The position numbers and the translations under genes were made by a program. This document shows positions 1 through 64,000 of a stretch of 64,000 bases of DNA, piece by piece. The notes below the pieces were generated by a model that saw only the letters and a list, made by a program, of their open reading frames with translations, had not been told where the DNA came from and made no database searches. Position 1 is the first letter of the stretch. Every line of letters starts with the position of its first letter. This DNA is from Cenococcum geophilum 1.58 (lineage: Eukaryota > Ascomycota > Dothideomycetes > Gloniales > Gloniaceae). The stretch covers positions 2,967,785 to 3,031,784 of the forward strand of contig KV748186.1 in NCBI GenBank assembly GCA_001692895.1. Direction: 5' to 3'.

Positions 1-906
1 GGGGTTGCTCTTAAGGTTAGTATAGTAGTGGTTAAGTGCTAGGCCGCGCAGTATGGTAGAGTAGGCTTGGCTAAACTTTTGTTTAGGAATATTAGCCTTC
101 TAACAGAGGTCCGTAAAAATGGTTAGTTTAAAGTTAAAGTTATTATTTTTACCGCTGTACTTAGATTCGTTGGTATAGAGCTTAGCTAAGTTGGCTAGTT
201 CCTTACCATAGGTCTTTACTTAGGTAGGTTACGGGTCTATGGCTTGCGGATCTATAGCTTGCGGATATGTGGCTTATGGATCTATAGCTTACGGATATAT
301 GGCTTGTGGATCTATAGCTTACGGATATATAGTTTGCGGATCTGTGGCTTGAGCAGCGGAAGTATTTTGGTCCGTATTTTGGTTTACAGGGGTATTACGG
401 TCCGTAACTTGGGTACTAGGTGTGCTCTAGCCCGTAAGATTAATTCTAAAGGCGTTTAGGTCTATAGGACGAATTTAGTTAAGTGGGTTAGGTATAAGGC
501 TAGCGATTATATTAAGTTTGGAAGAAGCAAAGAGTTCCTTAGTAGTATTAAACTGGTCTAGGATTTCTTCCTTAGTCCATTCCGTTTNGTCCTCCTNATN
601 TATTGNATTATATAAAGACCGTNNAANAGTNACGTGTTTATCTTTTTTAACCCATACGCCGTGGTTACGGAGGAGGGTTTATAGGTTACGGATGGTCATA
701 AGGCTGCAGGCCTTAAAAGTAGCTTCCGTAAAGTCCGCAAAGTCTTCCTTATATTGCTCCCACATGTTATTGTTTATAGGCTTAAAGTATCCGTATTTAA
801 GGAGTTTAAATTAAATATAGTCGTTAACGTTATTTATAGACGTAAGGTCGACTCCTTAACTCCACTTCTTTTAACCTTTACTGACTTGCTTACTAATATC
901 TGCCAT
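1..906 (-). mobile_element. LTR-retroelement gag relic (E)
   Basis: Read on the minus strand, this stretch starts with a possible Met codon near 906 (MADIS...) and runs off the left edge of the window. It has the composition of a fungal retroelement Gag: a charged N-terminal half, a low-complexity middle made of a 5-residue repeat (positions 236-355), and a conserved-looking segment near the left edge resembling the gag core (FNFKLTIF-like, then GLAL). It is a decayed, RIP-altered fossil with several breaks. The family is not resolved between Gypsy and Copia. Confidence 0.5.
236..355. repeat. 15-bp tandem repeat, 8 copies
   Basis: Eight consecutive 15-bp units of the form TCTATAGCTTGCGGA. 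The length is a multiple of three, so on the minus strand it encodes a repeated five-residue motif close to D/Y-P-Q-A-I inside the gag relic. Confidence 0.85.
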
Positions 907-1506
907 ACTGTGTAGTATTATACGTAGCGGGTAGAAGGGTCTTATAGTGGTCCGTAAAGGCGGATAATGGGTCCGTAAGGGTTTGTAAAAGGGTAAGGGG
1001 TTTCTATAAGGGCTTATAACAGTCCATAAAGGTAATTAACGGGTCCGTAGCGGTTTATAAAAGGGTAAGGGGTCTCCGTAAGGGGTCTAGGGGAGGTGTA
1101 GTAAGGATAGGGGTTTAAGGTTTAAGGGTAGGGGGTTCCTATACAGGTCTATATTCGCGTTTATTATACTTCTAGTAAACCGTACTAAGACTTAAATAAG
1201 TATATAGAGTTGGTAATAGGTCCGTAATTCCTAACTTCTAACCTTTTAGTAGGTCGTACTAGGATATGAACGGGTGGTCGCTATTAAGTATCGCTCGGGG
1301 GGAGGTGTTAAGTAATTGCTAATCTATGCGCGCTCACTAATTAGTGTTTGTACCAATTTAATAGTACAAGTGAGTTATGTCTAGGGGCACGAAATACGTA
1401 TAGTATTATATGCTCATTTAGACGGTGGTGACTGTCGATTGTATGAAGCAGACTACGTAGTCTATATACTGATACGCCTCCCCCCTAATTAGTTAGTACT
1501 TCAGAA
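907..1506. other. non-coding, probable leader/LTR of relic E
   Basis: No reading frame of note. It is G-rich on the plus strand with repeated GGTCCGTAA words and AAGGGTAAGGGG stretches. It lies just upstream (minus-strand sense) of the gag relic, so it may be leader or LTR sequence, but I cannot define termini. Confidence 0.35.
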
Positions 1507-1590
1507 GTGCACCAGACGCGTAAGCGGGTGGTTGGTGCACCAAACGCGTAAACGCGTACTCGGCGTACCAAGCGCGTAAGCACGCGGTTA
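1507..1590. repeat. 28-bp tandem repeat, 3 copies
   Basis: Three diverged 28-bp units begin at 1,507, 1,535 and 1,563, each built on GTGCACCA followed by ACGCGTAAGCG. They are unusually rich in CpG for the surroundings and lie just left of the Gypsy A2 junction. Confidence 0.8.
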
Positions 1591-1615
1591 GTACGACAGG
1601 TGCTGTAATTATACA

Positions 1616-3659
1616 TATACTAACCTGGTAAACTTAATTAAAAGCCGAACTTATTAATATAATAATTATAAGACTTATCTATAAACGCCTCTAATAAACG
1701 AATTATAAATTAATTACGAATTTTACTGCCCCCTAAACGTTTTAAAAAACTATACCCTATATTTCTAAATGCGGAGCTTAATAGGAATAAATTAGAAATT
1801 AATAGAATATAAATATAAGAATAGCCCTTAGATAGTAGATATAATAAAAGCAATTTAAATAGGGAAACGGTAATATAAGGATATTACACTCGCTAAATAT
1901 AAAATCCGTAATAATTGGTTATACTATTAATAAAAGATAGTAATCCCAAATTCCGAACCCTTATAATTTAAGATACTCGAATTTATATATAATTCCCCTA
2001 TAGTAGGGCATCCGGGCCGTATAAAGACCTATAAGATTATCTAATAAGTATATTACTAGCCTATAATGCACGACTATATATAAAAATATATTTAAGTATA
2101 TAGAATATATGTATATGGAAGACCTCTTATATAAAGAAGTAAGGAGTACTTTAACTACTACTAATTCTAATACAAAGATGGCGAGATATTTTAATTAACT
2201 TTATAGTTAACCTACCTAATAGTAATAAGTTTACGAATGTTATAGTAGTTATTAACCGTCTTATAAAAATGCGATATATAATTCCTATAGACTTAATTAA
2301 TGCAATATTAGTAGCTAAATATTTTATTAAGTATATCTTTAAGCTACACAAACTTCCTAATTTAATAATATCTAACTACGGAAGCTAGTTTATTTTAGAT
2401 TTCTAGTAAGCCCTATATAAATAATTAAGTATATAAATATAACTCTTAACTATATTTTATCTAGAGATAGACGGTTAAACTAAAATTATAAACGCGATTA
2501 TAAAATAATACCTATAAATATACTACTCCTACCTATAAGACGATTAGGAAAAGTGGCTATCTTTAGCTAAGTTTATTATAAATAATACAAGAAATAAATT
2601 AATAGGCGTAATACCGTTTTACGTAACCTACGGATAAAACCCTTAACTTAGATTTAAACTATAACCTAAAATTAATATAACAGGACCTATAATTAAGAGG
2701 ATTTAATTAATTTATACGTATAACTTTACTAATTAAATAAAGCAGTTAACGGAACTATTATAAAGTAAATTAGTATATACTTAAATAGTATAGGAATAGC
2801 ATATAAATAAAGGATGAGCTCCTATATAGGACTTTAAGGAAGGTAATATAGTTTACCTAAATATATAAAACCTAAAGACTTAATAACCCTTAAAGAAACT
2901 AAACTGGAAGTTTGTAGGCCTATACTAAATTAAGAAGAAACTAAGCCCGTATACTTATAAGCTTAAACTACTAACTAAAATAAAAATATATCTAATATTT
3001 TGTATAAAATTACTATAACCCTTAAAATGTAAACCTATAACTCGCAAAGTGCCACTACTACTTTTTATAATTATTAATAACGGTAACAGTTCTTACTTTA
3101 TTAACTTAATTAATAATATATAATAAAAAACATAATCTAAACAATTTAAACTTCTTATTAAGTGGGAAGGATATAAAATATAAACCTAGAAAATCTATAA
3201 CTAGATTAAGGCCAACGCGCTATCCTTAGTAAAAGAATTTTATAAGGACTATCCTTCGCGGCCTACTTTAGCTAAATAGACACGATATAAAGGTAAATAA
3301 TTACCGCCTAATATAAATATATAAAAAACGATAATAAGAACTTAAAATATATTATAATGTTTATAATACGGTTATATAATATATAAGATATTAAGGAACT
3401 TTAACTAGCGGTTAAAGTTATCTAATTAGTTAGATTTGCCTTACTAAGACCTACTACAAAGATATTAGTTTAGCTTATCGCCTTAACCAAGCTAATAGCG
3501 ATTTTTTATACCGGGTATAGAAAATCCTAATTAGCCTACTTAATAATTAAAACTGGTAAAACCCTATACTACTACCTAACGCGAAAATATAACACGCGAT
3601 AAGTTATAAGTCTTAATTAAAATTAAATTATTTAGACCTTTAGCTAAAAGGGGGGGTAA
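1616..3659 (+). mobile_element. Gypsy A2, 3' internal part (fossil)
   Basis: This segment matches 21,070-22,557 plus 24,162-24,754 of Gypsy A1 almost base for base, so it is a second copy of the same family. Parts in order are the end of RNase H, integrase (about 1,650-2,900) and a chromodomain (about 3,130-3,280, with a K-W-E-G-Y core), followed by a G-rich tract just before the 3' LTR. Its 5' half is absent from this window. It is RIP-altered with many breaks. It differs from A1 in lacking the X3 insertion between integrase and chromodomain. Confidence 0.85.
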
Positions 3660-3781
3660 TATAACGGGACTAGCTTAGTTATAGTATAAATATCTTAGTA
3701 AAATACTTAACAGATAAATTCTAACGCTTTAATTAAATTCTATTAAAGTCTGTTAAAGACCGCGTGTATATATACGCACGC
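3660..3781 (+). repeat. Gypsy A2 3' LTR, left piece
   Basis: Starts TATAACGGGAC, matching the TGTAAC start of the A1 LTRs. The LTR is interrupted by LINE1 at 3,782 and resumes at 9,374. Confidence 0.85.
3767..3781. repeat. LINE1 target-site duplication, left
   Basis: The 15 bases tatatatacgcacgc occur here and again at 9,359-9,373 on the far side of LINE1. The uninterrupted A1 LTRs carry a single close copy. Confidence 0.9.
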
Positions 3782-4289
3782 GAAATTCTTTTGGAGCTCT
3801 TGCTGCACCTGGCCCAAAAAGACCAAAACTAACCAAAAGAACACTAAAAAACACTTAGAGAATCCCCCTGAGATGTATGCATCGTAGGGGAGGCACACGT
3901 CGAGCGACGGTGGTTTGTATTCGCGCGCGTCCACTAGAACCACGCCTAGCAATAGACCCCCATAATAAGAACGGGCGAATACTACACCATAAAGCGGGAA
4001 GACCTCCATTAAGAAGGCATCTAATAAAATATAAAGCCTATTAGACGCGTTTAGTATCCGCAGCTATAGGGGAGTAACCGTTAGCTATAACGAACTAATA
4101 TAGCTAGTAGAATGGCTCCGCTAGTTTAGTAAACCTTAGGCGCCCCTCTAGTAAACCCTTAATTAAATCCTCCAACGGCTAAGTAAAATTAAAAATAAAT
4201 AAAACTCCTCCTTACCGGCGAACCGCACCTAGGCTGCCGTAGCTGCGCTTTTATAGTATAGGGTACCTACCCCCCTAAAGATAATAATA

Positions 4290-5150
4290 ACTGGGTATAT
4301 AATTATAATATAACCAAATATAGAAAAAGTAGAGGGGCTTAGGGGATAATTAGAAATAGAAGTCCTTACGGAGATTTATAAAGAGGTTTACAACGCTATT
4401 ATAGTCCGATACCTTAGGAGCGGAGATATTAGAGTTACCTTAAAGGACTAATAGGTAAAGGAACAAGCCGTAAAGGTAGGGGATAGGCTAGGAGAATGTA
4501 TTGGCATAAAAGTACTTCGTGAAGATTACCCAGTTAAAGTCCTAGCGGTCCCCCTAAGCCTTAGGGTAGAAAAAGGACGCCAGGTGGATAATATAGCAAC
4601 TATATATAAGATAATAAAACAAACGGAACGCCTTATACTAGGACTTAAGATTACCCAAATCTAATAACTTTAATAAGAAAATATAAACTAAGTATATAAT
4701 AAGAATAATAAGAGGACACGAGGGTTATCAGAGACTTGCTAGGGAGACGCTAGTTAAACGCATAGCTCCCTTATTGTTAGCACACATATACTAGGAATGC
4801 AAAAACTCCTTATCTAAAAAGGTATTATTATAAATGGCCTTATATACGACGCAAGGCTCTATAACTATAAACTCCGCCTAAAATAATACTATCGCTATAT
4901 ATAATAGGGACACACCTAAACTACATACGCAGCACAGGTGTGCTGCGGCTACTATATAGGCCCCTATAATATAAGACACTGCTTAAATTAAGACTAAATA
5001 AAATGTATAAACTGCCACTAAAGCATATATAAGGCGTGGGAGAGAGAAGACTATATTAAATACAGGAGATAGAAGGTAAGGGCTTAACAGCTACAAGAAT
5101 AACTGCACGCTAGGTTATATAAATGGAAATAATAGGCAATAAGCTAGGGG
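4290..5150 (+). pseudogene. LINE1 ORF1 (gag-like) relic
   Basis: A discontinuous frame upstream of the endonuclease, rich in Lys, Glu and Arg codons. Cys and His codons recur around 4,935-5,020, where Tad1-type elements carry CCHC knuckles. It is broken by many RIP-type stops. The call rests mostly on position and on collinearity with 54,000-54,800 in LINE2. Confidence 0.5.
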
Positions 5151-5559
5151 GGCGCAGGTGCCTTTCTAGCGTTTCCTACCTTTAATACTAGGGGGCTAGG
5201 CTAGCCATCCCAAGCCTTAACGGGCTAGAAGCGACGCCACGTGACATTACTAGACCGTATAGGGATATAAGGGTTATAGGGGACACAAGGGAGAGGACGC
5301 CCTATAGGAAGACCCTTATAGATAGCTATAGTAAGCTTAAGACCAGGATAATTAAGAATTAGACTTAACGCGGCAAATATAACATTTATAGCCAACTCTT
5401 AAAGGGTATATAGCCAACTAATAAGAATAGGGGAAGAACTAGAGATAATAATAGATTTAGATATAGAAGCGCTAATAGGAACACAAGATACGGGAATAGA
5501 AAGCTTTATATAAAATGAGTAGTAACTAGGGTGTAGATATAAGAGATAGAAGTTCTAAA

Positions 5560-8500
5560 TATCCTAGAGAAAGTGGAAATAGGAGAAGTAAGGAATAAAG
5601 GAGAGGTAAAGGACCCTTGCTAGGGGTCCGCCACCTATTTATTATACAGTATAACTGTGGTAACACAAACCACCGTCTTATAAGGCCCTTACTAGACAGC
5701 CTAGACCTAGAAAAATACTATATCCTTACTATATAAGAGCTATATTATAATACCTACACACAATTAATATACTGCCCCTAAGGATTCCAGCTCCTATATA
5801 AACTAAAAGCAGCCATACGCGTGTGCTTTATAATCAGTAGGGCTATCAGCCTATCCTTATAGTTATAGCAGGCAGTTAACCTAGATATTGTAGTTATAAT
5901 AATATAGATATATAGGGGACCGGTATAGATTATTAACGTATATAACCCTAGGGTTAAAGGGGTCCCATAAATAGAGAATATTATATTAGTAATAAGCTTA
6001 CTTAGAACCAAAGGTATAGAGTTTATTCTATTAGGAGATATAAACCTCCACTACCCGCGGTAGGGGGGTATCTATATTGCTGCTAAACAATAGGTAGAGT
6101 GCCTACTAAGAGCTATAGACACCTAGGGCCTTAAGCTAGCTACCCCCCTAGGAGCAATTATATAGCAACGAGGCACCGCTAGAAGTATAATCGACCTTAC
6201 ATTTATGGATAAAGGCCTATACTAAAGACTCGAAAAATACAACCCTAAAGAAGAATAGGTACTCGCTTTAGACTATATCCCTATCTAAATATAGCTAGAT
6301 CTAAATATTAAGGCGTAATTAAATAGCAAAAGATACGCAATAAGAAAGCTTAAGATAGATAGCTTCCTTAGTATAGTTAAATAACAACTTTAAGACCTAG
6401 AAGAAATCCACCCGATATTAAACAAGCGGGGCTTATTAGCTACCCCTAAGGAAATCGACTGAAGACTAGAAAGGATCTAGGCAGCAATTAAAAATGGGCT
6501 AGAAGAGCACTGCCTAGTCTTAAAACTGGGCCCCTATACGCGATACGCATGGTCCATATAATACGCGGTTTTTGTTACCAGCTAATAACAAGTAAAAAGA
6601 AAATACATAAGTAGCTATAATCCTAAAGATAAGAGATAATATAAAGACATAAGAAACCAGCTAAAGAATACCCTAAAAAAAGAAGTAAGGAATAGCTGGA
6701 GACGGTTTATAAATGAGCATACTATTAACCCAAGCCTCCCCCATAATAAAGGTCTTTAGAGGATAGCAAAATAGGTAAAGAGAAAGGCGGGACGTCTAGT
6801 AGAAGACCTATACCTTCCGCCCCTGCGAAGACTAGGTAAATTACTAGCTATAAATAACAATGATAAGAAGGCAAAGATCCTTATAGAAAGATTTTTCCCT
6901 TAACCAGCTTTAGCAGACCTTAGTAATATTACAGGTAAAGCACCAGTGACTCGCCTAAGGGTTAATAGCGACATAATAACCGAAGAAATGGCTAGAACTA
7001 TTAGCCGCCTCTTAAATAATATAGTACTAGGACCAGATGGAATCCTAAATAAAGCCCTAAAGACCTACGGACTATTAATAGCACCTTAGCTTGCGGATAT
7101 AGCTAGAGTATACTTTGTAATAGGCTACTACCTAAGACTTAGAAGAGCTATAACAACGTTTATCCTATATAAAGAAGGTAAAGTAGACTACTTATTCCTA
7201 GGGAGCTATCGCCCTATTGCCTTAGAGAATACCCTAAGCAAGATCTTAGAAAGGGTAATAGCGGACTATATAGTAGATACGGCTAAGGAATACGCCCTAC
7301 TACTATAAAGCTAAATAGGGGTAAGAAAGAACCGCTTAATACTATCAGCATTTACGCTACTTGCTACCACCATTAAATCTATATGGGCGATACGAAGGGA
7401 CTTTGTAGTATTAATGCTTAGCCTAGATATTAGTGGCGCCTACAACAATATACCCTACAAGCATCTCCTATATATCCTTAGGGCAAAAGGCTTCCCAAAA
7501 TAGATTATATAATTTGTTTAAGGGTTTATAGGTTAAAAAGAAACATTACTAGTCTTCAGCGGATACTAAAGCCCCCCTATTGCAGTTATAACAGGAATAC
7601 CATAAGGATTACCNCTCTCGCCTATACTCTTCCTTTTCTTTATAAGCAACTTACTTAACTCCTTTAAGGAAGGGGCGACCTAGGGGATAGGCTTTATTAA
7701 TAATATAAACCTAATTATATACGGGCTAACAGCCGCAGAGAATTGCAGAACACTAGAGAAAGTATATAACACTTATATAAAATAGGCAAGACGATATAGA
7801 GTCTAATTCTTACCAGAGAAATACTAGCTAATCCATTTTATAAGAAAACGCAACTAATCTGCAGATCTCTAGCACATAATTCGCATTTAAGGCTTTAGGG
7901 GTTAACTAGTTTAGGGCCTAAGAGTACTAAGAGTATAGGTAGACAATAAGCTCTAATAGAGCGCATATACGGCGCAAGCGGCCTGTAAGGGCTAAGTATA
8001 GTATATTATATTATTTAGGATCGTCAATTCTATATAGGGACTATGCTTCTAGAGGTTACGCCTACTATACATAGTAGTTATCTGGCTAACTATAACGTAT
8101 AGGTCCAGTATCTGGGCCATTAGAGAATCTAAGAAAGGCCCCCCTAAATCGCTCCTTAAACTACTCTAAAAGGTCTAAACAGCCTGCCTCTAGAGTATAA
8201 TAGGCGGATATAAGCGAACGGCCACAGCACTGCTTAAGAAGGAAGCTAATATTCCCCCCCTATAACTATATATTAAAGCCGCTGCAATATAAAGGGCATA
8301 AAAGGAACGCAACTCTAATATTATAAAGTATATTAAGACACGCCTAAATAAACTATAGAGGGACCCTAAGGCGCCTTATAGGAGAATAAACCAATAACCC
8401 TAAAGTAGGGAAGATATATTAGAGAAACAGGTAAAGAAAGCAAAAGAAAAATAGTGCTACTTTAGGGCCTAGGCCCATATAGAGGAGGAAGGAAGACGTA

Positions 8501-9000
8501 TAAGAGGCTAGCAAGGATAACAGCAAGAGAGAGAAAGGAGTTAAAGTAGAGCATAAAAGAACGCCGGGAAACTATCTACCGCAATATAATACTGGCTAGA
8601 CTAACGCTAGAGAGGCGTATAGGAGTTAAAGGTATAGAGGCTGACTAAGGTAAGAGAAACCTAAGCTGTAATATGGTTAACGCTATAGGGGGTAAACACT
8701 CTAGGGCTTTAAGAAGGCCTAACGAAGGCAGAAAATATAATAGCAACACTCTTAAGAACAGGAATAATAGGACTAAAAGACTGGCTCTACTAGGTGGGTG
8801 TCCTAGTAGGTAGCCTAAGATGCGAATGTAGCTAGCCAAGATAGACACCAAAACACGTAATACTGTTATGCCCCTTACGCACTAACTAAGAAGTAATACT
8901 CTTAGTAGCTAGCACAGAGAACTATAAGATACTGCTCTTAATATAAAAAGGCCTTAAGGCGGTAACCTAGTGGCTTATTAGCTAAAATATACTAAACTAG
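5560..9000 (+). pseudogene. LINE1 ORF2 relic: endonuclease, reverse transcriptase
   Basis: Endonuclease landmarks on the plus strand are QYNCG near 5,650, an IQE motif near 5,730, GDINLHYPR near 6,040 and an IDLTF motif near 6,190. RT landmarks are GPDGI near 7,025, LSLDISGAYNN near 7,420 (motif A), a GIPQG-type motif near 7,590, and FINN near 7,700 where FADD/FVDD is expected, so the catalytic aspartates are changed in the G-to-A direction RIP produces. The C-terminus near 8,820-8,880 has a C-x-C...H...C cluster typical of the end of I/Tad ORF2 proteins. Stops are scattered throughout. Confidence 0.85.
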
Positions 9001-9358
9001 TTCCGGGTTGCAAAGGAAATAACAATAGAGGGCGGAGGGGGGGCGAGCAACGGGCGCCCCCTAATGACTCTATAGTAGTAGAGTAAAGTATACAATACTA
9101 GCGCGTCCGTAGGCTTGTTACGGCAGCAGTAGTTCCCAAGGAGGTCAAAAAGTAAAGTAGTAGGAGCACTACAGGTAACTCGCAGGCGCCTCGTAGGCGC
9201 CTTATAGGCGAGTCCCAAAAGGCGGGGAGATGGATCACGGGGTTTTCTTAAGTTAAGTCTTTCTTAATTTGAGTTTTCTCCCCATATATAAATAAGGAGT
9301 AGTCCGCGTGGGCCTAATAGGGATCCGAATCGGACGTTAAGCAATAAATTATTATTAT
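9001..9358 (+). other. LINE1 3' UTR and (ATT)n tail
   Basis: Non-coding tail region shared with LINE2 (about 58,680-59,009). It contains GGCGCC-centred palindromic words near 9,180-9,210 and ends in a short ATT repeat immediately before the target duplication. LINE2 ends instead in an ATAA-type tail. Confidence 0.75.
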
Positions 9359-9373
9359 TATATATACGCACGC
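9359..9373. repeat. LINE1 target-site duplication, right
   Basis: Second copy of tatatatacgcacgc (see 3,767-3,781). Confidence 0.9.
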
Positions 9374-9536
9374 ATTAACCACTAAGCCCCTAACTATTTA
9401 ATTATATAATTCTCTTATTATTTCTTTCTCTTCTTTACACAACGTCTTGTTCTTAGCGAGAGCTATATACCCTAGATTTAGATAGAATTTATATTATTCC
9501 TTCAAATCTTCCCTAAAGTCTCTTTACGCCCTTATA
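9374..9536 (+). repeat. Gypsy A2 3' LTR, right piece
   Basis: Continues the LTR split by LINE1 and ends in CCTTATA, as the A1 5' LTR does. Together the two pieces give about 285 bp against 303 bp in A1. Sequence to the right belongs to Gypsy C, so A2 inserted into that element. Confidence 0.85.
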
Positions 9537-10283
9537 ATTATAATACCCCTAGGGGTGACAATAAAGCCTAGGAACTTAACGTTTTTAATATAAAAGATAT
9601 ATTTTAATAGTTTGGTATATAGGCCCTAAGCACAAAGCTGTCGCAGTACCTACTTAATGTGCTTAACGTGCTTAACCTCGTTATTTAAGTAAATAAGAAT
9701 ATTATTTAGGTAAACTATATAGATAGTATCTACTAGGGTTTCTAGAGCTTTATAAATATAGCTCTAGAATATTATAGGGGCGTTAGTAAGACTAAAGGGC
9801 ATTACTAGGTACTTAAAGTAACTATAGCGTGTTTTAAATACGGTCTTCTATTTATCTCCCTTTTTAATATAAATTCTATAGTATGTATTATAAAGATTTA
9901 GCTTTATAAATATCTTTATATAGCTAAGCCTATTAAAGAGTTCGCTAATTAGCAGTAGGGGGTACTAATTCTTAATTGTGATCTTGTTTAGGCGCCTATA
10001 GTTAACGTATAGCCGTATTATACTGTCTGCTTTTGGTATAAAGAGGATAGGCGCTCTAGTAGGCGACTTACTAGGCCTAATTTAGCCCCTATTAAGAGCA
10101 CTATCTAGGTACTTTTATAAGATCTATAACTCTTTCTATAAGAGGTTATAGAGGGGCATTTACGGTAGCGTTTTACCTTCTTCTAAATCGATTATATGGT
10201 TATACTTAGAGTTCTATAGTAGTATGCTTACTAGTTTATTAGAGAAGATATTAATTTCCTCCTTATATATATTTAGTAGGCTA
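9537..10283 (-). mobile_element. Gypsy C reverse transcriptase (fossil)
   Basis: Minus-strand translation shows a Gypsy RT in order: an IRPSKSP-like entry, a PILFIPK core, NYRRLN, FTKLNLYN, a VMPF motif, and a YLNNILIY region. It is bounded by Gypsy A2 on the left and by X1 on the right; the rest of this element continues at 12,580. It is RIP-altered with many breaks. Confidence 0.85.
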
Positions 10284-10312
10284 CATTAGGATTATTTTTT
10301 TGGGCGCGTTGT

Positions 10313-10458
10313 TGCAGCCGAAAATTGGGGTCTGCTTAACTCGCTTAAGTCGCAATTTTAGCAATTTGCGGCGATTTGCAGCGATTTACAGGCTACTTTG
10401 TGTAAATTGCTAAAATTATAACTTAAGCGACTTAAGCAGACCCTAATTTTTGGCTGCA
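10313..10458. repeat. X1 subterminal hairpin
   Basis: Two arms of about 55 bp (10,313-10,367 and 10,403-10,458) are near-perfect inverted copies, each with GTCTGCTTAA and CTTAAGTCGC-type words, around a spacer of about 35 bp. Confidence 0.85.
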
Positions 10459-10496
10459 ATAAAAATGCAATAAATGTAATAAAAATACTATAAAAC

Positions 10497-11357
10497 TGTA
10501 TAAAGCGCTGCACGAAGCTCTATATAAAGCTCTATATAAAGCTTTGCACGAGGTTCTATATAAGGCTCTATATAAAGCTCTACGTATAGAGGCTGTATAT
10601 AAAGCTCTATATAAAGCTCTATACGAAGCTTTACACGAAGCTCTATACAAAGCTCTATACGAAGCTCTATACGAAGCTCTATACGAAGCTCTATATAAAG
10701 CTCTATACAAAGCTCTATACGAAGCTCTATATAAAGCTTTACACGAGGCTCTATATAAGGCTCTATACGAAGCTTTATATATAAAGGCTTTGTATAAGGC
10801 TCTATACAAAGCTCTATACAAGGCTCTATATAAAGCTCTGCACTAAGCTCTATATAAAGCTCTACACGAAGCTCTACATAAAGCTCTATATAAAGCTCTA
10901 TACAAAGCTCTATATAAAGCTCTATATAAAGCTCTATATAAAGCTCTATATAAAGCTTTACATAAGGTTCTATACTAGGGTTTATATAAGGCTCTATATA
11001 AAGGCTCTGCATAAAGCTTTATATAAGACTCTATACAAAGCTCTATACAAGGCTTTATATAAAGCTCTATACGAAGCTCTATATAAAGCTCTATATAAAG
11101 CTTTATACGAGGCTCTACGCGAGGCTCTATATAAAGCTCTATATAAAGCTTTATACAAATCTCTATACAAAGCTTTATATAAGGCTCTACGTAAGGCTCT
11201 ATATAAAGCTCTACATATAAAGGCTCTGCATAAGGCTCTGCACGAAGCTTTGTATAAAGCTCTATATAAAGCTCTATACGAAGCTCTATATATAGAGGCT
11301 CTGTATAAGGCTCTGCGCGAAGCTCTACGCATAGAGGCTCTATACAAAGCTCTATAT
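10497..11357 (-). repeat. X1 array C, 12-bp minisatellite
   Basis: About 70 units of a 12-bp repeat, plus-strand form AAAGCTCTATAC. Because 12 is a multiple of 3, long repetitive frames appear on both strands; they are not genes. The sequence is the RIP-altered form of the GCAGAGCTTCGT units in X2. Confidence 0.9.
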
Positions 11358-11489
11358 TAGGTCCCCGCTATATTCCCAATAGCCTCTATACATACCTCTG
11401 CTAAGTATACCCCCTATATACACCTAGGTAGCCACCTTATTTTTTACCCTTTTTTCCTTATATTCTCCCTACCTAAGGAGACACCAGAA
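11358..11489 (-). other. X1 core 2 spacer
   Basis: Minus-strand sequence matches the spacers at 40,610-40,745 (X2) and 23,655-23,795 (X3): TCCTTAGGTAGGGAG, then GGTAAAAAATAAGGTGGC, then GGGAATATAGCGGGGACC. Confidence 0.8.
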
Positions 11490-11872
11490 CGACAGCTAGT
11501 AGACGACCGTCGCTATCGCTAGACAATCGTCGTTAGAGCTAGACGACCGTCGTTAAAGCTAGACGACTAAAGCTAGAGCTAGACGGCCAGAGCTAGAGCT
11601 AGATGGCTGTCGCTAGAGCTAGACAACCGTCGTCAGAGCTAGAGCTAGATGACCATCGCTAGAGCTAGATAACCGTTGTTAGAGCTAGATAACCGTTGTT
11701 ATTGCTAGACGACCGTCGCCAGAGCTAGACGACCGTTGTTATCGCTAGATAACTGTTGTTAGAGCTGGACGATCGTCGCTAGAGCTAGACGGCCGGAGCT
11801 AGAGCTAGATAACCATCGCTAGAGCTAGACGACCGTCGCTAGAGCTATACGACCGCTGCTAGAGCTATATAA
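11490..11872 (-). repeat. X1 array B, 20-bp minisatellite
   Basis: About 19 units based on GACGACCGTCGCTAGAGCTA. The minus strand corresponds to GTCGTCTGGTTCTGGCGACG of X2 and X3 with RIP-type changes. Confidence 0.85.
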
Positions 11873-11936
11873 TAACCGTTTAAACAACTAGCCAGCGAAC
11901 ACTATAAACGATTTGATTAATCGATTAAATTAAGGT
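11873..11936 (-). other. X1 core 1 spacer
   Basis: Minus-strand words ATCGATTAATCAAATCG and GTTCGCTGGCTAG are shared with core 1 of X2 and X3. Confidence 0.75.
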
Positions 11937-12051
11937 AATATAGACAGGTAGGTATAGGTAGGTAGGCATAGATAGGTAGGTATAGATAGGTAGGTATAGA
12001 TATATAGGTATAGATAGGTAGGCATAGACAGGTAGGTATAGACGGGTAGGT

Positions 12052-12092
<41 letters not shown>

Positions 12093-12196
12093 CAGATAGA
12101 CAGATAGATAAATAGATAGGTAGGTAGATAGGTAAGCAGGTAGGTAGGTAGGTAGGTAGGTAGGTAGGTAGATAGGTAGATAAGCAGGCAGGCAGT
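11937..12196 (-). repeat. X1 array A and GATA/GGTA microsatellite
   Basis: A minisatellite built on TAGGTAGGTATAGA grades into pure GATA repeats (about 12,050-12,110) and GGTA repeats (about 12,140-12,175). Confidence 0.85.
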
Positions 12197-12299
12197 TAGA
12201 TAGCTTTATATTTTATATAGTTATAATATAAATATATTTAAAAGTATATTATAGCAATCTATGGAAATATATAATAATTTAGTTATTATATAATATAAT

Positions 12300-12425
12300 A
12301 AAATTTTATATAGTTATAATTTATATAGTTTATACAGTTTATATAGTTTGTACAGTTCGTACCGTTCGTATAGTTTATATAGTTTGTACAGTTTATACAG
12401 TTTATACAGCTTGTATAGTTTACGC
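12300..12425. repeat. X1 subterminal 10-11 bp repeat
   Basis: Tandem copies of CAGTTTATAC and variants near the right end. A similar GTTTTATACGT repeat lies at the matching place in X3 (about 22,710-22,750). Confidence 0.75.
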
Positions 12426-12579
12426 GCTATTTATTTATAAGGTAGCAAAAAGCTAGCATTAGTTTAGTCGTTAAGCGTTTTACGCGAATCGCTAACGACC
12501 ATATACGACTGCCTGAATCGCACAGTTTGCAGTAAATTGCCGCAATCTACAACAACGCGCCTAAAAAAAAATCCTGATG

Positions 12580-14930
12580 ACTAGGGGCTACGGAGGTTAA
12601 AGCGACTATTATATAGTAGTGCACTTCCGGGAGCTAGTAGAGAGAAGGGTACAGCTAATATGCGTTTCGTAGGTATGCTTATACTAAGAGTATATATAGC
12701 TTTACTGTAGTATACTTAATAGTTTTAGGGTTTTAATTACCTCCCCCTTATATATAGGTGATCTGCGCTAGTACCGAAGGGTCTCTATAGGTACTCGCTG
12801 CCAGTAATAGTAGGTCCTCTATTATATTTATAACCGGTGTCTCTATATCTAAAGGGTTTATACGGGTACTTACTACTAGTAACAATAGGTCCTCTATTAT
12901 ATTTACAACCAGCGTAAAAAAGGAGTCTTCTAGCTATAGCGAATAGACTATTTTACTAGCCTTAATATCTGTTAGGAGAGTATTAGGGGTAACTATTTAG
13001 AGGCGTCTAGGGTCCGAAGTACCCTAGATAAACTATTTAGAATAAAAGCTAATTAATAGATCTACTTCCGCGAGCCAATCCTATTTAAGAACTATATTAT
13101 AACTATTAAATAAGCCGCCCTAAAAGGTCTGTAGGCTAATAGTGCGAAAGGTACCTTAGGAGTCATTAGTGGTAACTATTAGATTATAAGCATCCTAGAT
13201 TATTATCTGGTTGCTGTTAAGGAAACATATAATAGGTTTATATAAACATAGCGTATAGTATATAGGCAGGTTAAACCTATAGACGGCGTCTTAATTAATA
13301 AGGTTAATTTAGCACCTATTATTGTATAAAGTACGTAGGCGGACTTTACCCTAGGGCGTATTTATCGCAATATGTACTATAATACGTTTCTTCTTTCCCT
13401 CTATATTAGGCCCTAGTTACAGTTAAAAGAGATACGCTATTAGGGCTTTAGGTTTTCTAAAGGCCGAGCTAACTTTTCTTTATTAGCCTACTTCTAGTAT
13501 TTCTTACAGTGGCTGCCTATAGTTCTTTAACTCGCCTATATAGCACTAGTGTCCGGGGGGTCCCCTAAGCCATTTAGCTTTTAGGTAATCTCCTTAGAAG
13601 TTTACTTAGAAAAGCGTCGCCATTTTTAGGTTTTATTCCCTAAATCTAAGTCTATAGAGCCTATACTATAACCACGCTTTAAACGCAAGGATTTACTATT
13701 ACTCCCTACGCGGTCTTCCGCAAGCTTTATAGTGTTAAGCAGTTGCTCTATATAGCGGATTTTAGTAAAGAGGTCTTTAGCGGTTCTTACCTGTTTAATA
13801 AAGTTTTAGTAAAAGAGCTCTGCTTATAGGTAGGCTAGGAGGTATAAAAACCAAAAGTTTACCTGTTGCTTAGGAATAATAAAAGGGGTATATAAGAAGC
13901 GGTCCTCTAAGCTATATATACGGGCTAGGAAGATATTAAACCTCTAGTTCTCCTTTATAATAGCTATATAGTATATAGTAGCATTATTAAAGCGCCTAAC
14001 TATAGGGTTCCTAATCTGGTCTTAGACTATAGTCTTAAACTTATCCTATGGTAAAGGACCTTTATCCTTAGTGCCTAGCCGTTAATACACTAGTTAAGCG
14101 ATTATCTTTTTTTATAAGACCTTTAATAGCCTAGCGCGTACGTCGTTTACAGTCATAGTTAGCATTATTGATCTTAAATTGGTTCTTAACTGCGGCGACC
14201 TACCGGTTAAAATACTGTTAAGTTATACCGCTAATATTAGGTAGTAACTTCTTAACTAGGGCGTTAAGATTTACTTAGCATATACGTTTGCCGCGTAACT
14301 TATACTTCTTACTAAAGAGTTAATAGGAGGGCTTTATTAAATTAATAATACTCTATAAGCTAGCTATTTTCTTAGCTAGCTTATCTAGCTCCTTTGGGTT
14401 AGTAGTATTTAGTAGAATGCTAGTAACCTTACTAGGCTCTTTTTAAGCCTAGGTATATAAGTTAAACTAATTTCTAGCGTTTATAGATATTTAATTATTT
14501 TAAGATTCTAAAGGTGGCTTAGATGCTACTAGTATGCTTCTAGCGGTTTTGTTTATACTAGATCCTAAGGCGTTCTGTAGTTATATTGCTAGCGTATTAC
14601 TATTAGGTATAGGCGTCGGTTTTCTTTTTAGAGGTATTATAGAAAAATTAAACCGGCTATCCTACTAAGGGGATTGGTAAGGATTTAAATATAAGGTAAG
14701 GATATAAATAGGGAGTCTAATAATAGAATAATAGGGTATATTGTATATATAGAGACAAATCCTTAAGGGAAAAGGAGGAGTCTGTATGCGAGGTAGGAAG
14801 GGTTTTCCCTAGGTATGTATAGCGTACGTACCTTACAGGTAAGTCACCCTTAGGTTGCCCTAGGGTCGCCTATACCTTACGGCTATATAACTATCTACTT
14901 AGGTTTTACCTAATAGTTTTAGACTTAATT
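12580..14930 (-). mobile_element. Gypsy C 5' part: protease, gag, probable LTR (fossil)
   Basis: Minus-strand continuation of the element whose RT lies at 9,537-10,283. The order in minus-strand sense is leader/LTR-like DNA (about 14,930-14,650), gag-like frame (about 14,640-13,600) and protease-like region (about 13,450-12,600). It is RIP-altered with many breaks. LTR borders are not defined because the matching LTR is missing. Confidence 0.6.
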
Positions 14931-17496
14931 TTTATATATAGTGGGCGAAGGATAGGTTCCATTTAAGAACTACTATTTAGACCTATACAATAAGCTAACG
15001 GTTTAACTATAAGAGAAGATTATGGTAGCCTTAGGCAACCTACTAACCTACTAAAGACTTATAGCCTAATATTTGTCGCTAGACTTAAAATTAAAATTAA
15101 TTAATACCCGTTCTAATCGATAAAAAGGGGCCTATAGTAGTTAAAACTTATTAATTATATCTATAGGAGCTAGAGTAGGAAGATAAGCTATAATAGCTCT
15201 TATACTAAAAGCGGTTCTATTTACGCACTAAAGAGCCTCGCCTAACTAGCTATATACTATATTATTAGCCAGTACTTATCGCAATACCCTAATTAACCCT
15301 ACCTTGGCTGCATACTATAACTATAATAAAAAGGATTACTTTACCTTATTTTGCCTAGAGCTAGAGGATATAAGCAATATTAAGGAGATAGAGAAAGGAG
15401 AAATGTCTAACGAGTTAGGAAAAGAAAAGCCCTAGGGAAAGACTCCCCCTTAGGGTACCTTATTAATCTTAAAGAGATTAATCCCAGTTTGTTAATAGGT
15501 GGAAAGCATTTTATAGTTCTATATATAGTATCTTAAAATAGATATAGAGTTAATATAACCGCCTTTATTAATACTAGAGTAAATAGCTTCGCCTTTATAA
15601 ATACTGCTTATATGAATAATATTACTAGGTTTCTAAATATAAAAGCTACTTAACTAAAGAAGCCTATTTAGGTAAAAGGCTATAACGGCCAAGCCGGTTA
15701 GCCGGTTACCTATATTTTAAAGTTATATATCGCTCTTAACGGATAACGCTAATATAGTATCCCTTGCATTCTAGATCTAGGGTCCTATAATATAATTCTT
15801 AGCCAAAAATGGATATCCTACTTTAATATTTGGCTAAATATATAATAAAGACAACTTATCTAGCTGGAGGATAGACTAAAAGTACCCTTCTTTATTAGGG
15901 AAATCCGAATTAACTATAGGATACTAATTATAAAGATTAACTTTACTTACTAGTAGGACGTCCGGACCTATAACCTAGCCTTTATTTAAGAAGACGCCTA
16001 CTATAAAGCTAAAAGGGACTCTGTATTAATAAAGATACTCTCCTAAAGTGCTATATTTAAAGGGGACTTTATATATAGTAGCGGGATAGATAGTAATATA
16101 GATAATATTTAAATTGTGTAGATCTAACTAATATAGGGAAGAATATTATTACGGAAGTGGGCATAAGCTAGAATACAATATACTAAACGGGGTAGTAATT
16201 AAAGAAGGCTACGTATACGTAACTATACGTGGTTAATATAAAGACATTTAGATGCAGAAATAGAATAGGTTAGGTACGGGTATAAATAGGGGTTATAGGG
16301 GAATATGTGTAGGTGTCTTGGGACAAACGTAAATACAGGTCAAGAACGTTAAAACGCGTAGGGACGTAAGAATGTATAAGTCCCGTAACAAATATATTAA
16401 TAGGATATAAGAGATAACCTCTAAAAGATGCGATAGGAGCTAAAAGGAGTAATAATAACACTAATACCCTAGAAGCCCCTAAAGTTATATACGCCCCTAT
16501 TATTATATAACGCCTCTATAGTAAATATTACTATAATTAGCGCTATAGCGTTTTACTTTAATATATACTAAAAGGACAATAAAGTCTTTATAACGAGTCT
16601 ATATAAGATTAATGGAATTATTAATAATAGGGAGGAAAAGCTAGCTAAGAAAACCGATAAGGAACTAGTTAAAAGCCTTCTTTTTACTATTTATACAAAT
16701 TATAAAGATATATTCTTAAAAGTGGCTTTAGATAAATTACCTCCTTACCGGACGTATAATTATAAGATTTAATTAGAAGCCGATAACTCGCTAGGCTATA
16801 GCCCCCTCTACTAATAATTAACGGACAAGCTAAAAGCAATAAAGTAGTACTTATTTAATAACCTTACTAAAGGGTTTATTAAGCCAAGTTAAGCCCCTTT
16901 TACTTCCCCTATTTTATTTATAAAAAGCCTAATAGAGGCCTTAATTTTTATATTAACTACTAAAAGCTAAACGCTATTACTTAAAAGGATTAGTACCCTA
17001 TTCCTTTAATTTATAAAACTCTTACGCACCTAAGCGGGGCTAAAATCTTTACTAGGCTTAATATCTGCTAAGCTTTCTACTAAATTAGGATAAACCCTAT
17101 ATATAAAGATTTAATAATATTCCGTACCCGTTATAGGTCCTATAAATATAAAGTTTTTCCTTTTAGACTAATAAATGGGCCGGCTATATACTAAAGGTAT
17201 ATAAATAACGTTCTTTTTAATTACCTTAATGAATTCTATACGGCATACCTAGATAATATTCTAATATACTTAGACAATATACTTAAATACTAAGTTTATA
17301 TTAAGAAGGTCCTAAAGAGATTACGGAATATAGGCTTATAAGTTAATATTAAGAAATGTAAATTTAGGGTTAAATATATAAAGTACCTTAGGTTTATTAT
17401 AAGTACGAATAAAATTAAAGTTAACCCTAAGAAGGTTAAAGCAATCCGTAACTAGAAGCCCCTATATACCATAAAGGGAATTTAATCCTTCCTTGG
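14931..17496 (+). mobile_element. Gypsy D 5' part: gag, protease, RT (fossil)
   Basis: Plus-strand parts in order are a gag end with a CCHC-type knuckle near 15,305-15,345, a protease-like stretch (about 15,500-15,950), and RT (about 16,640-17,496, with FRTRYRSYKY and AYLDNILIY). The reading is cut at 17,497 by Gypsy A1 and resumes at 25,063. It is RIP-altered with many breaks. Confidence 0.8.
17492..17496. repeat. Gypsy A1 target duplication, left (CTTGG)
   Basis: Five bases cttgg abut the 5' LTR; cttag abuts the 3' LTR at 25,058. The single difference is a G-to-A change of the RIP type. Confidence 0.85.
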
Positions 17497-17799
17497 TGTA
17501 ACGGGACTAGCCCAGTTATAGTAGGAATGTCTTAGTAAAACACTTAACAGATAAATTCCGACGCTTTGACTAAAATCTGCCCAATTAATCAAATTACCAA
17601 AGTCCGTTAAAGACCGCGTGCGTATATACGCACGCATTGACCACTAAGCCCCTAACTATTTAATTATATAATTCTCTTATTATTCCTTTCTCTTTTTTAC
17701 GCAACGTCTTGTTCTTAGCAAGAGCTATATACCCTTAGATTTAGATAGAATTTATATTATTCCTTTAAATCTTCCTTAAAGTCTCTCCGCGTCCTTATA
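17497..17799 (+). repeat. Gypsy A1 5' LTR
   Basis: 303 bp, TGTAACGGGAC...CCTTATA. It matches the 3' LTR over its whole length. Confidence 0.9.
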
Positions 17800-20700
17800 T
17801 TACGTTGCGTTAATACTAATACCCTTAAAATAGTAAACGAACTCAAATCCGCCACGTTAACTATTATAGCCCTAGTTAGGGAATAAATAACTATAATATA
17901 ACAGTCCTTTATAGATACCTTAGCCTAGTAACAAACTATACTAGAAGCTTAGTATTAGTAATTAATTAAAGTAATACGCAAAGAACTCTACGACTCTAAA
18001 GTACTCGCATTAGAGACCTTAATAGCAACACCTATAAACGAAATTAAAATAACTATATACGAACCCAACCCATTAAATATAAACCCTAAATTAGTAATGG
18101 TAGCTTAACCTATACCTATAATAAACCTAGTACCTACTATAAAATCCAAAAAGCTCCCCAACCCTCCAATATTTAATAGAAATTAAAATAACCTACATCC
18201 CTTTATAACTAAGCTCCATCTTAAACTTTTAATAAACTATAACTAATACCCTACTAAAGCTAGTAAGATTAGCTATAGAATGTCCTATTTAAATAAAAAC
18301 GCTACACAAACTATAAACCCATTCTTCTGTAACGGCACCTTTATTAATTTTAAAATCTTTATCTCGCTACTAGAATAAATATATAATAACGCCAGCCGCA
18401 AATATATAGCTGTTACTAAACTTAAAAACCTATAATAACGGAACCGAGACTTTACTAGCTTCTTTTCGGAATTTTTAAGCCTTATTAGTGAACTAGATTA
18501 GAATAAAGCCGCTAGAGTTACTACTCTCCGCTAAGCTATTTTGGATAAAATTAGAGTATAGTTAGTAGGTAGAGAACTGCTAAAGAACTTACCTAAATTT
18601 GCTATAATATATTAACGAATTAATAAGGACCTTTAATATAATAAATAAACTCATTCCCTAAAGCCAACCATACCTTACGTTTAAAACTCTATAAAACCGG
18701 CATATACCCTAAAGCGCGATCCGTCTCTAAGACCTAAAAGCCCTATATATAACCCTATGGACCTTAATGCTACCTAATCCTATACCCCCTTAAGAACTAA
18801 TAAATAAAGAATATAAGCTATAAATAGAAAATATTTTAGATATATAAAAAAAAGGGATATATTTAAAGGGATTACCAAACTTACCCTTTTAAAAAGGTCC
18901 GCTATAGCTCCTCTTAGTCCTTAAGCTATACTTATTTTATAAATTATACTTAGTTACCATAAAGTATTCCGCCTTTAGTTAACTTAGAAAACGAATTATC
19001 CTAGGGCTAAGTCGCGCCTTAGAATAAGAAGTAGAAGAGTATAAGTATCTAGGCTCTTCTAGCGCTAATATATAATATAACTCCCTTAATATACTTAGCG
19101 AAATTTAAATACTTAGAAAATAAAAGAAAGTATAAATCCTTATAGACAGCGGAGCTACTAGTATAGGCTTTATTAATATAAACTATGCAAAAACTTAATA
19201 CTTAAATTTAAAGAAACTTAATAAGCCCTAAGGCCTATAAGGCTTTAATAGNAAGCCTTTAATATANNGNNAACTAACGTANTACGCNNTTATAAAGATN
19301 NGGATNGGCGAATACCTTAAATATATTTCCCTATTTATAATACCCTTAAAGCATTATAAGGTAATACTTGGACACAGATAGCTAAAATAATATAACCCTT
19401 TAATTAGCTAGGTTAAAGAAATACTAAAATTCCGTATAACCTACTGCTAAAGTTATTACTTAAAATACTACTTACCCTATGAATATATATACAACTATTT
19501 AAACTTAATATAATACAAATTACCCTTACTATAAACCTTAAACTAATACAATAAAGTTATAACTGCTAATCGCGGTAAAGAATGCGAAGATAATATATTA
19601 AAACCTTTTAAATTTTATATAATATAAGCCGTACCCTTTTATTTGTTAGCAAGAAAACAAGACTATAAGATCTTTACTATAAAACTAGAAGATATTAAAA
19701 AGGCGTTAGAACTAAAGCAATATATTAACCCCCAACCTCTTATACCTAAAAAACATTATGATCTAATTAATACATTTAAGAGATAATTTATAGACTAACT
19801 ACCCCCGTATTAAGATGAGCACGATTTTAAGATAGAACTTAAACCTAGTATAACGCTAAAGTTCGGCCTGTTATACGGTATATCGCGAGAAGAGCTACTT
19901 ATAATGTAATAATACCTTAAAAAGCACCTAAAGAAAGGATTTATTTACCCTAGTTAATTACTATTCGCCTTGCCTATACTATTTGTTAAGAAACCTAGAA
20001 AAGGCTTAAGATTTTATATTAATTATTAAGCCCTAAATATAATTACGATTTAAAACCGATATCTAATTCCTCTGCTTTAAAAAACGCTTAACTACTTAGT
20101 AAAAGCATAATACTTTATAAAGCTTAATATAGTCGCTGCCTTTAATTAAATCCGTGTTTGTAAAGGAGATAAAAAGTATACAGCTTTCCGTATATAATGG
20201 GGACTTTTTAAATACCTAGTAATGCCGTTTAGCGTAAAGAACGGTCCTAGTACGTTTTAGTAATACGTTAATAATACGCTTCGCAAATTCCTTAATATAT
20301 TTATTACCGCGTATATTAATAATATCTTAATCTATTTATCTTCGCTTTTTAAGTATTAGAAGCACGTCTAAATAGTTCTTAAATACCTGCGAGATGCGGG
20401 CTTATAATGCAATATTAAGAAATACAAGTTCTATACGTCCGAAGTTATATACTTAGGCCTAATTATATCCTATAACGGAATTAAAATAGACCCTAAGAAA
20501 ATTGCTGCAATTATAAACTAGGAAAGTCCTAGTAGTATATAAGATATCTAAGGATTTCTAGGATTTGCAAATTTCTACCATCGATTTATTAATTACTTCT
20601 TAAAAATTGTTTAGCTATTAGTAAACTTAATAAGGAAAAATGTAAGATTTAAATGGACTACTAAATGCGAATAAGCTTTTAATAACCTAAAATATCGTTT

Positions 20701-22575
20701 TATAACTATTTTAATCCTTACTACTTTAATCCGGACCTTAAATATATCGTTAAAATAGACTCGTCTAATTATACACTAGGAGGAGTGTTATCGCAGTATA
20801 ATAAGAACGGTAAGCTGCGCCTAGTAGCCTTTCTCTCCCGGAAACTTACCCCTACTAAATTAAACTATAAGATATATAATAAGGAACTACTTGCAATTAT
20901 TAGATACTTTAAATAATGGCGCCTAGAACTTAAAGGATTATTGTTCCTAATATGCGTATTAACGGACCATAAAAACCTATAGTACTTTATAACTATAAAG
21001 CAATTAACGCAGCGCTAAATTCGTTAGGCTGAATACCTTTTATAATTTAACTTTAAGATTACGTACCGACCTAGTAAACTTAACTAGAAGCCTAACTTAT
21101 TAATATAATAATTATAGGACTTACCTATAAACGCCTCTAATAAACGGATTATAAATTAATTACGAATTCTACTGCCCCCTAAACGCTTTAAGAAACTACG
21201 CCCTATATTCCTAGATGCGGAGCTTAATAGAAATAAATTGGAAATCGATAAGTAGGATATAAAAATTGATAAATTAATAGAATATAAATGTAAGAACGAC
21301 CCCTAGATAGCAGATATAATAAAAGCGATTTAAATAGGGAAACGGTAATATAAGGATATCACACTCGCTAAATGCGAAATCCGTAATAATCGGTTATACT
21401 ATTAACAGAAGATAATAGTCCCAAATTCTAAACCCTTATAATTTAAGATACTCGAATTTGTATACAATTCCCCTATAGTAGGGTATCCTAGCTATATAAA
21501 GACCTATAAGATTATCTAATAAGTATACTACTAGCCTATAATACACGACTATATATAAAAATACGTTTAAGTATACAGAATATGTGTACGTAGGAAGACC
21601 TCTTATATAAAGAAGTAAGGAGTATTTTAACCGTTGCCAATTCCAATACAAAGATAGTAAGATATCTTAATTGACTTTATAGTTAACCTACCTAACAGTA
21701 ATAGGTTTACGAATATTATAGTAGTTGTTAACCATCTTATAAAAATGCGATATATAATCCCTATAGACTTAATTAATACAATATTAGTAGCTGAATGTTT
21801 TATTAAGCACGTCTTTAAGCTATATAGACTTCCTAATTTAATAATATCCGACCGCGAAAGCCAGTTTATTTTAAACTTCTAGCAAGCCCTATATAAACAA
21901 TTAAGTATATAAACACAACTCTTAACTGTATTTTATCTAGAGATAGATAGTTAAACCGAAATTATAAACGCGATTATAGAATAATACCTATAAATATACT
22001 ACTCCTACCTATAAGACGACTAGGAGAAATAGCTACTATTAGCTAAGTTTACTGCAAATAATATAAGAAACGAATTAATAGGCGTAATGCCGTTCTACGT
22101 AACCTACGGATAAGACCCTTAACTAGGATTTAAACTATAACCCGAAATTAATATAATAGGACCTATAATTAAGAGGATTTAACTAATTAACGCGTATAAT
22201 TTTATTAATTAAATAAAGCAGTTAATGGAACTATTATAAAGTGAATTAGCGTACGCTTAAATAGTATAGGAATGGCATATAAATAAAGGACGAGCTCCTA
22301 CGTAGGACTTTAAGGAAGGTAATATAGTTTACCTAAATATATAAAACCTAAAGACTTAACGACCTTTAAAGAAACTAGACTAGAAGTTTATAGGTCTATA
22401 CTAAGTTAAGAAAAAACTAAGCCCGTATACTTATAAACTTAAACTATTAACTAAGATAAAAATATATCTAACGTTTTATATAAACTTGCTGTAACCCTTA
22501 AAGGGTAAACCTATAACTCGCGAATTACCACCGCTACCTCCCGTAATTATTAATAACGGCGTCAGGAAAACGGGA

Positions 22576-22700
22576 GGGTGGTAGGGGCTAGCCAAGGGCT
22601 AGCCCGGGGCTGGCCCGGGGTCATTTCAGCTGGATCCGCTGATCTGCTCATATACACTTATTTACGCTAGCCCAGGGCTAGCCCGGGGCCATATTAGCAA
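22576..22700. repeat. X3 left subterminal GCTAGCCC repeats
   Basis: Several copies of GGGCTAGCCC and GGCTGGCCCGGGG. The same palindromic words recur near the right end (about 23,985-24,110). Confidence 0.85.
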
Positions 22701-22789
22701 CATTAGCATATTTTATACGTTTTGTACGTTTTATACGTTTTATATATTTTATATAATATTTCCTATAGCTGCAATATGTATAATTATAA

Positions 22790-22850
22790 TAAAATTCAAA
22801 ATTCAAAATTCAAAATTTAAAATTTAAAAATTTAAAATTTAAAATTAATA
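22790..22850. repeat. short AAAATTC tandem repeat
   Basis: Seven-base units AAAATTC/AAAATTT repeat about eight times in the AT-rich part of X3. Confidence 0.8.
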
Positions 22851-22948
22851 GTAGCTATAAGGGATATCTCTCGCAGAGTCTCCAAATCGTCAATTAGCGG
22901 CGTTCCCGATAATCCGCCGGCCATATACTAATTTCCTAACTAGGCCTA

Positions 22949-23105
22949 GTGCCTGTCCTACCTGTCCTGCCTGTCCTGCCTGTCCTCCCTGTCCTACCTA
23001 TCCTACCTGTCCTACCTATCCTACCTGTCCTACCGTCTGACCGTCCTACTTGTTCGTGCCTACCTGTCTGTGCCTGCCGGTCGTGCCTACTTATCTATGC
23101 CTACC
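22949..23105 (+). repeat. X3 array A, 10-bp minisatellite
   Basis: Units of CTGTCCTACC and CTGTCCTGCC, degrading into CCTACCTGTCTGTGC to the right, which is the X2 form of array A. Confidence 0.85.
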
Positions 23106-23159
23106 TGTCTGTATCTGTAATTCGGGGGAGAGATCGGCCAGATCAAAGGCTCTGCTTAA

Positions 23160-23361
23160 TTTGATTGCGATTAATTATATTAATTCGAATCGTTCTCTCT
23201 GGGCTTTGCTGGCTGTACGTTTAAACAGTGGTCGTCTGGGGTGCCTCCCTAAGAGGCCTTGATTCGATTTGATTGGTAATGGGATGATATCAAGGCTCTA
23301 GTTCGATTCGATCGATCGATTGAATTGATCGTGGTGTTTGCTGGCTGGTCGTTTAAACGAT
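23160..23361 (+). other. X3 core 1 spacer (two copies)
   Basis: Two diverged copies of the module with ATTCGAATCG or GATTCGATTTGATT words followed by TTTGCTGGCTG and CGTTTAAAC. X1 and X2 have one each. Confidence 0.75.
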
Positions 23362-23640
23362 TATCGTCTGGCTCTGGCGACGGTCGTCTGGTTCTGGCGA
23401 CGGTCGTCTGGTCTGGCGACGGTCGTCTGGTTCTGGCGACGGTCGTCTGGTTCTGGCGACGGTCGTCTGGTTCTGGCGACGGTCGTCTGGTTCTGGCGAC
23501 GGTCGTCTGGTTCTGGCGACGGTCGTCTGGTTCTGGCGACGGTCGTCTGGTTCTGGCGACGGTCGTCTGGTTCTGGCGACGGTCGTCTGGTTCTGGCGAC
23601 GGTCGTCTTGGTTCTGGCGACGGGTCGTCTGGTTCTGGTC
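23362..23640 (+). repeat. X3 array B, 20-bp minisatellite
   Basis: About 14 copies of GTCGTCTGGTTCTGGCGACG, most of them identical. Long frames on both strands here are repeat artefacts. Confidence 0.95.
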
Positions 23641-23654
23641 ACAGTCCTCTAGCT

Positions 23655-23795
23655 ACCGTTCTGGTGCCTCCCTAAGTAGGGAGGATGTAAGGAAGGAAGG
23701 AAGGAAGGGTAAAGGTGGCATTTAGGTGTACAAGGGGTATGCAAAGGCACGTGTAGAGGCTATCGGGAATATAGCGGGGACCCGATGGTACTTCG
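23655..23795 (+). other. X3 core 2 spacer
   Basis: GTGCCTCCCTAAGTAGGGAG palindrome, a GGAA microsatellite, then GCACGTGTAGAGGCTATCGG and AATATAGCGGGGACCCGATG; shared with X1 and X2. Confidence 0.85.
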
Positions 23796-23823
23796 GACGA
23801 TTTAGATAATAAGGAAAATCAAA

Positions 23824-23876
23824 GTCCTGCTAGGAGCCTGCTAGGAAGCCTGCTAGGAGCCTGCCCGGAGGCCTTT
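23824..23876 (+). repeat. X3 array C replacement, 12-bp units
   Basis: Four to five units of GCCTGCTAGGAG. It occupies the place of the 12-bp array C of X1 and X2 but has a different sequence. Confidence 0.75.
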
Positions 23877-23984
23877 AGGATTTTAATACCCTAATAGCAA
23901 TAAATACAATAATAGTAATAATATTATTTTATAGCTATAAGCTAGCATAGTGCTAGCGTATAGCTCTAAGGCTTAGCTAATATG

Positions 23985-24110
23985 GCTAAAAGCTAGCCCT
24001 AGGCTAGGGGGGGTAGCTAATATAGCTAAAAGCTAGCCCTAGGCTAGGGGGGTCAGCTAATATGGCTAAAAGCTGGCCCCGGGCGGAAAGCTAGCCCCGG
24101 GCCCTAAAAA
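23985..24110. repeat. X3 right subterminal AGCTAGCCCTAGGC repeats
   Basis: Three units of GCTAATATGGCTAAAAGCTA followed by GCCCTAGGCTAGGGGGG, ending in CCGGGC-rich DNA before the right inverted repeat. Confidence 0.85.
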
Positions 24111-24754
24111 CACTTTTAGCGAAACCAAATTTCCTGCGCCACTTCCCGTTTTCCTGACGGGTAATAGTTCTTACTTTATTAACTTAATTAATAATATACA
24201 ATAAAAAATATAATCTAAATAATTTAAACTTCTTGTTAAATGGGAAGGATGTGAAATATATACTTAGGAAACCTATAACTAGATTAAGACCAATACGCCT
24301 TCCCTAGTAAAAGAATTCTATAAGGACTATCCTTCGCGGCCTACTCTGGCTAAATAGACATAACATAAAAGTAAATAATTGCCACCTAATATAAATACAT
24401 AAAACATAATAGCAGGAAGCTTAAAATTAAAAAAGACTTAAAATATGTTATAATGTTTATAATATAATTACGTAATACGCAAAATATTAAGGAACTTTAA
24501 CGGCTAGTTAAAGTTATCTAATTAGTTAGATCTGCCTTACTAAGACCTACTATAAAGATATTAGTTCTGCTTACTGCCTTAACCAAGCTAATAGTAATTT
24601 TTTATCTTAGGGATGGAAAATCCTAATTAGTCCATTTAACGATAGAATTAGTAAAACCCTATACCGCTACCCGACGCGAAAACATAATACGCAATAAGTT
24701 ATAAGTCTTAACTAAAATTGAATTATTTGGACCTTCGGCTAAAAGGGGGGGTAC

Positions 24755-25057
24755 TATAACAGGACTAGCCCAGTTATAGTAGGAATGTCTTGGTAAAACA
24801 CTTAATAGATAAATTCTGACGCTTTAACCAAAATTTGCCCAATTAATTAAATTACCGAAGTCTGTTAAAGACCGCGTGCGTATATGCGCACGCATCGACC
24901 ACTAAGCCCCTAACTATTTAATTATATAATTCTCTTATTATTCCTTTCTCTTCTTTACGTAACGTCTTATTCTTAGCGAGAGCTATATACCCTTAGATTT
25001 AGATAGAATTTATATCATTCCTTTAAATCTTCCTTAAAGTCTCTCCGCGTCCTTACA
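24755..25057 (+). repeat. Gypsy A1 3' LTR
   Basis: 303 bp beginning TATAACAGGAC and ending CCTTACA, directly after a G-rich tract. Followed by the duplicated cttag. Confidence 0.9.
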
Positions 25058-25062
25058 CTTAG

Positions 25063-25796
25063 TTTTTATAATTTCTATTACTAGTTTATTTATAATTATA
25101 AAGTTATAGTAAAGCCTCTTATATAACTTACCCGGAAAGATACGCCTTTTATCTTTAATAATAACTATATAAAAGCCTTTAAAGAGTTAAAAGATTAGCT
25201 TATCTCTTCCCTAATCCTTTATTACTATAACCTAGACCTTAAATTAATGTTAAAAACAGACGCTTCTAATAGGGTTATAGTGAGAATCCTATTATAGCTA
25301 TACCTAAACGGCAAATAGTACCCTATTGCTTTCTTCTTAAAAATAATAGACTTAGCTAAGTATAACTATAAAGTATACAATAAAGAAATACTAGCTATTA
25401 TTTAATTCCTATTCTAATAGCGCGCAGAGCTTAAGGGTATAAACTCCTAGATTAAGATATATATAGACTATAAAGCAGCTTACTAAATAATAAGCTTAAT
25501 AGGCCAAAATACTTTCCTAATTCTTTTTTACGATTATATATTGTTCTAGTAAGCAAAACTTTAAGGTTAATACCTTAACCTAAAGAGAATAAGATATAGG
25601 ACCCTAGGATAAGCTAAAGACTTAATACCGGACGTATATACTTCTTTATCCTAAATAGTAAAGTACGGTTGCTGTGTTAATAAGGCTAGTTAGGTAAAAC
25701 TAGGTTTAAAAACGCGTCTTTAAACTTTAAGGCTGTACTTTGCCCCCTAATATATTAGTTAGCTAGTTAAATTCACTAGAATATACTAATAGAGGA
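25063..25796 (+). mobile_element. Gypsy D continuation: RNase H (fossil)
   Basis: Continues the reading interrupted at 17,496: FYNFYY immediately follows the FLG end on the left of A1. An RNase H domain follows (TDAS near 25,258, YNKEILAII near 25,375, IDYKA near 25,465), then poorly readable sequence up to the LTR. RIP-altered with many breaks. Confidence 0.8.
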
Positions 25797-26125
25797 TGTT
25801 ACAATTTAATTGTATTGTAAACTATAACTGTAGCTGCTAGATTAGCCCTATTATAATTGCTTAAAGTTAATACGCGTTAAGAATTGGGCCCGGTTTACGG
25901 CGAACGCGCGCCTATAATCTCTTAGACGCTTTATAGAGGAATTTGGGGGTTGCAAGGGGGGTATAGGGTAGCGCGACGTTCTATTGGCTTAGGAGTTCGC
26001 AGGAGTTAGTACGCGCCGCTGATTGGCTCAGGAGTTCTCACGAGTTGGCAGAGTGGGGCTGTGGCAAGAGAGTGGGGCCATGCAACGCCGCAAATTTCTC
26101 GGAGAAGCGGCTGAGGCACCTGAGA
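25797..26125 (+). repeat. probable 3' LTR of Gypsy D
   Basis: Begins TGTTACAATTTAATTGTATT after a purine run (AGAGGA). It is GC-richer and contains a diverged direct repeat of about 30 bp (GGCTYAGGAGTTC words near 25,986 and 26,025). The right border is approximate, because no matching 5' LTR is seen. Confidence 0.55.
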
Positions 26126-26945
26126 TAACCGCAGGCTAAAAGGCTTGAAAATACGGTTCTTAAGCCTACTACTAATATTGCTCTCCTTTGCTTAGAAAAT
26201 AAGGGCCTCTAAAAGGCGTTTAGTAATAAGAAGAAGAAGAGAACTTATAGCAAGCCTCTCTTTAATAAGCTATGTGTAGAGACTAACTGTAAGGCTATAT
26301 TCTTTAGCCCCTTAAAAATTAAGCAGGCGATAAAGCTTTAAGAGAAGCGCAAACGACTATAATATTAAGAGGAGGTATGCCGATAGAATGAAAAGATTTA
26401 GAAGCAACTTATAAAGGAAGTACAATAGCTTGCAATAGTATAGAGGAAGCAGGTTAGAATACAAGCCAAGGTTTAATAAGAGAAGGAGGCAGCTAAAAAA
26501 CGCCGCCAGAGAAAAGGCTGCATACGCTCGCGTAGCAAATCTATAGCTTTAAAACGACCTTAAGCTAACAAGAGGAGGTAGACAAAAGAAACAAGCTTCT
26601 AGGCAATCTCTTATTGTTATTTTAAAGGTCGCAATTAAGGTAATAGATAGAGTGGTCATATCTAGGGCTACTCGCGCTTAATACTAAATTTAACGACTTC
26701 CTACGGTCGGAAAATCTCATACAGTAGCTCATTCGAACGACGAAACTTAGTGGATTACTACATTAAAGATCTAGACGATTTTATTAATTATATGTGATTC
26801 TACGGCCTCAAATCAAGTCTTGGCAATATTTGATTTAGGTGTGCATTGAGTGGGACCGTGCACGGAGGGGGGAGAACCCGTAAAATTTTGGTGTAGTTTT
26901 GGGTAGCTCGCTTGGGTGGCTGGCTCGTTTGGGTGGCTAATGCGT
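26126..26945 (+). mobile_element. pogo/Fot1-like DNA transposon, 3' part
   Basis: The plus-strand frame reads as the C-terminal tail of a pogo-type transposase: NKKKKRTYSKPLFNKL near 26,228, then FFSPLKIKQA near 26,300, then a long Lys/Arg/Glu coiled-coil-like tail to about 26,640, broken by RIP-type stops. The 3' terminus (26,890-26,945) carries two subterminal copies of AGCTCGCTTGGGTGGC-type DNA and ends AATGCGT followed by TA, as expected for TA-targeting elements. The catalytic domain and 5' end are missing. Confidence 0.75.
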
Positions 26946-26950
26946 TATCC

Positions 26951-26983
26951 GCAATCGATTTCTTGGTCTGAGCTTCTGATGTA
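26951..26983 (+). repeat. orphan MITE-type end
   Basis: CAATCGATTTCTTGGTCTGA followed by GCTTCTGATGTAA is repeated at 32,893-32,925 with one change (GAGGTAA). It looks like a lone terminal inverted repeat of the 32-kb MITE family. Confidence 0.6.
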
Positions 26984-27440
26984 ATGGATAGGAGGCATTA
27001 ACGTAATATGCGGGCGGTAGGAAAGTCCTAACGGACACATTGCAGGCCAAATATATATGAGGAGCAGCACAAGTGTACGATAGCTACATTGTAGAATAGA
27101 ACGTCAGCTCCTCCCACCCTCTGAGTCCGAAGGCTCAACATCACCCTTGTCTTGAGCTTGCAATAATTGCTTGGTCTCTCAACCAGACGTCCTGTCACGT
27201 GGATGGAATTATCAAGAGATACAATGTAGGCGTGCGCGTCCACGGGGTGAGTATGAGGAAGATGTCTTGTAGCAACGCCGTTCTACAGCGACGCTGTTTC
27301 ATTCTAGTTGAAACGGCGGGTCTCTGCCTCTGGAGCACAGCACGCCCTGCCAGGGACCCCGACAAGTTCTGTGACATGTTGGCGCCGGGCTTGCACACAT
27401 AATTGGTACAGCGGGAATGGCGAGGTGTGCTCAGACCTCT
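26984..27440. other. intergenic, no gene recognised
   Basis: GC-normal, RIP-free DNA at the left edge of the gene island. Overlapping open frames on both strands lack recognisable domains and the region fits upstream sequence of the gene at 28,136. Confidence 0.5.
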
Positions 27441-28135
27441 TTCCGGTCTTTGCCAGGCACACACGGCTGGCCATTCTTCGCCAGCCTGTCCTTGACTCCT
27501 CAACCCTAATTCCGCCAGCTTTTCTCTCCTGCAGTCCGCTCTCCTTCTGACCCTCCCTTCAATTCCACCCTCCTTTTGTTCTGCGTAACCTTCACTGCAG
27601 CATCGCTCTCTGTCGCGGCCTGGTTGTTCGCTCCTTACGACAGCTGGACTCCCTTCCATTCTTTTCGGCGCTCTTTTTCTTTACACCCTCCTTTTTGTCC
27701 ACTCGCACGGCTGCTAGTCAGCGGTACAAATCCGTAACCCAGCTCATTCATCACTCTCCGTCGGACTTCGTCAGCAGGTCGCCATATCCTTCTTCTAGTA
27801 CTTCCGTAGACAGATCGGTATCACGCGACAGTTTCGCCATCATACAGCACGTAGCACGGTCGGAGCTACTGAGCCCAGCACTGAGAACAAAACCGGCTGC
27901 ACCCTACCCTCTACCCCAGCGCCTACGAAACACGGGCATTCAATTACCGTCCAGTCTATTAACAGGCGTTGCGCGGTACTCCAATCGACTGGTCTTTCGT
28001 GCGCTTTGGTCGCCAATTTATCCGCGGCTATCCCGCACTCCTTTCCCGGCAGAACGCGATCGTTCCTCGCCGGCCCTTCCACCGCATATTTGACGCATTT
28101 GCATTTCCGTCTAATTATCTTTGGGAACCTCCAGC
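27440..28135 (+). promoter_or_regulatory. pyrimidine-rich promoter and 5' leader
   Basis: Long CT-rich tracts (27,515-27,580, 27,645-27,700) precede the 28,136 start, as is usual for filamentous fungal promoters and leaders. An open frame at 27,695-28,093 is probably leader sequence or an upstream ORF. No firm TATA box or transcription start can be assigned. Confidence 0.5.
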
Positions 28136-28945
28136 ATGTCGCTTGCTAGAGCCATGACCCGGCGCATGAGACGTACAGAAATATCTTCGTCACCACCAAC
28201 TCGGGCGTCAAGCATGAGAGATTCCAACCAACGCATTGACCGTAACAGAATCTCGTCTCCTGTAGCTTTATTATCGACGACAAATATGCTGTCCTACAAT
28301 GCACCCGATATCGCAACCATGCGCCATGCATCTTCGTCTTCATCGTCTACGTTATCTCACAGTTCAGCTGAAGAATCGGACCATACCTTGTCCTCAAATA
28401 GGTCGCGAGAAACTCTCACCGATGCTTCTTCCGTTGATTCCTCACCAACTTCGCCTGAGCCAAATCATCTCTCCTGCTACTTTCCAGCTACTCAAACGCC
28501 TCACCGATCTGCCTCGTCGGGAAATCTCTTTCGTAAATCCGAGTTGACAGAGAAGGTTCCAGCAGTTCCTGAACGGGCAGTATCCCACAGCAGGCGCGCT
28601 CATGAGCGTGTTGCACACAAGCGATCGCTCCAGAACATGAAGCCTCCGAGCAGTCTTCACATGAGAGAACAAAGGTCTTCTCGTGAACACCGGACATCTT
28701 TCAACATGTTTAAGAGTACGGTTGAAGAGGGCCATCCGTTTGGCAAAGAACTAGAACAGCTAAATGAAGTTGTAGAAGAATTCGGAGGCGTAGTTATGGA
28801 CGTTGAGATGGAAGAAGACATTGCGAGCATGAGTCAAAAAGGCCTAGTGAAACTGTGCGCAACGGATTACTTAGATGAAATCCAACCACTCTACAGTGGT
28901 CTGTTCGAAAGCCGATACCTTTCGACGCCAACAGCGTGGATATAA
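28136..28945 (+). CDS. conserved fungal Ser-rich protein, 269 aa
   Basis: Intronless 269-residue frame. I chose ATG 28,136 (MSLARAMTRR) because from memory homologues in other Pezizomycotina start the same way; an in-frame TTG lies 5 codons upstream. The N-terminal two thirds is Ser/Arg-rich and probably disordered. Conserved islands are ISSPVALLSTTNMLSYNAPD (39-58), SPEPNHLSCYF (106-116), HSRRAHERVAHKRS (151-164), HPFGKELEQLNEVVEEFGG (200-218) and DYLDEIQPLY (244-253), ending AWI. No catalytic motif, signal peptide or membrane segment is seen, so cytosolic or nuclear location is only inferred. The function is unknown to me; the family resemblance is recalled, not searched. Codon use is normal and no RIP is seen, so this is a genuine host gene. 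Confidence 0.88.
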   Translation: MSLARAMTRRMRRTEISSSPPTRASSMRDSNQRIDRNRISSPVALLSTTNMLSYNAPDIATMRHASSSSSSTLSHSSAEESDHTLSSNRSRETLTDASSVDSSPTSPEPNHLSCYFPATQTPHRSASSGNLFRKSELTEKVPAVPERAVSHSRRAHERVAHKRSLQNMKPPSSLHMREQRSSREHRTSFNMFKSTVEEGHPFGKELEQLNEVVEEFGGVVMDVEMEEDIASMSQKGLVKLCATDYLDEIQPLYSGLFESRYLSTPTAWI

Positions 28946-29870
28946 GCCTGATTCGAAGCCAAGAGAGACTGGCTCTCTCATATCTGGCAGATTGATTAAA
29001 TACACCGGGTCATTTTTCTTGTGCATACTTAACATTAGTTTTTTCTCAACATTCACTACGTTCTTTTGGGTCTGGTTCGCGGTGAATGGAGTTTTTCAAC
29101 AACGAGTGGAATGGCCGGTGGAGAGCAAGATTTTTGGGGGCATTTTTCTCCCGTCCACTCCTTAACGATGATATATGTGATGGTGTGTAGAGATGTTTGG
29201 GTTGCGTCGTCGAGAGAGATCTAAACGGAATCTAGCCTGCACTGTTTTTTAGTTGCTTAAAAAACTAATGCTATCTTCAGAATTAAATACTTATCAGCTT
29301 ATATGCTTCTATAATCGCCCCTAATGACCCTTCAGCTCAATGAGCATGAAAAACCTCTACGAGTTTCACCTCCCTTATATGGTACTCGGACCTTACATAA
29401 CGGCGCTTTCAAGTGTCCCGTATTCTTGCCTACTCCATCTCATTATCATTATGGGTTTTAACTGGCAGGCATCTGAAAATCCTTCTACGATTATAAGAGA
29501 CCGCTCGAATCAGATCAAGAAACGTACTCTAAGGGAATGAAACACTATAACATAATCATTAGAGGCTTGTTATGCCCGACTTGTTCACATATTGCGGTTA
29601 TTCTGTCGATCTATGACCTTATCCCTTAACACGTTCAGGCACCGCGCGAACACCAAAACCAAAACAACGCGTATATCTATAGAATTCAATCATCAAATAC
29701 ACCACCTCCATACCTTCCATCAGGGCAGTGACCAGGCTAGCATGGAATATGTGAAAAAGAGGCTCCATGAGGAAGAATCTAAGGGGCTCAATTGCTCGAG
29801 AAGATATCTACAAGGTGGCACGTGTAGTGTCACGTAATATGTCACGTGTACGTCGCTGAGCTCAAAACAT
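28946..29870. other. 3' flank and intergenic DNA, no gene seen
   Basis: Includes the likely 3' UTR of the upstream gene. Short frames lack recognisable domains. Near the right edge (29,818-29,855) CACGTG/TGTCACGT words occur three times in about 35 bp. Confidence 0.5.
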
Positions 29871-30648
29871 GCGGATCGTTGGTACCCCCAACAAAAATTT
29901 TGACCCGAGTTTGTGATTAATAAGCCGATTAATTAACCCAAAGCTTTAATTTAGAGCCTTATTGTATAGAGCTTAATTAACATATACTAGTAGGTATAGA
30001 TTTATTTCGTAAATCCTATACTTTCGTCGTGCTTTGTAGTAGGGGGTAAGCTTTAGGCGGAGCCTTGTGCAGAGCTTTAATGGAACCTTGTATAGAGCTT
30101 TGGTAGAGCCTCGTGTAGAGCTTTGGTAGAGCCTTGTGCAGAGCTTTGGTAGAGCCTCGTGTGGAGCTTCATGTAGAGCCTTGCGCAGAGCCACGTGCAG
30201 ACATGCAGACGTGCAGACTTGTTCTGGCGATTAACTGCAGAGACATTTATAGAGACTATTGTATAGGCAATTGTATGAGCGTTTAATTGATCGTTCGTAC
30301 GGGCGTTCATATGGGCAATTAATTGATTAATTAATTGTTTGGACGTTTGTAGAGCCGTACGCAAAGCAATACGTAGAGCCATTTGTAGAGCCGTTCGTAG
30401 AGACGTTCGTAGGCCGTTTAATTAATTAATTAATTAATCGTATAGGCGTTTATATAGGCAATTAATCGATTAATTGACTAATTATATGGGTGTTATACGG
30501 GCGATTGTGTAGACGTTTGTAGAGCCATTTATAGAGCTGTTTGTGTAGACGATTATAGAGCATTCCTAGTATATCAGTGCTGCATGTTAGTAGAGCTTTA
30601 GAGCTCCGTATTAAGCTTCAAGTAGAGTTTCGAGTAGAGCTTTAAGCT

Positions 30649-30667
30649 CAAGGGGGAGACCCCCTTG
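30649..30667. repeat. hairpin, higher-order unit 1
   Basis: Perfect 8-bp stem with 3-base loop, CAAGGGGG-AGA-CCCCCTTG. Confidence 0.9.
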
Positions 30668-31220
30668 GACCCCCATGCGCACTGCATGCTCTATTTACCG
30701 CGTGGGCAGAGCTCTTGCAGAGGATTTGGTAGAGCGTTTAGTAGAGCTTTTGCAGAGCTTTATATAGAGGTTCGTGTAGAGCTTTTATAGAGCTTCGGTA
30801 GAGCTTCGAGTAGAGCTTCGGTAGAGCTTTATCTAGAGCTTTGGTAGAGCTTCGTGTAGAGCTTCGGTAGAGCTTTATCTAGAGCTTTGGTAGAGCTTCG
30901 TGTAGAGTTTTAGTAGAGCTTCGTGCAGAGCCTTATGCAGAGCCACATGCAGGCGTTCGCACGGGCGATTAACTGCGGAGACGTTTATAGAGACAATTTT
31001 ATAGGCAATTGCATGGACGTGTGATTGATCGTTTGTATAGGCGTTTGATTGATCGATTGTATGGGTGTTTAATTAATTAATTAATTGTATAGGCGTTCGT
31101 ACGGGCAATCGTGTAGACGTTTGTAGAGCCGTTTGTAGAGCCGTTTGTAGAGCCGTTCGTGTAGACGATTATAGAGCCTTCCTAGTATATTAGTGCTGCG
31201 TATTAGTAGAGCTTTAAGCT

Positions 31221-31239
31221 CAAGGGGGAGACCCCCTTG
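31221..31239. repeat. hairpin, higher-order unit 2
   Basis: Identical 8-bp stem and AGA loop. Confidence 0.9.
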
Positions 31240-31904
31240 GACCCCCCCTGCACACTGCGTGCTCTATTTACTGCGTGGGCAGAGCTCTTGCAGAGGCTTT
31301 GGTAGAGGCTTTGGTAGAGCTTTTAGTAGAGCTTTTGCAGAGGTTCGTACGGAGGTTCGTGCAGAGCTTTTGTAGAGCTTTGATAGAGCTTTGAGTAGAG
31401 CTTTGAGTAGAGCTTTGATAGAGCTTCGAGTAGAGCTTCGAGCAGAGCTTTAATAGAGCTTTGAGCAGAGCTTTAATAAAGCTTTAAGCAGAGCCTCTTG
31501 TTTTTAAAGGCCTTATAAACGACTTTATAGAGGTTTGAGTAGAGGTTTGTATAGGCGTTCGTGTAGGTGTTCGTGCAGGCATTCGTGCAGGCGTTCGTAC
31601 AGACGTTTGTAGAGACAATCGTACAGACGTTCGTATGGACGATTGTATGGGCGATTATAGACGTTTGTAGAGACGTTTATAGACGCTCGTAGAGACGTTT
31701 ATACGGGCGTCTGATTGATTGTATGGGCGTTCGTACGGGCGATCTTGTAGACGTATTGTAGAGCCGTTTGTAGAGCCGTTTATACGGACGATCGTACAGG
31801 CAATTGTAGAGACGTTCGTAGAGACGATTGTGAGACTTCCTAGTATATTAGTGCTGCGTGTTAGTAGAGCTTTGGAGCTCCGTATAGGGCTTCGAGCAGA
31901 GCTT

Positions 31905-31923
31905 CAAGGGGGAGACCCCCTTG
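31905..31923. repeat. hairpin, higher-order unit 3
   Basis: Identical 8-bp stem and AGA loop, kept although the flanking array has diverged. Confidence 0.9.
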
Positions 31924-32254
31924 GACCCCCCTGCGTACTACGTGGTCTATTTCACTGCGTGCTAGTACACTGGGTGGGTAGAGGTGTTGTAAAGTCTTTT
32001 GGTAGAGCTTTTGTAGAGCTTCGTGTAGAGCTTCGTGTAGAGCTTTTGCAGGGCTTTGGTAGGGCTTGGTGCAGAGCTTGCAGAACTTTGGTAGAGCTCG
32101 ATGTTTTGAAGTTCGTCACGTGGATTCTGCCACAACTTACCGCGCGCACTTTTTTTCTAACCAATGAGAAGCTGGCTTGGCGGGAGTTTGAAATCCAGAA
32201 CCCGAAAATATAGACCACTCGTACCTCGGGTCAATAAACTTGTCTCAGCATGCT

Positions 32255-32970
32255 TTACCTCAGCAAGCTCAGACGTGATTCTGGTGGTTTCGCACAAATG
32301 TAGTTAGTCAGCTTGCGGACTAACTAAAAATCCGTTACCTCAGCGAGCTCAGACGTGATTTTTTAGCTAGCGTCGGAATAACCTACGCCGTCTTCCGAAC
32401 TGCAAAATCACGTCTGAGAGCCTTTGGCGAGTTTTGTCAAAAGCGTAAGCAAAAATCTTAGTTTTAGCGATTTTATAAAGGGATTTCCTCTACAACGTAA
32501 TAAAATAAAGCCTTTAAAGGTTCATAGATATATCTTAGGGGGCCACTTTATATACTAACAGCTTTAGAATTATATTATCCCCTCCTAAATCTAAGATTAA
32601 TTTCGTTAAAGTTAAAATTCCTATTGTTAAAAGCGTAAGTACCTTTACGTACCCTTATATACGGGCCCACATAAGGTATAAAAAGCCTAAAATTTCATAA
32701 TCTATAGAGCCAGATCTCCTGAGTAATTTAATAAAAATTTTACCTTAAAATATGTTATGGGGAGATTAATTAATTTTGTTGGGGTTTATAAGTTTTCCAT
32801 ATAAAAAAAGCTTATGCTTCCATACAAATCTCGCCAAAGTCCCTCAGATCAAGAAATCGATCAAATATCCGAAGGAGATTAGCGCGCCAGCGCAATCGAT
32901 TTCTTGGTCTGAGCTTCTGAGGTAAGAAAATCCGCACTAACGGAATCACGTCTGAGCTTTGCTGAGGTAA
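32255..32970. mobile_element. MITE-like element with TTACCTCAGC ends
   Basis: The right end at 32,944-32,970 (GCTGAGGTAA) is inverted relative to two left-type ends, 32,255-32,280 and 32,335-32,360 (TTACCTCAGC, then AGCTCAGACGTGATT). A further internal end lies at 32,893-32,925, and CTCAGACGTGATTTT is inverted again at 32,405-32,419. The structure suggests one element nested in, or duplicated within, another of its family. The interior is AT-rich and non-coding. The right end is 91 bp upstream of the mL54 start codon. Confidence 0.75.
32301..32326. repeat. 9-bp stem hairpin
   Basis: TAGTTAGTC and GACTAACTA flank an 8-base loop, between the two left-type MITE ends. Confidence 0.75.
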
Positions 32971-33061
32971 ATTATGGTGTCGGCGATCGGAAAAAGTAGG
33001 CCGGGACTTGAAACTTGCGGATGCTACGTGACCATGGACAAATTCTCCATTCAAAACAACC

Positions 33062-33870
33062 ATGATCTGCCATCGCTGTCTACGGGCGGCTGCTCGAGTA
33101 CAGCTGTTCCATCCTTCCCACAATACCACGGCGCCATCCTTCAACCGTCTTCTTTCAACCACCTCGCAACAAGGCTCGCTACCCTCCTTGCATAAGCTCC
33201 CAGCAGCAACGTCTACTTCTGCTGCACAGCCATTGAGCACACCATTAACACCCTCCCCTGCGGCAGTGGGCGTAGAACCTGGAAAATCTCAAATCCCTGT
33301 AATAATACTATCATCTACACCGGCAGGCACGCCGCTAAAAGGTCTAAATTTCCTCAAGAGTCGAAGCGATCCGATCGCCTTGGAGGACTCGGAATATCCG
33401 TCATGGCTTTGGGATATACTCAAGAAGGACGGGAAGAAGGGTGAAGATGGGAAGGAGGGGGATCTGTTTTGTAGGTTATTTGTTATCCTACTTTATGCTT
33501 CGATATCCCTAAATAAATAGCTATGCGTGTTTGGATATTGTACATTCCATGGATTCGATAGATATGAGCTTGGCTGCACTGCTTAGGTTTTTCGAACATG
33601 GTCAGTTACTAACACTGCGCCTTTCCAGCGAAATCAAAAAAGCAACGGCGACTAGCCGCGAAAAGATTGCGGAAGCAAGCACTCATAAACCCAGAAATGC
33701 TTACACCAAAAGTACCTATATATGAACAAAGCATCGATTTACCTACCGGGGATGGGACCGTCCAAGGCGCGGTTGACGCTGTGAAAGCAAGAGAAGATTT
33801 AAGAAAAGCAATGCGGGTAAAGAGGAGGACTACTATCAAAGAGGGCAACTTCTTAAAATCTATGGCCTAG
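33062..33870 (+). CDS. MRPL37: mitochondrial ribosomal protein mL54 (MRPL37)
   Basis: Two exons, 33,062-33,470 and 33,629-33,870, give 216 residues. The 158-bp intron starts GTAGGT, has an ACTAAC branch site at 33,608-33,613 and ends CAG; splicing turns GDLF plus SKSKKQRRLAAKRLRKQAL into a continuous reading. The product is a large-subunit mitoribosome protein (yeast Mrpl37, mL54). The first 35 or so residues are Arg/Ser/Thr-rich without acidic residues, fitting a matrix-targeting presequence. Family landmarks are AGTPLKGLNFLK, EDSEYPSWLW, the basic KSKKQRRLAAKRLRKQ run and NPEMLTPKVPIYEQSIDLP, ending EGNFLKSMA. The length fits fungal homologues as I recall them. A MITE end lies in its promoter, which might affect expression. 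The reading is intact and RIP-free. Confidence 0.95.
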
Positions 33871-34603
33871 TCCAAAAGTTATACTAAATTGTCAAATGAC
33901 TGTATTATATTTTATCTCAAGCAGATGTGGTTGTGGGTAGCTTCAAGAGGAAAGAATAGTCAGCTATGACCTTTGGATTATCAGCCGCACTGTACATACT
34001 AATGTTCTGAATTTAACGAAATATAAATGACCCTACTGACCCTATTTGTAACATAACAGCAGTATTTGATGCTGATGGTCTTTTCCTATTCCTCAAGTGT
34101 CATTCTTCTCCCTCTAAAGACATCCCACATGTCATTTACTTTCCCTTTTCAGTGTTTTCGGCGAAGTAAGGGAAACAGTCTGTATGCTCACCCCTTCTCT
34201 TAGATGCCAAGGTCCAAACACGCCAGAACCAAAATCCCAATCCGATCCAGCCCTGCTATATCTTTTGACAGAAGGGCTCTAACAGTAGCACCCCCTACGC
34301 AGTAGTGACGATGACTTGCAGTCAAGCATTTGGCCATAATAACCGCAAGGCTTACCAAGATACAGTAACGCTCGAGGCTACCGCATTTACACGATTACCT
34401 TACTATATATTAGCGTACGGGGGGTTAACGGTAGACCTAAATAGCAATAACTGAGCAACTAGGGCGTTATTCTGTTCTGCGGGGGCGAAAATGCAATGAT
34501 TGTGCATGCCACAACATATGTCAATGTACACCAGATACGCCCTAGACTCTTACTCAGAATATTTAACACCTGTATCTCTTTACTCAACTCTAGTCTTTCA
34601 GTG
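33871..34603. other. convergent intergenic region
   Basis: Sits between the 3' ends of mL54 and the lactonase-like gene. No frame with recognisable domains is present; it should hold both 3' UTRs. Confidence 0.6.
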
Positions 34604-35637
34604 TTACTCGTATGCATGTGGTGCCATTTTAAGCCCTTCCAATGCCTTGGCACAGTGACCAAAGATCATTCTCGCCCCAGTCCTTCTTTGCAACATATGG
34701 ATCATCTGGTTGCTTCTTACCCAATCATCATGCTCTCTCGCCAACCAGCCTTGAGGCACACTTTCTTCGTAGTTCTCAGAGACATGGTACATATCGGTCG
34801 TGAAGACCCAGGTCCCGGTTTTCGGCATATTGACTTGCAGGATACATAGGCCGGGGGTGTGACCTGGGGCGTGGTGTAAATTTAAACCCTGCGCAATTTC
34901 TACGAAGCTGCCACTGAAAGGTACCCAAGTTAAGTCAAAAGTTAGGTAGTGGGGCAAGTAGACTCCTGGGTAATAACATGTCAATTGGAGGGGGAGCATC
35001 ATATAGGGAAGGGGAGTAATTTTACCCAAATCTGATTTGGTCGCCACCGAATAAAATGCATGCTTCAACTCCTTCTCATGCACATAGATCGGGACACCAG
35101 TATTTCTGAAGTATTCCAGTCCTCCAGCATGATCCAGATGTAAGTGCCCTATTACGACCATTTTGACATTCTTGATGTCATGGCCGGTTTTCTTGATCTG
35201 CACGTCTAGCTCTTGATCTTCGCTATAATCAACGCGCGCAAAAATGTCGTTGATCGGTGCGCCCCAGATTTCTGGGTAGTCTTTGCCAGACCCAGTCTCA
35301 AAAAGAATAAGGCCATCAACCGGATGCTCGATCAGTACGGAAACCATAATTAGCTTACGCCGCTCCCGAGCAGGATTGGGATTAGAGAGTGTGGAGGTGC
35401 CGCCCTAGGTATTAGTTTGTAAGAGAGTTAGGTCAAGGAGTGAGACATCTCGCTCTCGCACATACACCGCGTTTGAACCAGGCTTCATCACATTCCAGAT
35501 TACCTACATGAAGCAGCTACAACGGAGTAAGCAGTCGCTTCTTGGGGATGCTGGAAGTATATTACCCATAGCTTTGTGCCCTGTGGCTCAATTAGGTAAG
35601 CACACAGCGACAAAATAATAGGAGTCGGGACTTGCAT
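34604..35637 (-). CDS. metallo-beta-lactamase-fold lactonase-like enzyme
   Basis: Four exons on the minus strand: 35,637-35,566, 35,516-35,466, 35,404-35,026 and 34,965-34,604, giving 287 residues. Introns are 49, 61 and 60 bp, all GT...AG. The third is a multiple of three and stays open, so an unspliced reading would add 20 false residues (LGKITPLPYMM...). Metal-binding residues are complete: H128, H130, D132, H133 (HLHLDH), H203 (GHTPG), D225 (TTD) and H271 (FGH). This matches the quorum-quenching-lactonase type of the superfamily, which hydrolyses lactone or other ester rings with two zinc ions; the actual substrate is unknown. The N-terminus (GTKLW/LLHVGNLECDEAWFKRGG, TSTLSNPNP) agrees with fungal homologues as I recall them. 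Start ATG 35,637 is the first in frame with exon 1. No signal peptide is clear. RIP-free and intact. Confidence 0.88.
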
Positions 35638-36161
35638 TGGGAGCCTGATTTATCAAGTCGAGCGAAGTTGCCATGATGGTGATTGAACATCCAAGCCAGG
35701 AAAGATGGTGTAAACATTTGAAAAGAGTATCTGGTCGCAACCCCATCTCGGCAAATTTGGAATTTTCCGTCCCACAGTAATGGCCAATGATAATCATACA
35801 CCCCGTTATAACCCTACCACCTACGTTATCCATAAATGATACGCATACACCCCCTACCCAAACAGGCTTAGATTATTCCCGTTTAGATTAAAACGTCACT
35901 ACTATTCTTACTACCTACTTCTAAGTTAATTAATTAGATTGCGCAAGGGTCTAAAAGGCACTGTGCGAGCTAATTTAGGTGCTGTTACCCTTACTTAACG
36001 CTTATAAACTGCCTCCGTAGGTAGAGCCAGCGCCTACGCCCACGCCCCCGCCTAGTGTATGCGGTATTTTACTCAAATGCCGATAGCTTGTGATAAGTTA
36101 AGGTATTAATGCGATTTGCTAGATTACTAACTAGGCGGAAAGCGGAATAAATATAAGAGGC
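35638..36161. other. right edge of gene island, no gene seen
   Basis: Upstream region of the lactonase-like gene grading into repeat DNA. GC-normal to about 36,160, with one CG-rich patch (36,018-36,060). No supported gene. Confidence 0.5.
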
Positions 36162-36486
36162 TGTCACGAAGTGACTACAAGCGATGATAATATGTAGCGA
36201 AGTAGATCTTATTAAGCTACGTACATGAACTGTGTGATAAAGTCAAGACGTTGCGTAAGGAAAGAAGGTAAGGAAACAGGAAGAGAGGGTATATATCGTT
36301 AACTTGGTTGCTTGTTAACACGTACACAGGGCAGAGTAGGATTAGTGTAGCGGTCCTGAGCTTGGCAGAATATGGCAGAATGCGGCAGATTGCCGTAGAT
36401 TGCCGTAGATTGCGGTCTCGTGATCGGTCTCTAATTACTGAGTCGGTAGAAACAGGTGGGTGTGTATAAGGTGTCACGGGGGTGTC
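36162..36486 (+). repeat. repeat R copy 1, solo-LTR-like
   Basis: About 325 bp from TGTCACGAAGTGAC to GTCACGGGGGTGTC. It matches 61,092-61,430 in inverse orientation; that copy is flanked by a TATAG duplication, so R is a discrete mobile unit, most simply a solo LTR. It contains short direct repeats of GGCAGAWTRYGGCAGA/GCCGTAGATT type (36,363-36,415). Little RIP here, heavy RIP in the other copy. Confidence 0.7.
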
Positions 36487-36490
36487 CCGT

Positions 36491-36919
36491 TGTTACGGAC
36501 GCTTTAAGTACGATGTTACGACTACTTGGAAAAGAGACGGAAGAAGCTAGTTGGTTGATTCAGGCACGGTCCAGGATGGAGCCGATAGAGCCATGTGACG
36601 AGGAATGGTAACTGAGGTCACGTGGGGTGATCTGTATGATCTGTAGGATCTATGTGATCCGTGACAGAGCAGACAGAGCACACGTACATCACGTATAAGG
36701 AGGATTTCATAGGAGTACGGTTATGTATTTAAGGACCCTTAGTCCCTACCTAGATAGTTCCTTTCTTTATAGTGATTCTTAGAATACAATTAGAGTTAAT
36801 CTGTTGGGCAACCACTCTACCAGTTATTATTACGTTATTGACTTTTGTACTTACATTTCCTACATACCTAGCCTAATAATAGGACCTACCGTAGTTCTTA
36901 CTATAAGGTTCTATTATAT
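36491..36919 (+). repeat. Gypsy B1 5' LTR
   Basis: Starts TGTTACGGACG. Its right half (CTAGATAGTTC..., ...CTATAAGG) matches 45,120-45,254 and 63,755-63,912, the LTRs of B2 and B3. The right border is estimated from where B3 diverges. Confidence 0.7.
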
Positions 36920-39469
36920 AATTACTACCTAGTTACGGTATTAATATAGGAAAGTCGAACAATATACAACTAAAAGCAGCCACCACAACGCCATCTACGG
37001 CAGCAACTATATTAAGGTTAGGTAACGACACTAGTATAGCAGACACTGACTTACAGCAACCTATAACGGTTGGACAGCTATAAGAGATAGTTGACTAATT
37101 AATAGAAAATAATATAATGTTGGAAAATAGGATTAACGGGATAGGCGTAGTAAAGGTTAAGTTACTATTAATTAAGAGATACTTAGGAGAGAGATTAAAG
37201 CTTAAAGGATTCCTTACGCAAATGCACTTTAAGGTAGCGTAAGAGGGAGTAAAGCTGGCAATACCTATAGATTAAATAGTATACGCAGGATTATTCTTAA
37301 CAGAAAGAGTACTTAAATGGTTTAAGCCTTACCTTATAGAAATCCAGGTAAACAGAATAATGACTATAAACTAAGAGGTACGGTTTATATTCTTAAGCTA
37401 GAATGGATTTATAGAACGACTTATATAAATGTTTAAAGACCTAGAGGTAGTAACTATAGCGGAAAGAAAACTCTAAGACATTATGTAATAAATCTTAGTA
37501 ATTAAGTATATAATGCAGTTCTAGACGTTAGTGATATAAGTTAAGTAGAATAATAGGGCGCTTATAGCACAGTATAAATAAGGACTTAAGGCTAAAGTCT
37601 AGGACGTAATTATTCTAATGGAAGATGTAGATACCCTAAGAGAACTAATAGATTAGGCGATTAAGATTAATAATTAGATCTACTAAAGGGAATAGGCTAA
37701 GAAAGGTTAGGATAGAGTTCTATAGTTATATAAGGCGTAGAGTACGTAACGACTAAAGCTAAGTTAAAAACTATAGTATAGCGTAGAGCTAATAGACCTA
37801 AGTGGTACTAGAGAAGCCTATAAGAAATAGAGTAAGAAACTATAGAAACCTAGAGGATAAGGATTAAGTAATTAAAGGTCTAAAAAGTAGAGGCTAAACT
37901 AGGGATTTTAATAGTAGAAGACGTTTAGGCGGACTCTATAATAAGAAAAATGGTTTAGAGAAGGAGCTTATATAAATTGCGGAAAATAGGGTTACTTTAT
38001 AAGGGATTATAAAGATGGTTAGAAGTACTATATAATAAAGGAAACTAGACTAATAGTAGACGACATATACGTATAGAGGGATAATAATATACTATAAGGA
38101 ATAAAAGAGTGTTTAATTAAAAGCTTTGCGTTTTGTTATAACAACGCATACTAAATTTATAAGGACGCTAAGTATGGCGTAAGCTATTAGTTATAAGAGC
38201 TAGTACCTATAGGATATAGAGGAACTAACGAACCAGTTCGCAGATCGGACATTAAGGACGATAAATTTGACGTAGGTGAAACATTTCGTAATAATAAGGT
38301 AATAAGAGCGGTTTACTAGAAACATATAGCTATTAGAGATATTATACTAGAAGTAAAGGATAATTCCACTATAGAATAGGGAATATTAGTAGGGATTAAG
38401 ACCCTATTAGATATAATGTCTATCGCTTTATAAAACGCAAGAGAAATAAAATAGCAAACTATTTTAGCACTTGGTAAAGGCAAAAGGCCACAGGCTTAAG
38501 ATTTTTAAGATAAGATAAGAGACGACTAAGATTCTTAAGACAAGATAAGGCAAGCTTAAGGACCTATAACGGACGAAAACCAATAAAATAGAGCAGTAGC
38601 TTAGTTTAAAGACATATAAATAAGCTCGGGACGAAGTTTCCTACAGATATAAAATTCTTAAGACGAGATAAGTGAGATTTAAGACTCTTAAGATGAGATA
38701 AGAACACTAAATAAGCCTAGTTAGACTAAGGCTGGGGCTAAGCTTAAGTTAGAAGTAAGCTCGGGATTAAAGAATTTATAGAAATAAGAATTCGGAGTAT
38801 AAATCAGGACACCCATAAATAAAAGGCAAGAGGCTTCTTTATAGATTAGAGAATCTGTAATATAAACAGTAACTAGACTAAGAGACAGACATATAGACCT
38901 AAAGGACTTACTAGTAGAACACAGTATTTAAACTAAAGATTAAAAAGCCGATACCAAGATTAAGAAGTAAGAAGACTTTAAGAATCCGTTAGTAAGATGC
39001 AAACCAAAAGAAACTATAGACGAATTTAGAGCAAGAATTATCGCATAGCAAAAATAGAAACTAGATAAGAGATCTAGCATATTGGGACGTATAAGGGATA
39101 GAGCGCTAGTATAAAGGATTACTAATAGGCCAAGAATAGGCATACTAAGAGCTAAGTGGCTTACTAAACTAGAGAACAAAGAGGATTTAGGAATCCTAAC
39201 TAGGTTCGAAAAACAATACATAAAGGGCTATTATAACGCAGTAATAAGAAGATACTTCCTTACGGACAAGCCGTATATACTCTAGCAGCTATACTAAAAG
39301 TAGTATAGGCAGAGGCACAATAACAAGTAGGAAGATTTCTATATGTAGTTAGATAAAAAAGTTATCCCATCGGCAAAATATGGTACCCTTTCAATGGCCT
39401 CAATGGTTGGTGGTTGACGCAATTGGCGCGCAGTTGAGGTCATTTGGCAACTCGACCGACTAGCCTATG

Positions 39470-39540
39470 TCGTGTTTTTTTGACACGCAGCCTGCGCGTA
39501 GCCTGCGCGCAACCTGCGCGCAAACCTGCCAGCAATCTGC
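39470..39540. repeat. X2 left subterminal GCCTGCGCG repeats
   Basis: Four units of GCCTGCGCGYA/ACCTGCGCGCA between the left end and the AT-rich zone. Confidence 0.75.
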
Positions 39541-39691
39541 GTATTTGGCAACCATAATTATATTTACCTCTTTTATACTAATAGCATATTTTAATAAATA
39601 AAAGCTATTTTAAAGCTATTTATAAGGCTAGTAAATAAATAATATTATTTTAGATAATTTAATATAATATAGCGATGGTTCTCTTCTACCT

Positions 39692-40055
39692 ATCTACCTA
39701 TTGACTTACCTACCTGCCTACTTCACCTACCTGCCTGCATCGCCTACCTGTCTGCATTGCCTACCTACCTATCTGCATTGCCTACCTGTCTGCATTACCT
39801 ACCTGTCTGCATTGCCCTACCTGCCTGCATTGCCTACCTGTCTGCATTGCCTACCTATCTGCATCGCCTACCTGTCTGCATCGCCTACCTGTTTGCATCT
39901 GCCTACCTGTCTATATCTGCCTACCCGTCAGCATCTGCCTACCTGTCTGCATCTGCTTGCCTGTCTGCATCTGGCTTACCTGTCTGTATCTGCCTACCTG
40001 TCTGCAATCTGCTCCCACCGTCAGCATCTCCCTGTTTATACCTTACCTGTCTGTG
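39692..40055 (+). repeat. X2 array A, 17-19 bp minisatellite
   Basis: About 19 units of CCTACCTGTCTGCATTG and CCTACCTGTCTGCATCTG. Confidence 0.9.
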
Positions 40056-40115
40056 CTACCTTGATTCGATCAATTAATCGAATCGTTTATAGTGTTCGCT
40101 GGCTAGTCGTTGTCG
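40056..40115 (+). other. X2 core 1 spacer
   Basis: GATTCGATCAATTAATCGAA followed by TCGTTTATAGTGTTCGCTGG; the closest match is core 1 of X1 read on the minus strand. Confidence 0.8.
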
Positions 40116-40600
40116 TCTGGTTCTGGCGACGGTCGTCTAGTTCTGGTAACGGTCGTCTGCCTCTGGTAAAACGGTCGTCTGGTTCTGGCGACGGTCGTCT
40201 AGTTCTAGCGACGGTCGTCTGGTTCTGGCGACGGGTCGTCTGGCTCTGGCGATGGTCGGTCTGGTTTTGGCGACCAGTCGTCTGACTCTGGAGGACGGTC
40301 GTTTGGCTCTGCGACGGTCGTCTGGTTCTGGTAACCGGTCGTCTGGTTCTGGCGACGGTCGTCTGGTTCTAGCGACAGTTGTTTTTTTTTTTTTTTTTTT
40401 TCTTTTTTTTTTTTTATTTTTTTTTTGCCTCCTGCTGCTGGCATAGTCGTTCTGGGCCTCCTGACGACGATTGTCTAGGTGTTCTGGCGAAGGTCGTCTG
40501 GCCTTCTGGCGACGGTCGTCTGGGTATCTGGTAGTACGCGGTCGTCTGGTTCTGGCGAGCCGGTGCGTCTGGTTCTAGGCGATAGTGCAATCTTAGTTGC
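40116..40600 (+). repeat. X2 array B, 20-bp minisatellite
   Basis: About 20 diverged copies of GTCGTCTGGTTCTGGCGACG, less homogeneous than in X3, interrupted by the poly-T tract. Confidence 0.9.
40381..40427. repeat. poly(T) tract inside array B
   Basis: About 47 bases, nearly all T. It could be the tail of a retroposed RNA on the opposite strand, a slippage expansion or an assembly error. Confidence 0.9.
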
Positions 40601-40609
40601 TAGAACGGC

Positions 40610-40745
40610 CTCCTCTGCTGGGCTGCCGATTCTTAGTGCCTCCCTAGGTAGGAGGATGTAAGGAGGGAAGGAAAGGTAAAAAATAAGGCGGCTACATAGG
40701 CAGAGACACGTGTAGACGCGCTATCGGGAATATAGCGGGGACCCG
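40610..40745 (+). other. X2 core 2 spacer
   Basis: GTGCCTCCCTAGGTAGGAGG palindrome, then GGTAAAAAATAAGGCGGCTA, then GACACGTGTAGACGC and GGGAATATAGCGGGGACCCG. Confidence 0.85.
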
Positions 40746-41585
40746 ATGCAGAGCTTCGTGTAGAGCCTCCGTACGCAGAGCTTCGCGCAGAGGCCTTGTG
40801 CAGAGCCTCTGCTACGTAGAGCTTCGTATTGAGCTTCGTGTAGGTTCGTGTAGAGCCTCCGTATGCAGAGCTTCGCGTAGAGCCTCGTGCAGAGCTTCGT
40901 GTAGAGCCTCCGTACGCAGAGGCTTCGCGCAGAGCCTCGTGCAGAGCCTCGTGCAGAGCTTCGTGCAGAGCCTCCGTACGCAAGAGCCTCGCGCGCAGAG
41001 CCTCGTGCAGAGCCTCTACGTAGAGCTTCGTGCAGAGCCTCGTACGCAGAGCTTCGCGCAAGAGCCTCATGCAGAGCCTCTGTACGTAGAGCTTCGTGCA
41101 GAGCTTCGTGCAGAGCTTCGTGCAGAGCTTCGTGGCAGAGCTTCGTGCAGAGCTTCGTGCAGAGCCTCCGTACGCCAGAGCCTCGCGCAGAGCCTCGTGC
41201 AGAGCCTCTACGTAGAGCTTCGTGCAGAGCCTCCGTACGCAGAGCCTCGCGCAGAGCTTCGTGCCAGAGCCTCTACGTAGAGCTTCGTGCAGAGCCTCCG
41301 TACGCAGAGCTTCGCGCAGAGCCTCGTGCAAGAGCCTCTACGTAAGAGCTTCGTGTAGAGCTTCGTGTAGAGCTTCGTGTAGAGCTTCGTGTAGAGCTTC
41401 GTGTAGAGCTTCGTGTAGGAGCTTCGGTGTAGAGCCTTGTGCAGAGCCTCGTGTAGAGCTTCGTGTAGAGCTTCGTGTAGAGCTTCGTGTAGAGCTTCGT
41501 GTAGAGCTTCGTTGTAGAGCTTCGTGTAGAGCTTCGTGTAGAGCTTCGTGTAGAGCCTTGTGGCAGAGCCTTGTGCAGAGCCTCT
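40746..41585 (+). repeat. X2 array C, 12-bp minisatellite
   Basis: About 70 units of GCAGAGCTTCGT and GCAGAGCCTCGT, with a longer-period mix of CCGTACGCAGAG variants in the left half and near-pure GTAGAGCTTCGT in the right half. Confidence 0.92.
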
Positions 41586-41639
41586 AAGTAATAAAGACTA
41601 TGTAAGATTATATAAGATGGCGTAATTGGCATATAACTT

Positions 41640-41890
41640 TACCTTAATTGCATGTCAAGGAATATACAGTTAGCTTTTAAAGTTGTTAAATAGGTTAAAC
41701 TGCGTGTCAAGGAATATGCAGTTAGCTTTTAAAAGTTGTCAAGTTTAGTTAATTGCGTATTAAGTTAGTTAAATTGCATGTCAAGTAAGTTAATTGCGTA
41801 TTAAGTTGGTTAAATTGCATGTCAAGTTGGTTAATTGCGTGTTAAGTTGGTTAATTGCGTGTCAAGTTAGTCAAATTGCATGTTAATTAC
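41640..41890 (+). repeat. X2 right subterminal 20-bp repeat
   Basis: About ten units of TTAATTGCGTGTCAAGTTGG and TTAAATTGCATGTCAAGTTGG-like form. Confidence 0.85.
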
Positions 41891-42879
41891 GCGAAACGCG
41901 CCATATAAAGTCTACTTGAATCTTATCCTGCGAATATTTTCCCGATGCCAAGACTACCCAGTTATAGAAAAGGCCATAAATTACATTAAAGGAGCCTTAA
42001 TTATAACATTAAAGGATCTAAAAGAGTGTTTAGAGGACTAGAGAAGTAAAAGGCATATCTCGGTACTTATAAATAAAGTTATAATGTTTAGATTAATATA
42101 ATAAAGGTTTAAACTTAAGGATAAATATAAGTTAAGAGTTAACCTAAAGCACCTAGTATACCACACGCTATCATAGATTGCATATATAGACAATATATAT
42201 AAAATACATAAGAATCCAAAGGAAAAGAATTAGAAATACCCTATAAGGATATACTGGATAATGGATAAGCAACAATATAGGAATGCTAAATATATATACG
42301 GATGGCATCCAGTAGAAGTCTAAGAGGAAGGGGATTTAATACTTTAACTAGGAAGATTCCTTACGGAAGAATACTTAAACAGATAATAGTAGTAGGAATG
42401 CCTAGAGAATATATGTCTATAGTATATTAAAGATAAAAAGCGAACTAGATATTAGCTAAAGAGTAAGCTAAGTGCGACAGGATTAAGCAGCTAATAATTA
42501 GGAAAAGTAGAGGCCTATAAAACTAGAGGGAACTAGTAGTAGAGCCTTAGACCCTTAAAGGAATTTAAGGACAATACCTAAATTTATAAGTTAAGTGGCA
42601 AAATCAACAGTTTAAAGTATTAATAGATAGTGGAGCAATAAGGAACTATATCTCGCTAGCAGCAGTTAAAAGGATGGGATTACCTTACAGATAAAAGGAG
42701 GAACCTTACCTATTAGTAACAATTTTAGGAGATCTAATAGCCTACGGAGGAGGGATTATTAATCTTAAAATAGGACTAATTTAGTTAACTATCAAGAGAA
42801 GACAAATCAAGATGTCTTTTAATATCCTACTATTGGGACAGAATAAGGCATTATTAGGGATGCCTTAGTTACAGGAATA

Positions 42880-43112
42880 TTTTTTTAAAATATCCTTTAC
42901 TCCACTTTAGTATGGGTTATATTTTAATAGCGGCGCTTACTTTTCGCCTATACTTTGGCTATATGAGGGGGTTACGTGAATTGCTTAGACGCCTCCTCTC
43001 CCCCCCTACTAGTATGGTACACAAAATAACCTAGCCGTGCTATATTACTTAGGGATCGCTTATTTTCCTCTCTATATTAGCAGGGAGGCGTTTAAGGCAT
43101 TGATATTACCCC
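42880..43112. other. unassigned AT-rich DNA
   Basis: Between the broken end of Gypsy B1 and the foldback block. Contains GCCTCCTCTCCCCCC and CAGGGAGGCGTTTAAGGC, roughly inverted to one another. No gene seen. Confidence 0.4.
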
Positions 43113-43931
43113 CTTATATAGTCGTTTCAATAATATTAGTAACTCGCTTAGAGCTAAACATCGCGTATTACCCAGCCTAGCAAAATAATATACCCCCTAT
43201 AACTTTACCAATACACCTTTATATTTTATAGATAGGGCCTTATTTTATAGCTCTTTACTAAATCTATTAAACTATCCCATATTTATATAATTTAGAGTTA
43301 TATTTATAGGACTATAGGGAGTAGAGCCGAATGTTGCGTATTACCTACCCTATTAAAACAATATAACTTTATATTTTATAAATAGGACGGTATTTTATAG
43401 CCCTTTACTAGGCCTATAAAATAAGCCCTTATTTATATAAATTAAAGCTATATTAGTAGAACTATTAGGGGTATTATAAGGTACTAGTTTTTAGGGCAGG
43501 AAAGCTAAATTTAGTTAGCGCAGAGCCTTAATTTAAAAATTTACACCCTTAGTAAAACACCCCCTATAGCTCCGCCAATATAGCTTTATATTTTAAAAAT
43601 AAAGTTTTATTTATTCTAAGGCTATAAAATTAGCTATTATTTATATAAAATAAAGCTATATTGGTAAAGTTATAAGGGGTATATTATTTTAAATGGGTAG
43701 GTAATACGCGATATTCGGCTCTACTCCCTATAGTCCTATAAATATACCTTTAAATTATATAAATAGGGACTGGTTTTATAGCTTTAGTAAAGAGCTATAA
43801 ATAAGGCCCTATCTATAAAATGTAAAGGTGTATTGGTAAAGTTATAGGGGGTATATTATTTTGCTAGGCTAAGTAATACGCGACGTTTAGCTCTAAGCGA
43901 GTTACTAATATTATTAAAACGACTATAAGAC
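43113..43931. repeat. multi-hairpin foldback block
   Basis: The outer 220 bp or so (43,113-43,345 and 43,715-43,931) are inverted copies (GTCGTTTYAATAATATTAGT at each end). Each arm, and the centre, also contains its own smaller inverted repeat pairing CCTTTATATTTTATAGATAGGG-like with CCCTATTTATATAATTTAAAGG-like DNA, so the block is a tandem of about four hairpin units. Non-coding. Confidence 0.8.
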
Positions 43932-44880
43932 TAAAGTATTCCACCTATGGTACTTATTTAGCAGTTATTAATCATTTTTAAGTTCTATATTATATTTCTA
44001 TTTATTATACTTATTTAACTATCCTAGTTATTTAATAAGGTACTATAGTTATTTAGTACAATTTTAGTAGATAATAATTATTTCTACTTCCTAACTACCT
44101 TCTTTAAGTTCTTTTATCGCTAGGGGCTAAAACCTAGGGCGTGTTTTATAAGGCTCTAATAGGGAATATAAAAGACTAGATAGAGTCGTACTATAATAGG
44201 GAGGAGCTCTAGCTTATATACTTACTACTCTATACGCTCTAATATCTAAAACGGTTTTATAAACTTGCTATTAAGCTTTTTATAGAAGCGTTTTGTATAG
44301 ATATTCCTAGAGAAGGGTCGGACTTATTTATTAACGGCGGAGTACTTAGCTAGATAGTAACGATTACAGTATTTTACCTAGGGCTATTAGGCGTATATTA
44401 TTGACGCCGCTACTGCCTTATATATAAGGCGTAGGCAATATAGATACGTCTCTATAAGTTAGATATTTGTTAACTTAAACCCCTCCCTACCTTACTAGGC
44501 GTCTTAGGCGCCGTCTAGAACTCCGTTTAGAACGTTTAGAACGTTTAAAATATTTAATAGCTGTTACGGCACCGTAACGGATCTAGTTAAGGAGCTCGCT
44601 TAAGCCTTAGTATATGTATATAGACGTGTCCTTTTCCACCTTCTGCTCCTTATCTTAATATCCTTATTAATAGACAATCTAATTATATAGGCTTGCATAC
44701 GTTCTTTACAGCGCTTATACCTTAATTAACTAAGTTCTGTAATAATAGCTAGCTATAGGCAAGCTTAATAGGGGAATACTTCGTTATAGTATAGACCTTA
44801 GAGTTATAGGTAAAGGCTGCTTTATTAAGTAGGGAGGCCTAATTAAACTATTTCTAGTTCGTAAATATACGTAGGTATAC
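43932..44880 (+). pseudogene. coding-like relic of unknown family
   Basis: One plus-strand frame around 44,230-44,520 reads as protein-like sequence (YKLAIKLFIEAFCIDIPREG, then FINGGVLS, then VTITVFYLGLLG) with scattered RIP-type stops. I do not recognise the family. It is the host into which Gypsy B2 inserted and may be an old transposase or a decayed host gene. Confidence 0.4.
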
Positions 44881-45254
44881 TATTACGGACCTTATATTGG
44901 CAGTAGTATAACTATTTAAGGAGGATATAGACGGACTAATAGTAGAAGCGCAAGAGGTACTAAAACTAGTTAAATACTAAAATAAGGGATAGCTAAGTTA
45001 TATAATAGATTACGGGATATAGTTTAAAATGTAGAAGCGTAACGTATTAATATACTAACGTACCGATATACTTAGTACGTTTCGTAAGAGTTAGGTTATA
45101 TATTTAAAGAGCTATATTTCCTACCTTAGATAGTTCTCTCTTTAGAGTCAATCTATTAAACACTCACTCTATAGTTAGATTTTATTATTATATTTACCTA
45201 TATACCTAGCTTATTAACAAGTCTACCATAGTACCTACTATAAGGCTTCGTTAT
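44881..45254 (+). repeat. Gypsy B2 5' LTR
   Basis: Starts TATTACGGACCTTATATTGG, which matches the TGTTACAAACCTTATATTAG start of the B3 3' LTR. Right border approximate. Confidence 0.7.
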
Positions 45255-45696
45255 ATATTTACTACTAAGGTTATAGTATATACTTATTTTTAAAAAAAAA
45301 AACTACTTAAGATAGTACCTATAACTATACTAGGGGGATTAAGCTCTAGGTCTTAGGGAGGTATAAATATAAATAAAAGTAGTAACTTATAGATAATTAT
45401 AATAGACTAACTTAAGGGGATTATAGATCGCGTTAATCTTAACTAAGTAGGCTTTAAAAAGAAACTTAATAACTTTAGAATAACAAAGATAAAGATGCTA
45501 TTAATTAAACGATTTTTAGAAAAAATGTTAAAACTAGAAGAGTTTCCTACGTAAATAATACTTAAGATATAATACAAAGGAGCTAAGTTACCTACCTTAA
45601 TTAATTTGGTAGTATATATAGTATTATTCTTAAGGGGTTAGGCACTAGAATAGTTTAAATTCTATCTTACAGAGATATAAACTAATAGGTTAGCTA

Positions 45697-47152
45697 CAAC
45701 AGTGGGTGTTAGAATTCTCCGCGCACGGGCTAAAACACTAAAATTGTAAAATTGTAGAATGTAAACAAACCACTTTAACTCCATAATGGCACCCTACCTT
45801 TAAGGCTAGCGCTTCCATACTCCGTTCCCTGAACCTCTTACTAATAGAGAAGCTACGACTACAAGGAGGTGCCAATTCTTTAACGCGTTATCTTAGAATG
45901 GCGGGTTAAAGTCGTTACGCTCGATTTTAAAGGACTGCGGTATTAGGGAAACAACTAGCCGTAATTAGAAGAAACAGTTTAAATCTATAGGTTCCTTAGC
46001 AAAGAGGAAGACTTAAAAGAGGTCTATAAAGCTTAGTTGCCCTTTAAAAGTCTTAAAATTAATGTATAAGATACTTATTTCTCTGTCTTAAAATCCTATT
46101 TAAAAATAACCTCTTAATACACAGATCGCATTCTATAAACTACCTGTTAAAACACGCCAACTTTAGCGGAAGTTAAAAGAACATACTAAGGGAGGTGGGA
46201 GGTACCTTTGTGCCTTTATAAAGAAGGAAATTTCTAAGAAAAACTGTGGAGAAAGAGCCTAATACGGAGACGACTATATCTATAACCCTCTTTTTGGTTA
46301 TTTTAATTATATTGTCTATATAGACGAAGCATACATTAATCTAATGTCGTAGACTTAAGGTAGAGTACTTTAAGAGTAAGGGATAAGAAATTGGCCAGAG
46401 AATATTAAAGAGAGACCTCTACTTAAGGGCGTGCGTTATTATATTGCTGGTTAGATTAGTTAGTTTAGGAAAGTAGATAAATTACAGTTCTATAACAATA
46501 AGGAAAATTATATTAAGCGTCCTCTAATATCTCCTAAGCCTTGCCGCCGCCTAAAGACCGAAATAAAAGAAGAATATCACCGTTATATTGCCGAGTGGGA
46601 AGCTATAAAGCCTTACGCGCGTGAAGTAAAGGTTTAGGGCAATGCAATAACTCAAAAGTACTATGTCGAGAACCTCTTACCTCTCTATGTCGACGCTATT
46701 AAGTCTATGTAAGAAATTAATAATAAACCATGGCTTCTTTAAGAGGATAGTGACCCTTCTTATAGTATGCGTAAAGCTGGTCTTGCACGCGAGTATAAAG
46801 ATACTTATAATGTTTAAAACCTCGTTTACCCTGCATAGAGCCCTGATCTTAATCCTATTAAAGGTATTTGGGCTATTATTAAGCAACGTTTATGGTAAAG
46901 AGTCTTTGATTTGGAGGAGGAGATAAAAGAGGCTCTATAGGAGGAATGGGGCCGAATTACAATAGAAGAGATACGACACCGTATCGCTGATATGCCTCAA
47001 AGATGCGCTGAGCTCGTGCGATCAAAAGGAGGTCCTATTTAAGGTAATAAGTAGTAGCGTTAATTTGTTATATAATTATATATTAATAATTCTCAACTTT
47101 ATAAATTTGGTGGTTGTGGCCCGTGCGCGGAGAATTCTAACACCTACTGTTG
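45697..47152 (+). mobile_element. Tc1-like DNA transposon T1
   Basis: 1,456 bp with 34-bp terminal inverted repeats (CAACAGTGGGTGTTAGAATT..., 33 of 34 matching) in Gypsy B2 gag. GCTA is present on both sides (45,693-45,696 and 47,153-47,156); a TA duplication is the alternative if the ends are 2 bp longer on the right. It encodes one broken transposase. RIP level is moderate. Confidence 0.9.
45880..47042 (+). pseudogene. T1 transposase relic (DDE)
   Basis: One plus-strand frame holds the Tc1-type landmarks. The first catalytic Asp is in YIDEAYINLMS (codon 46,323-46,325), the second in EDSDPSYSMRKAGL (46,752-46,754), and SPDLNPIKGIW lies at 46,839-46,871. The third catalytic residue, normally Glu in PIE, is Lys (AAA, 46,860-46,862), a G-to-A change. 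The spacing of the last two is about 35 residues. The C-terminus (EEIRHRIADMPQRCAELVRS) is well kept and ends in TAA at 47,040-47,042. At least six in-frame TAA/TAG codons sit where Gln or Trp codons are expected, so it is dead by RIP. Confidence 0.88.
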
Positions 47153-50100
47153 GCTATAACTAATTTGGAAGTTTAATATATAATTTTAATATAGGACGGA
47201 TTTACGGAAAGATTTATATAGATATATATAACGGCCCGGAATTAGTAGTTATGGTAAAACAAAAGTTATATAAACTTACGCAGAAATATTAGCTATAGAC
47301 TATATAACGTAGTTCTAAACACTAGTGGCGTAAACTAAGTAGAACAAAGGTGCGTTAATAATATAGTATTAACGCGGATTAAAGGCTAAGGTTTAAATAA
47401 TAATAATACCTATAGAAGATGCTATTACTATAAGGGAACTAATTAACTAGGTGATAAAGGTTAATAATAGGCTTTACTAGTTAGAGAAGGGAGGTAGAAG
47501 TATAAGTAAACTAATTTAGATGAATAGACTATAATATAACGGATTAGAGCTAATAGATCCTAAGTAGTATTAAAGGAACTAGGAAGTATAATAATGAAAA
47601 TTATAGAAACCTAGAGGTTAAGGATTAAGTAATTAAAGAACTAAGGAGTAGAGGCTAAACTAGAGATCTTAGTAGTAGAAGATATTTAGGCGGACTCTAT
47701 AGTAAAACAAGTAATTTAGAGAAAAAGCCTATATAAATTATAAAAATAGGGCTATTACGCTAAAGACTATAAAAGTAGTAAAAGTACTAATATAGTAAAT
47801 AGTATTAGGTAAGTTTAAGATATTAAAGTATAAGGAGATACTAGTGCACTATAAGGGATAAAGAAGTGTTTAATTATAATAACGTATACTAAGTTTATAA
47901 GGGCGCTAAGCATAGCGTAAACTATTTGCTATATGAGCCTAAATTAAGGGAATTCTAGGGTATATAAGAGTTAGATAATAAGTAAGATAGGCTCTACTAT
48001 AGGAAAGATATATATAAATATAATATACCTAAGAATCTAGTAAACCTATTTGGAACAAATATAGAATATAGCAATAACGAGGTAATAAAGGCGGTTTATT
48101 AGGAATATATAGACCTTAAGGACGTAATAATAGAGGTAGAGACCAAGATAGCTATAAGTACAAATTAGTAGTAGAGATTATAACTCTACTATATATAATA
48201 TTTATCGCTTTATAAGATAGAAAAGAAGTGTTTAAATAGGACTAAGCAAATAAATAACTAATAGTGCTAACTTACTACGTAATAAAGGTAAAAGGCTAAA
48301 GACTTAGGATTCTTAAAACGAGATAAAAGTAAGTTAAGATTCTTAAGATAAGATAAGACTAACCTAAGATTCTAATAGATAGGTAAAGGTAGCAGCTTAG
48401 TTTAAAGATAAATAAATAAGGATAGGACGTAGATATCTAGGGGGCTATGGTTTTAAAGAATAAATAAGAATACCTATAATAGATAAATAAAGTATTTAGC
48501 CTAAAGGTTAAAAAGTCAATACTATAATAAAGAAACTTAAAGATTTTACAGATTTACTTGCTAGACGTAAACTAGAAGAAGATTAGATAGGGCCCAAAGC
48601 ATAAGTTATAGCGTAGTAAGAATTAAAAAGGTACTAACAGCTAAGTATACTAGGTTACTTAAGGGATAGAGCACCTATATAAAAGATTACTAATAGGTTA
48701 AGAATAGGAATACTAAAAGCTAAGTAGTTATAAAACTAGAATAGAAAGAGAATTTAGGGATTTTAACTAGATTTAAAGAATAATATGTAAAGGCTATTAT
48801 AACGCAGTAATAAAAAGATATTTACTTATCTAATAGATAGATTGTATACGCTTAGGGAATTATATTAAACATAGTATAGGTAATGGAAAAAAAACTAAAA
48901 AGATTTTTACCTATAGTTAGATAAATAAGTTGTCTAAAACTAAGTAATTATAGAAAGATATATAAGTTATATTAAGGGGGTACTAATTATAACGCTTAAA
49001 GATATAGTAATACTTAGATTAATATAATAGATATTTAAACTTAAAGAGGATAATAAGCTGAGAGTTAACCTAAAATACCTAGTATATTATCTATTATTAT
49101 AGATTATATATATAGAAAATATATATGAAATATATAAGGTATTAAAGGTAAATAATAATAATAAGAAATACTTAATTAGAATATAGTAGGTACTAGATAA
49201 AATAAAAAGTATAAAAATGCTAGGTATATATACAGCTAGTATTTGATAGAAGTCTAGGAGTTAGGAAACTTATTACTTTAACTAAAAAGATTTCTCGTAG
49301 AAAAATACCTAAATAGATAATAGTAGTAGGATTACCTAAAGAATATATATCTACAATATATTAAGAACAAAAAGTAAACTAGGTATTAGCTAAAAGTAAA
49401 CTAAGTATAAATAGAATTAAGCTAGTAGTTAGGAAAAGGGGAGGCCTATAAAACTAAAGGGAGCTAGTAGTAGACCCATAGACTCTTAAAGGAATTTGAT
49501 TATAATACCCAAATTTATAAGTTAACTAGTAGTAGGTTTTTTTTTAAAAAAAAAAAGAGTTATTATATAGGTAAAAAGAACCTATATCTATTAATTATAA
49601 TTTTAAAAGACCTAATAGTCTATAAAGGAAGTATTATTAATCTTAAAATAGGACCTATTTAGATAACTATTAAAGGGAAACTAATTGTAATGTCTTTTAA
49701 TATTTTATAATTAGGAAGGAATAAGGTAGCTTTAAGAATGCCTTCATTATAGGGATATAATTTAAGGATTAATTAGGTTATAGGTTAAGTTAATATTAAA
49801 AATACTTAACGGCGTAAGATATAATAAGTAACTAAAATAGTATAGTACTAAGCCGGAGTAAGATATAAAGAAACTAAGTAAGGCTTAAATTACGTACTAA
49901 AAAGATGCTATAAGTATAGCAAAACGCTATTAAAGTATGTAGTATAGATCTAGAAATTAGTCTAAGGTTCTTTCTAATCTATAAGCTTACTAGGGAAGAA
50001 TTAAGAGTACTTAAAGAGTATATCTAAGAGAATTTATAGAAAAGGATATATCTAACTATTATAGTTATTAGCGGGATGTCTAGTACTAATTATACTAAAG

Positions 50101-50418
50101 AAAAATAGAAAACTTAGGCTATATATTTACTCTAAATAGTTAAATAGTATTACTAGAAAGGATAGATATTCTTTACCCTTAACTAGCAAAATTTAAGATA
50201 GAATAGGTAATATATAAATCTTTATTAAGATATATCTAAAATAGGCATACTATTGAATTATGATTAAGGAAGGCAATAAATAAAAAGCGGTCCTTAGATT
50301 AAAGGAAGGACTTTTTAAACTATTAGTTATATAATTTGGGCTTATAAACGTATTAGTAACGTTTTAGAAATAGCTTAATAGTATATTAGGAGAATACCTT
50401 AACAAATTAATTATAGTA

Positions 50419-50466
50419 TATTTATTATTATTATTATTATTGTTATTTATTGTTGTTGTTATTATC
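50419..50466. repeat. TTA/TTG microsatellite
   Basis: About 15 triplets of TTA grading into TTG in the RT part of Gypsy B2. Confidence 0.9.
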
Positions 50467-50662
50467 TACTTAATAAGTAAGAAAAATTACGGAGAATATA
50501 TTAAGTAGGTCTTAAAGAGACTATAAAAAATAGGTACTAGTAGTAATTAAAAAATATAAGTTCTTTACTAGGAAGACTGAATTTATTAAATTTATTATTA
50601 AACTAAATAAGATTATTATAGACCTAAAAAAAAGTAGAAGCTATAGTTAATTAGTAAAAACT

Positions 50663-52879
50663 GTATATATATATCTGTTTTATTTATTGCCTAATATAGT
50701 TTAATTTTTAGGTCTATATAGCTTTTTGCCTTCTATTTATAGGGAAAAATCCCTAGTAAGGGAAAACCCTAGGTATAACCTCCTAGCTAGTCTTACGCGC
50801 TCCGCCTTCGCCTAGCCGATTTACTATTTTAATATATCTACTTTTTATACTATACTTCTAAGGTATTTCAGAAGGTCTAAAAGGTAGTAGAAGGGTTAGC
50901 AATTTACCTACTTATTACTATTAATGCAGTAGGGGTATCTAGTCCTTAAGGGGCTAAGAGGGGGCGTATCCTCCTATATCCTCCTATTAGATCTTATACG
51001 CTATCTAGAACTATTAGAGGACTTCTTAACCTATAAGCTATTTTACTATTATATATAGGCCCCTATTTATAAAAAGTATTTAGGTAATATTATTTATACC
51101 CGCCCTAGTAAATAGCTAGTCCCTTATTATACGGTAGTTATAGAAGAGTATTATATAGCGTATAGACTATATAGGCTATCCACACGTGCAGTATAGTATA
51201 GTATTTAAGGTATAGATGCTTACTAGCTATACGTTTAGTTTTAGGACCTCTATCTATAGTAAAAAGGCGGCTATAGATTCTACCTTTATCTGTCCTTTAT
51301 ATAGGGAAAAAGTTAATATTAATTATAGGGTGCTTTACGTAGTTACTCTTTATATATTCGCCGCCATCTTCTAATATTATTTTTATTTAATATCTGCCTA
51401 TCTTGTAATGTATATAGTAGATCTCTACTTATACTAGTGACCTCCTAACCTCTACCGCCGTAGTAGTACTCTACTAGCGTAGTACTTGGTCTCTACTTAG
51501 TATTATAGTAGCTCCTATATTTCCTATTCTCTCTCTACCACTTATAGGTAGGGGCTTTTTAGCTTATAGGATTAGGCGCAGTACCCCTTTAGGGGGCCTT
51601 TGCTCCTTATATACGTTCTATTATTTAGTATATCTCCTTCTCTACTAGATAACCGTATACAATAGTTGCTCTCTATATAGCAGTTGCTTCTATATATATA
51701 TTAATTAATTAATTTAGTAATAGTACCACTACTTTACGTTCTAGTGCGACGTGTAGTATCTTTTTATAGACCCCTATAATCCTATATAGGTATTAATTTT
51801 ATAGCTTCTCTAGCGGCGCTAAGGAGCTTTTTACTGGTGGTTTGCTATTTAATCCTATACCCTAGATCTAGGCGCCATATAGCATTACTAGCCTTACTAC
51901 GGCTATATATACTAGGCATATATATCTAAATAAGGGTCCCTAGGTTAAGGCTGTAATTTATAATACCGCTATAAAGGCCGCTGCTACCCTATAAGTCGTC
52001 TATATAATATACGCGTTTTAGTTTAGTTTAGCGTCTACCTATACCCCTAGGGCATTAAGGGTGGTTTCTAGTTTTACTTCACACCCCTAAATACTTACCG
52101 TTAATACTAGGTTATTATTTACCCTCCTTTTCCTTATAAAGTAGATAAGCTAGTATTTATCTAATGCAAATTTAACGCTGTATTATTTTGCCTATATAAT
52201 GCACCTATTATATACTTAGTTTAGCTTAGTACAATTTTCTACTACTATGTCTCTATATATAATTAGGTTTATATCGTTTATAAATCCTAAAGCTACTATT
52301 TCTTAGTTGCTATTAAATATCTTTAATAGCTTAGATATAAAGAATCGGACTTAGATTAGCAATAGGGGGATCCTTATAGAATACCTATAGGTATTAAAAT
52401 TGTTTCGCTTTTAAAGCCCTTAAATACTATTTTAGTAGTACGCCCTGTTAAGAAGGCTTAGGTAAACTTAATTATCTAATCTAGTAGGCCCTTCTCTCTT
52501 AAGATCTATAGGAGTCTCTTATATAATATATAGTTGAAGGGTCCGCTTATATCTAGGCTTAGTATTAATACTACATAGCCTAGGCGGGCTTGCTATACTG
52601 CCTAAACGCTAAAGGTAATTAGGGAGAGTGCTAAAAGGGCTAATCGTTTCTAACTTGCGCCCATTTGCGTCTATAATAGTAGCCCTTACGTCTTTACGGC
52701 CTCTTGTATACATTCTACTACTATCTTTTTTAGGAGCTTTCTTAACGTATTTTTAAGGGCGACTAGTTAGTAGCTCCCTAGGAGGGAGTAGCCCTTCTTA
52801 TTTGCGTTTTATAGGACAACTATTATTATATCTTTACACTATTTTAGTAGCTTGCCTTTAAAAAGGCAGGTAGTTATAG
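50663..52879 (-). mobile_element. LINE3, 5'-truncated non-LTR element
   Basis: 2,217 bp flanked by a 13-bp duplication, attagtaaaaact, at 50,650-50,662 and 52,880-52,892. On the minus strand it carries RT: a KKGYSLLGSY-like motif near 52,790, a G-R-S-T/S-like entry near 52,650, and IGI-x-GSP near 52,380. No endonuclease is present, so it is 5'-truncated. It is not a copy of LINE1 or LINE2. RIP-altered with many stops. It lies in the RT connector of Gypsy B2. Confidence 0.85.
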
Positions 52880-53153
52880 ATTAGTAAAAACTAAAAAACA
52901 TTATATAGTTAAGATTATTTTTAGGATTTTATAATTACTATAGAAGGTTTATTATATAGTAGTTAAAAATATTAAGCTATTTACTTAATTAATAAAGAAG
53001 GAAAAACTATAGGTATAAGGTAGTAAGTTAAAAAAAAAAAAAAAGCTATTTTAGGAACTTAAAAGGTTATTTACCTAGGATCTAATCCTTAACATCTACT
53101 AACTAGTATTAAAGATAATAGTTTTAATAGATATATTAAACTTTATACTATAG

Positions 53154-53382
53154 TGGGGTAAAATAGGCCACTACTTAGTGCCTTAGCATTTTCCTGTATA
53201 TATTAAGCCTTCGGCTTCTCTCCTTCTCTCTATTACGACCTACCAGAATATATTCTTTCCTTTCTTCTTACTAACTGCTTTTCTACTAATTGATTACGAC
53301 TAATAACCGACCAACTAACTGACCGACAGATAGATAGATAGCATTGTGACTTCCTATCTAAGAGGGACCGCATTTACCACCA
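53154..53382. mobile_element. small TIR element M53
   Basis: 229 bp of GC-normal DNA inserted in the RNase H region of Gypsy B2. Ends are TGGGGTAAAAT and, inverted, TGGTGGTAAAT. Flanks TACTATAG and TAATACTAG are similar, suggesting an 8-9 bp duplication. Non-coding, with a GATA microsatellite near 53,328. Not RIPed. Confidence 0.65.
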
Positions 53383-53434
53383 TAATACTAGGAGTATATA
53401 TACTATAGAAATAATAGGGCGTATAGCACCTAGT

Positions 53435-53450
53435 AATATATTATAGTTAA
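53435..53450. repeat. LINE2 target-site duplication, left
   Basis: aatatattatagttaa occurs here and at 59,010-59,025. Confidence 0.9.
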
Positions 53451-56400
53451 TATATCTATAGAAGGAGCTCTTGCTATACCCGGCCTAAAAAGACCAAAAC
53501 CAACTAAAAAGAACCCTGAAAAATACCTAGAGAATCCCCCTAAGATGCATGCATCGTAGGGGAGGCACACGTTAACCGACGGTGGCTCGCACTCGCGCGT
53601 AACCGCCAGATCCACGCCTAATAACGGCCCTCTATAATAAAGACGGGCAAATACTACACTATAAAGCGGAAATACCTTTATTAAGAAGGCATCTAATAAA
53701 ATATAAAGCCTATTAGACGCGTCTAGTATCCAAAATTACGGGGGAGTAACTATTAGCTATAATAAACTAATATAGCTAGCAGAATAGCTCCGCCAGTTTA
53801 GTAAACCTTAGGCGCCCCTCTAGCAAACCCTTAATTAAATCCTCTAACGGCTAAGTAAAATTAAAAATAAATAAAAACCCCCTTACCGGTGAACCGCACC
53901 TAGGCTACTGTAGCTACGCTTTTATAGTATAGGGAACCTACTCCCCTTAAGACAATAACCGGGTATATAATTACAATATAACCAAATATAGAAAAAGTAG
54001 AGGGGCTTAGGGGATAATTAGAAACAGAAGTCCTTATAAAGATTTATAAAGAGGTCTATAACGCAGTTATAGTCTAACACCTTAGGAGCGGAGATATTAG
54101 AGTTACCCTAAAGGACTAATAGGTAAAGGAACGAGCCGTAAAAATAGGGGATAGGCTAGGAGAACATATTGGCATAAAAGTACTCTATAAAAACTACCTA
54201 GTTAAAGTTCTAGCGGTTCCTATAAGCCTTAGGGTAGAAAAGTAACGCTAGGCGGACAACACAGCAACTATATAGGAGATAGTAAAATATATAGAACGCC
54301 TTATACCAGGCTTTAAGATTACCTAAATCTAATAGCTTTAACAGGAAAATGTAAACTAAGTAAATAATAAGAATAATAAGAGAATATAAGGGTCGCCAGA
54401 GACTTGCTAGGGAAACGCCGGTCAAATATATAGCTCCCTTATTATTAGCACACATATACTAGGAATGTAAAAACTCCTTATCCAAAAAGGAATAATTATA
54501 AATGGCCTTATATACAACGCAAGGCTCTATAACTATAAACTACTCCTAAAATAATGCTACCGCTGTGTATAATAGGGACACACCTAATCCACATGCGCAG
54601 CATAGGTGTGCTATGGCCACTATATAGGCCCCTACAATATAAGGCACTGCTTAAATTAAGACTAAATAAAATGCGCAAACTGCCACTAAAGTATATATAA
54701 GGCGTAGGAGAGAGAAAACTGCATTAAATACAGGAGGCGGAAGGTAAGGGCTTAACAGCTACGGGAACAACTACACGCTAGGTTATATAAATAGAAATAA
54801 TAGGCAATAAGCTAGGGGGATATAGGTGCCTTCCTAGCGTTTCCTACCTTTAGTACTAAGGGGCTAGGCTAGCCATCCTAAGCCTTAACGGGCTAGAAGC
54901 GGCGCCGCGTAACATTACTAGACTATATAGGGACATAAGGGTTATAGGGGACATAAGGGAGAGGACGCCCTGTAAGAAGACCCCTATAAACAGCTACAGT
55001 AAGCTTAAGACTAGGACAATTAAGAATTAGATTTAACGCGGCAAATATAATATTTATAGCCGACCTATAAAAGGTATATAGCCAGCTAGTAAAAATAGGG
55101 GAGAAACTAGAGATAATAATAGATTTAGATATAGAAGCGCTAGTAGGAACACAAGATATGGGAATAGAAAGCTCTATATAAAATAAGTAATAACCAGGGT
55201 ATAGATATAAGAGATAGAAGTTCTAAACATCCTAGAGAAAGTAGAAATAGAAGAAGTAAGGAATAAAGGAGAGGTAAAGGACCCTTACTAGGGGTCCACC
55301 ACCTATCTATTATACAGTATAACTGCGGCAACATAAACCACCGTCTTATAAGGCCTTTACTAAACAGTCTAGACCTAGAGAAACACTATATCCTTACCAT
55401 ATAAGAGCCGTACTACAATACCTACACATAATTAATATACTGCCCCTAAGGATTCCAGCTCCTATATAAACCAAAAGCAGCTACACGCGTATACTTTATA
55501 ATTAGTAAGGCTATTAGCCTATCCTTATAATTATAGCAGGTAGTTAACCTAAATATTATAGTTATAACAATCCAGACATATAGGGGACCGGTATAAATTA
55601 TTAATGTATATAACCCTAGGGTCGAAGGGGTCCTATAAACAGAGAATATTATATTGGCAATAAGCTTGCTAGAAACCAAAGGCACAGAGTCTATCCTACT
55701 AGAAGATATAAACCTCTACCACCTGCGGTAGGGGGGTATCTATATTGCTGCTAATTAATAGGTAGAGTACCTACTAAGAGCTATAGACACCTAAGGCCTT
55801 AAGTTGGCTACCCCCCTAGGAGCAACTATATAGCAATAAGGAACCTCCAAAAGCATAATTAACCTCATATTTATAGACGAAGGCCTATACTAAAGACTTA
55901 AAAGGTACAACCCTAAAGAAGAATGGGCACTCGCCTTAAATTATATCCCCATCCAAATACAGCTAGATTTAGATATTAAGGCGCAACTAAGTAGTAAAAG
56001 ATACGTAATAAGGAAGCTTAAGATAGATAGTTTCCTTAATATAGTTAAATAACAACTCTAAGACCTAGAAGAAATCCACCTAATCCCAAATAAGCGAGGC
56101 TTATTAGCTACCCCTAAGGAAATCAACTAAAGACTAGAAAGGATCTAGGCAGCAATTAAAAACGGGCTAAAAGAGCACTGCCCGGTCTTAAAATCAGGCC
56201 CCTATACGCAACACGCATAGTCCGCACAATGCGCGGTTCTTATCGCCAGCTAATAATAAGTAAGAAGGAAATATACAAGTAGCTATAACCCTAAAGACAA
56301 GAGATAATATAAAGACACAAGAAACTAGTTAAAGAATACCCTAAAAAAAGAAGTAAGGAATAACTAGAGACGGTTTATAAACAAGCACACTTTTAACCTA

Positions 56401-59009
56401 AGCCTCCCCTATAATAAGGGCCTTTAGGCTATAGCAAAATAGGTAATAAAAAAAAGGTAGGGCGCCTAGCAGAAGACCTACACCTACTACCCCTATAAAA
56501 AGTAGGGGAATTATAGGCTACTAATAACAATAATAAGAAGGCAAAGATCCTTATAGAAAGGTTCTTCCCCTAACCAGCTCCAGTAGACCTTAGTAACATT
56601 ATAGGTAAAACACTAGTAACTCGCCTAAGGGTCGACAGCAATATAATAATAGAGGAAATGGCTAGAACTATTAGCCACCTTTTAAACAATATAGTACTAG
56701 GACCAGATAGGATTCCAAATAAGGCCTTAAAAACCTATAGACCACTTATAGCACCCTAGCTTACGGATATAGCCAGGGTATACTTTACCGTAGGCTACTA
56801 CCCATAACTCGGAAGATCTATAACGACGGTTATTTTATAGAAAGAAGGTAAAGCAAATTACTTAATCCTAGGAAGCTACCGCCCTATTGCCTTAGAAAAC
56901 ACCCTTAGTAAAATCTTAGAAAAGGTAATAGCGGACCGCATAGCAGATATAGTTAAGGAATATAACCTATTACCACAAAGCCAAATGGGGGCAAGAAAGA
57001 ACCGCTTAACACTATTAGCACTTACGCTACTCGCTGCCACCATCAAATCCGCATAGGCGATGTGAAGGGACTTTATAGTATCAATGCTCAGCCTAGATAT
57101 TAGCGGCGCCTACAATAACATACCCCATAAGCGTCTCCTATACATCCTTAGGGTAAAAGGCTTCCTAAAATAGATTATACAATTTATTTAAGGGTTTATA
57201 GGTTAGAAAGAAATATTACTAGTCTTTAGNGGATACTANAGCCCCCCTATTANAGTTNCAANAGGAATNCNANAAGGATNACCCCTCTCGCCTATACTCT
57301 TCCTTTTCTTTATAAGTAACCTACTTAACTCCTTTAAGGAAGGGGCAACCTAGGAGATAGGCTTTATTAATAATACAAACCTAATTATATACAGGCTAAT
57401 AGCCGTAAAGAATTACAGAACACTAGAGAAAGCTTATAACACCTATATAGAATAGGTAAGACAATATAGAGTCCAATTCTTACCAGAGAAATACTAGCTA
57501 ATCTACTTTATAAAAAAACGTAACCAATCTGCAGATCTTTAGCATATAATTCGCATCTAAGGCTTTAGGGGTTAACTAGTTTAGAGCCTAAGGGTATTAG
57601 GAGTATAGGTAGATAATAAGCTCCGGTGGAGCGTATATATAATATAAGCGGCCCATAAGGGCCAAGTATAGTATATCGCATTATTTAGGATCGTTAATTC
57701 CACATAGGGTCTATGCTTTTAGAGGTTACGCCTACTATATATAGCAGTTATCCGGCCAACTATAACGTATAGGTCTAGTATTTGGGCCATTAGAGAATCT
57801 AAAAAAGGCCCCCCTAAATTACTCCTTAAACCACTCTAAAAGGTCTAAATAGCCTACCTCTAGAGTATAACAGGTGGATATAAGCGAACGGCCACAGCAC
57901 TGCTTAAAAAGGAAGCCAATATTCCCCCCCTATAACTACATATTAAAGCCGCTACAATATAAAGGGCGCAAAATAAACGTAACTCTAATGTTATAAAGTA
58001 TATTAAGATACGCCTAAATAAACTATAAAGGGACCCTAAGGCGCCCTATAGGAGAACAAACTAATAACCCTAAAGTAGGGAAGATATATTAGAGAAATAG
58101 GTAAAGAAAGCAGAAGAAAAATAGTACTGCTTTAGGGCCCAGGCCTATATAAAGGAGGAAGGGAGATGCGTAAGAGGCTAGCAAAGACAATAATAAGAGA
58201 GAGAAAGAAGCTAAAGTAGAGCATAAAAGAACGCTAGGAAACCATCTACCGCAATATAATACTGGCTAGACTAACGCTAGAGAGGTATATAGGAGTTAAA
58301 GGTATAGAGGCTAACTAAGGCAAGAGGAACCCAAGCTATAGCATAGTTAACGCTATGGGGGGTAAACACTCTAGGGCTCTAAGAAGGCCTAATAAAGGCA
58401 GAAAATATAATAGCAACACTCTTAAGAATAGGAATAATAGGACTAAAAGACTAGCTCTACTAGGTAAGTGTCCTAGTAGGTAGCCTAAGATATAAATATG
58501 GCTAGCCAAGATAGACACTAAAACATATAATACTATTATGCCCCTTACGCACTAACTAAAAAGTAATACTCTTAGTAGCTAGCACAGAGAACTATAATAT
58601 ACTGCTCTTAATACAAAAAGGCCTTAAGGCGGTTACCTAGTAGCTTATTAGCCAAAATATACTAAACCAGTTCTGGGTTATAAAGGAAATAGTAATAAAG
58701 GGTGGGGGGGGCGAGTAACAGGCGCCCCCTAATAACTCTATAGTAGTAAAGTAAAGTTTACAATACTAGCGCGTCCGTAGGCTTATTACGGCAGCAGTGG
58801 TTCCTAAAGAGGTCAAAAAGTAAGGTAGTAGAGCACTATAGGTGACTTGTAGGCGCCTTATAGGTGCCTTATAGGCAAGTCCTAAAAGGCAGGGAGATGG
58901 ATTATAGGGTTTTCTTAAACAGAGTTTTCTCCCTATATGTATATAAGGAGTAGTCCGCGTAGGCTTAATAGGGATCCAAATTGGACGTTAAGCAATGAAT
59001 AATAAATAA
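53451..59009 (+). mobile_element. LINE2, full-length Tad1-like non-LTR element
   Basis: 5,559 bp, collinear with LINE1 from GGAGCTCTTGCT near 53,463 to the 3' tail. The endonuclease starts near 55,318 and RT motif A (LSLDISGAYNN) is near 57,090. Some segments are less mutated than in LINE1 and others more, so both were RIPed independently. It inserted in the RNase H of Gypsy B2. Tail ATAATAAATAA. A cluster of N bases at 57,230-57,280 falls on the GIPQG motif. Confidence 0.9.
55300..58650 (+). pseudogene. LINE2 ORF2 relic: endonuclease, reverse transcriptase
   Basis: Collinear with LINE1 ORF2. Endonuclease landmarks are QYNCGN near 55,315 and the NLYHLR-GG region near 55,712. RT landmarks are GPDRIPNKALK near 56,700, SQMGARKNRL near 56,980 (better kept than in LINE1), LSLDISGAYNN near 57,090, and FINN near 57,365 in place of FADD/FVDD. 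The C-terminal Cys/His segment is near 58,490-58,545. Many RIP-type stops. Confidence 0.82.
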
Positions 59010-59025
59010 AATATATTATAGTTAA
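59010..59025. repeat. LINE2 target-site duplication, right
   Basis: Second copy of aatatattatagttaa. Confidence 0.9.
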
Positions 59026-59384
59026 AAGATAATACTATTAAAACTAAACTGTAATATCTATAATAAAGAGTCATTAAGTATAATTATAGTACCTAAAGAA
59101 TAGAGAGCATTCTTATAAGACATAGAAAAGCTATTTATAGTTAAAATAGACTATAATAACCTAATGGGGTTTCTAATAATGAAATAACTTAACTAAAGAT
59201 AGGTTAAATAGGTAGAGACACTTATAGAATATTATTTTAAATTTAGTATACTAAGGGTACTAAAAACGTAAAAGTAGATATATTTAGTAAGAAGGCAGAA
59301 CTATAAAATAACGAAAAGCTTTTAGGAGTAATATAAAAAAAAGATATAGACGGTCTAATTAGGTATAATTATTCTAAAATTATA

Positions 59385-59773
59385 ACGTATTACATAAGCG
59401 AGCTAGCCACCACCAAAAATTAGAAAAATCGCACCTTAATATCTCGACAACCACTTAATAATAAATTCTAATAATGTGGATTTAGGCTTTCATATATACT
59501 CTATAGCTTATATTAAAGTTATATAGTAAATAGTTTAGTAGTTTTTAAGATATTAAAATGTAGTGGCTAAACTAAGGCTAAATTACTATATCTTAAAAAC
59601 TACTAAACTATTTACTATATAACTTTAATATAAGCTATAGAGTATATATGAAAGCCTAAATCCACATTATTAGAATTTATTATTAAGTGGTTGTCGAGAT
59701 ATTAAGGTGCGATTTTTCTAATTTTTGGTGGTGGCTAGCTCGCTTATGTGGCCAGCTCGCTTGTGTAATACGT
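59385..59773. mobile_element. palindromic pogo-derived MITE F1
   Basis: 389 bp, flanked by TA. Arms of about 170 bp (59,385-59,557 and 59,590-59,773) are near-perfect inverted copies around a 34-bp loop. Ends ACGTATTACA with subterminal AAGCGAGCTAGCCACC resemble the terminus of the pogo-like element at 26,890-26,945. The right arm has one extra 17-bp AAGCGAGCTGGCCAC unit. Non-coding. Confidence 0.9.
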
Positions 59774-61091
59774 TAGTAATAAAAAAGAAGAACTAGATTA
59801 AGTCTATAAAATACTAAAGAGCTTTTAGGTATAGCGAATTTTAGAGATATAGCTAGAAGATTTAGATATAGAATAATATAAGCACTAAGAGGCAATATAT
59901 ATTCTAAGAAATATAACAAAGGAGTTTATTAAAGAATTTTATAAGGGACTTACTTAAGGGCATAATAGAGCTACGGACTTAGTATTAAGACTTTAAAAAA
60001 GTATATTATTTAAGGAATTTAAGGACTAGTAAGATAAGTTATAAAGGAATATCTAGATTACTCAATGGATAAGCTAGCGAGGTATACACTATATAGGAAA
60101 CTATAGCTAATTAAACTAGAACGACTATAGGAAATAATAAAATAGGACTTTATTATAAAGTTGCTAAAGTTAAGAGACGTTATTACTAGATAGGATTATA
60201 ATATAATCCTTTTAATAGTAGACAAGTTAATTAAATAGGGCTACTTTATAGCATGTATAGAAGAAATCTTAGCAAAAGATATTACTAGAATCTATAGTAA
60301 AGAAGTGTTTATAAGATATAAAGTATTAAATAAAATTATATTAGATAGAGATCTAAGATTTATAGTAATATTTTAGGAGATCTTTTTAGCGGAATGGGGG
60401 GTTCGCGTAGTAATATTAATAGCGTAGTATTTATAGACGGACGGATAAATAGAAAGATTAAATTAGACGCTAGAATAGTATCTAAAGTATTATATTAATT
60501 ATATATAAAATAATTAGGTATTGTTATTACCAGTTATATAGCTTATATATAATATAATACTATAAAATAGAATAGGAATATTACTATTTAAGACAAATTA
60601 CAGATATAGAGATAGTAGTTAAAATTAATATATTAGACTTTATACTAGAAGTATATTTACTATTAAAGCACTAAAACGTATAGTACCTTATAGTATACTA
60701 TAGTTAAAAGATAACACTATTAGAAGTAAACTATAATATCTATAATAAGGAGTTATTAGGCATAGTTATAGTACTTAAGGAATAGGGAGTATTCTTACAA
60801 GGTATAGAAAAACTATTTATAATTAAAATGGACTATAAGAACCTAACGGGGTTCCTAATAACAAAAAACTTAATTATAGATAATTAGATAGGCAGAAATA
60901 CTTATAGAATACTATTTTAAAATTTAGTATACTAAGGGGACTAAAAATATAAAAGTATGCGCACTTAGTAAAAAGGTAAAGCTATATTATAAAAAGATAA
61001 AGATAGGTTAATTAGATATAATTACCTAAAGATTAAAGTAATATAATAGGAGCAGACCTATAAGGTATTAGAGAGTATATATATATTATAG

Positions 61092-61430
61092 GACACCCCC
61101 ATAACACCTTATACACACCTACCTATTTCTATTAATTTAGCAACTAGAGACCGACTATAAGACGGCAATCTATAGCAATCTGCTATATTCTGCTATATTC
61201 TACTAAGTCTACTAAATCCTGCTAAGTTCTACTAGGACGGCTACCTAAATCCTATTCTGCCCCGTATACGTAATAACTTAGTAACTAAGTTATAATATAT
61301 ACCTTTTCTCCCTATTTCCTTACCTTCTTTCCTTATATAACGTCCTAACTTTATTATATAGTTTATGTATATAGCTTAATAGTATCTACTTCATTATATA
61401 TTATCGTCGCTTATACTTATTCCGTAATAA
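61092..61430 (-). repeat. repeat R copy 2, solo-LTR-like
   Basis: 339 bp, inverse to 36,162-36,486, flanked by TATAG at 61,087-61,091 and 61,431-61,435. RIP-altered. Confidence 0.8.
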
Positions 61431-62799
61431 TATAGTTTTAAAAGATTTAAGAAGTATAGAATAAGGATTTAGACTTGGAATAATATAAGTACTAAGACGC
61501 TATATATATTCTAAGGGGAATTATAAAAGAGTTTGTTAAGTATTTCTATAAGGGAATAATATAGAGATATAATAGAGCTATAGGCTTAGTATTAAAACTC
61601 TAAGAGGAGTATATTATTTAAGAAATCTAGGGCTTAATGAGATAAGTTATAAGAGAATATTTAGATTACTAATGAAATAAACTATGAAGATATAACCTAT
61701 TAAAATACCAGAAAGGCTATAGAAGGTTATATTATAAAACTTTATTTATAAAGTTGCTAAAATTAGGCAATTCTATTACTGGATAGGAGTATAACGCAAT
61801 TCTAGTAATAGTGGATAAGTTAACTAAGTGGTGCTACTTTATAGCAAAAATAAATGGAATCTTAGTGGAAAATATAGAGCACTAATAAGGGTTCTATTAG
61901 ACAATGATTTAAGATTTATAGAAGAATTTAAGGAGGTATTTTTGAGCAGAATAAGAGGTTTAGGTAGTAACTTTTACTATATATTATCTATAAACGGATA
62001 GTTAAATTAAGAGATTAAACTAGATATTAACGCAGTATTAAAGATATTATATATAAAACAATTAGGAATCGCTATTACTAGTTATATAGCTTATATATAA
62101 TATAACACTATAAAAAGAAATAGAAATGTTACCATTTAAGGCAAATTATGAATATAAGCTAAGAATATTATTATTGCTATAATAAGTAAAGAGAGTAAGT
62201 AGTATAGCTAAGTAAAGGATAGAGACACTAATAAATCTTTATATAAATCTTATTAGATTAGTAAAAATAGTATAAGAAGAATAAAAAGGTACTATAATAC
62301 CAAGAGATCTAAGGGACTATATCTTAAAGAGGGAGATAAAGTATAGCTACTATATGAAAATTTTAAGAGTTAATGACTAAGTAAGGAATTAGACTATATT
62401 AGACTAGAACTATTAAAAATTATAATAAAAATCTTAAAAGTTACTAGACCTACTAAAGAAAATTAAGATCTACCCTATATAGTATATTACGATACTAGAG
62501 CTAGTATATCGGGATATTAAGCCACTAGTTTATAAAGTAGATATATATAGAGGATAAGAAGAAGACAAATAGTAAGTTTTAAAGATAATTGGTTATAAGG
62601 GTATTAATAAAGAGATATAGTATAAGGTTAAGTAAATAGGCTATAATAAGACTACTTAGGAACTACTATAGGGTTTAAAAAACGCTATAAAAAAGGTAAC
62701 AAGGTATTAGAAGAAATTAAATTAGGTAATATTAATAAAGGAGAATTACTAAAGAATATATTACCTAAGGAGGACCTAAGAGAAGTAGCTACTAAGCTA

Positions 62800-63480
62800 C
62801 TTAGAGTTATATCCCTCTATTAGAATAAGATACTTTTTTTAAATTCTCTTCTAACTTATAAAAGCCCTACTTAGCTAAGTAGAGTTTTATTAAACAAACC
62901 TTTTTATAACCCTGTTTAAGATAGGATAACTAAGTATAAGTAGCTAGTTAAGTGTTAAGCATTTAAGACTCTTTAGTATAAAGACGCCAAAACTTAGCGA
63001 AGGTATAATCCTTTTTACCTTATAAAAGCTTAAGGTTATTACAAGCTATAAAAGGTTAGTTTTTTATTTTAACTTTTTAGCATTAGATTAAATCTAAGAC
63101 CCTATAACAAATTAGATAAGATGCTAGATATCTATAAAGAATAATAAGATGTATATACTTAGTATTAAAGATAGATTATACATTATAGGATAATCGTATA
63201 TATAATTTCGTATACTTAGTATAGAAGGAAGGTTAGTAACTAGATAGAGCTATAATCGTAATATATACTAGCTTTTTCTCTATATATATAATAAAAATAG
63301 AATAGTATTACTTTGCATAGTAAGAGGATAGTAATAACTAGCTAATTATAATAATTAAATATAGAAGATTTAATAAAGGGTATTGGAAATCATAAATATT
63401 ATTAAATTATAAACAGGAATACTATACCTTTAATAGATTACTTAGAAATAAGATATATTTTTAAGAACAAAGATAAAAAG
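62800..63480. other. unassigned AT-rich segment in Gypsy B3
   Basis: Follows the chromodomain-like region and precedes the GAGGGGGATA tract before the LTR. Contains CCCTACTTAGCTAAGTAGAG (palindromic) near 62,866 and a block less RIPed than its surroundings (62,960-63,120), possibly another small insertion. No gene seen. Confidence 0.4.
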
Positions 63481-63491
63481 GAGGGGGATAG

Positions 63492-63912
63492 TGTTACAAA
63501 CCTTATATTAGCAATAGTAGAACTATTAAAAAGAGATATAAATAAGTTAGTTAAGATAGTATAGAAGGCGTTAAAACTAATTAATCTATAAAATAAGTAG
63601 TAGTTAAGTTATATAATAAGTTATAAGACTATAATTAGAAATATAAAAATATAAAAATATAGGAATATAGAAGATATATTAATGTACTAACGTACTTAGT
63701 ATATTTTTTAGGCGCAATATTATATATTTAAAAAAAACTACAGTCCTTACCCTAGATAGTTCTCTTCTTTATAGTAAATATTAGAATATAATTAGAGTTA
63801 ATCCATTAGGTAACTACTCTACTAGTTATACTTACGTTATTAACTTATTACCTACCTATATACCTAGCCTATTAACAAGTCTACTATAGTAACTACTATA
63901 AGGCTTTATTAT
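63492..63912 (+). repeat. Gypsy B3 3' LTR
   Basis: Starts TGTTACAAACC after a purine-rich tract. Matches the LTRs of B1 and B2. The last 88 bases of the window lie outside it and are unassigned. Confidence 0.75.
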
Positions 63913-64000
63913 AACTAAGCTACTTAGACTTATTTTCTTCCTTACTAAAGGAGACACCTTTCTTTTATTAGACTTAAGCTCTACTAAACCTTATTTAATA

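Follow-up and report, generated by a model that had tools for sequence, protein, structure and literature searches.

A non-coding minisatellite body between several Plavaka-like ends in Cenococcum geophilum 1.58

The analysed window (the whole stretch of DNA under study, 64,000 bp) contains three elements, X1, X2 and X3, which are three of about a thousand mobile elements that populate this fungal genome of 177 Mb. It is highly probable that these DNA transposons are non-autonomous and mobilised in trans by transposases of the Plavaka group (EnSpm-like, CMCT clade), X2 being derived from a Plavaka element of about 20 kb; bodies appear to have been swapped between ends. Ordinary non-autonomous transposons have constant ends and a variable inside. 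The X elements reverse this pattern, with a constant inside and varying ends in about a thousand copies, and offer a testable exchange mechanism. The swapping of one body among several ends would be the new part; the Plavaka ends and the target site duplications (TSDs) of this fungal group are known.

Module order and genome-wide occurrence

The 18-mer of core 2, one of two cores proposed for a profile search in the initial annotation, was found at 1,135 places, compared to six for its reversed control (≤ 2 mismatches). In all 30 loci picked on this motif (L009-L038), the modules follow one order, namely array A, core 1, array B, core 2 and array C. The claimed composite architecture of fixed order was thus confirmed, and cores in random order, named beforehand as evidence against it, were not seen. 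Detected were array A in 28, core 1 in 25, array B in 26, c2p in 30, core 2 in 30 (by choice of loci) and array C in 26 of the 30 loci. A looser, RIP-tolerant motif scan called 27 of the 30 loci not ordered; its pattern matched flanks and misplaced modules, hence it was discarded. A second body marker of the RIP-tolerant scan, M2, was scored in 0 loci.

X1 (10284-12579, minus strand) has type-a ends (CATCAGGATTTTTTTTT..AATCCTAATG) and comprises array A (11939-12182), array B with a 20-bp unit (11500-11867), the core-2 motif GGGAATATAGCGGGGACC (11360-11377) and array C with a 12-bp unit (10515-11357). X3 (22560-24159, plus strand) is bounded by type-c ends (CGTCAGGAAAACGGGA, a perfect 16-bp terminal inverted repeat, TIR) and contains array A (22952-23112), a long, duplicated core 1 (23124-23363, limits approximate), array B with a 20-bp unit (23364-23638) and the core-2 motif CGGGAATATAGCGGGGACCCG (23764-23784). 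X2 (39368-41947, plus strand) has type-b ends (CATCGGCAAAATATGG .. GAATATTTTCCCGATG), array A (39726-40006), array B (40112-40376), the core-2 motif (40725-40745) and array C (40747-41584). All arrays were delimited by TRF, which detects A, B and C in X1 and X2, and A and B in X3. The module order ascribed to all three elements has to be amended for the 12-bp array C, which X3 lacks. The outer limits of X2 and X3 were recovered from genome-wide similarity, and X1 has one further full-length match among the places listed, on contig C4, with 78% (40 of 2,582 candidates scored); the coordinates proposed at first were retained.

The elements are about 1.3-2.6 kb long. Open reading frames of ≥ 110 AA in X1-X3 are repeat-derived, and Rfam gave 0 matches at gathering scores for the whole window. 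A gene elsewhere in the window (34607-35347) encodes a protein with 81% identity to Lepidopterella palustris and 94% identity to a JGI protein.

Ends, target duplications and the candidate mover

The ends start with CRTCRGG or a near variant and fall into four clear types and a less certain fifth (types a-e). Own inverted ends had been claimed for each element; the ends are indeed precise, but instead of a single common TIR they are different types of one terminal consensus. The TIRs are short (~16-30 bp), and the arrays are internal and run one way. According to excerpts of PMC12730594, PlavakaB has TSDs of 2 or 3 bp and termini of the form CATCA..TGATG. The X1 type starts with CATCAGG, an exact match to PlavakaB, and its other end, CATTAGG, shows a RIP-type change; CATCGG of X2 and CGTCAGG of X3 are one-base purine variants of the PlavakaB terminus. 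The duplications agree in length as well. Identical 2-bp flanks were found in 26 of 29 X3-type copies (17 TA and 9 non-TA, the latter being TT, AG, GT, GG and GA; of 30 loci, L055 was left out since it did not fit the end pattern). X2 is flanked by CC (39366-39367 and 41948-41949) and X3 by GG (22558-22559 and 24160-24161), whereas X1 itself has GT/TA and, hence, no TSD. For loci of types a, b, d and e with both ends called, flanks compared by eye matched in 16 of 18 cases, the two misses being X1 (L001) and L016, the ends of which are uncertain.

Tc1/mariner elements have a strict TA duplication. TA-specific elements of this type, carrying minisatellites, would account for the TA/TA flanks of the 17 X3-type copies. 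Given the matched non-TA dinucleotides in 9 of 29 copies, the duplicated CC and GG in the window and the ends which X2 has in common with a Plavaka-family element, this origin is very improbable.

Copies were aligned with their flanks, as had been suggested, and empty sites were obtained for X2 (L008; window 48660-49001) and X3 (an uninterrupted paralog at window 2784-3348, contiguous across the joint); for X1 an empty site was sought and none was found. Differing flanks, TSDs and these empty sites uphold independent insertion and mobility. Repeats are hard to assemble, and for this reason the elements might be considered a product of assembly duplication, or else unrelated minisatellites piled up by chance. 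Because flanks and TSDs differ and empty sites exist, such an artefact is disfavoured; with 1,135 dispersed occurrences, compared to 6 of the control, and a fixed order in 30 of 30 loci it has next to no probability.

A transposase-bearing relative with the same termini, a further check proposed at the outset, was found for X2. The Plavaka transposase domain PF18759 has 123 matches in the genome (in some cases two of them belong to one gene) and none in 14 control genomes; every listed match contains stop codons, so no present-day source of transposase emerged from them. At locus L070, a transposase is followed about 1.8 kb on by the X2 right arm. A search with the L070 stretch scored 36 of 2,196 candidates, and all 35 besides L070 itself reach query positions 4045-4066 (terminus 4050), in a single piece for 31 of them and via a second piece for 4. 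The right junctions fetched for 20 of those 36 copies all end in GCGAATATTTTCCCGATG (≤ 3 mismatches), followed by differing flanks (13 TA). The left end was sought at three sites: C111 reads TA|CATCGGCAAAATATAGTACCC, C19 has the same arm in a read stopping before the last bases and the flank, and at C42 the end was not found. The further-in arm is present on C4 and C111. Both junctions were read in one giant copy only, C111:183307-203249, an element of 19,943 bp with TA/TA flanks and the X2 termini and arms. Plavaka transposons of about 20 kb are unusually large. In X2, the common left arm covers 39368-39600 (limit approximate, compared by eye) and the common right arm, with a 20/41-bp minisatellite, 41631-41947.

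Terminal sequence in common with an element encoding a Plavaka transposase was found for X2 only, at both ends and in both arms; for X1-, X3-, d- or e-type ends, no element bearing a transposase turned up. X-type ends were missing from the 8-9 kb read at two further Plavaka loci, L069 and L071 (~3-4 kb on either side of the transposase). Based on its ends and arms, X2 is a non-autonomous Plavaka element and the 19.9-kb family its likely mover. X1 and X3 are very probably non-autonomous Plavaka elements too, and their types may also be moved by a Plavaka transposase.

One body between several ends

The body is common to all end types; no copy of it was detected in the 20-kb element. L070 contains no core 1, c2p or core 2, and a few loose single matches of the A and B patterns. 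Among the exact core-2 places listed, none lies within two full-length giant copies on C1 and C4 (judged by eye). Small probes, with gaps of up to ~535 bp in which a very short body could fit, covered the leftmost 1.45 kb of the giant element. L072 gave no match to other loci; two of ~140 bp were obtained for L073, with L048 and L038, and as far as seen they are not body modules.

We propose that, on the way from the ~20-kb Plavaka element to X2, a left arm of ~230 bp and a right arm of ~320 bp were kept, while the coding interior would have been replaced by the non-coding body (array A to array C). The same body lies between three to four other Plavaka-like end types, including those of X1 and X3. 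Recombination within common minisatellites, with breakpoints near arrays A and C, may have swapped bodies between ends.

The bodies of different end types are very similar apart from transitions. The alignment of the d-type L027 with the a-type L024 extends from array A into array C (721 columns, ~590 aligned letters) and has a plain identity of 76% and a purine/pyrimidine identity of 99.7%; the first 520 bases of L027 lie outside all of the six longest pieces. Purine/pyrimidine identity is 99.4% for L037 (d) and L036 (a) and 99.2% for L031 (b) and L036 (a), and two pairs within type a have 91-99% in pieces (10 pairs aligned, the six longest pieces of each considered). In core 1, an A/C transversion occurs with a- and d-type ends in all four combinations (a/A 5, a/C 4, d/A 1, d/C 3; unscored in 8 of 17 a and 1 of 5 d loci), d/A being seen in one locus, L021, with one end visible. 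The long core 1 is found with ends a, b, c, d and e and the short core 1 with a, b and d, in a comparison leaving out L015, L025, L029, L030 and L018 (no core-1 match) and eight long-form loci. These markers suggest an exchange of bodies between ends.

Alternatively, one old non-autonomous Plavaka element may have carried the body, its end types having diverged later without any exchange. The fixed module order suits such an ancestral body, a collapse of arrays or of core 1 could recur in each lineage and mimic exchange in the long/short marker, and the d/A combination comes from a single locus. However, d-type left arms align (L012/L037) yet d-type bodies differ; L012, L013 and L027 have a non-RIP transversion in common with the a-type loci L007, L011, L024 and L026, L021 having the other state; and separate left-arm clusters beside nearly transversion-free bodies are hard to obtain by simple divergence. 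We regard descent without exchange as possible but doubtful.

Core 2 has inverted CATCGGG-like halves, and its statistically weak resemblance to a Plavaka end, spotted after the fact and with several blocks tested, has a shuffle P of ~0.003 for the plus strand, 0.1 for the minus strand and 0.001 jointly. As a putative internal transposase-binding site, core 2 might be the reason for the retention of the body. RIP would largely spare core 2 anyway, because it contains no CpA/TpG. Folded as DNA, core 2, array B and the c2p palindrome form modest hairpins (the palindrome being best, z -3.2), which were not taken as evidence of an RNA.

More speculatively, and with about the same modest chance as an ancestral body, the X body may be a second-order parasite, i.e., a non-coding cassette bounded by minisatellites, which uses recombination in its arrays to spread among derivatives of different Plavaka families, and which is kept since the inverted terminus-like half-sites of core 2 attract Plavaka transposase from inside. 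It is improbable that the body moves on its own and entered several Plavaka derivatives by insertion: it is self-contained, is not found in the giant element and has the inverted halves in core 2, but its two limits are minisatellites (A at the start; C or none at the end), termini or a TSD of the body were not seen, and no body was noticed outside CRTCRGG-like ends (of 30 loci, L033 and L038 had no end called, others one side only).

An orphan repeat family is hereby tied to a ~20-kb Plavaka transposon, which makes annotation in related fungi possible. The elements also provide a natural system for studying the role of internal sequence in transposition and the shuffling of mobile DNA by minisatellites under RIP.

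Comparison with known systems

Helitrons have neither TIRs nor TSDs and are ruled out by those of the X elements. MITEs in the narrow sense are well under 1 kb, which the length of the X elements rules out. The family had been taken for an unknown, isolated one. Its ends fit the fungal Plavaka group, so it is not isolated; a description of such a family was not found in open-access PMC papers.

In the excerpts consulted of each source, the following likenesses were found. A MITE of Porphyromonas gingivalis likewise has a minisatellite inside a non-autonomous TIR element (PMC4596501), but it is bacterial, whereas the X elements combine several arrays with conserved cores and several end types. 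The En/Spm families of Chondrus crispus are likewise large (16-20 kb) and of the same broad clade (cited in PMC6431247); this host is a red alga, and the part of the source at hand does not describe these families as Plavaka or mention such non-coding derivatives. Foldback FB4 (PMC2955051), Tetris and Galileo (PMC4079207) also belong to class II, are modular and contain tandem repeats internally, and Galileo has extra transposase-binding sites inside its repeats (PMC4079207). Foldback repeats make up long TIRs of tandem subrepeats, in contrast to the short TIRs and internal arrays of the X elements. Closest is Plavaka with its PlavakaB lineage (PMC12730594, in part), which the X elements resemble in CATCA-like termini and 2-bp TSDs, X2 having both termini and arms of a PF18759-bearing family. 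They differ in that no transposase was seen in them, that the bearer is 19.9 kb long with a right-arm minisatellite, and that the variants CGTCAGG and CATCGGC depart from the published PlavakaB consensus.

Module order and variation among copies

The three non-coding elements proposed in the initial annotation, X1 (10284-12579, minus strand), X3 (22560-24159, plus strand) and X2 (39368-41947, plus strand), are real: their arrays were recovered using TRF and further copies are present in the genome (a 177-Mb fungal assembly). In genome searches, similarity of other copies starts and stops at the boundaries assigned to X2 and X3. The series of arrays ascribed to all three was found, except that the 12-bp array C is absent from X3. 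A window gene has 81% identity to Lepidopterella palustris and, as far as named organisms go, puts the assembly near this species.

An 18-base motif of core 2 was found at 1,135 places in the genome (≤ 2 mismatches) versus 6 for the reversed control. The first 30 exact core-2 matches listed (28 on contig C1, 2 on C2) were examined for architecture. The single fixed module order claimed initially was borne out, since array A, core 1, array B, c2p palindrome, core 2 and array C followed each other in this order in 30/30 loci for the modules detected; detection ranged from 25 to 30 loci per module, core 2 being present in all by choice of loci. Array C is absent from X3-type copies and also from loci L010 and L028. 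Array lengths vary greatly among copies, the cores much less. Loci L014 and L017 have a third form of core 1, apparently with just the first of two core-1 copies. Window positions 30060-32100 comprise ~2 kb of array-C-like 11-12-bp repeats (TAGAGCTTTGG / GTAGAGCTTCGT type) in larger repeating units; core 2 was not seen in this stretch.

For the X3 type, 29 copies were alignable over their full length. Transitions make up 1,381 of the 1,486 differences from the majority base (Ns omitted); most are G to A or C to T, and this pattern is the mark of RIP. The core-2 motif contains neither CpA nor TpG, so RIP itself predicts some of its constancy. In a comparison of a- and c-type copies (end types, see below) not selected by core 2, the motif is unchanged, RIP-type changes excepted; the neighbouring sequence has insertions and deletions.

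Ends, target duplications and empty sites

Five end types were distinguished: a, CATCAGGA followed by A or T (X1); b, CATCGGCAAAATAT / CATCGGGAAAATATT (X2); c, CGTCAGGAAAACGGGA (X3); d, CGTCAGGAAAAAATTT; and e, CATCAGCATTTTG, with the least certain ends (three loci). The 2-bp flanks of X3-type copies are identical in 26/29 (TA 17, TT 3, AG 2, GT 2, GG 1, GA 1) and unmatched in 3/29. The target duplications (TSDs) are CC for X2 and GG for X3, and the empty sites suggested as a check initially were found for both, in uninterrupted paralogs with a single dinucleotide, or its one-base C-to-T variant, at the joint. X1 has no TSD at its flanks, and no empty site was found when sought.

Window stretches 43134-43910 and 45707-47142 have perfect 16-bp inverted ends (TATTAGTAACTCGCTT; TGTTAGAATTCTCCGC) with unmatched 2-bp flanks and are possibly other elements. 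Type-a ends immediately adjoin array-C-like sequence in loci L007 (~1502) and L024 (~1373), which suggests that X elements are nested in array C of other X elements.

Relation to a 20-kb Plavaka element

The transposase family of Plavaka, a group of fungal DNA transposons, has 123 matches in the genome, some genes being in two pieces, and none in 14 control genomes. At locus L070, a transposase is followed ~1.8 kb downstream by the X2 right arm, which closes in a RIP variant of the X2 end. With this stretch as genome query, 36 of 2,196 candidates were scored (85-92%). Besides L070, 35/35 scored copies reach an X2-type end; 31 do so in a single piece, the other 4 via a second piece. All 20 right junctions fetched from scored copies show GCGAATATTTTCCCGATG (≤ 3 mismatches); the flanks beyond differ, with TA in 13. 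Leftward similarity among copies extends > 18 kb, and the left edge was located using small paired probes. The X2 left arm was recognized by eye at this edge on contigs C4 and C111, and likewise on C19; at a third predicted left-end site, on C42, the end was not found. The C111 left junction reads TA|CATCGGCAAAATATAGTACCC, and the full copy (C111:183307-203249) has 19,943 bp with TA on both sides. PlavakaB has a TSD of 2 or 3 bp and termini CATCA..TGATG according to a 2025 paper (PMC12730594).

Since both X2 arms match the 20-kb element, X2 is best read from these comparisons as its derivative, with arms kept and interior replaced. An element with the same termini as X2, from a transposase-bearing family of the sort initially proposed as a search target, exists in this genome, and X2 is well supported as a non-autonomous Plavaka element; for X1 and X3 we infer the same membership.

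Long minisatellites occur in or beside Plavaka elements at L072 699-1184, L069 6641-7513 and L070 7425-7995 (CATTATCCTACC type, CCACTGCTTT and a 35-bp unit). Pfam detected a ZNFX1-type domain (PF25396, E 8.5e-27) at L069 7883-8128, which L073 4865-5014, in the C32 copy of the 20-kb element, resembles by eye. If Plavaka carried a ZNFX1/Upf1-like helicase as cargo, this would be interesting with respect to RNA silencing.

Origin of the body and a putative internal site

Core 1, c2p and core 2 were not found in L070, nor did the 20-kb element loci L072 and L073 match X bodies. The body therefore does not seem to be left over from the known 20-kb element. The leftmost ~1.45 kb of that element was read in probes with gaps up to ~535 bp; these leave no room for most bodies, though a very short one could be present.

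The body is common to all end types. Between L027 (d) and L024 (a), the longest match runs from array A into array C (721 columns, ~590 aligned letters), with 99.7% purine/pyrimidine and 76% plain identity; the first 520 bases of L027 are untouched by the six longest pieces. Other cross-type pairs have 99.2-99.4% purine/pyrimidine identity, L020 (b) versus L024 95.2-97.4%. The long core 1 is found with all five end types, the short core 1 with a, b and d. Repeated collapse of the long form, without any exchange, could account for this length pattern; it explains less easily a shared A/C transversion in core 1, for which both states occur in type a (5 A, 4 C; 8 of 17 loci unscored) and type d (1 A, 3 C; 1 of 5 unscored), the sole d/A case being L021. 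The short-form core-1/array-A junction is identical in every compared short-form row except L021. The simplest reading of these comparisons is that elements with different ends have exchanged bodies, probably through recombination within the shared arrays. Built of minisatellites and, we infer, exchanged, the X1-X3 body is unusual, and no description of such a family was found in the open-access literature.

Core 2 (GGCTATCGGGAATATAGCGGGGACCCGATG) holds ATCGGGAATATA, which agrees with the type-b right end at 11/12 positions; the inverse, CATCGGG, lies on its opposite side. Against shuffles, this likeness has P ~0.003 on the plus strand, ~0.1 on the minus strand and 0.001 jointly; the lowest P for five other body blocks is 0.08. 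As the idea was framed after inspection of the sequence, it counts as a lead only: core 2 may be an internal transposase-binding site and, as such, a reason for retention of the body. A parallel is Galileo, for which a published account (PMC4079207) reports internal binding sites in tandem repeats.
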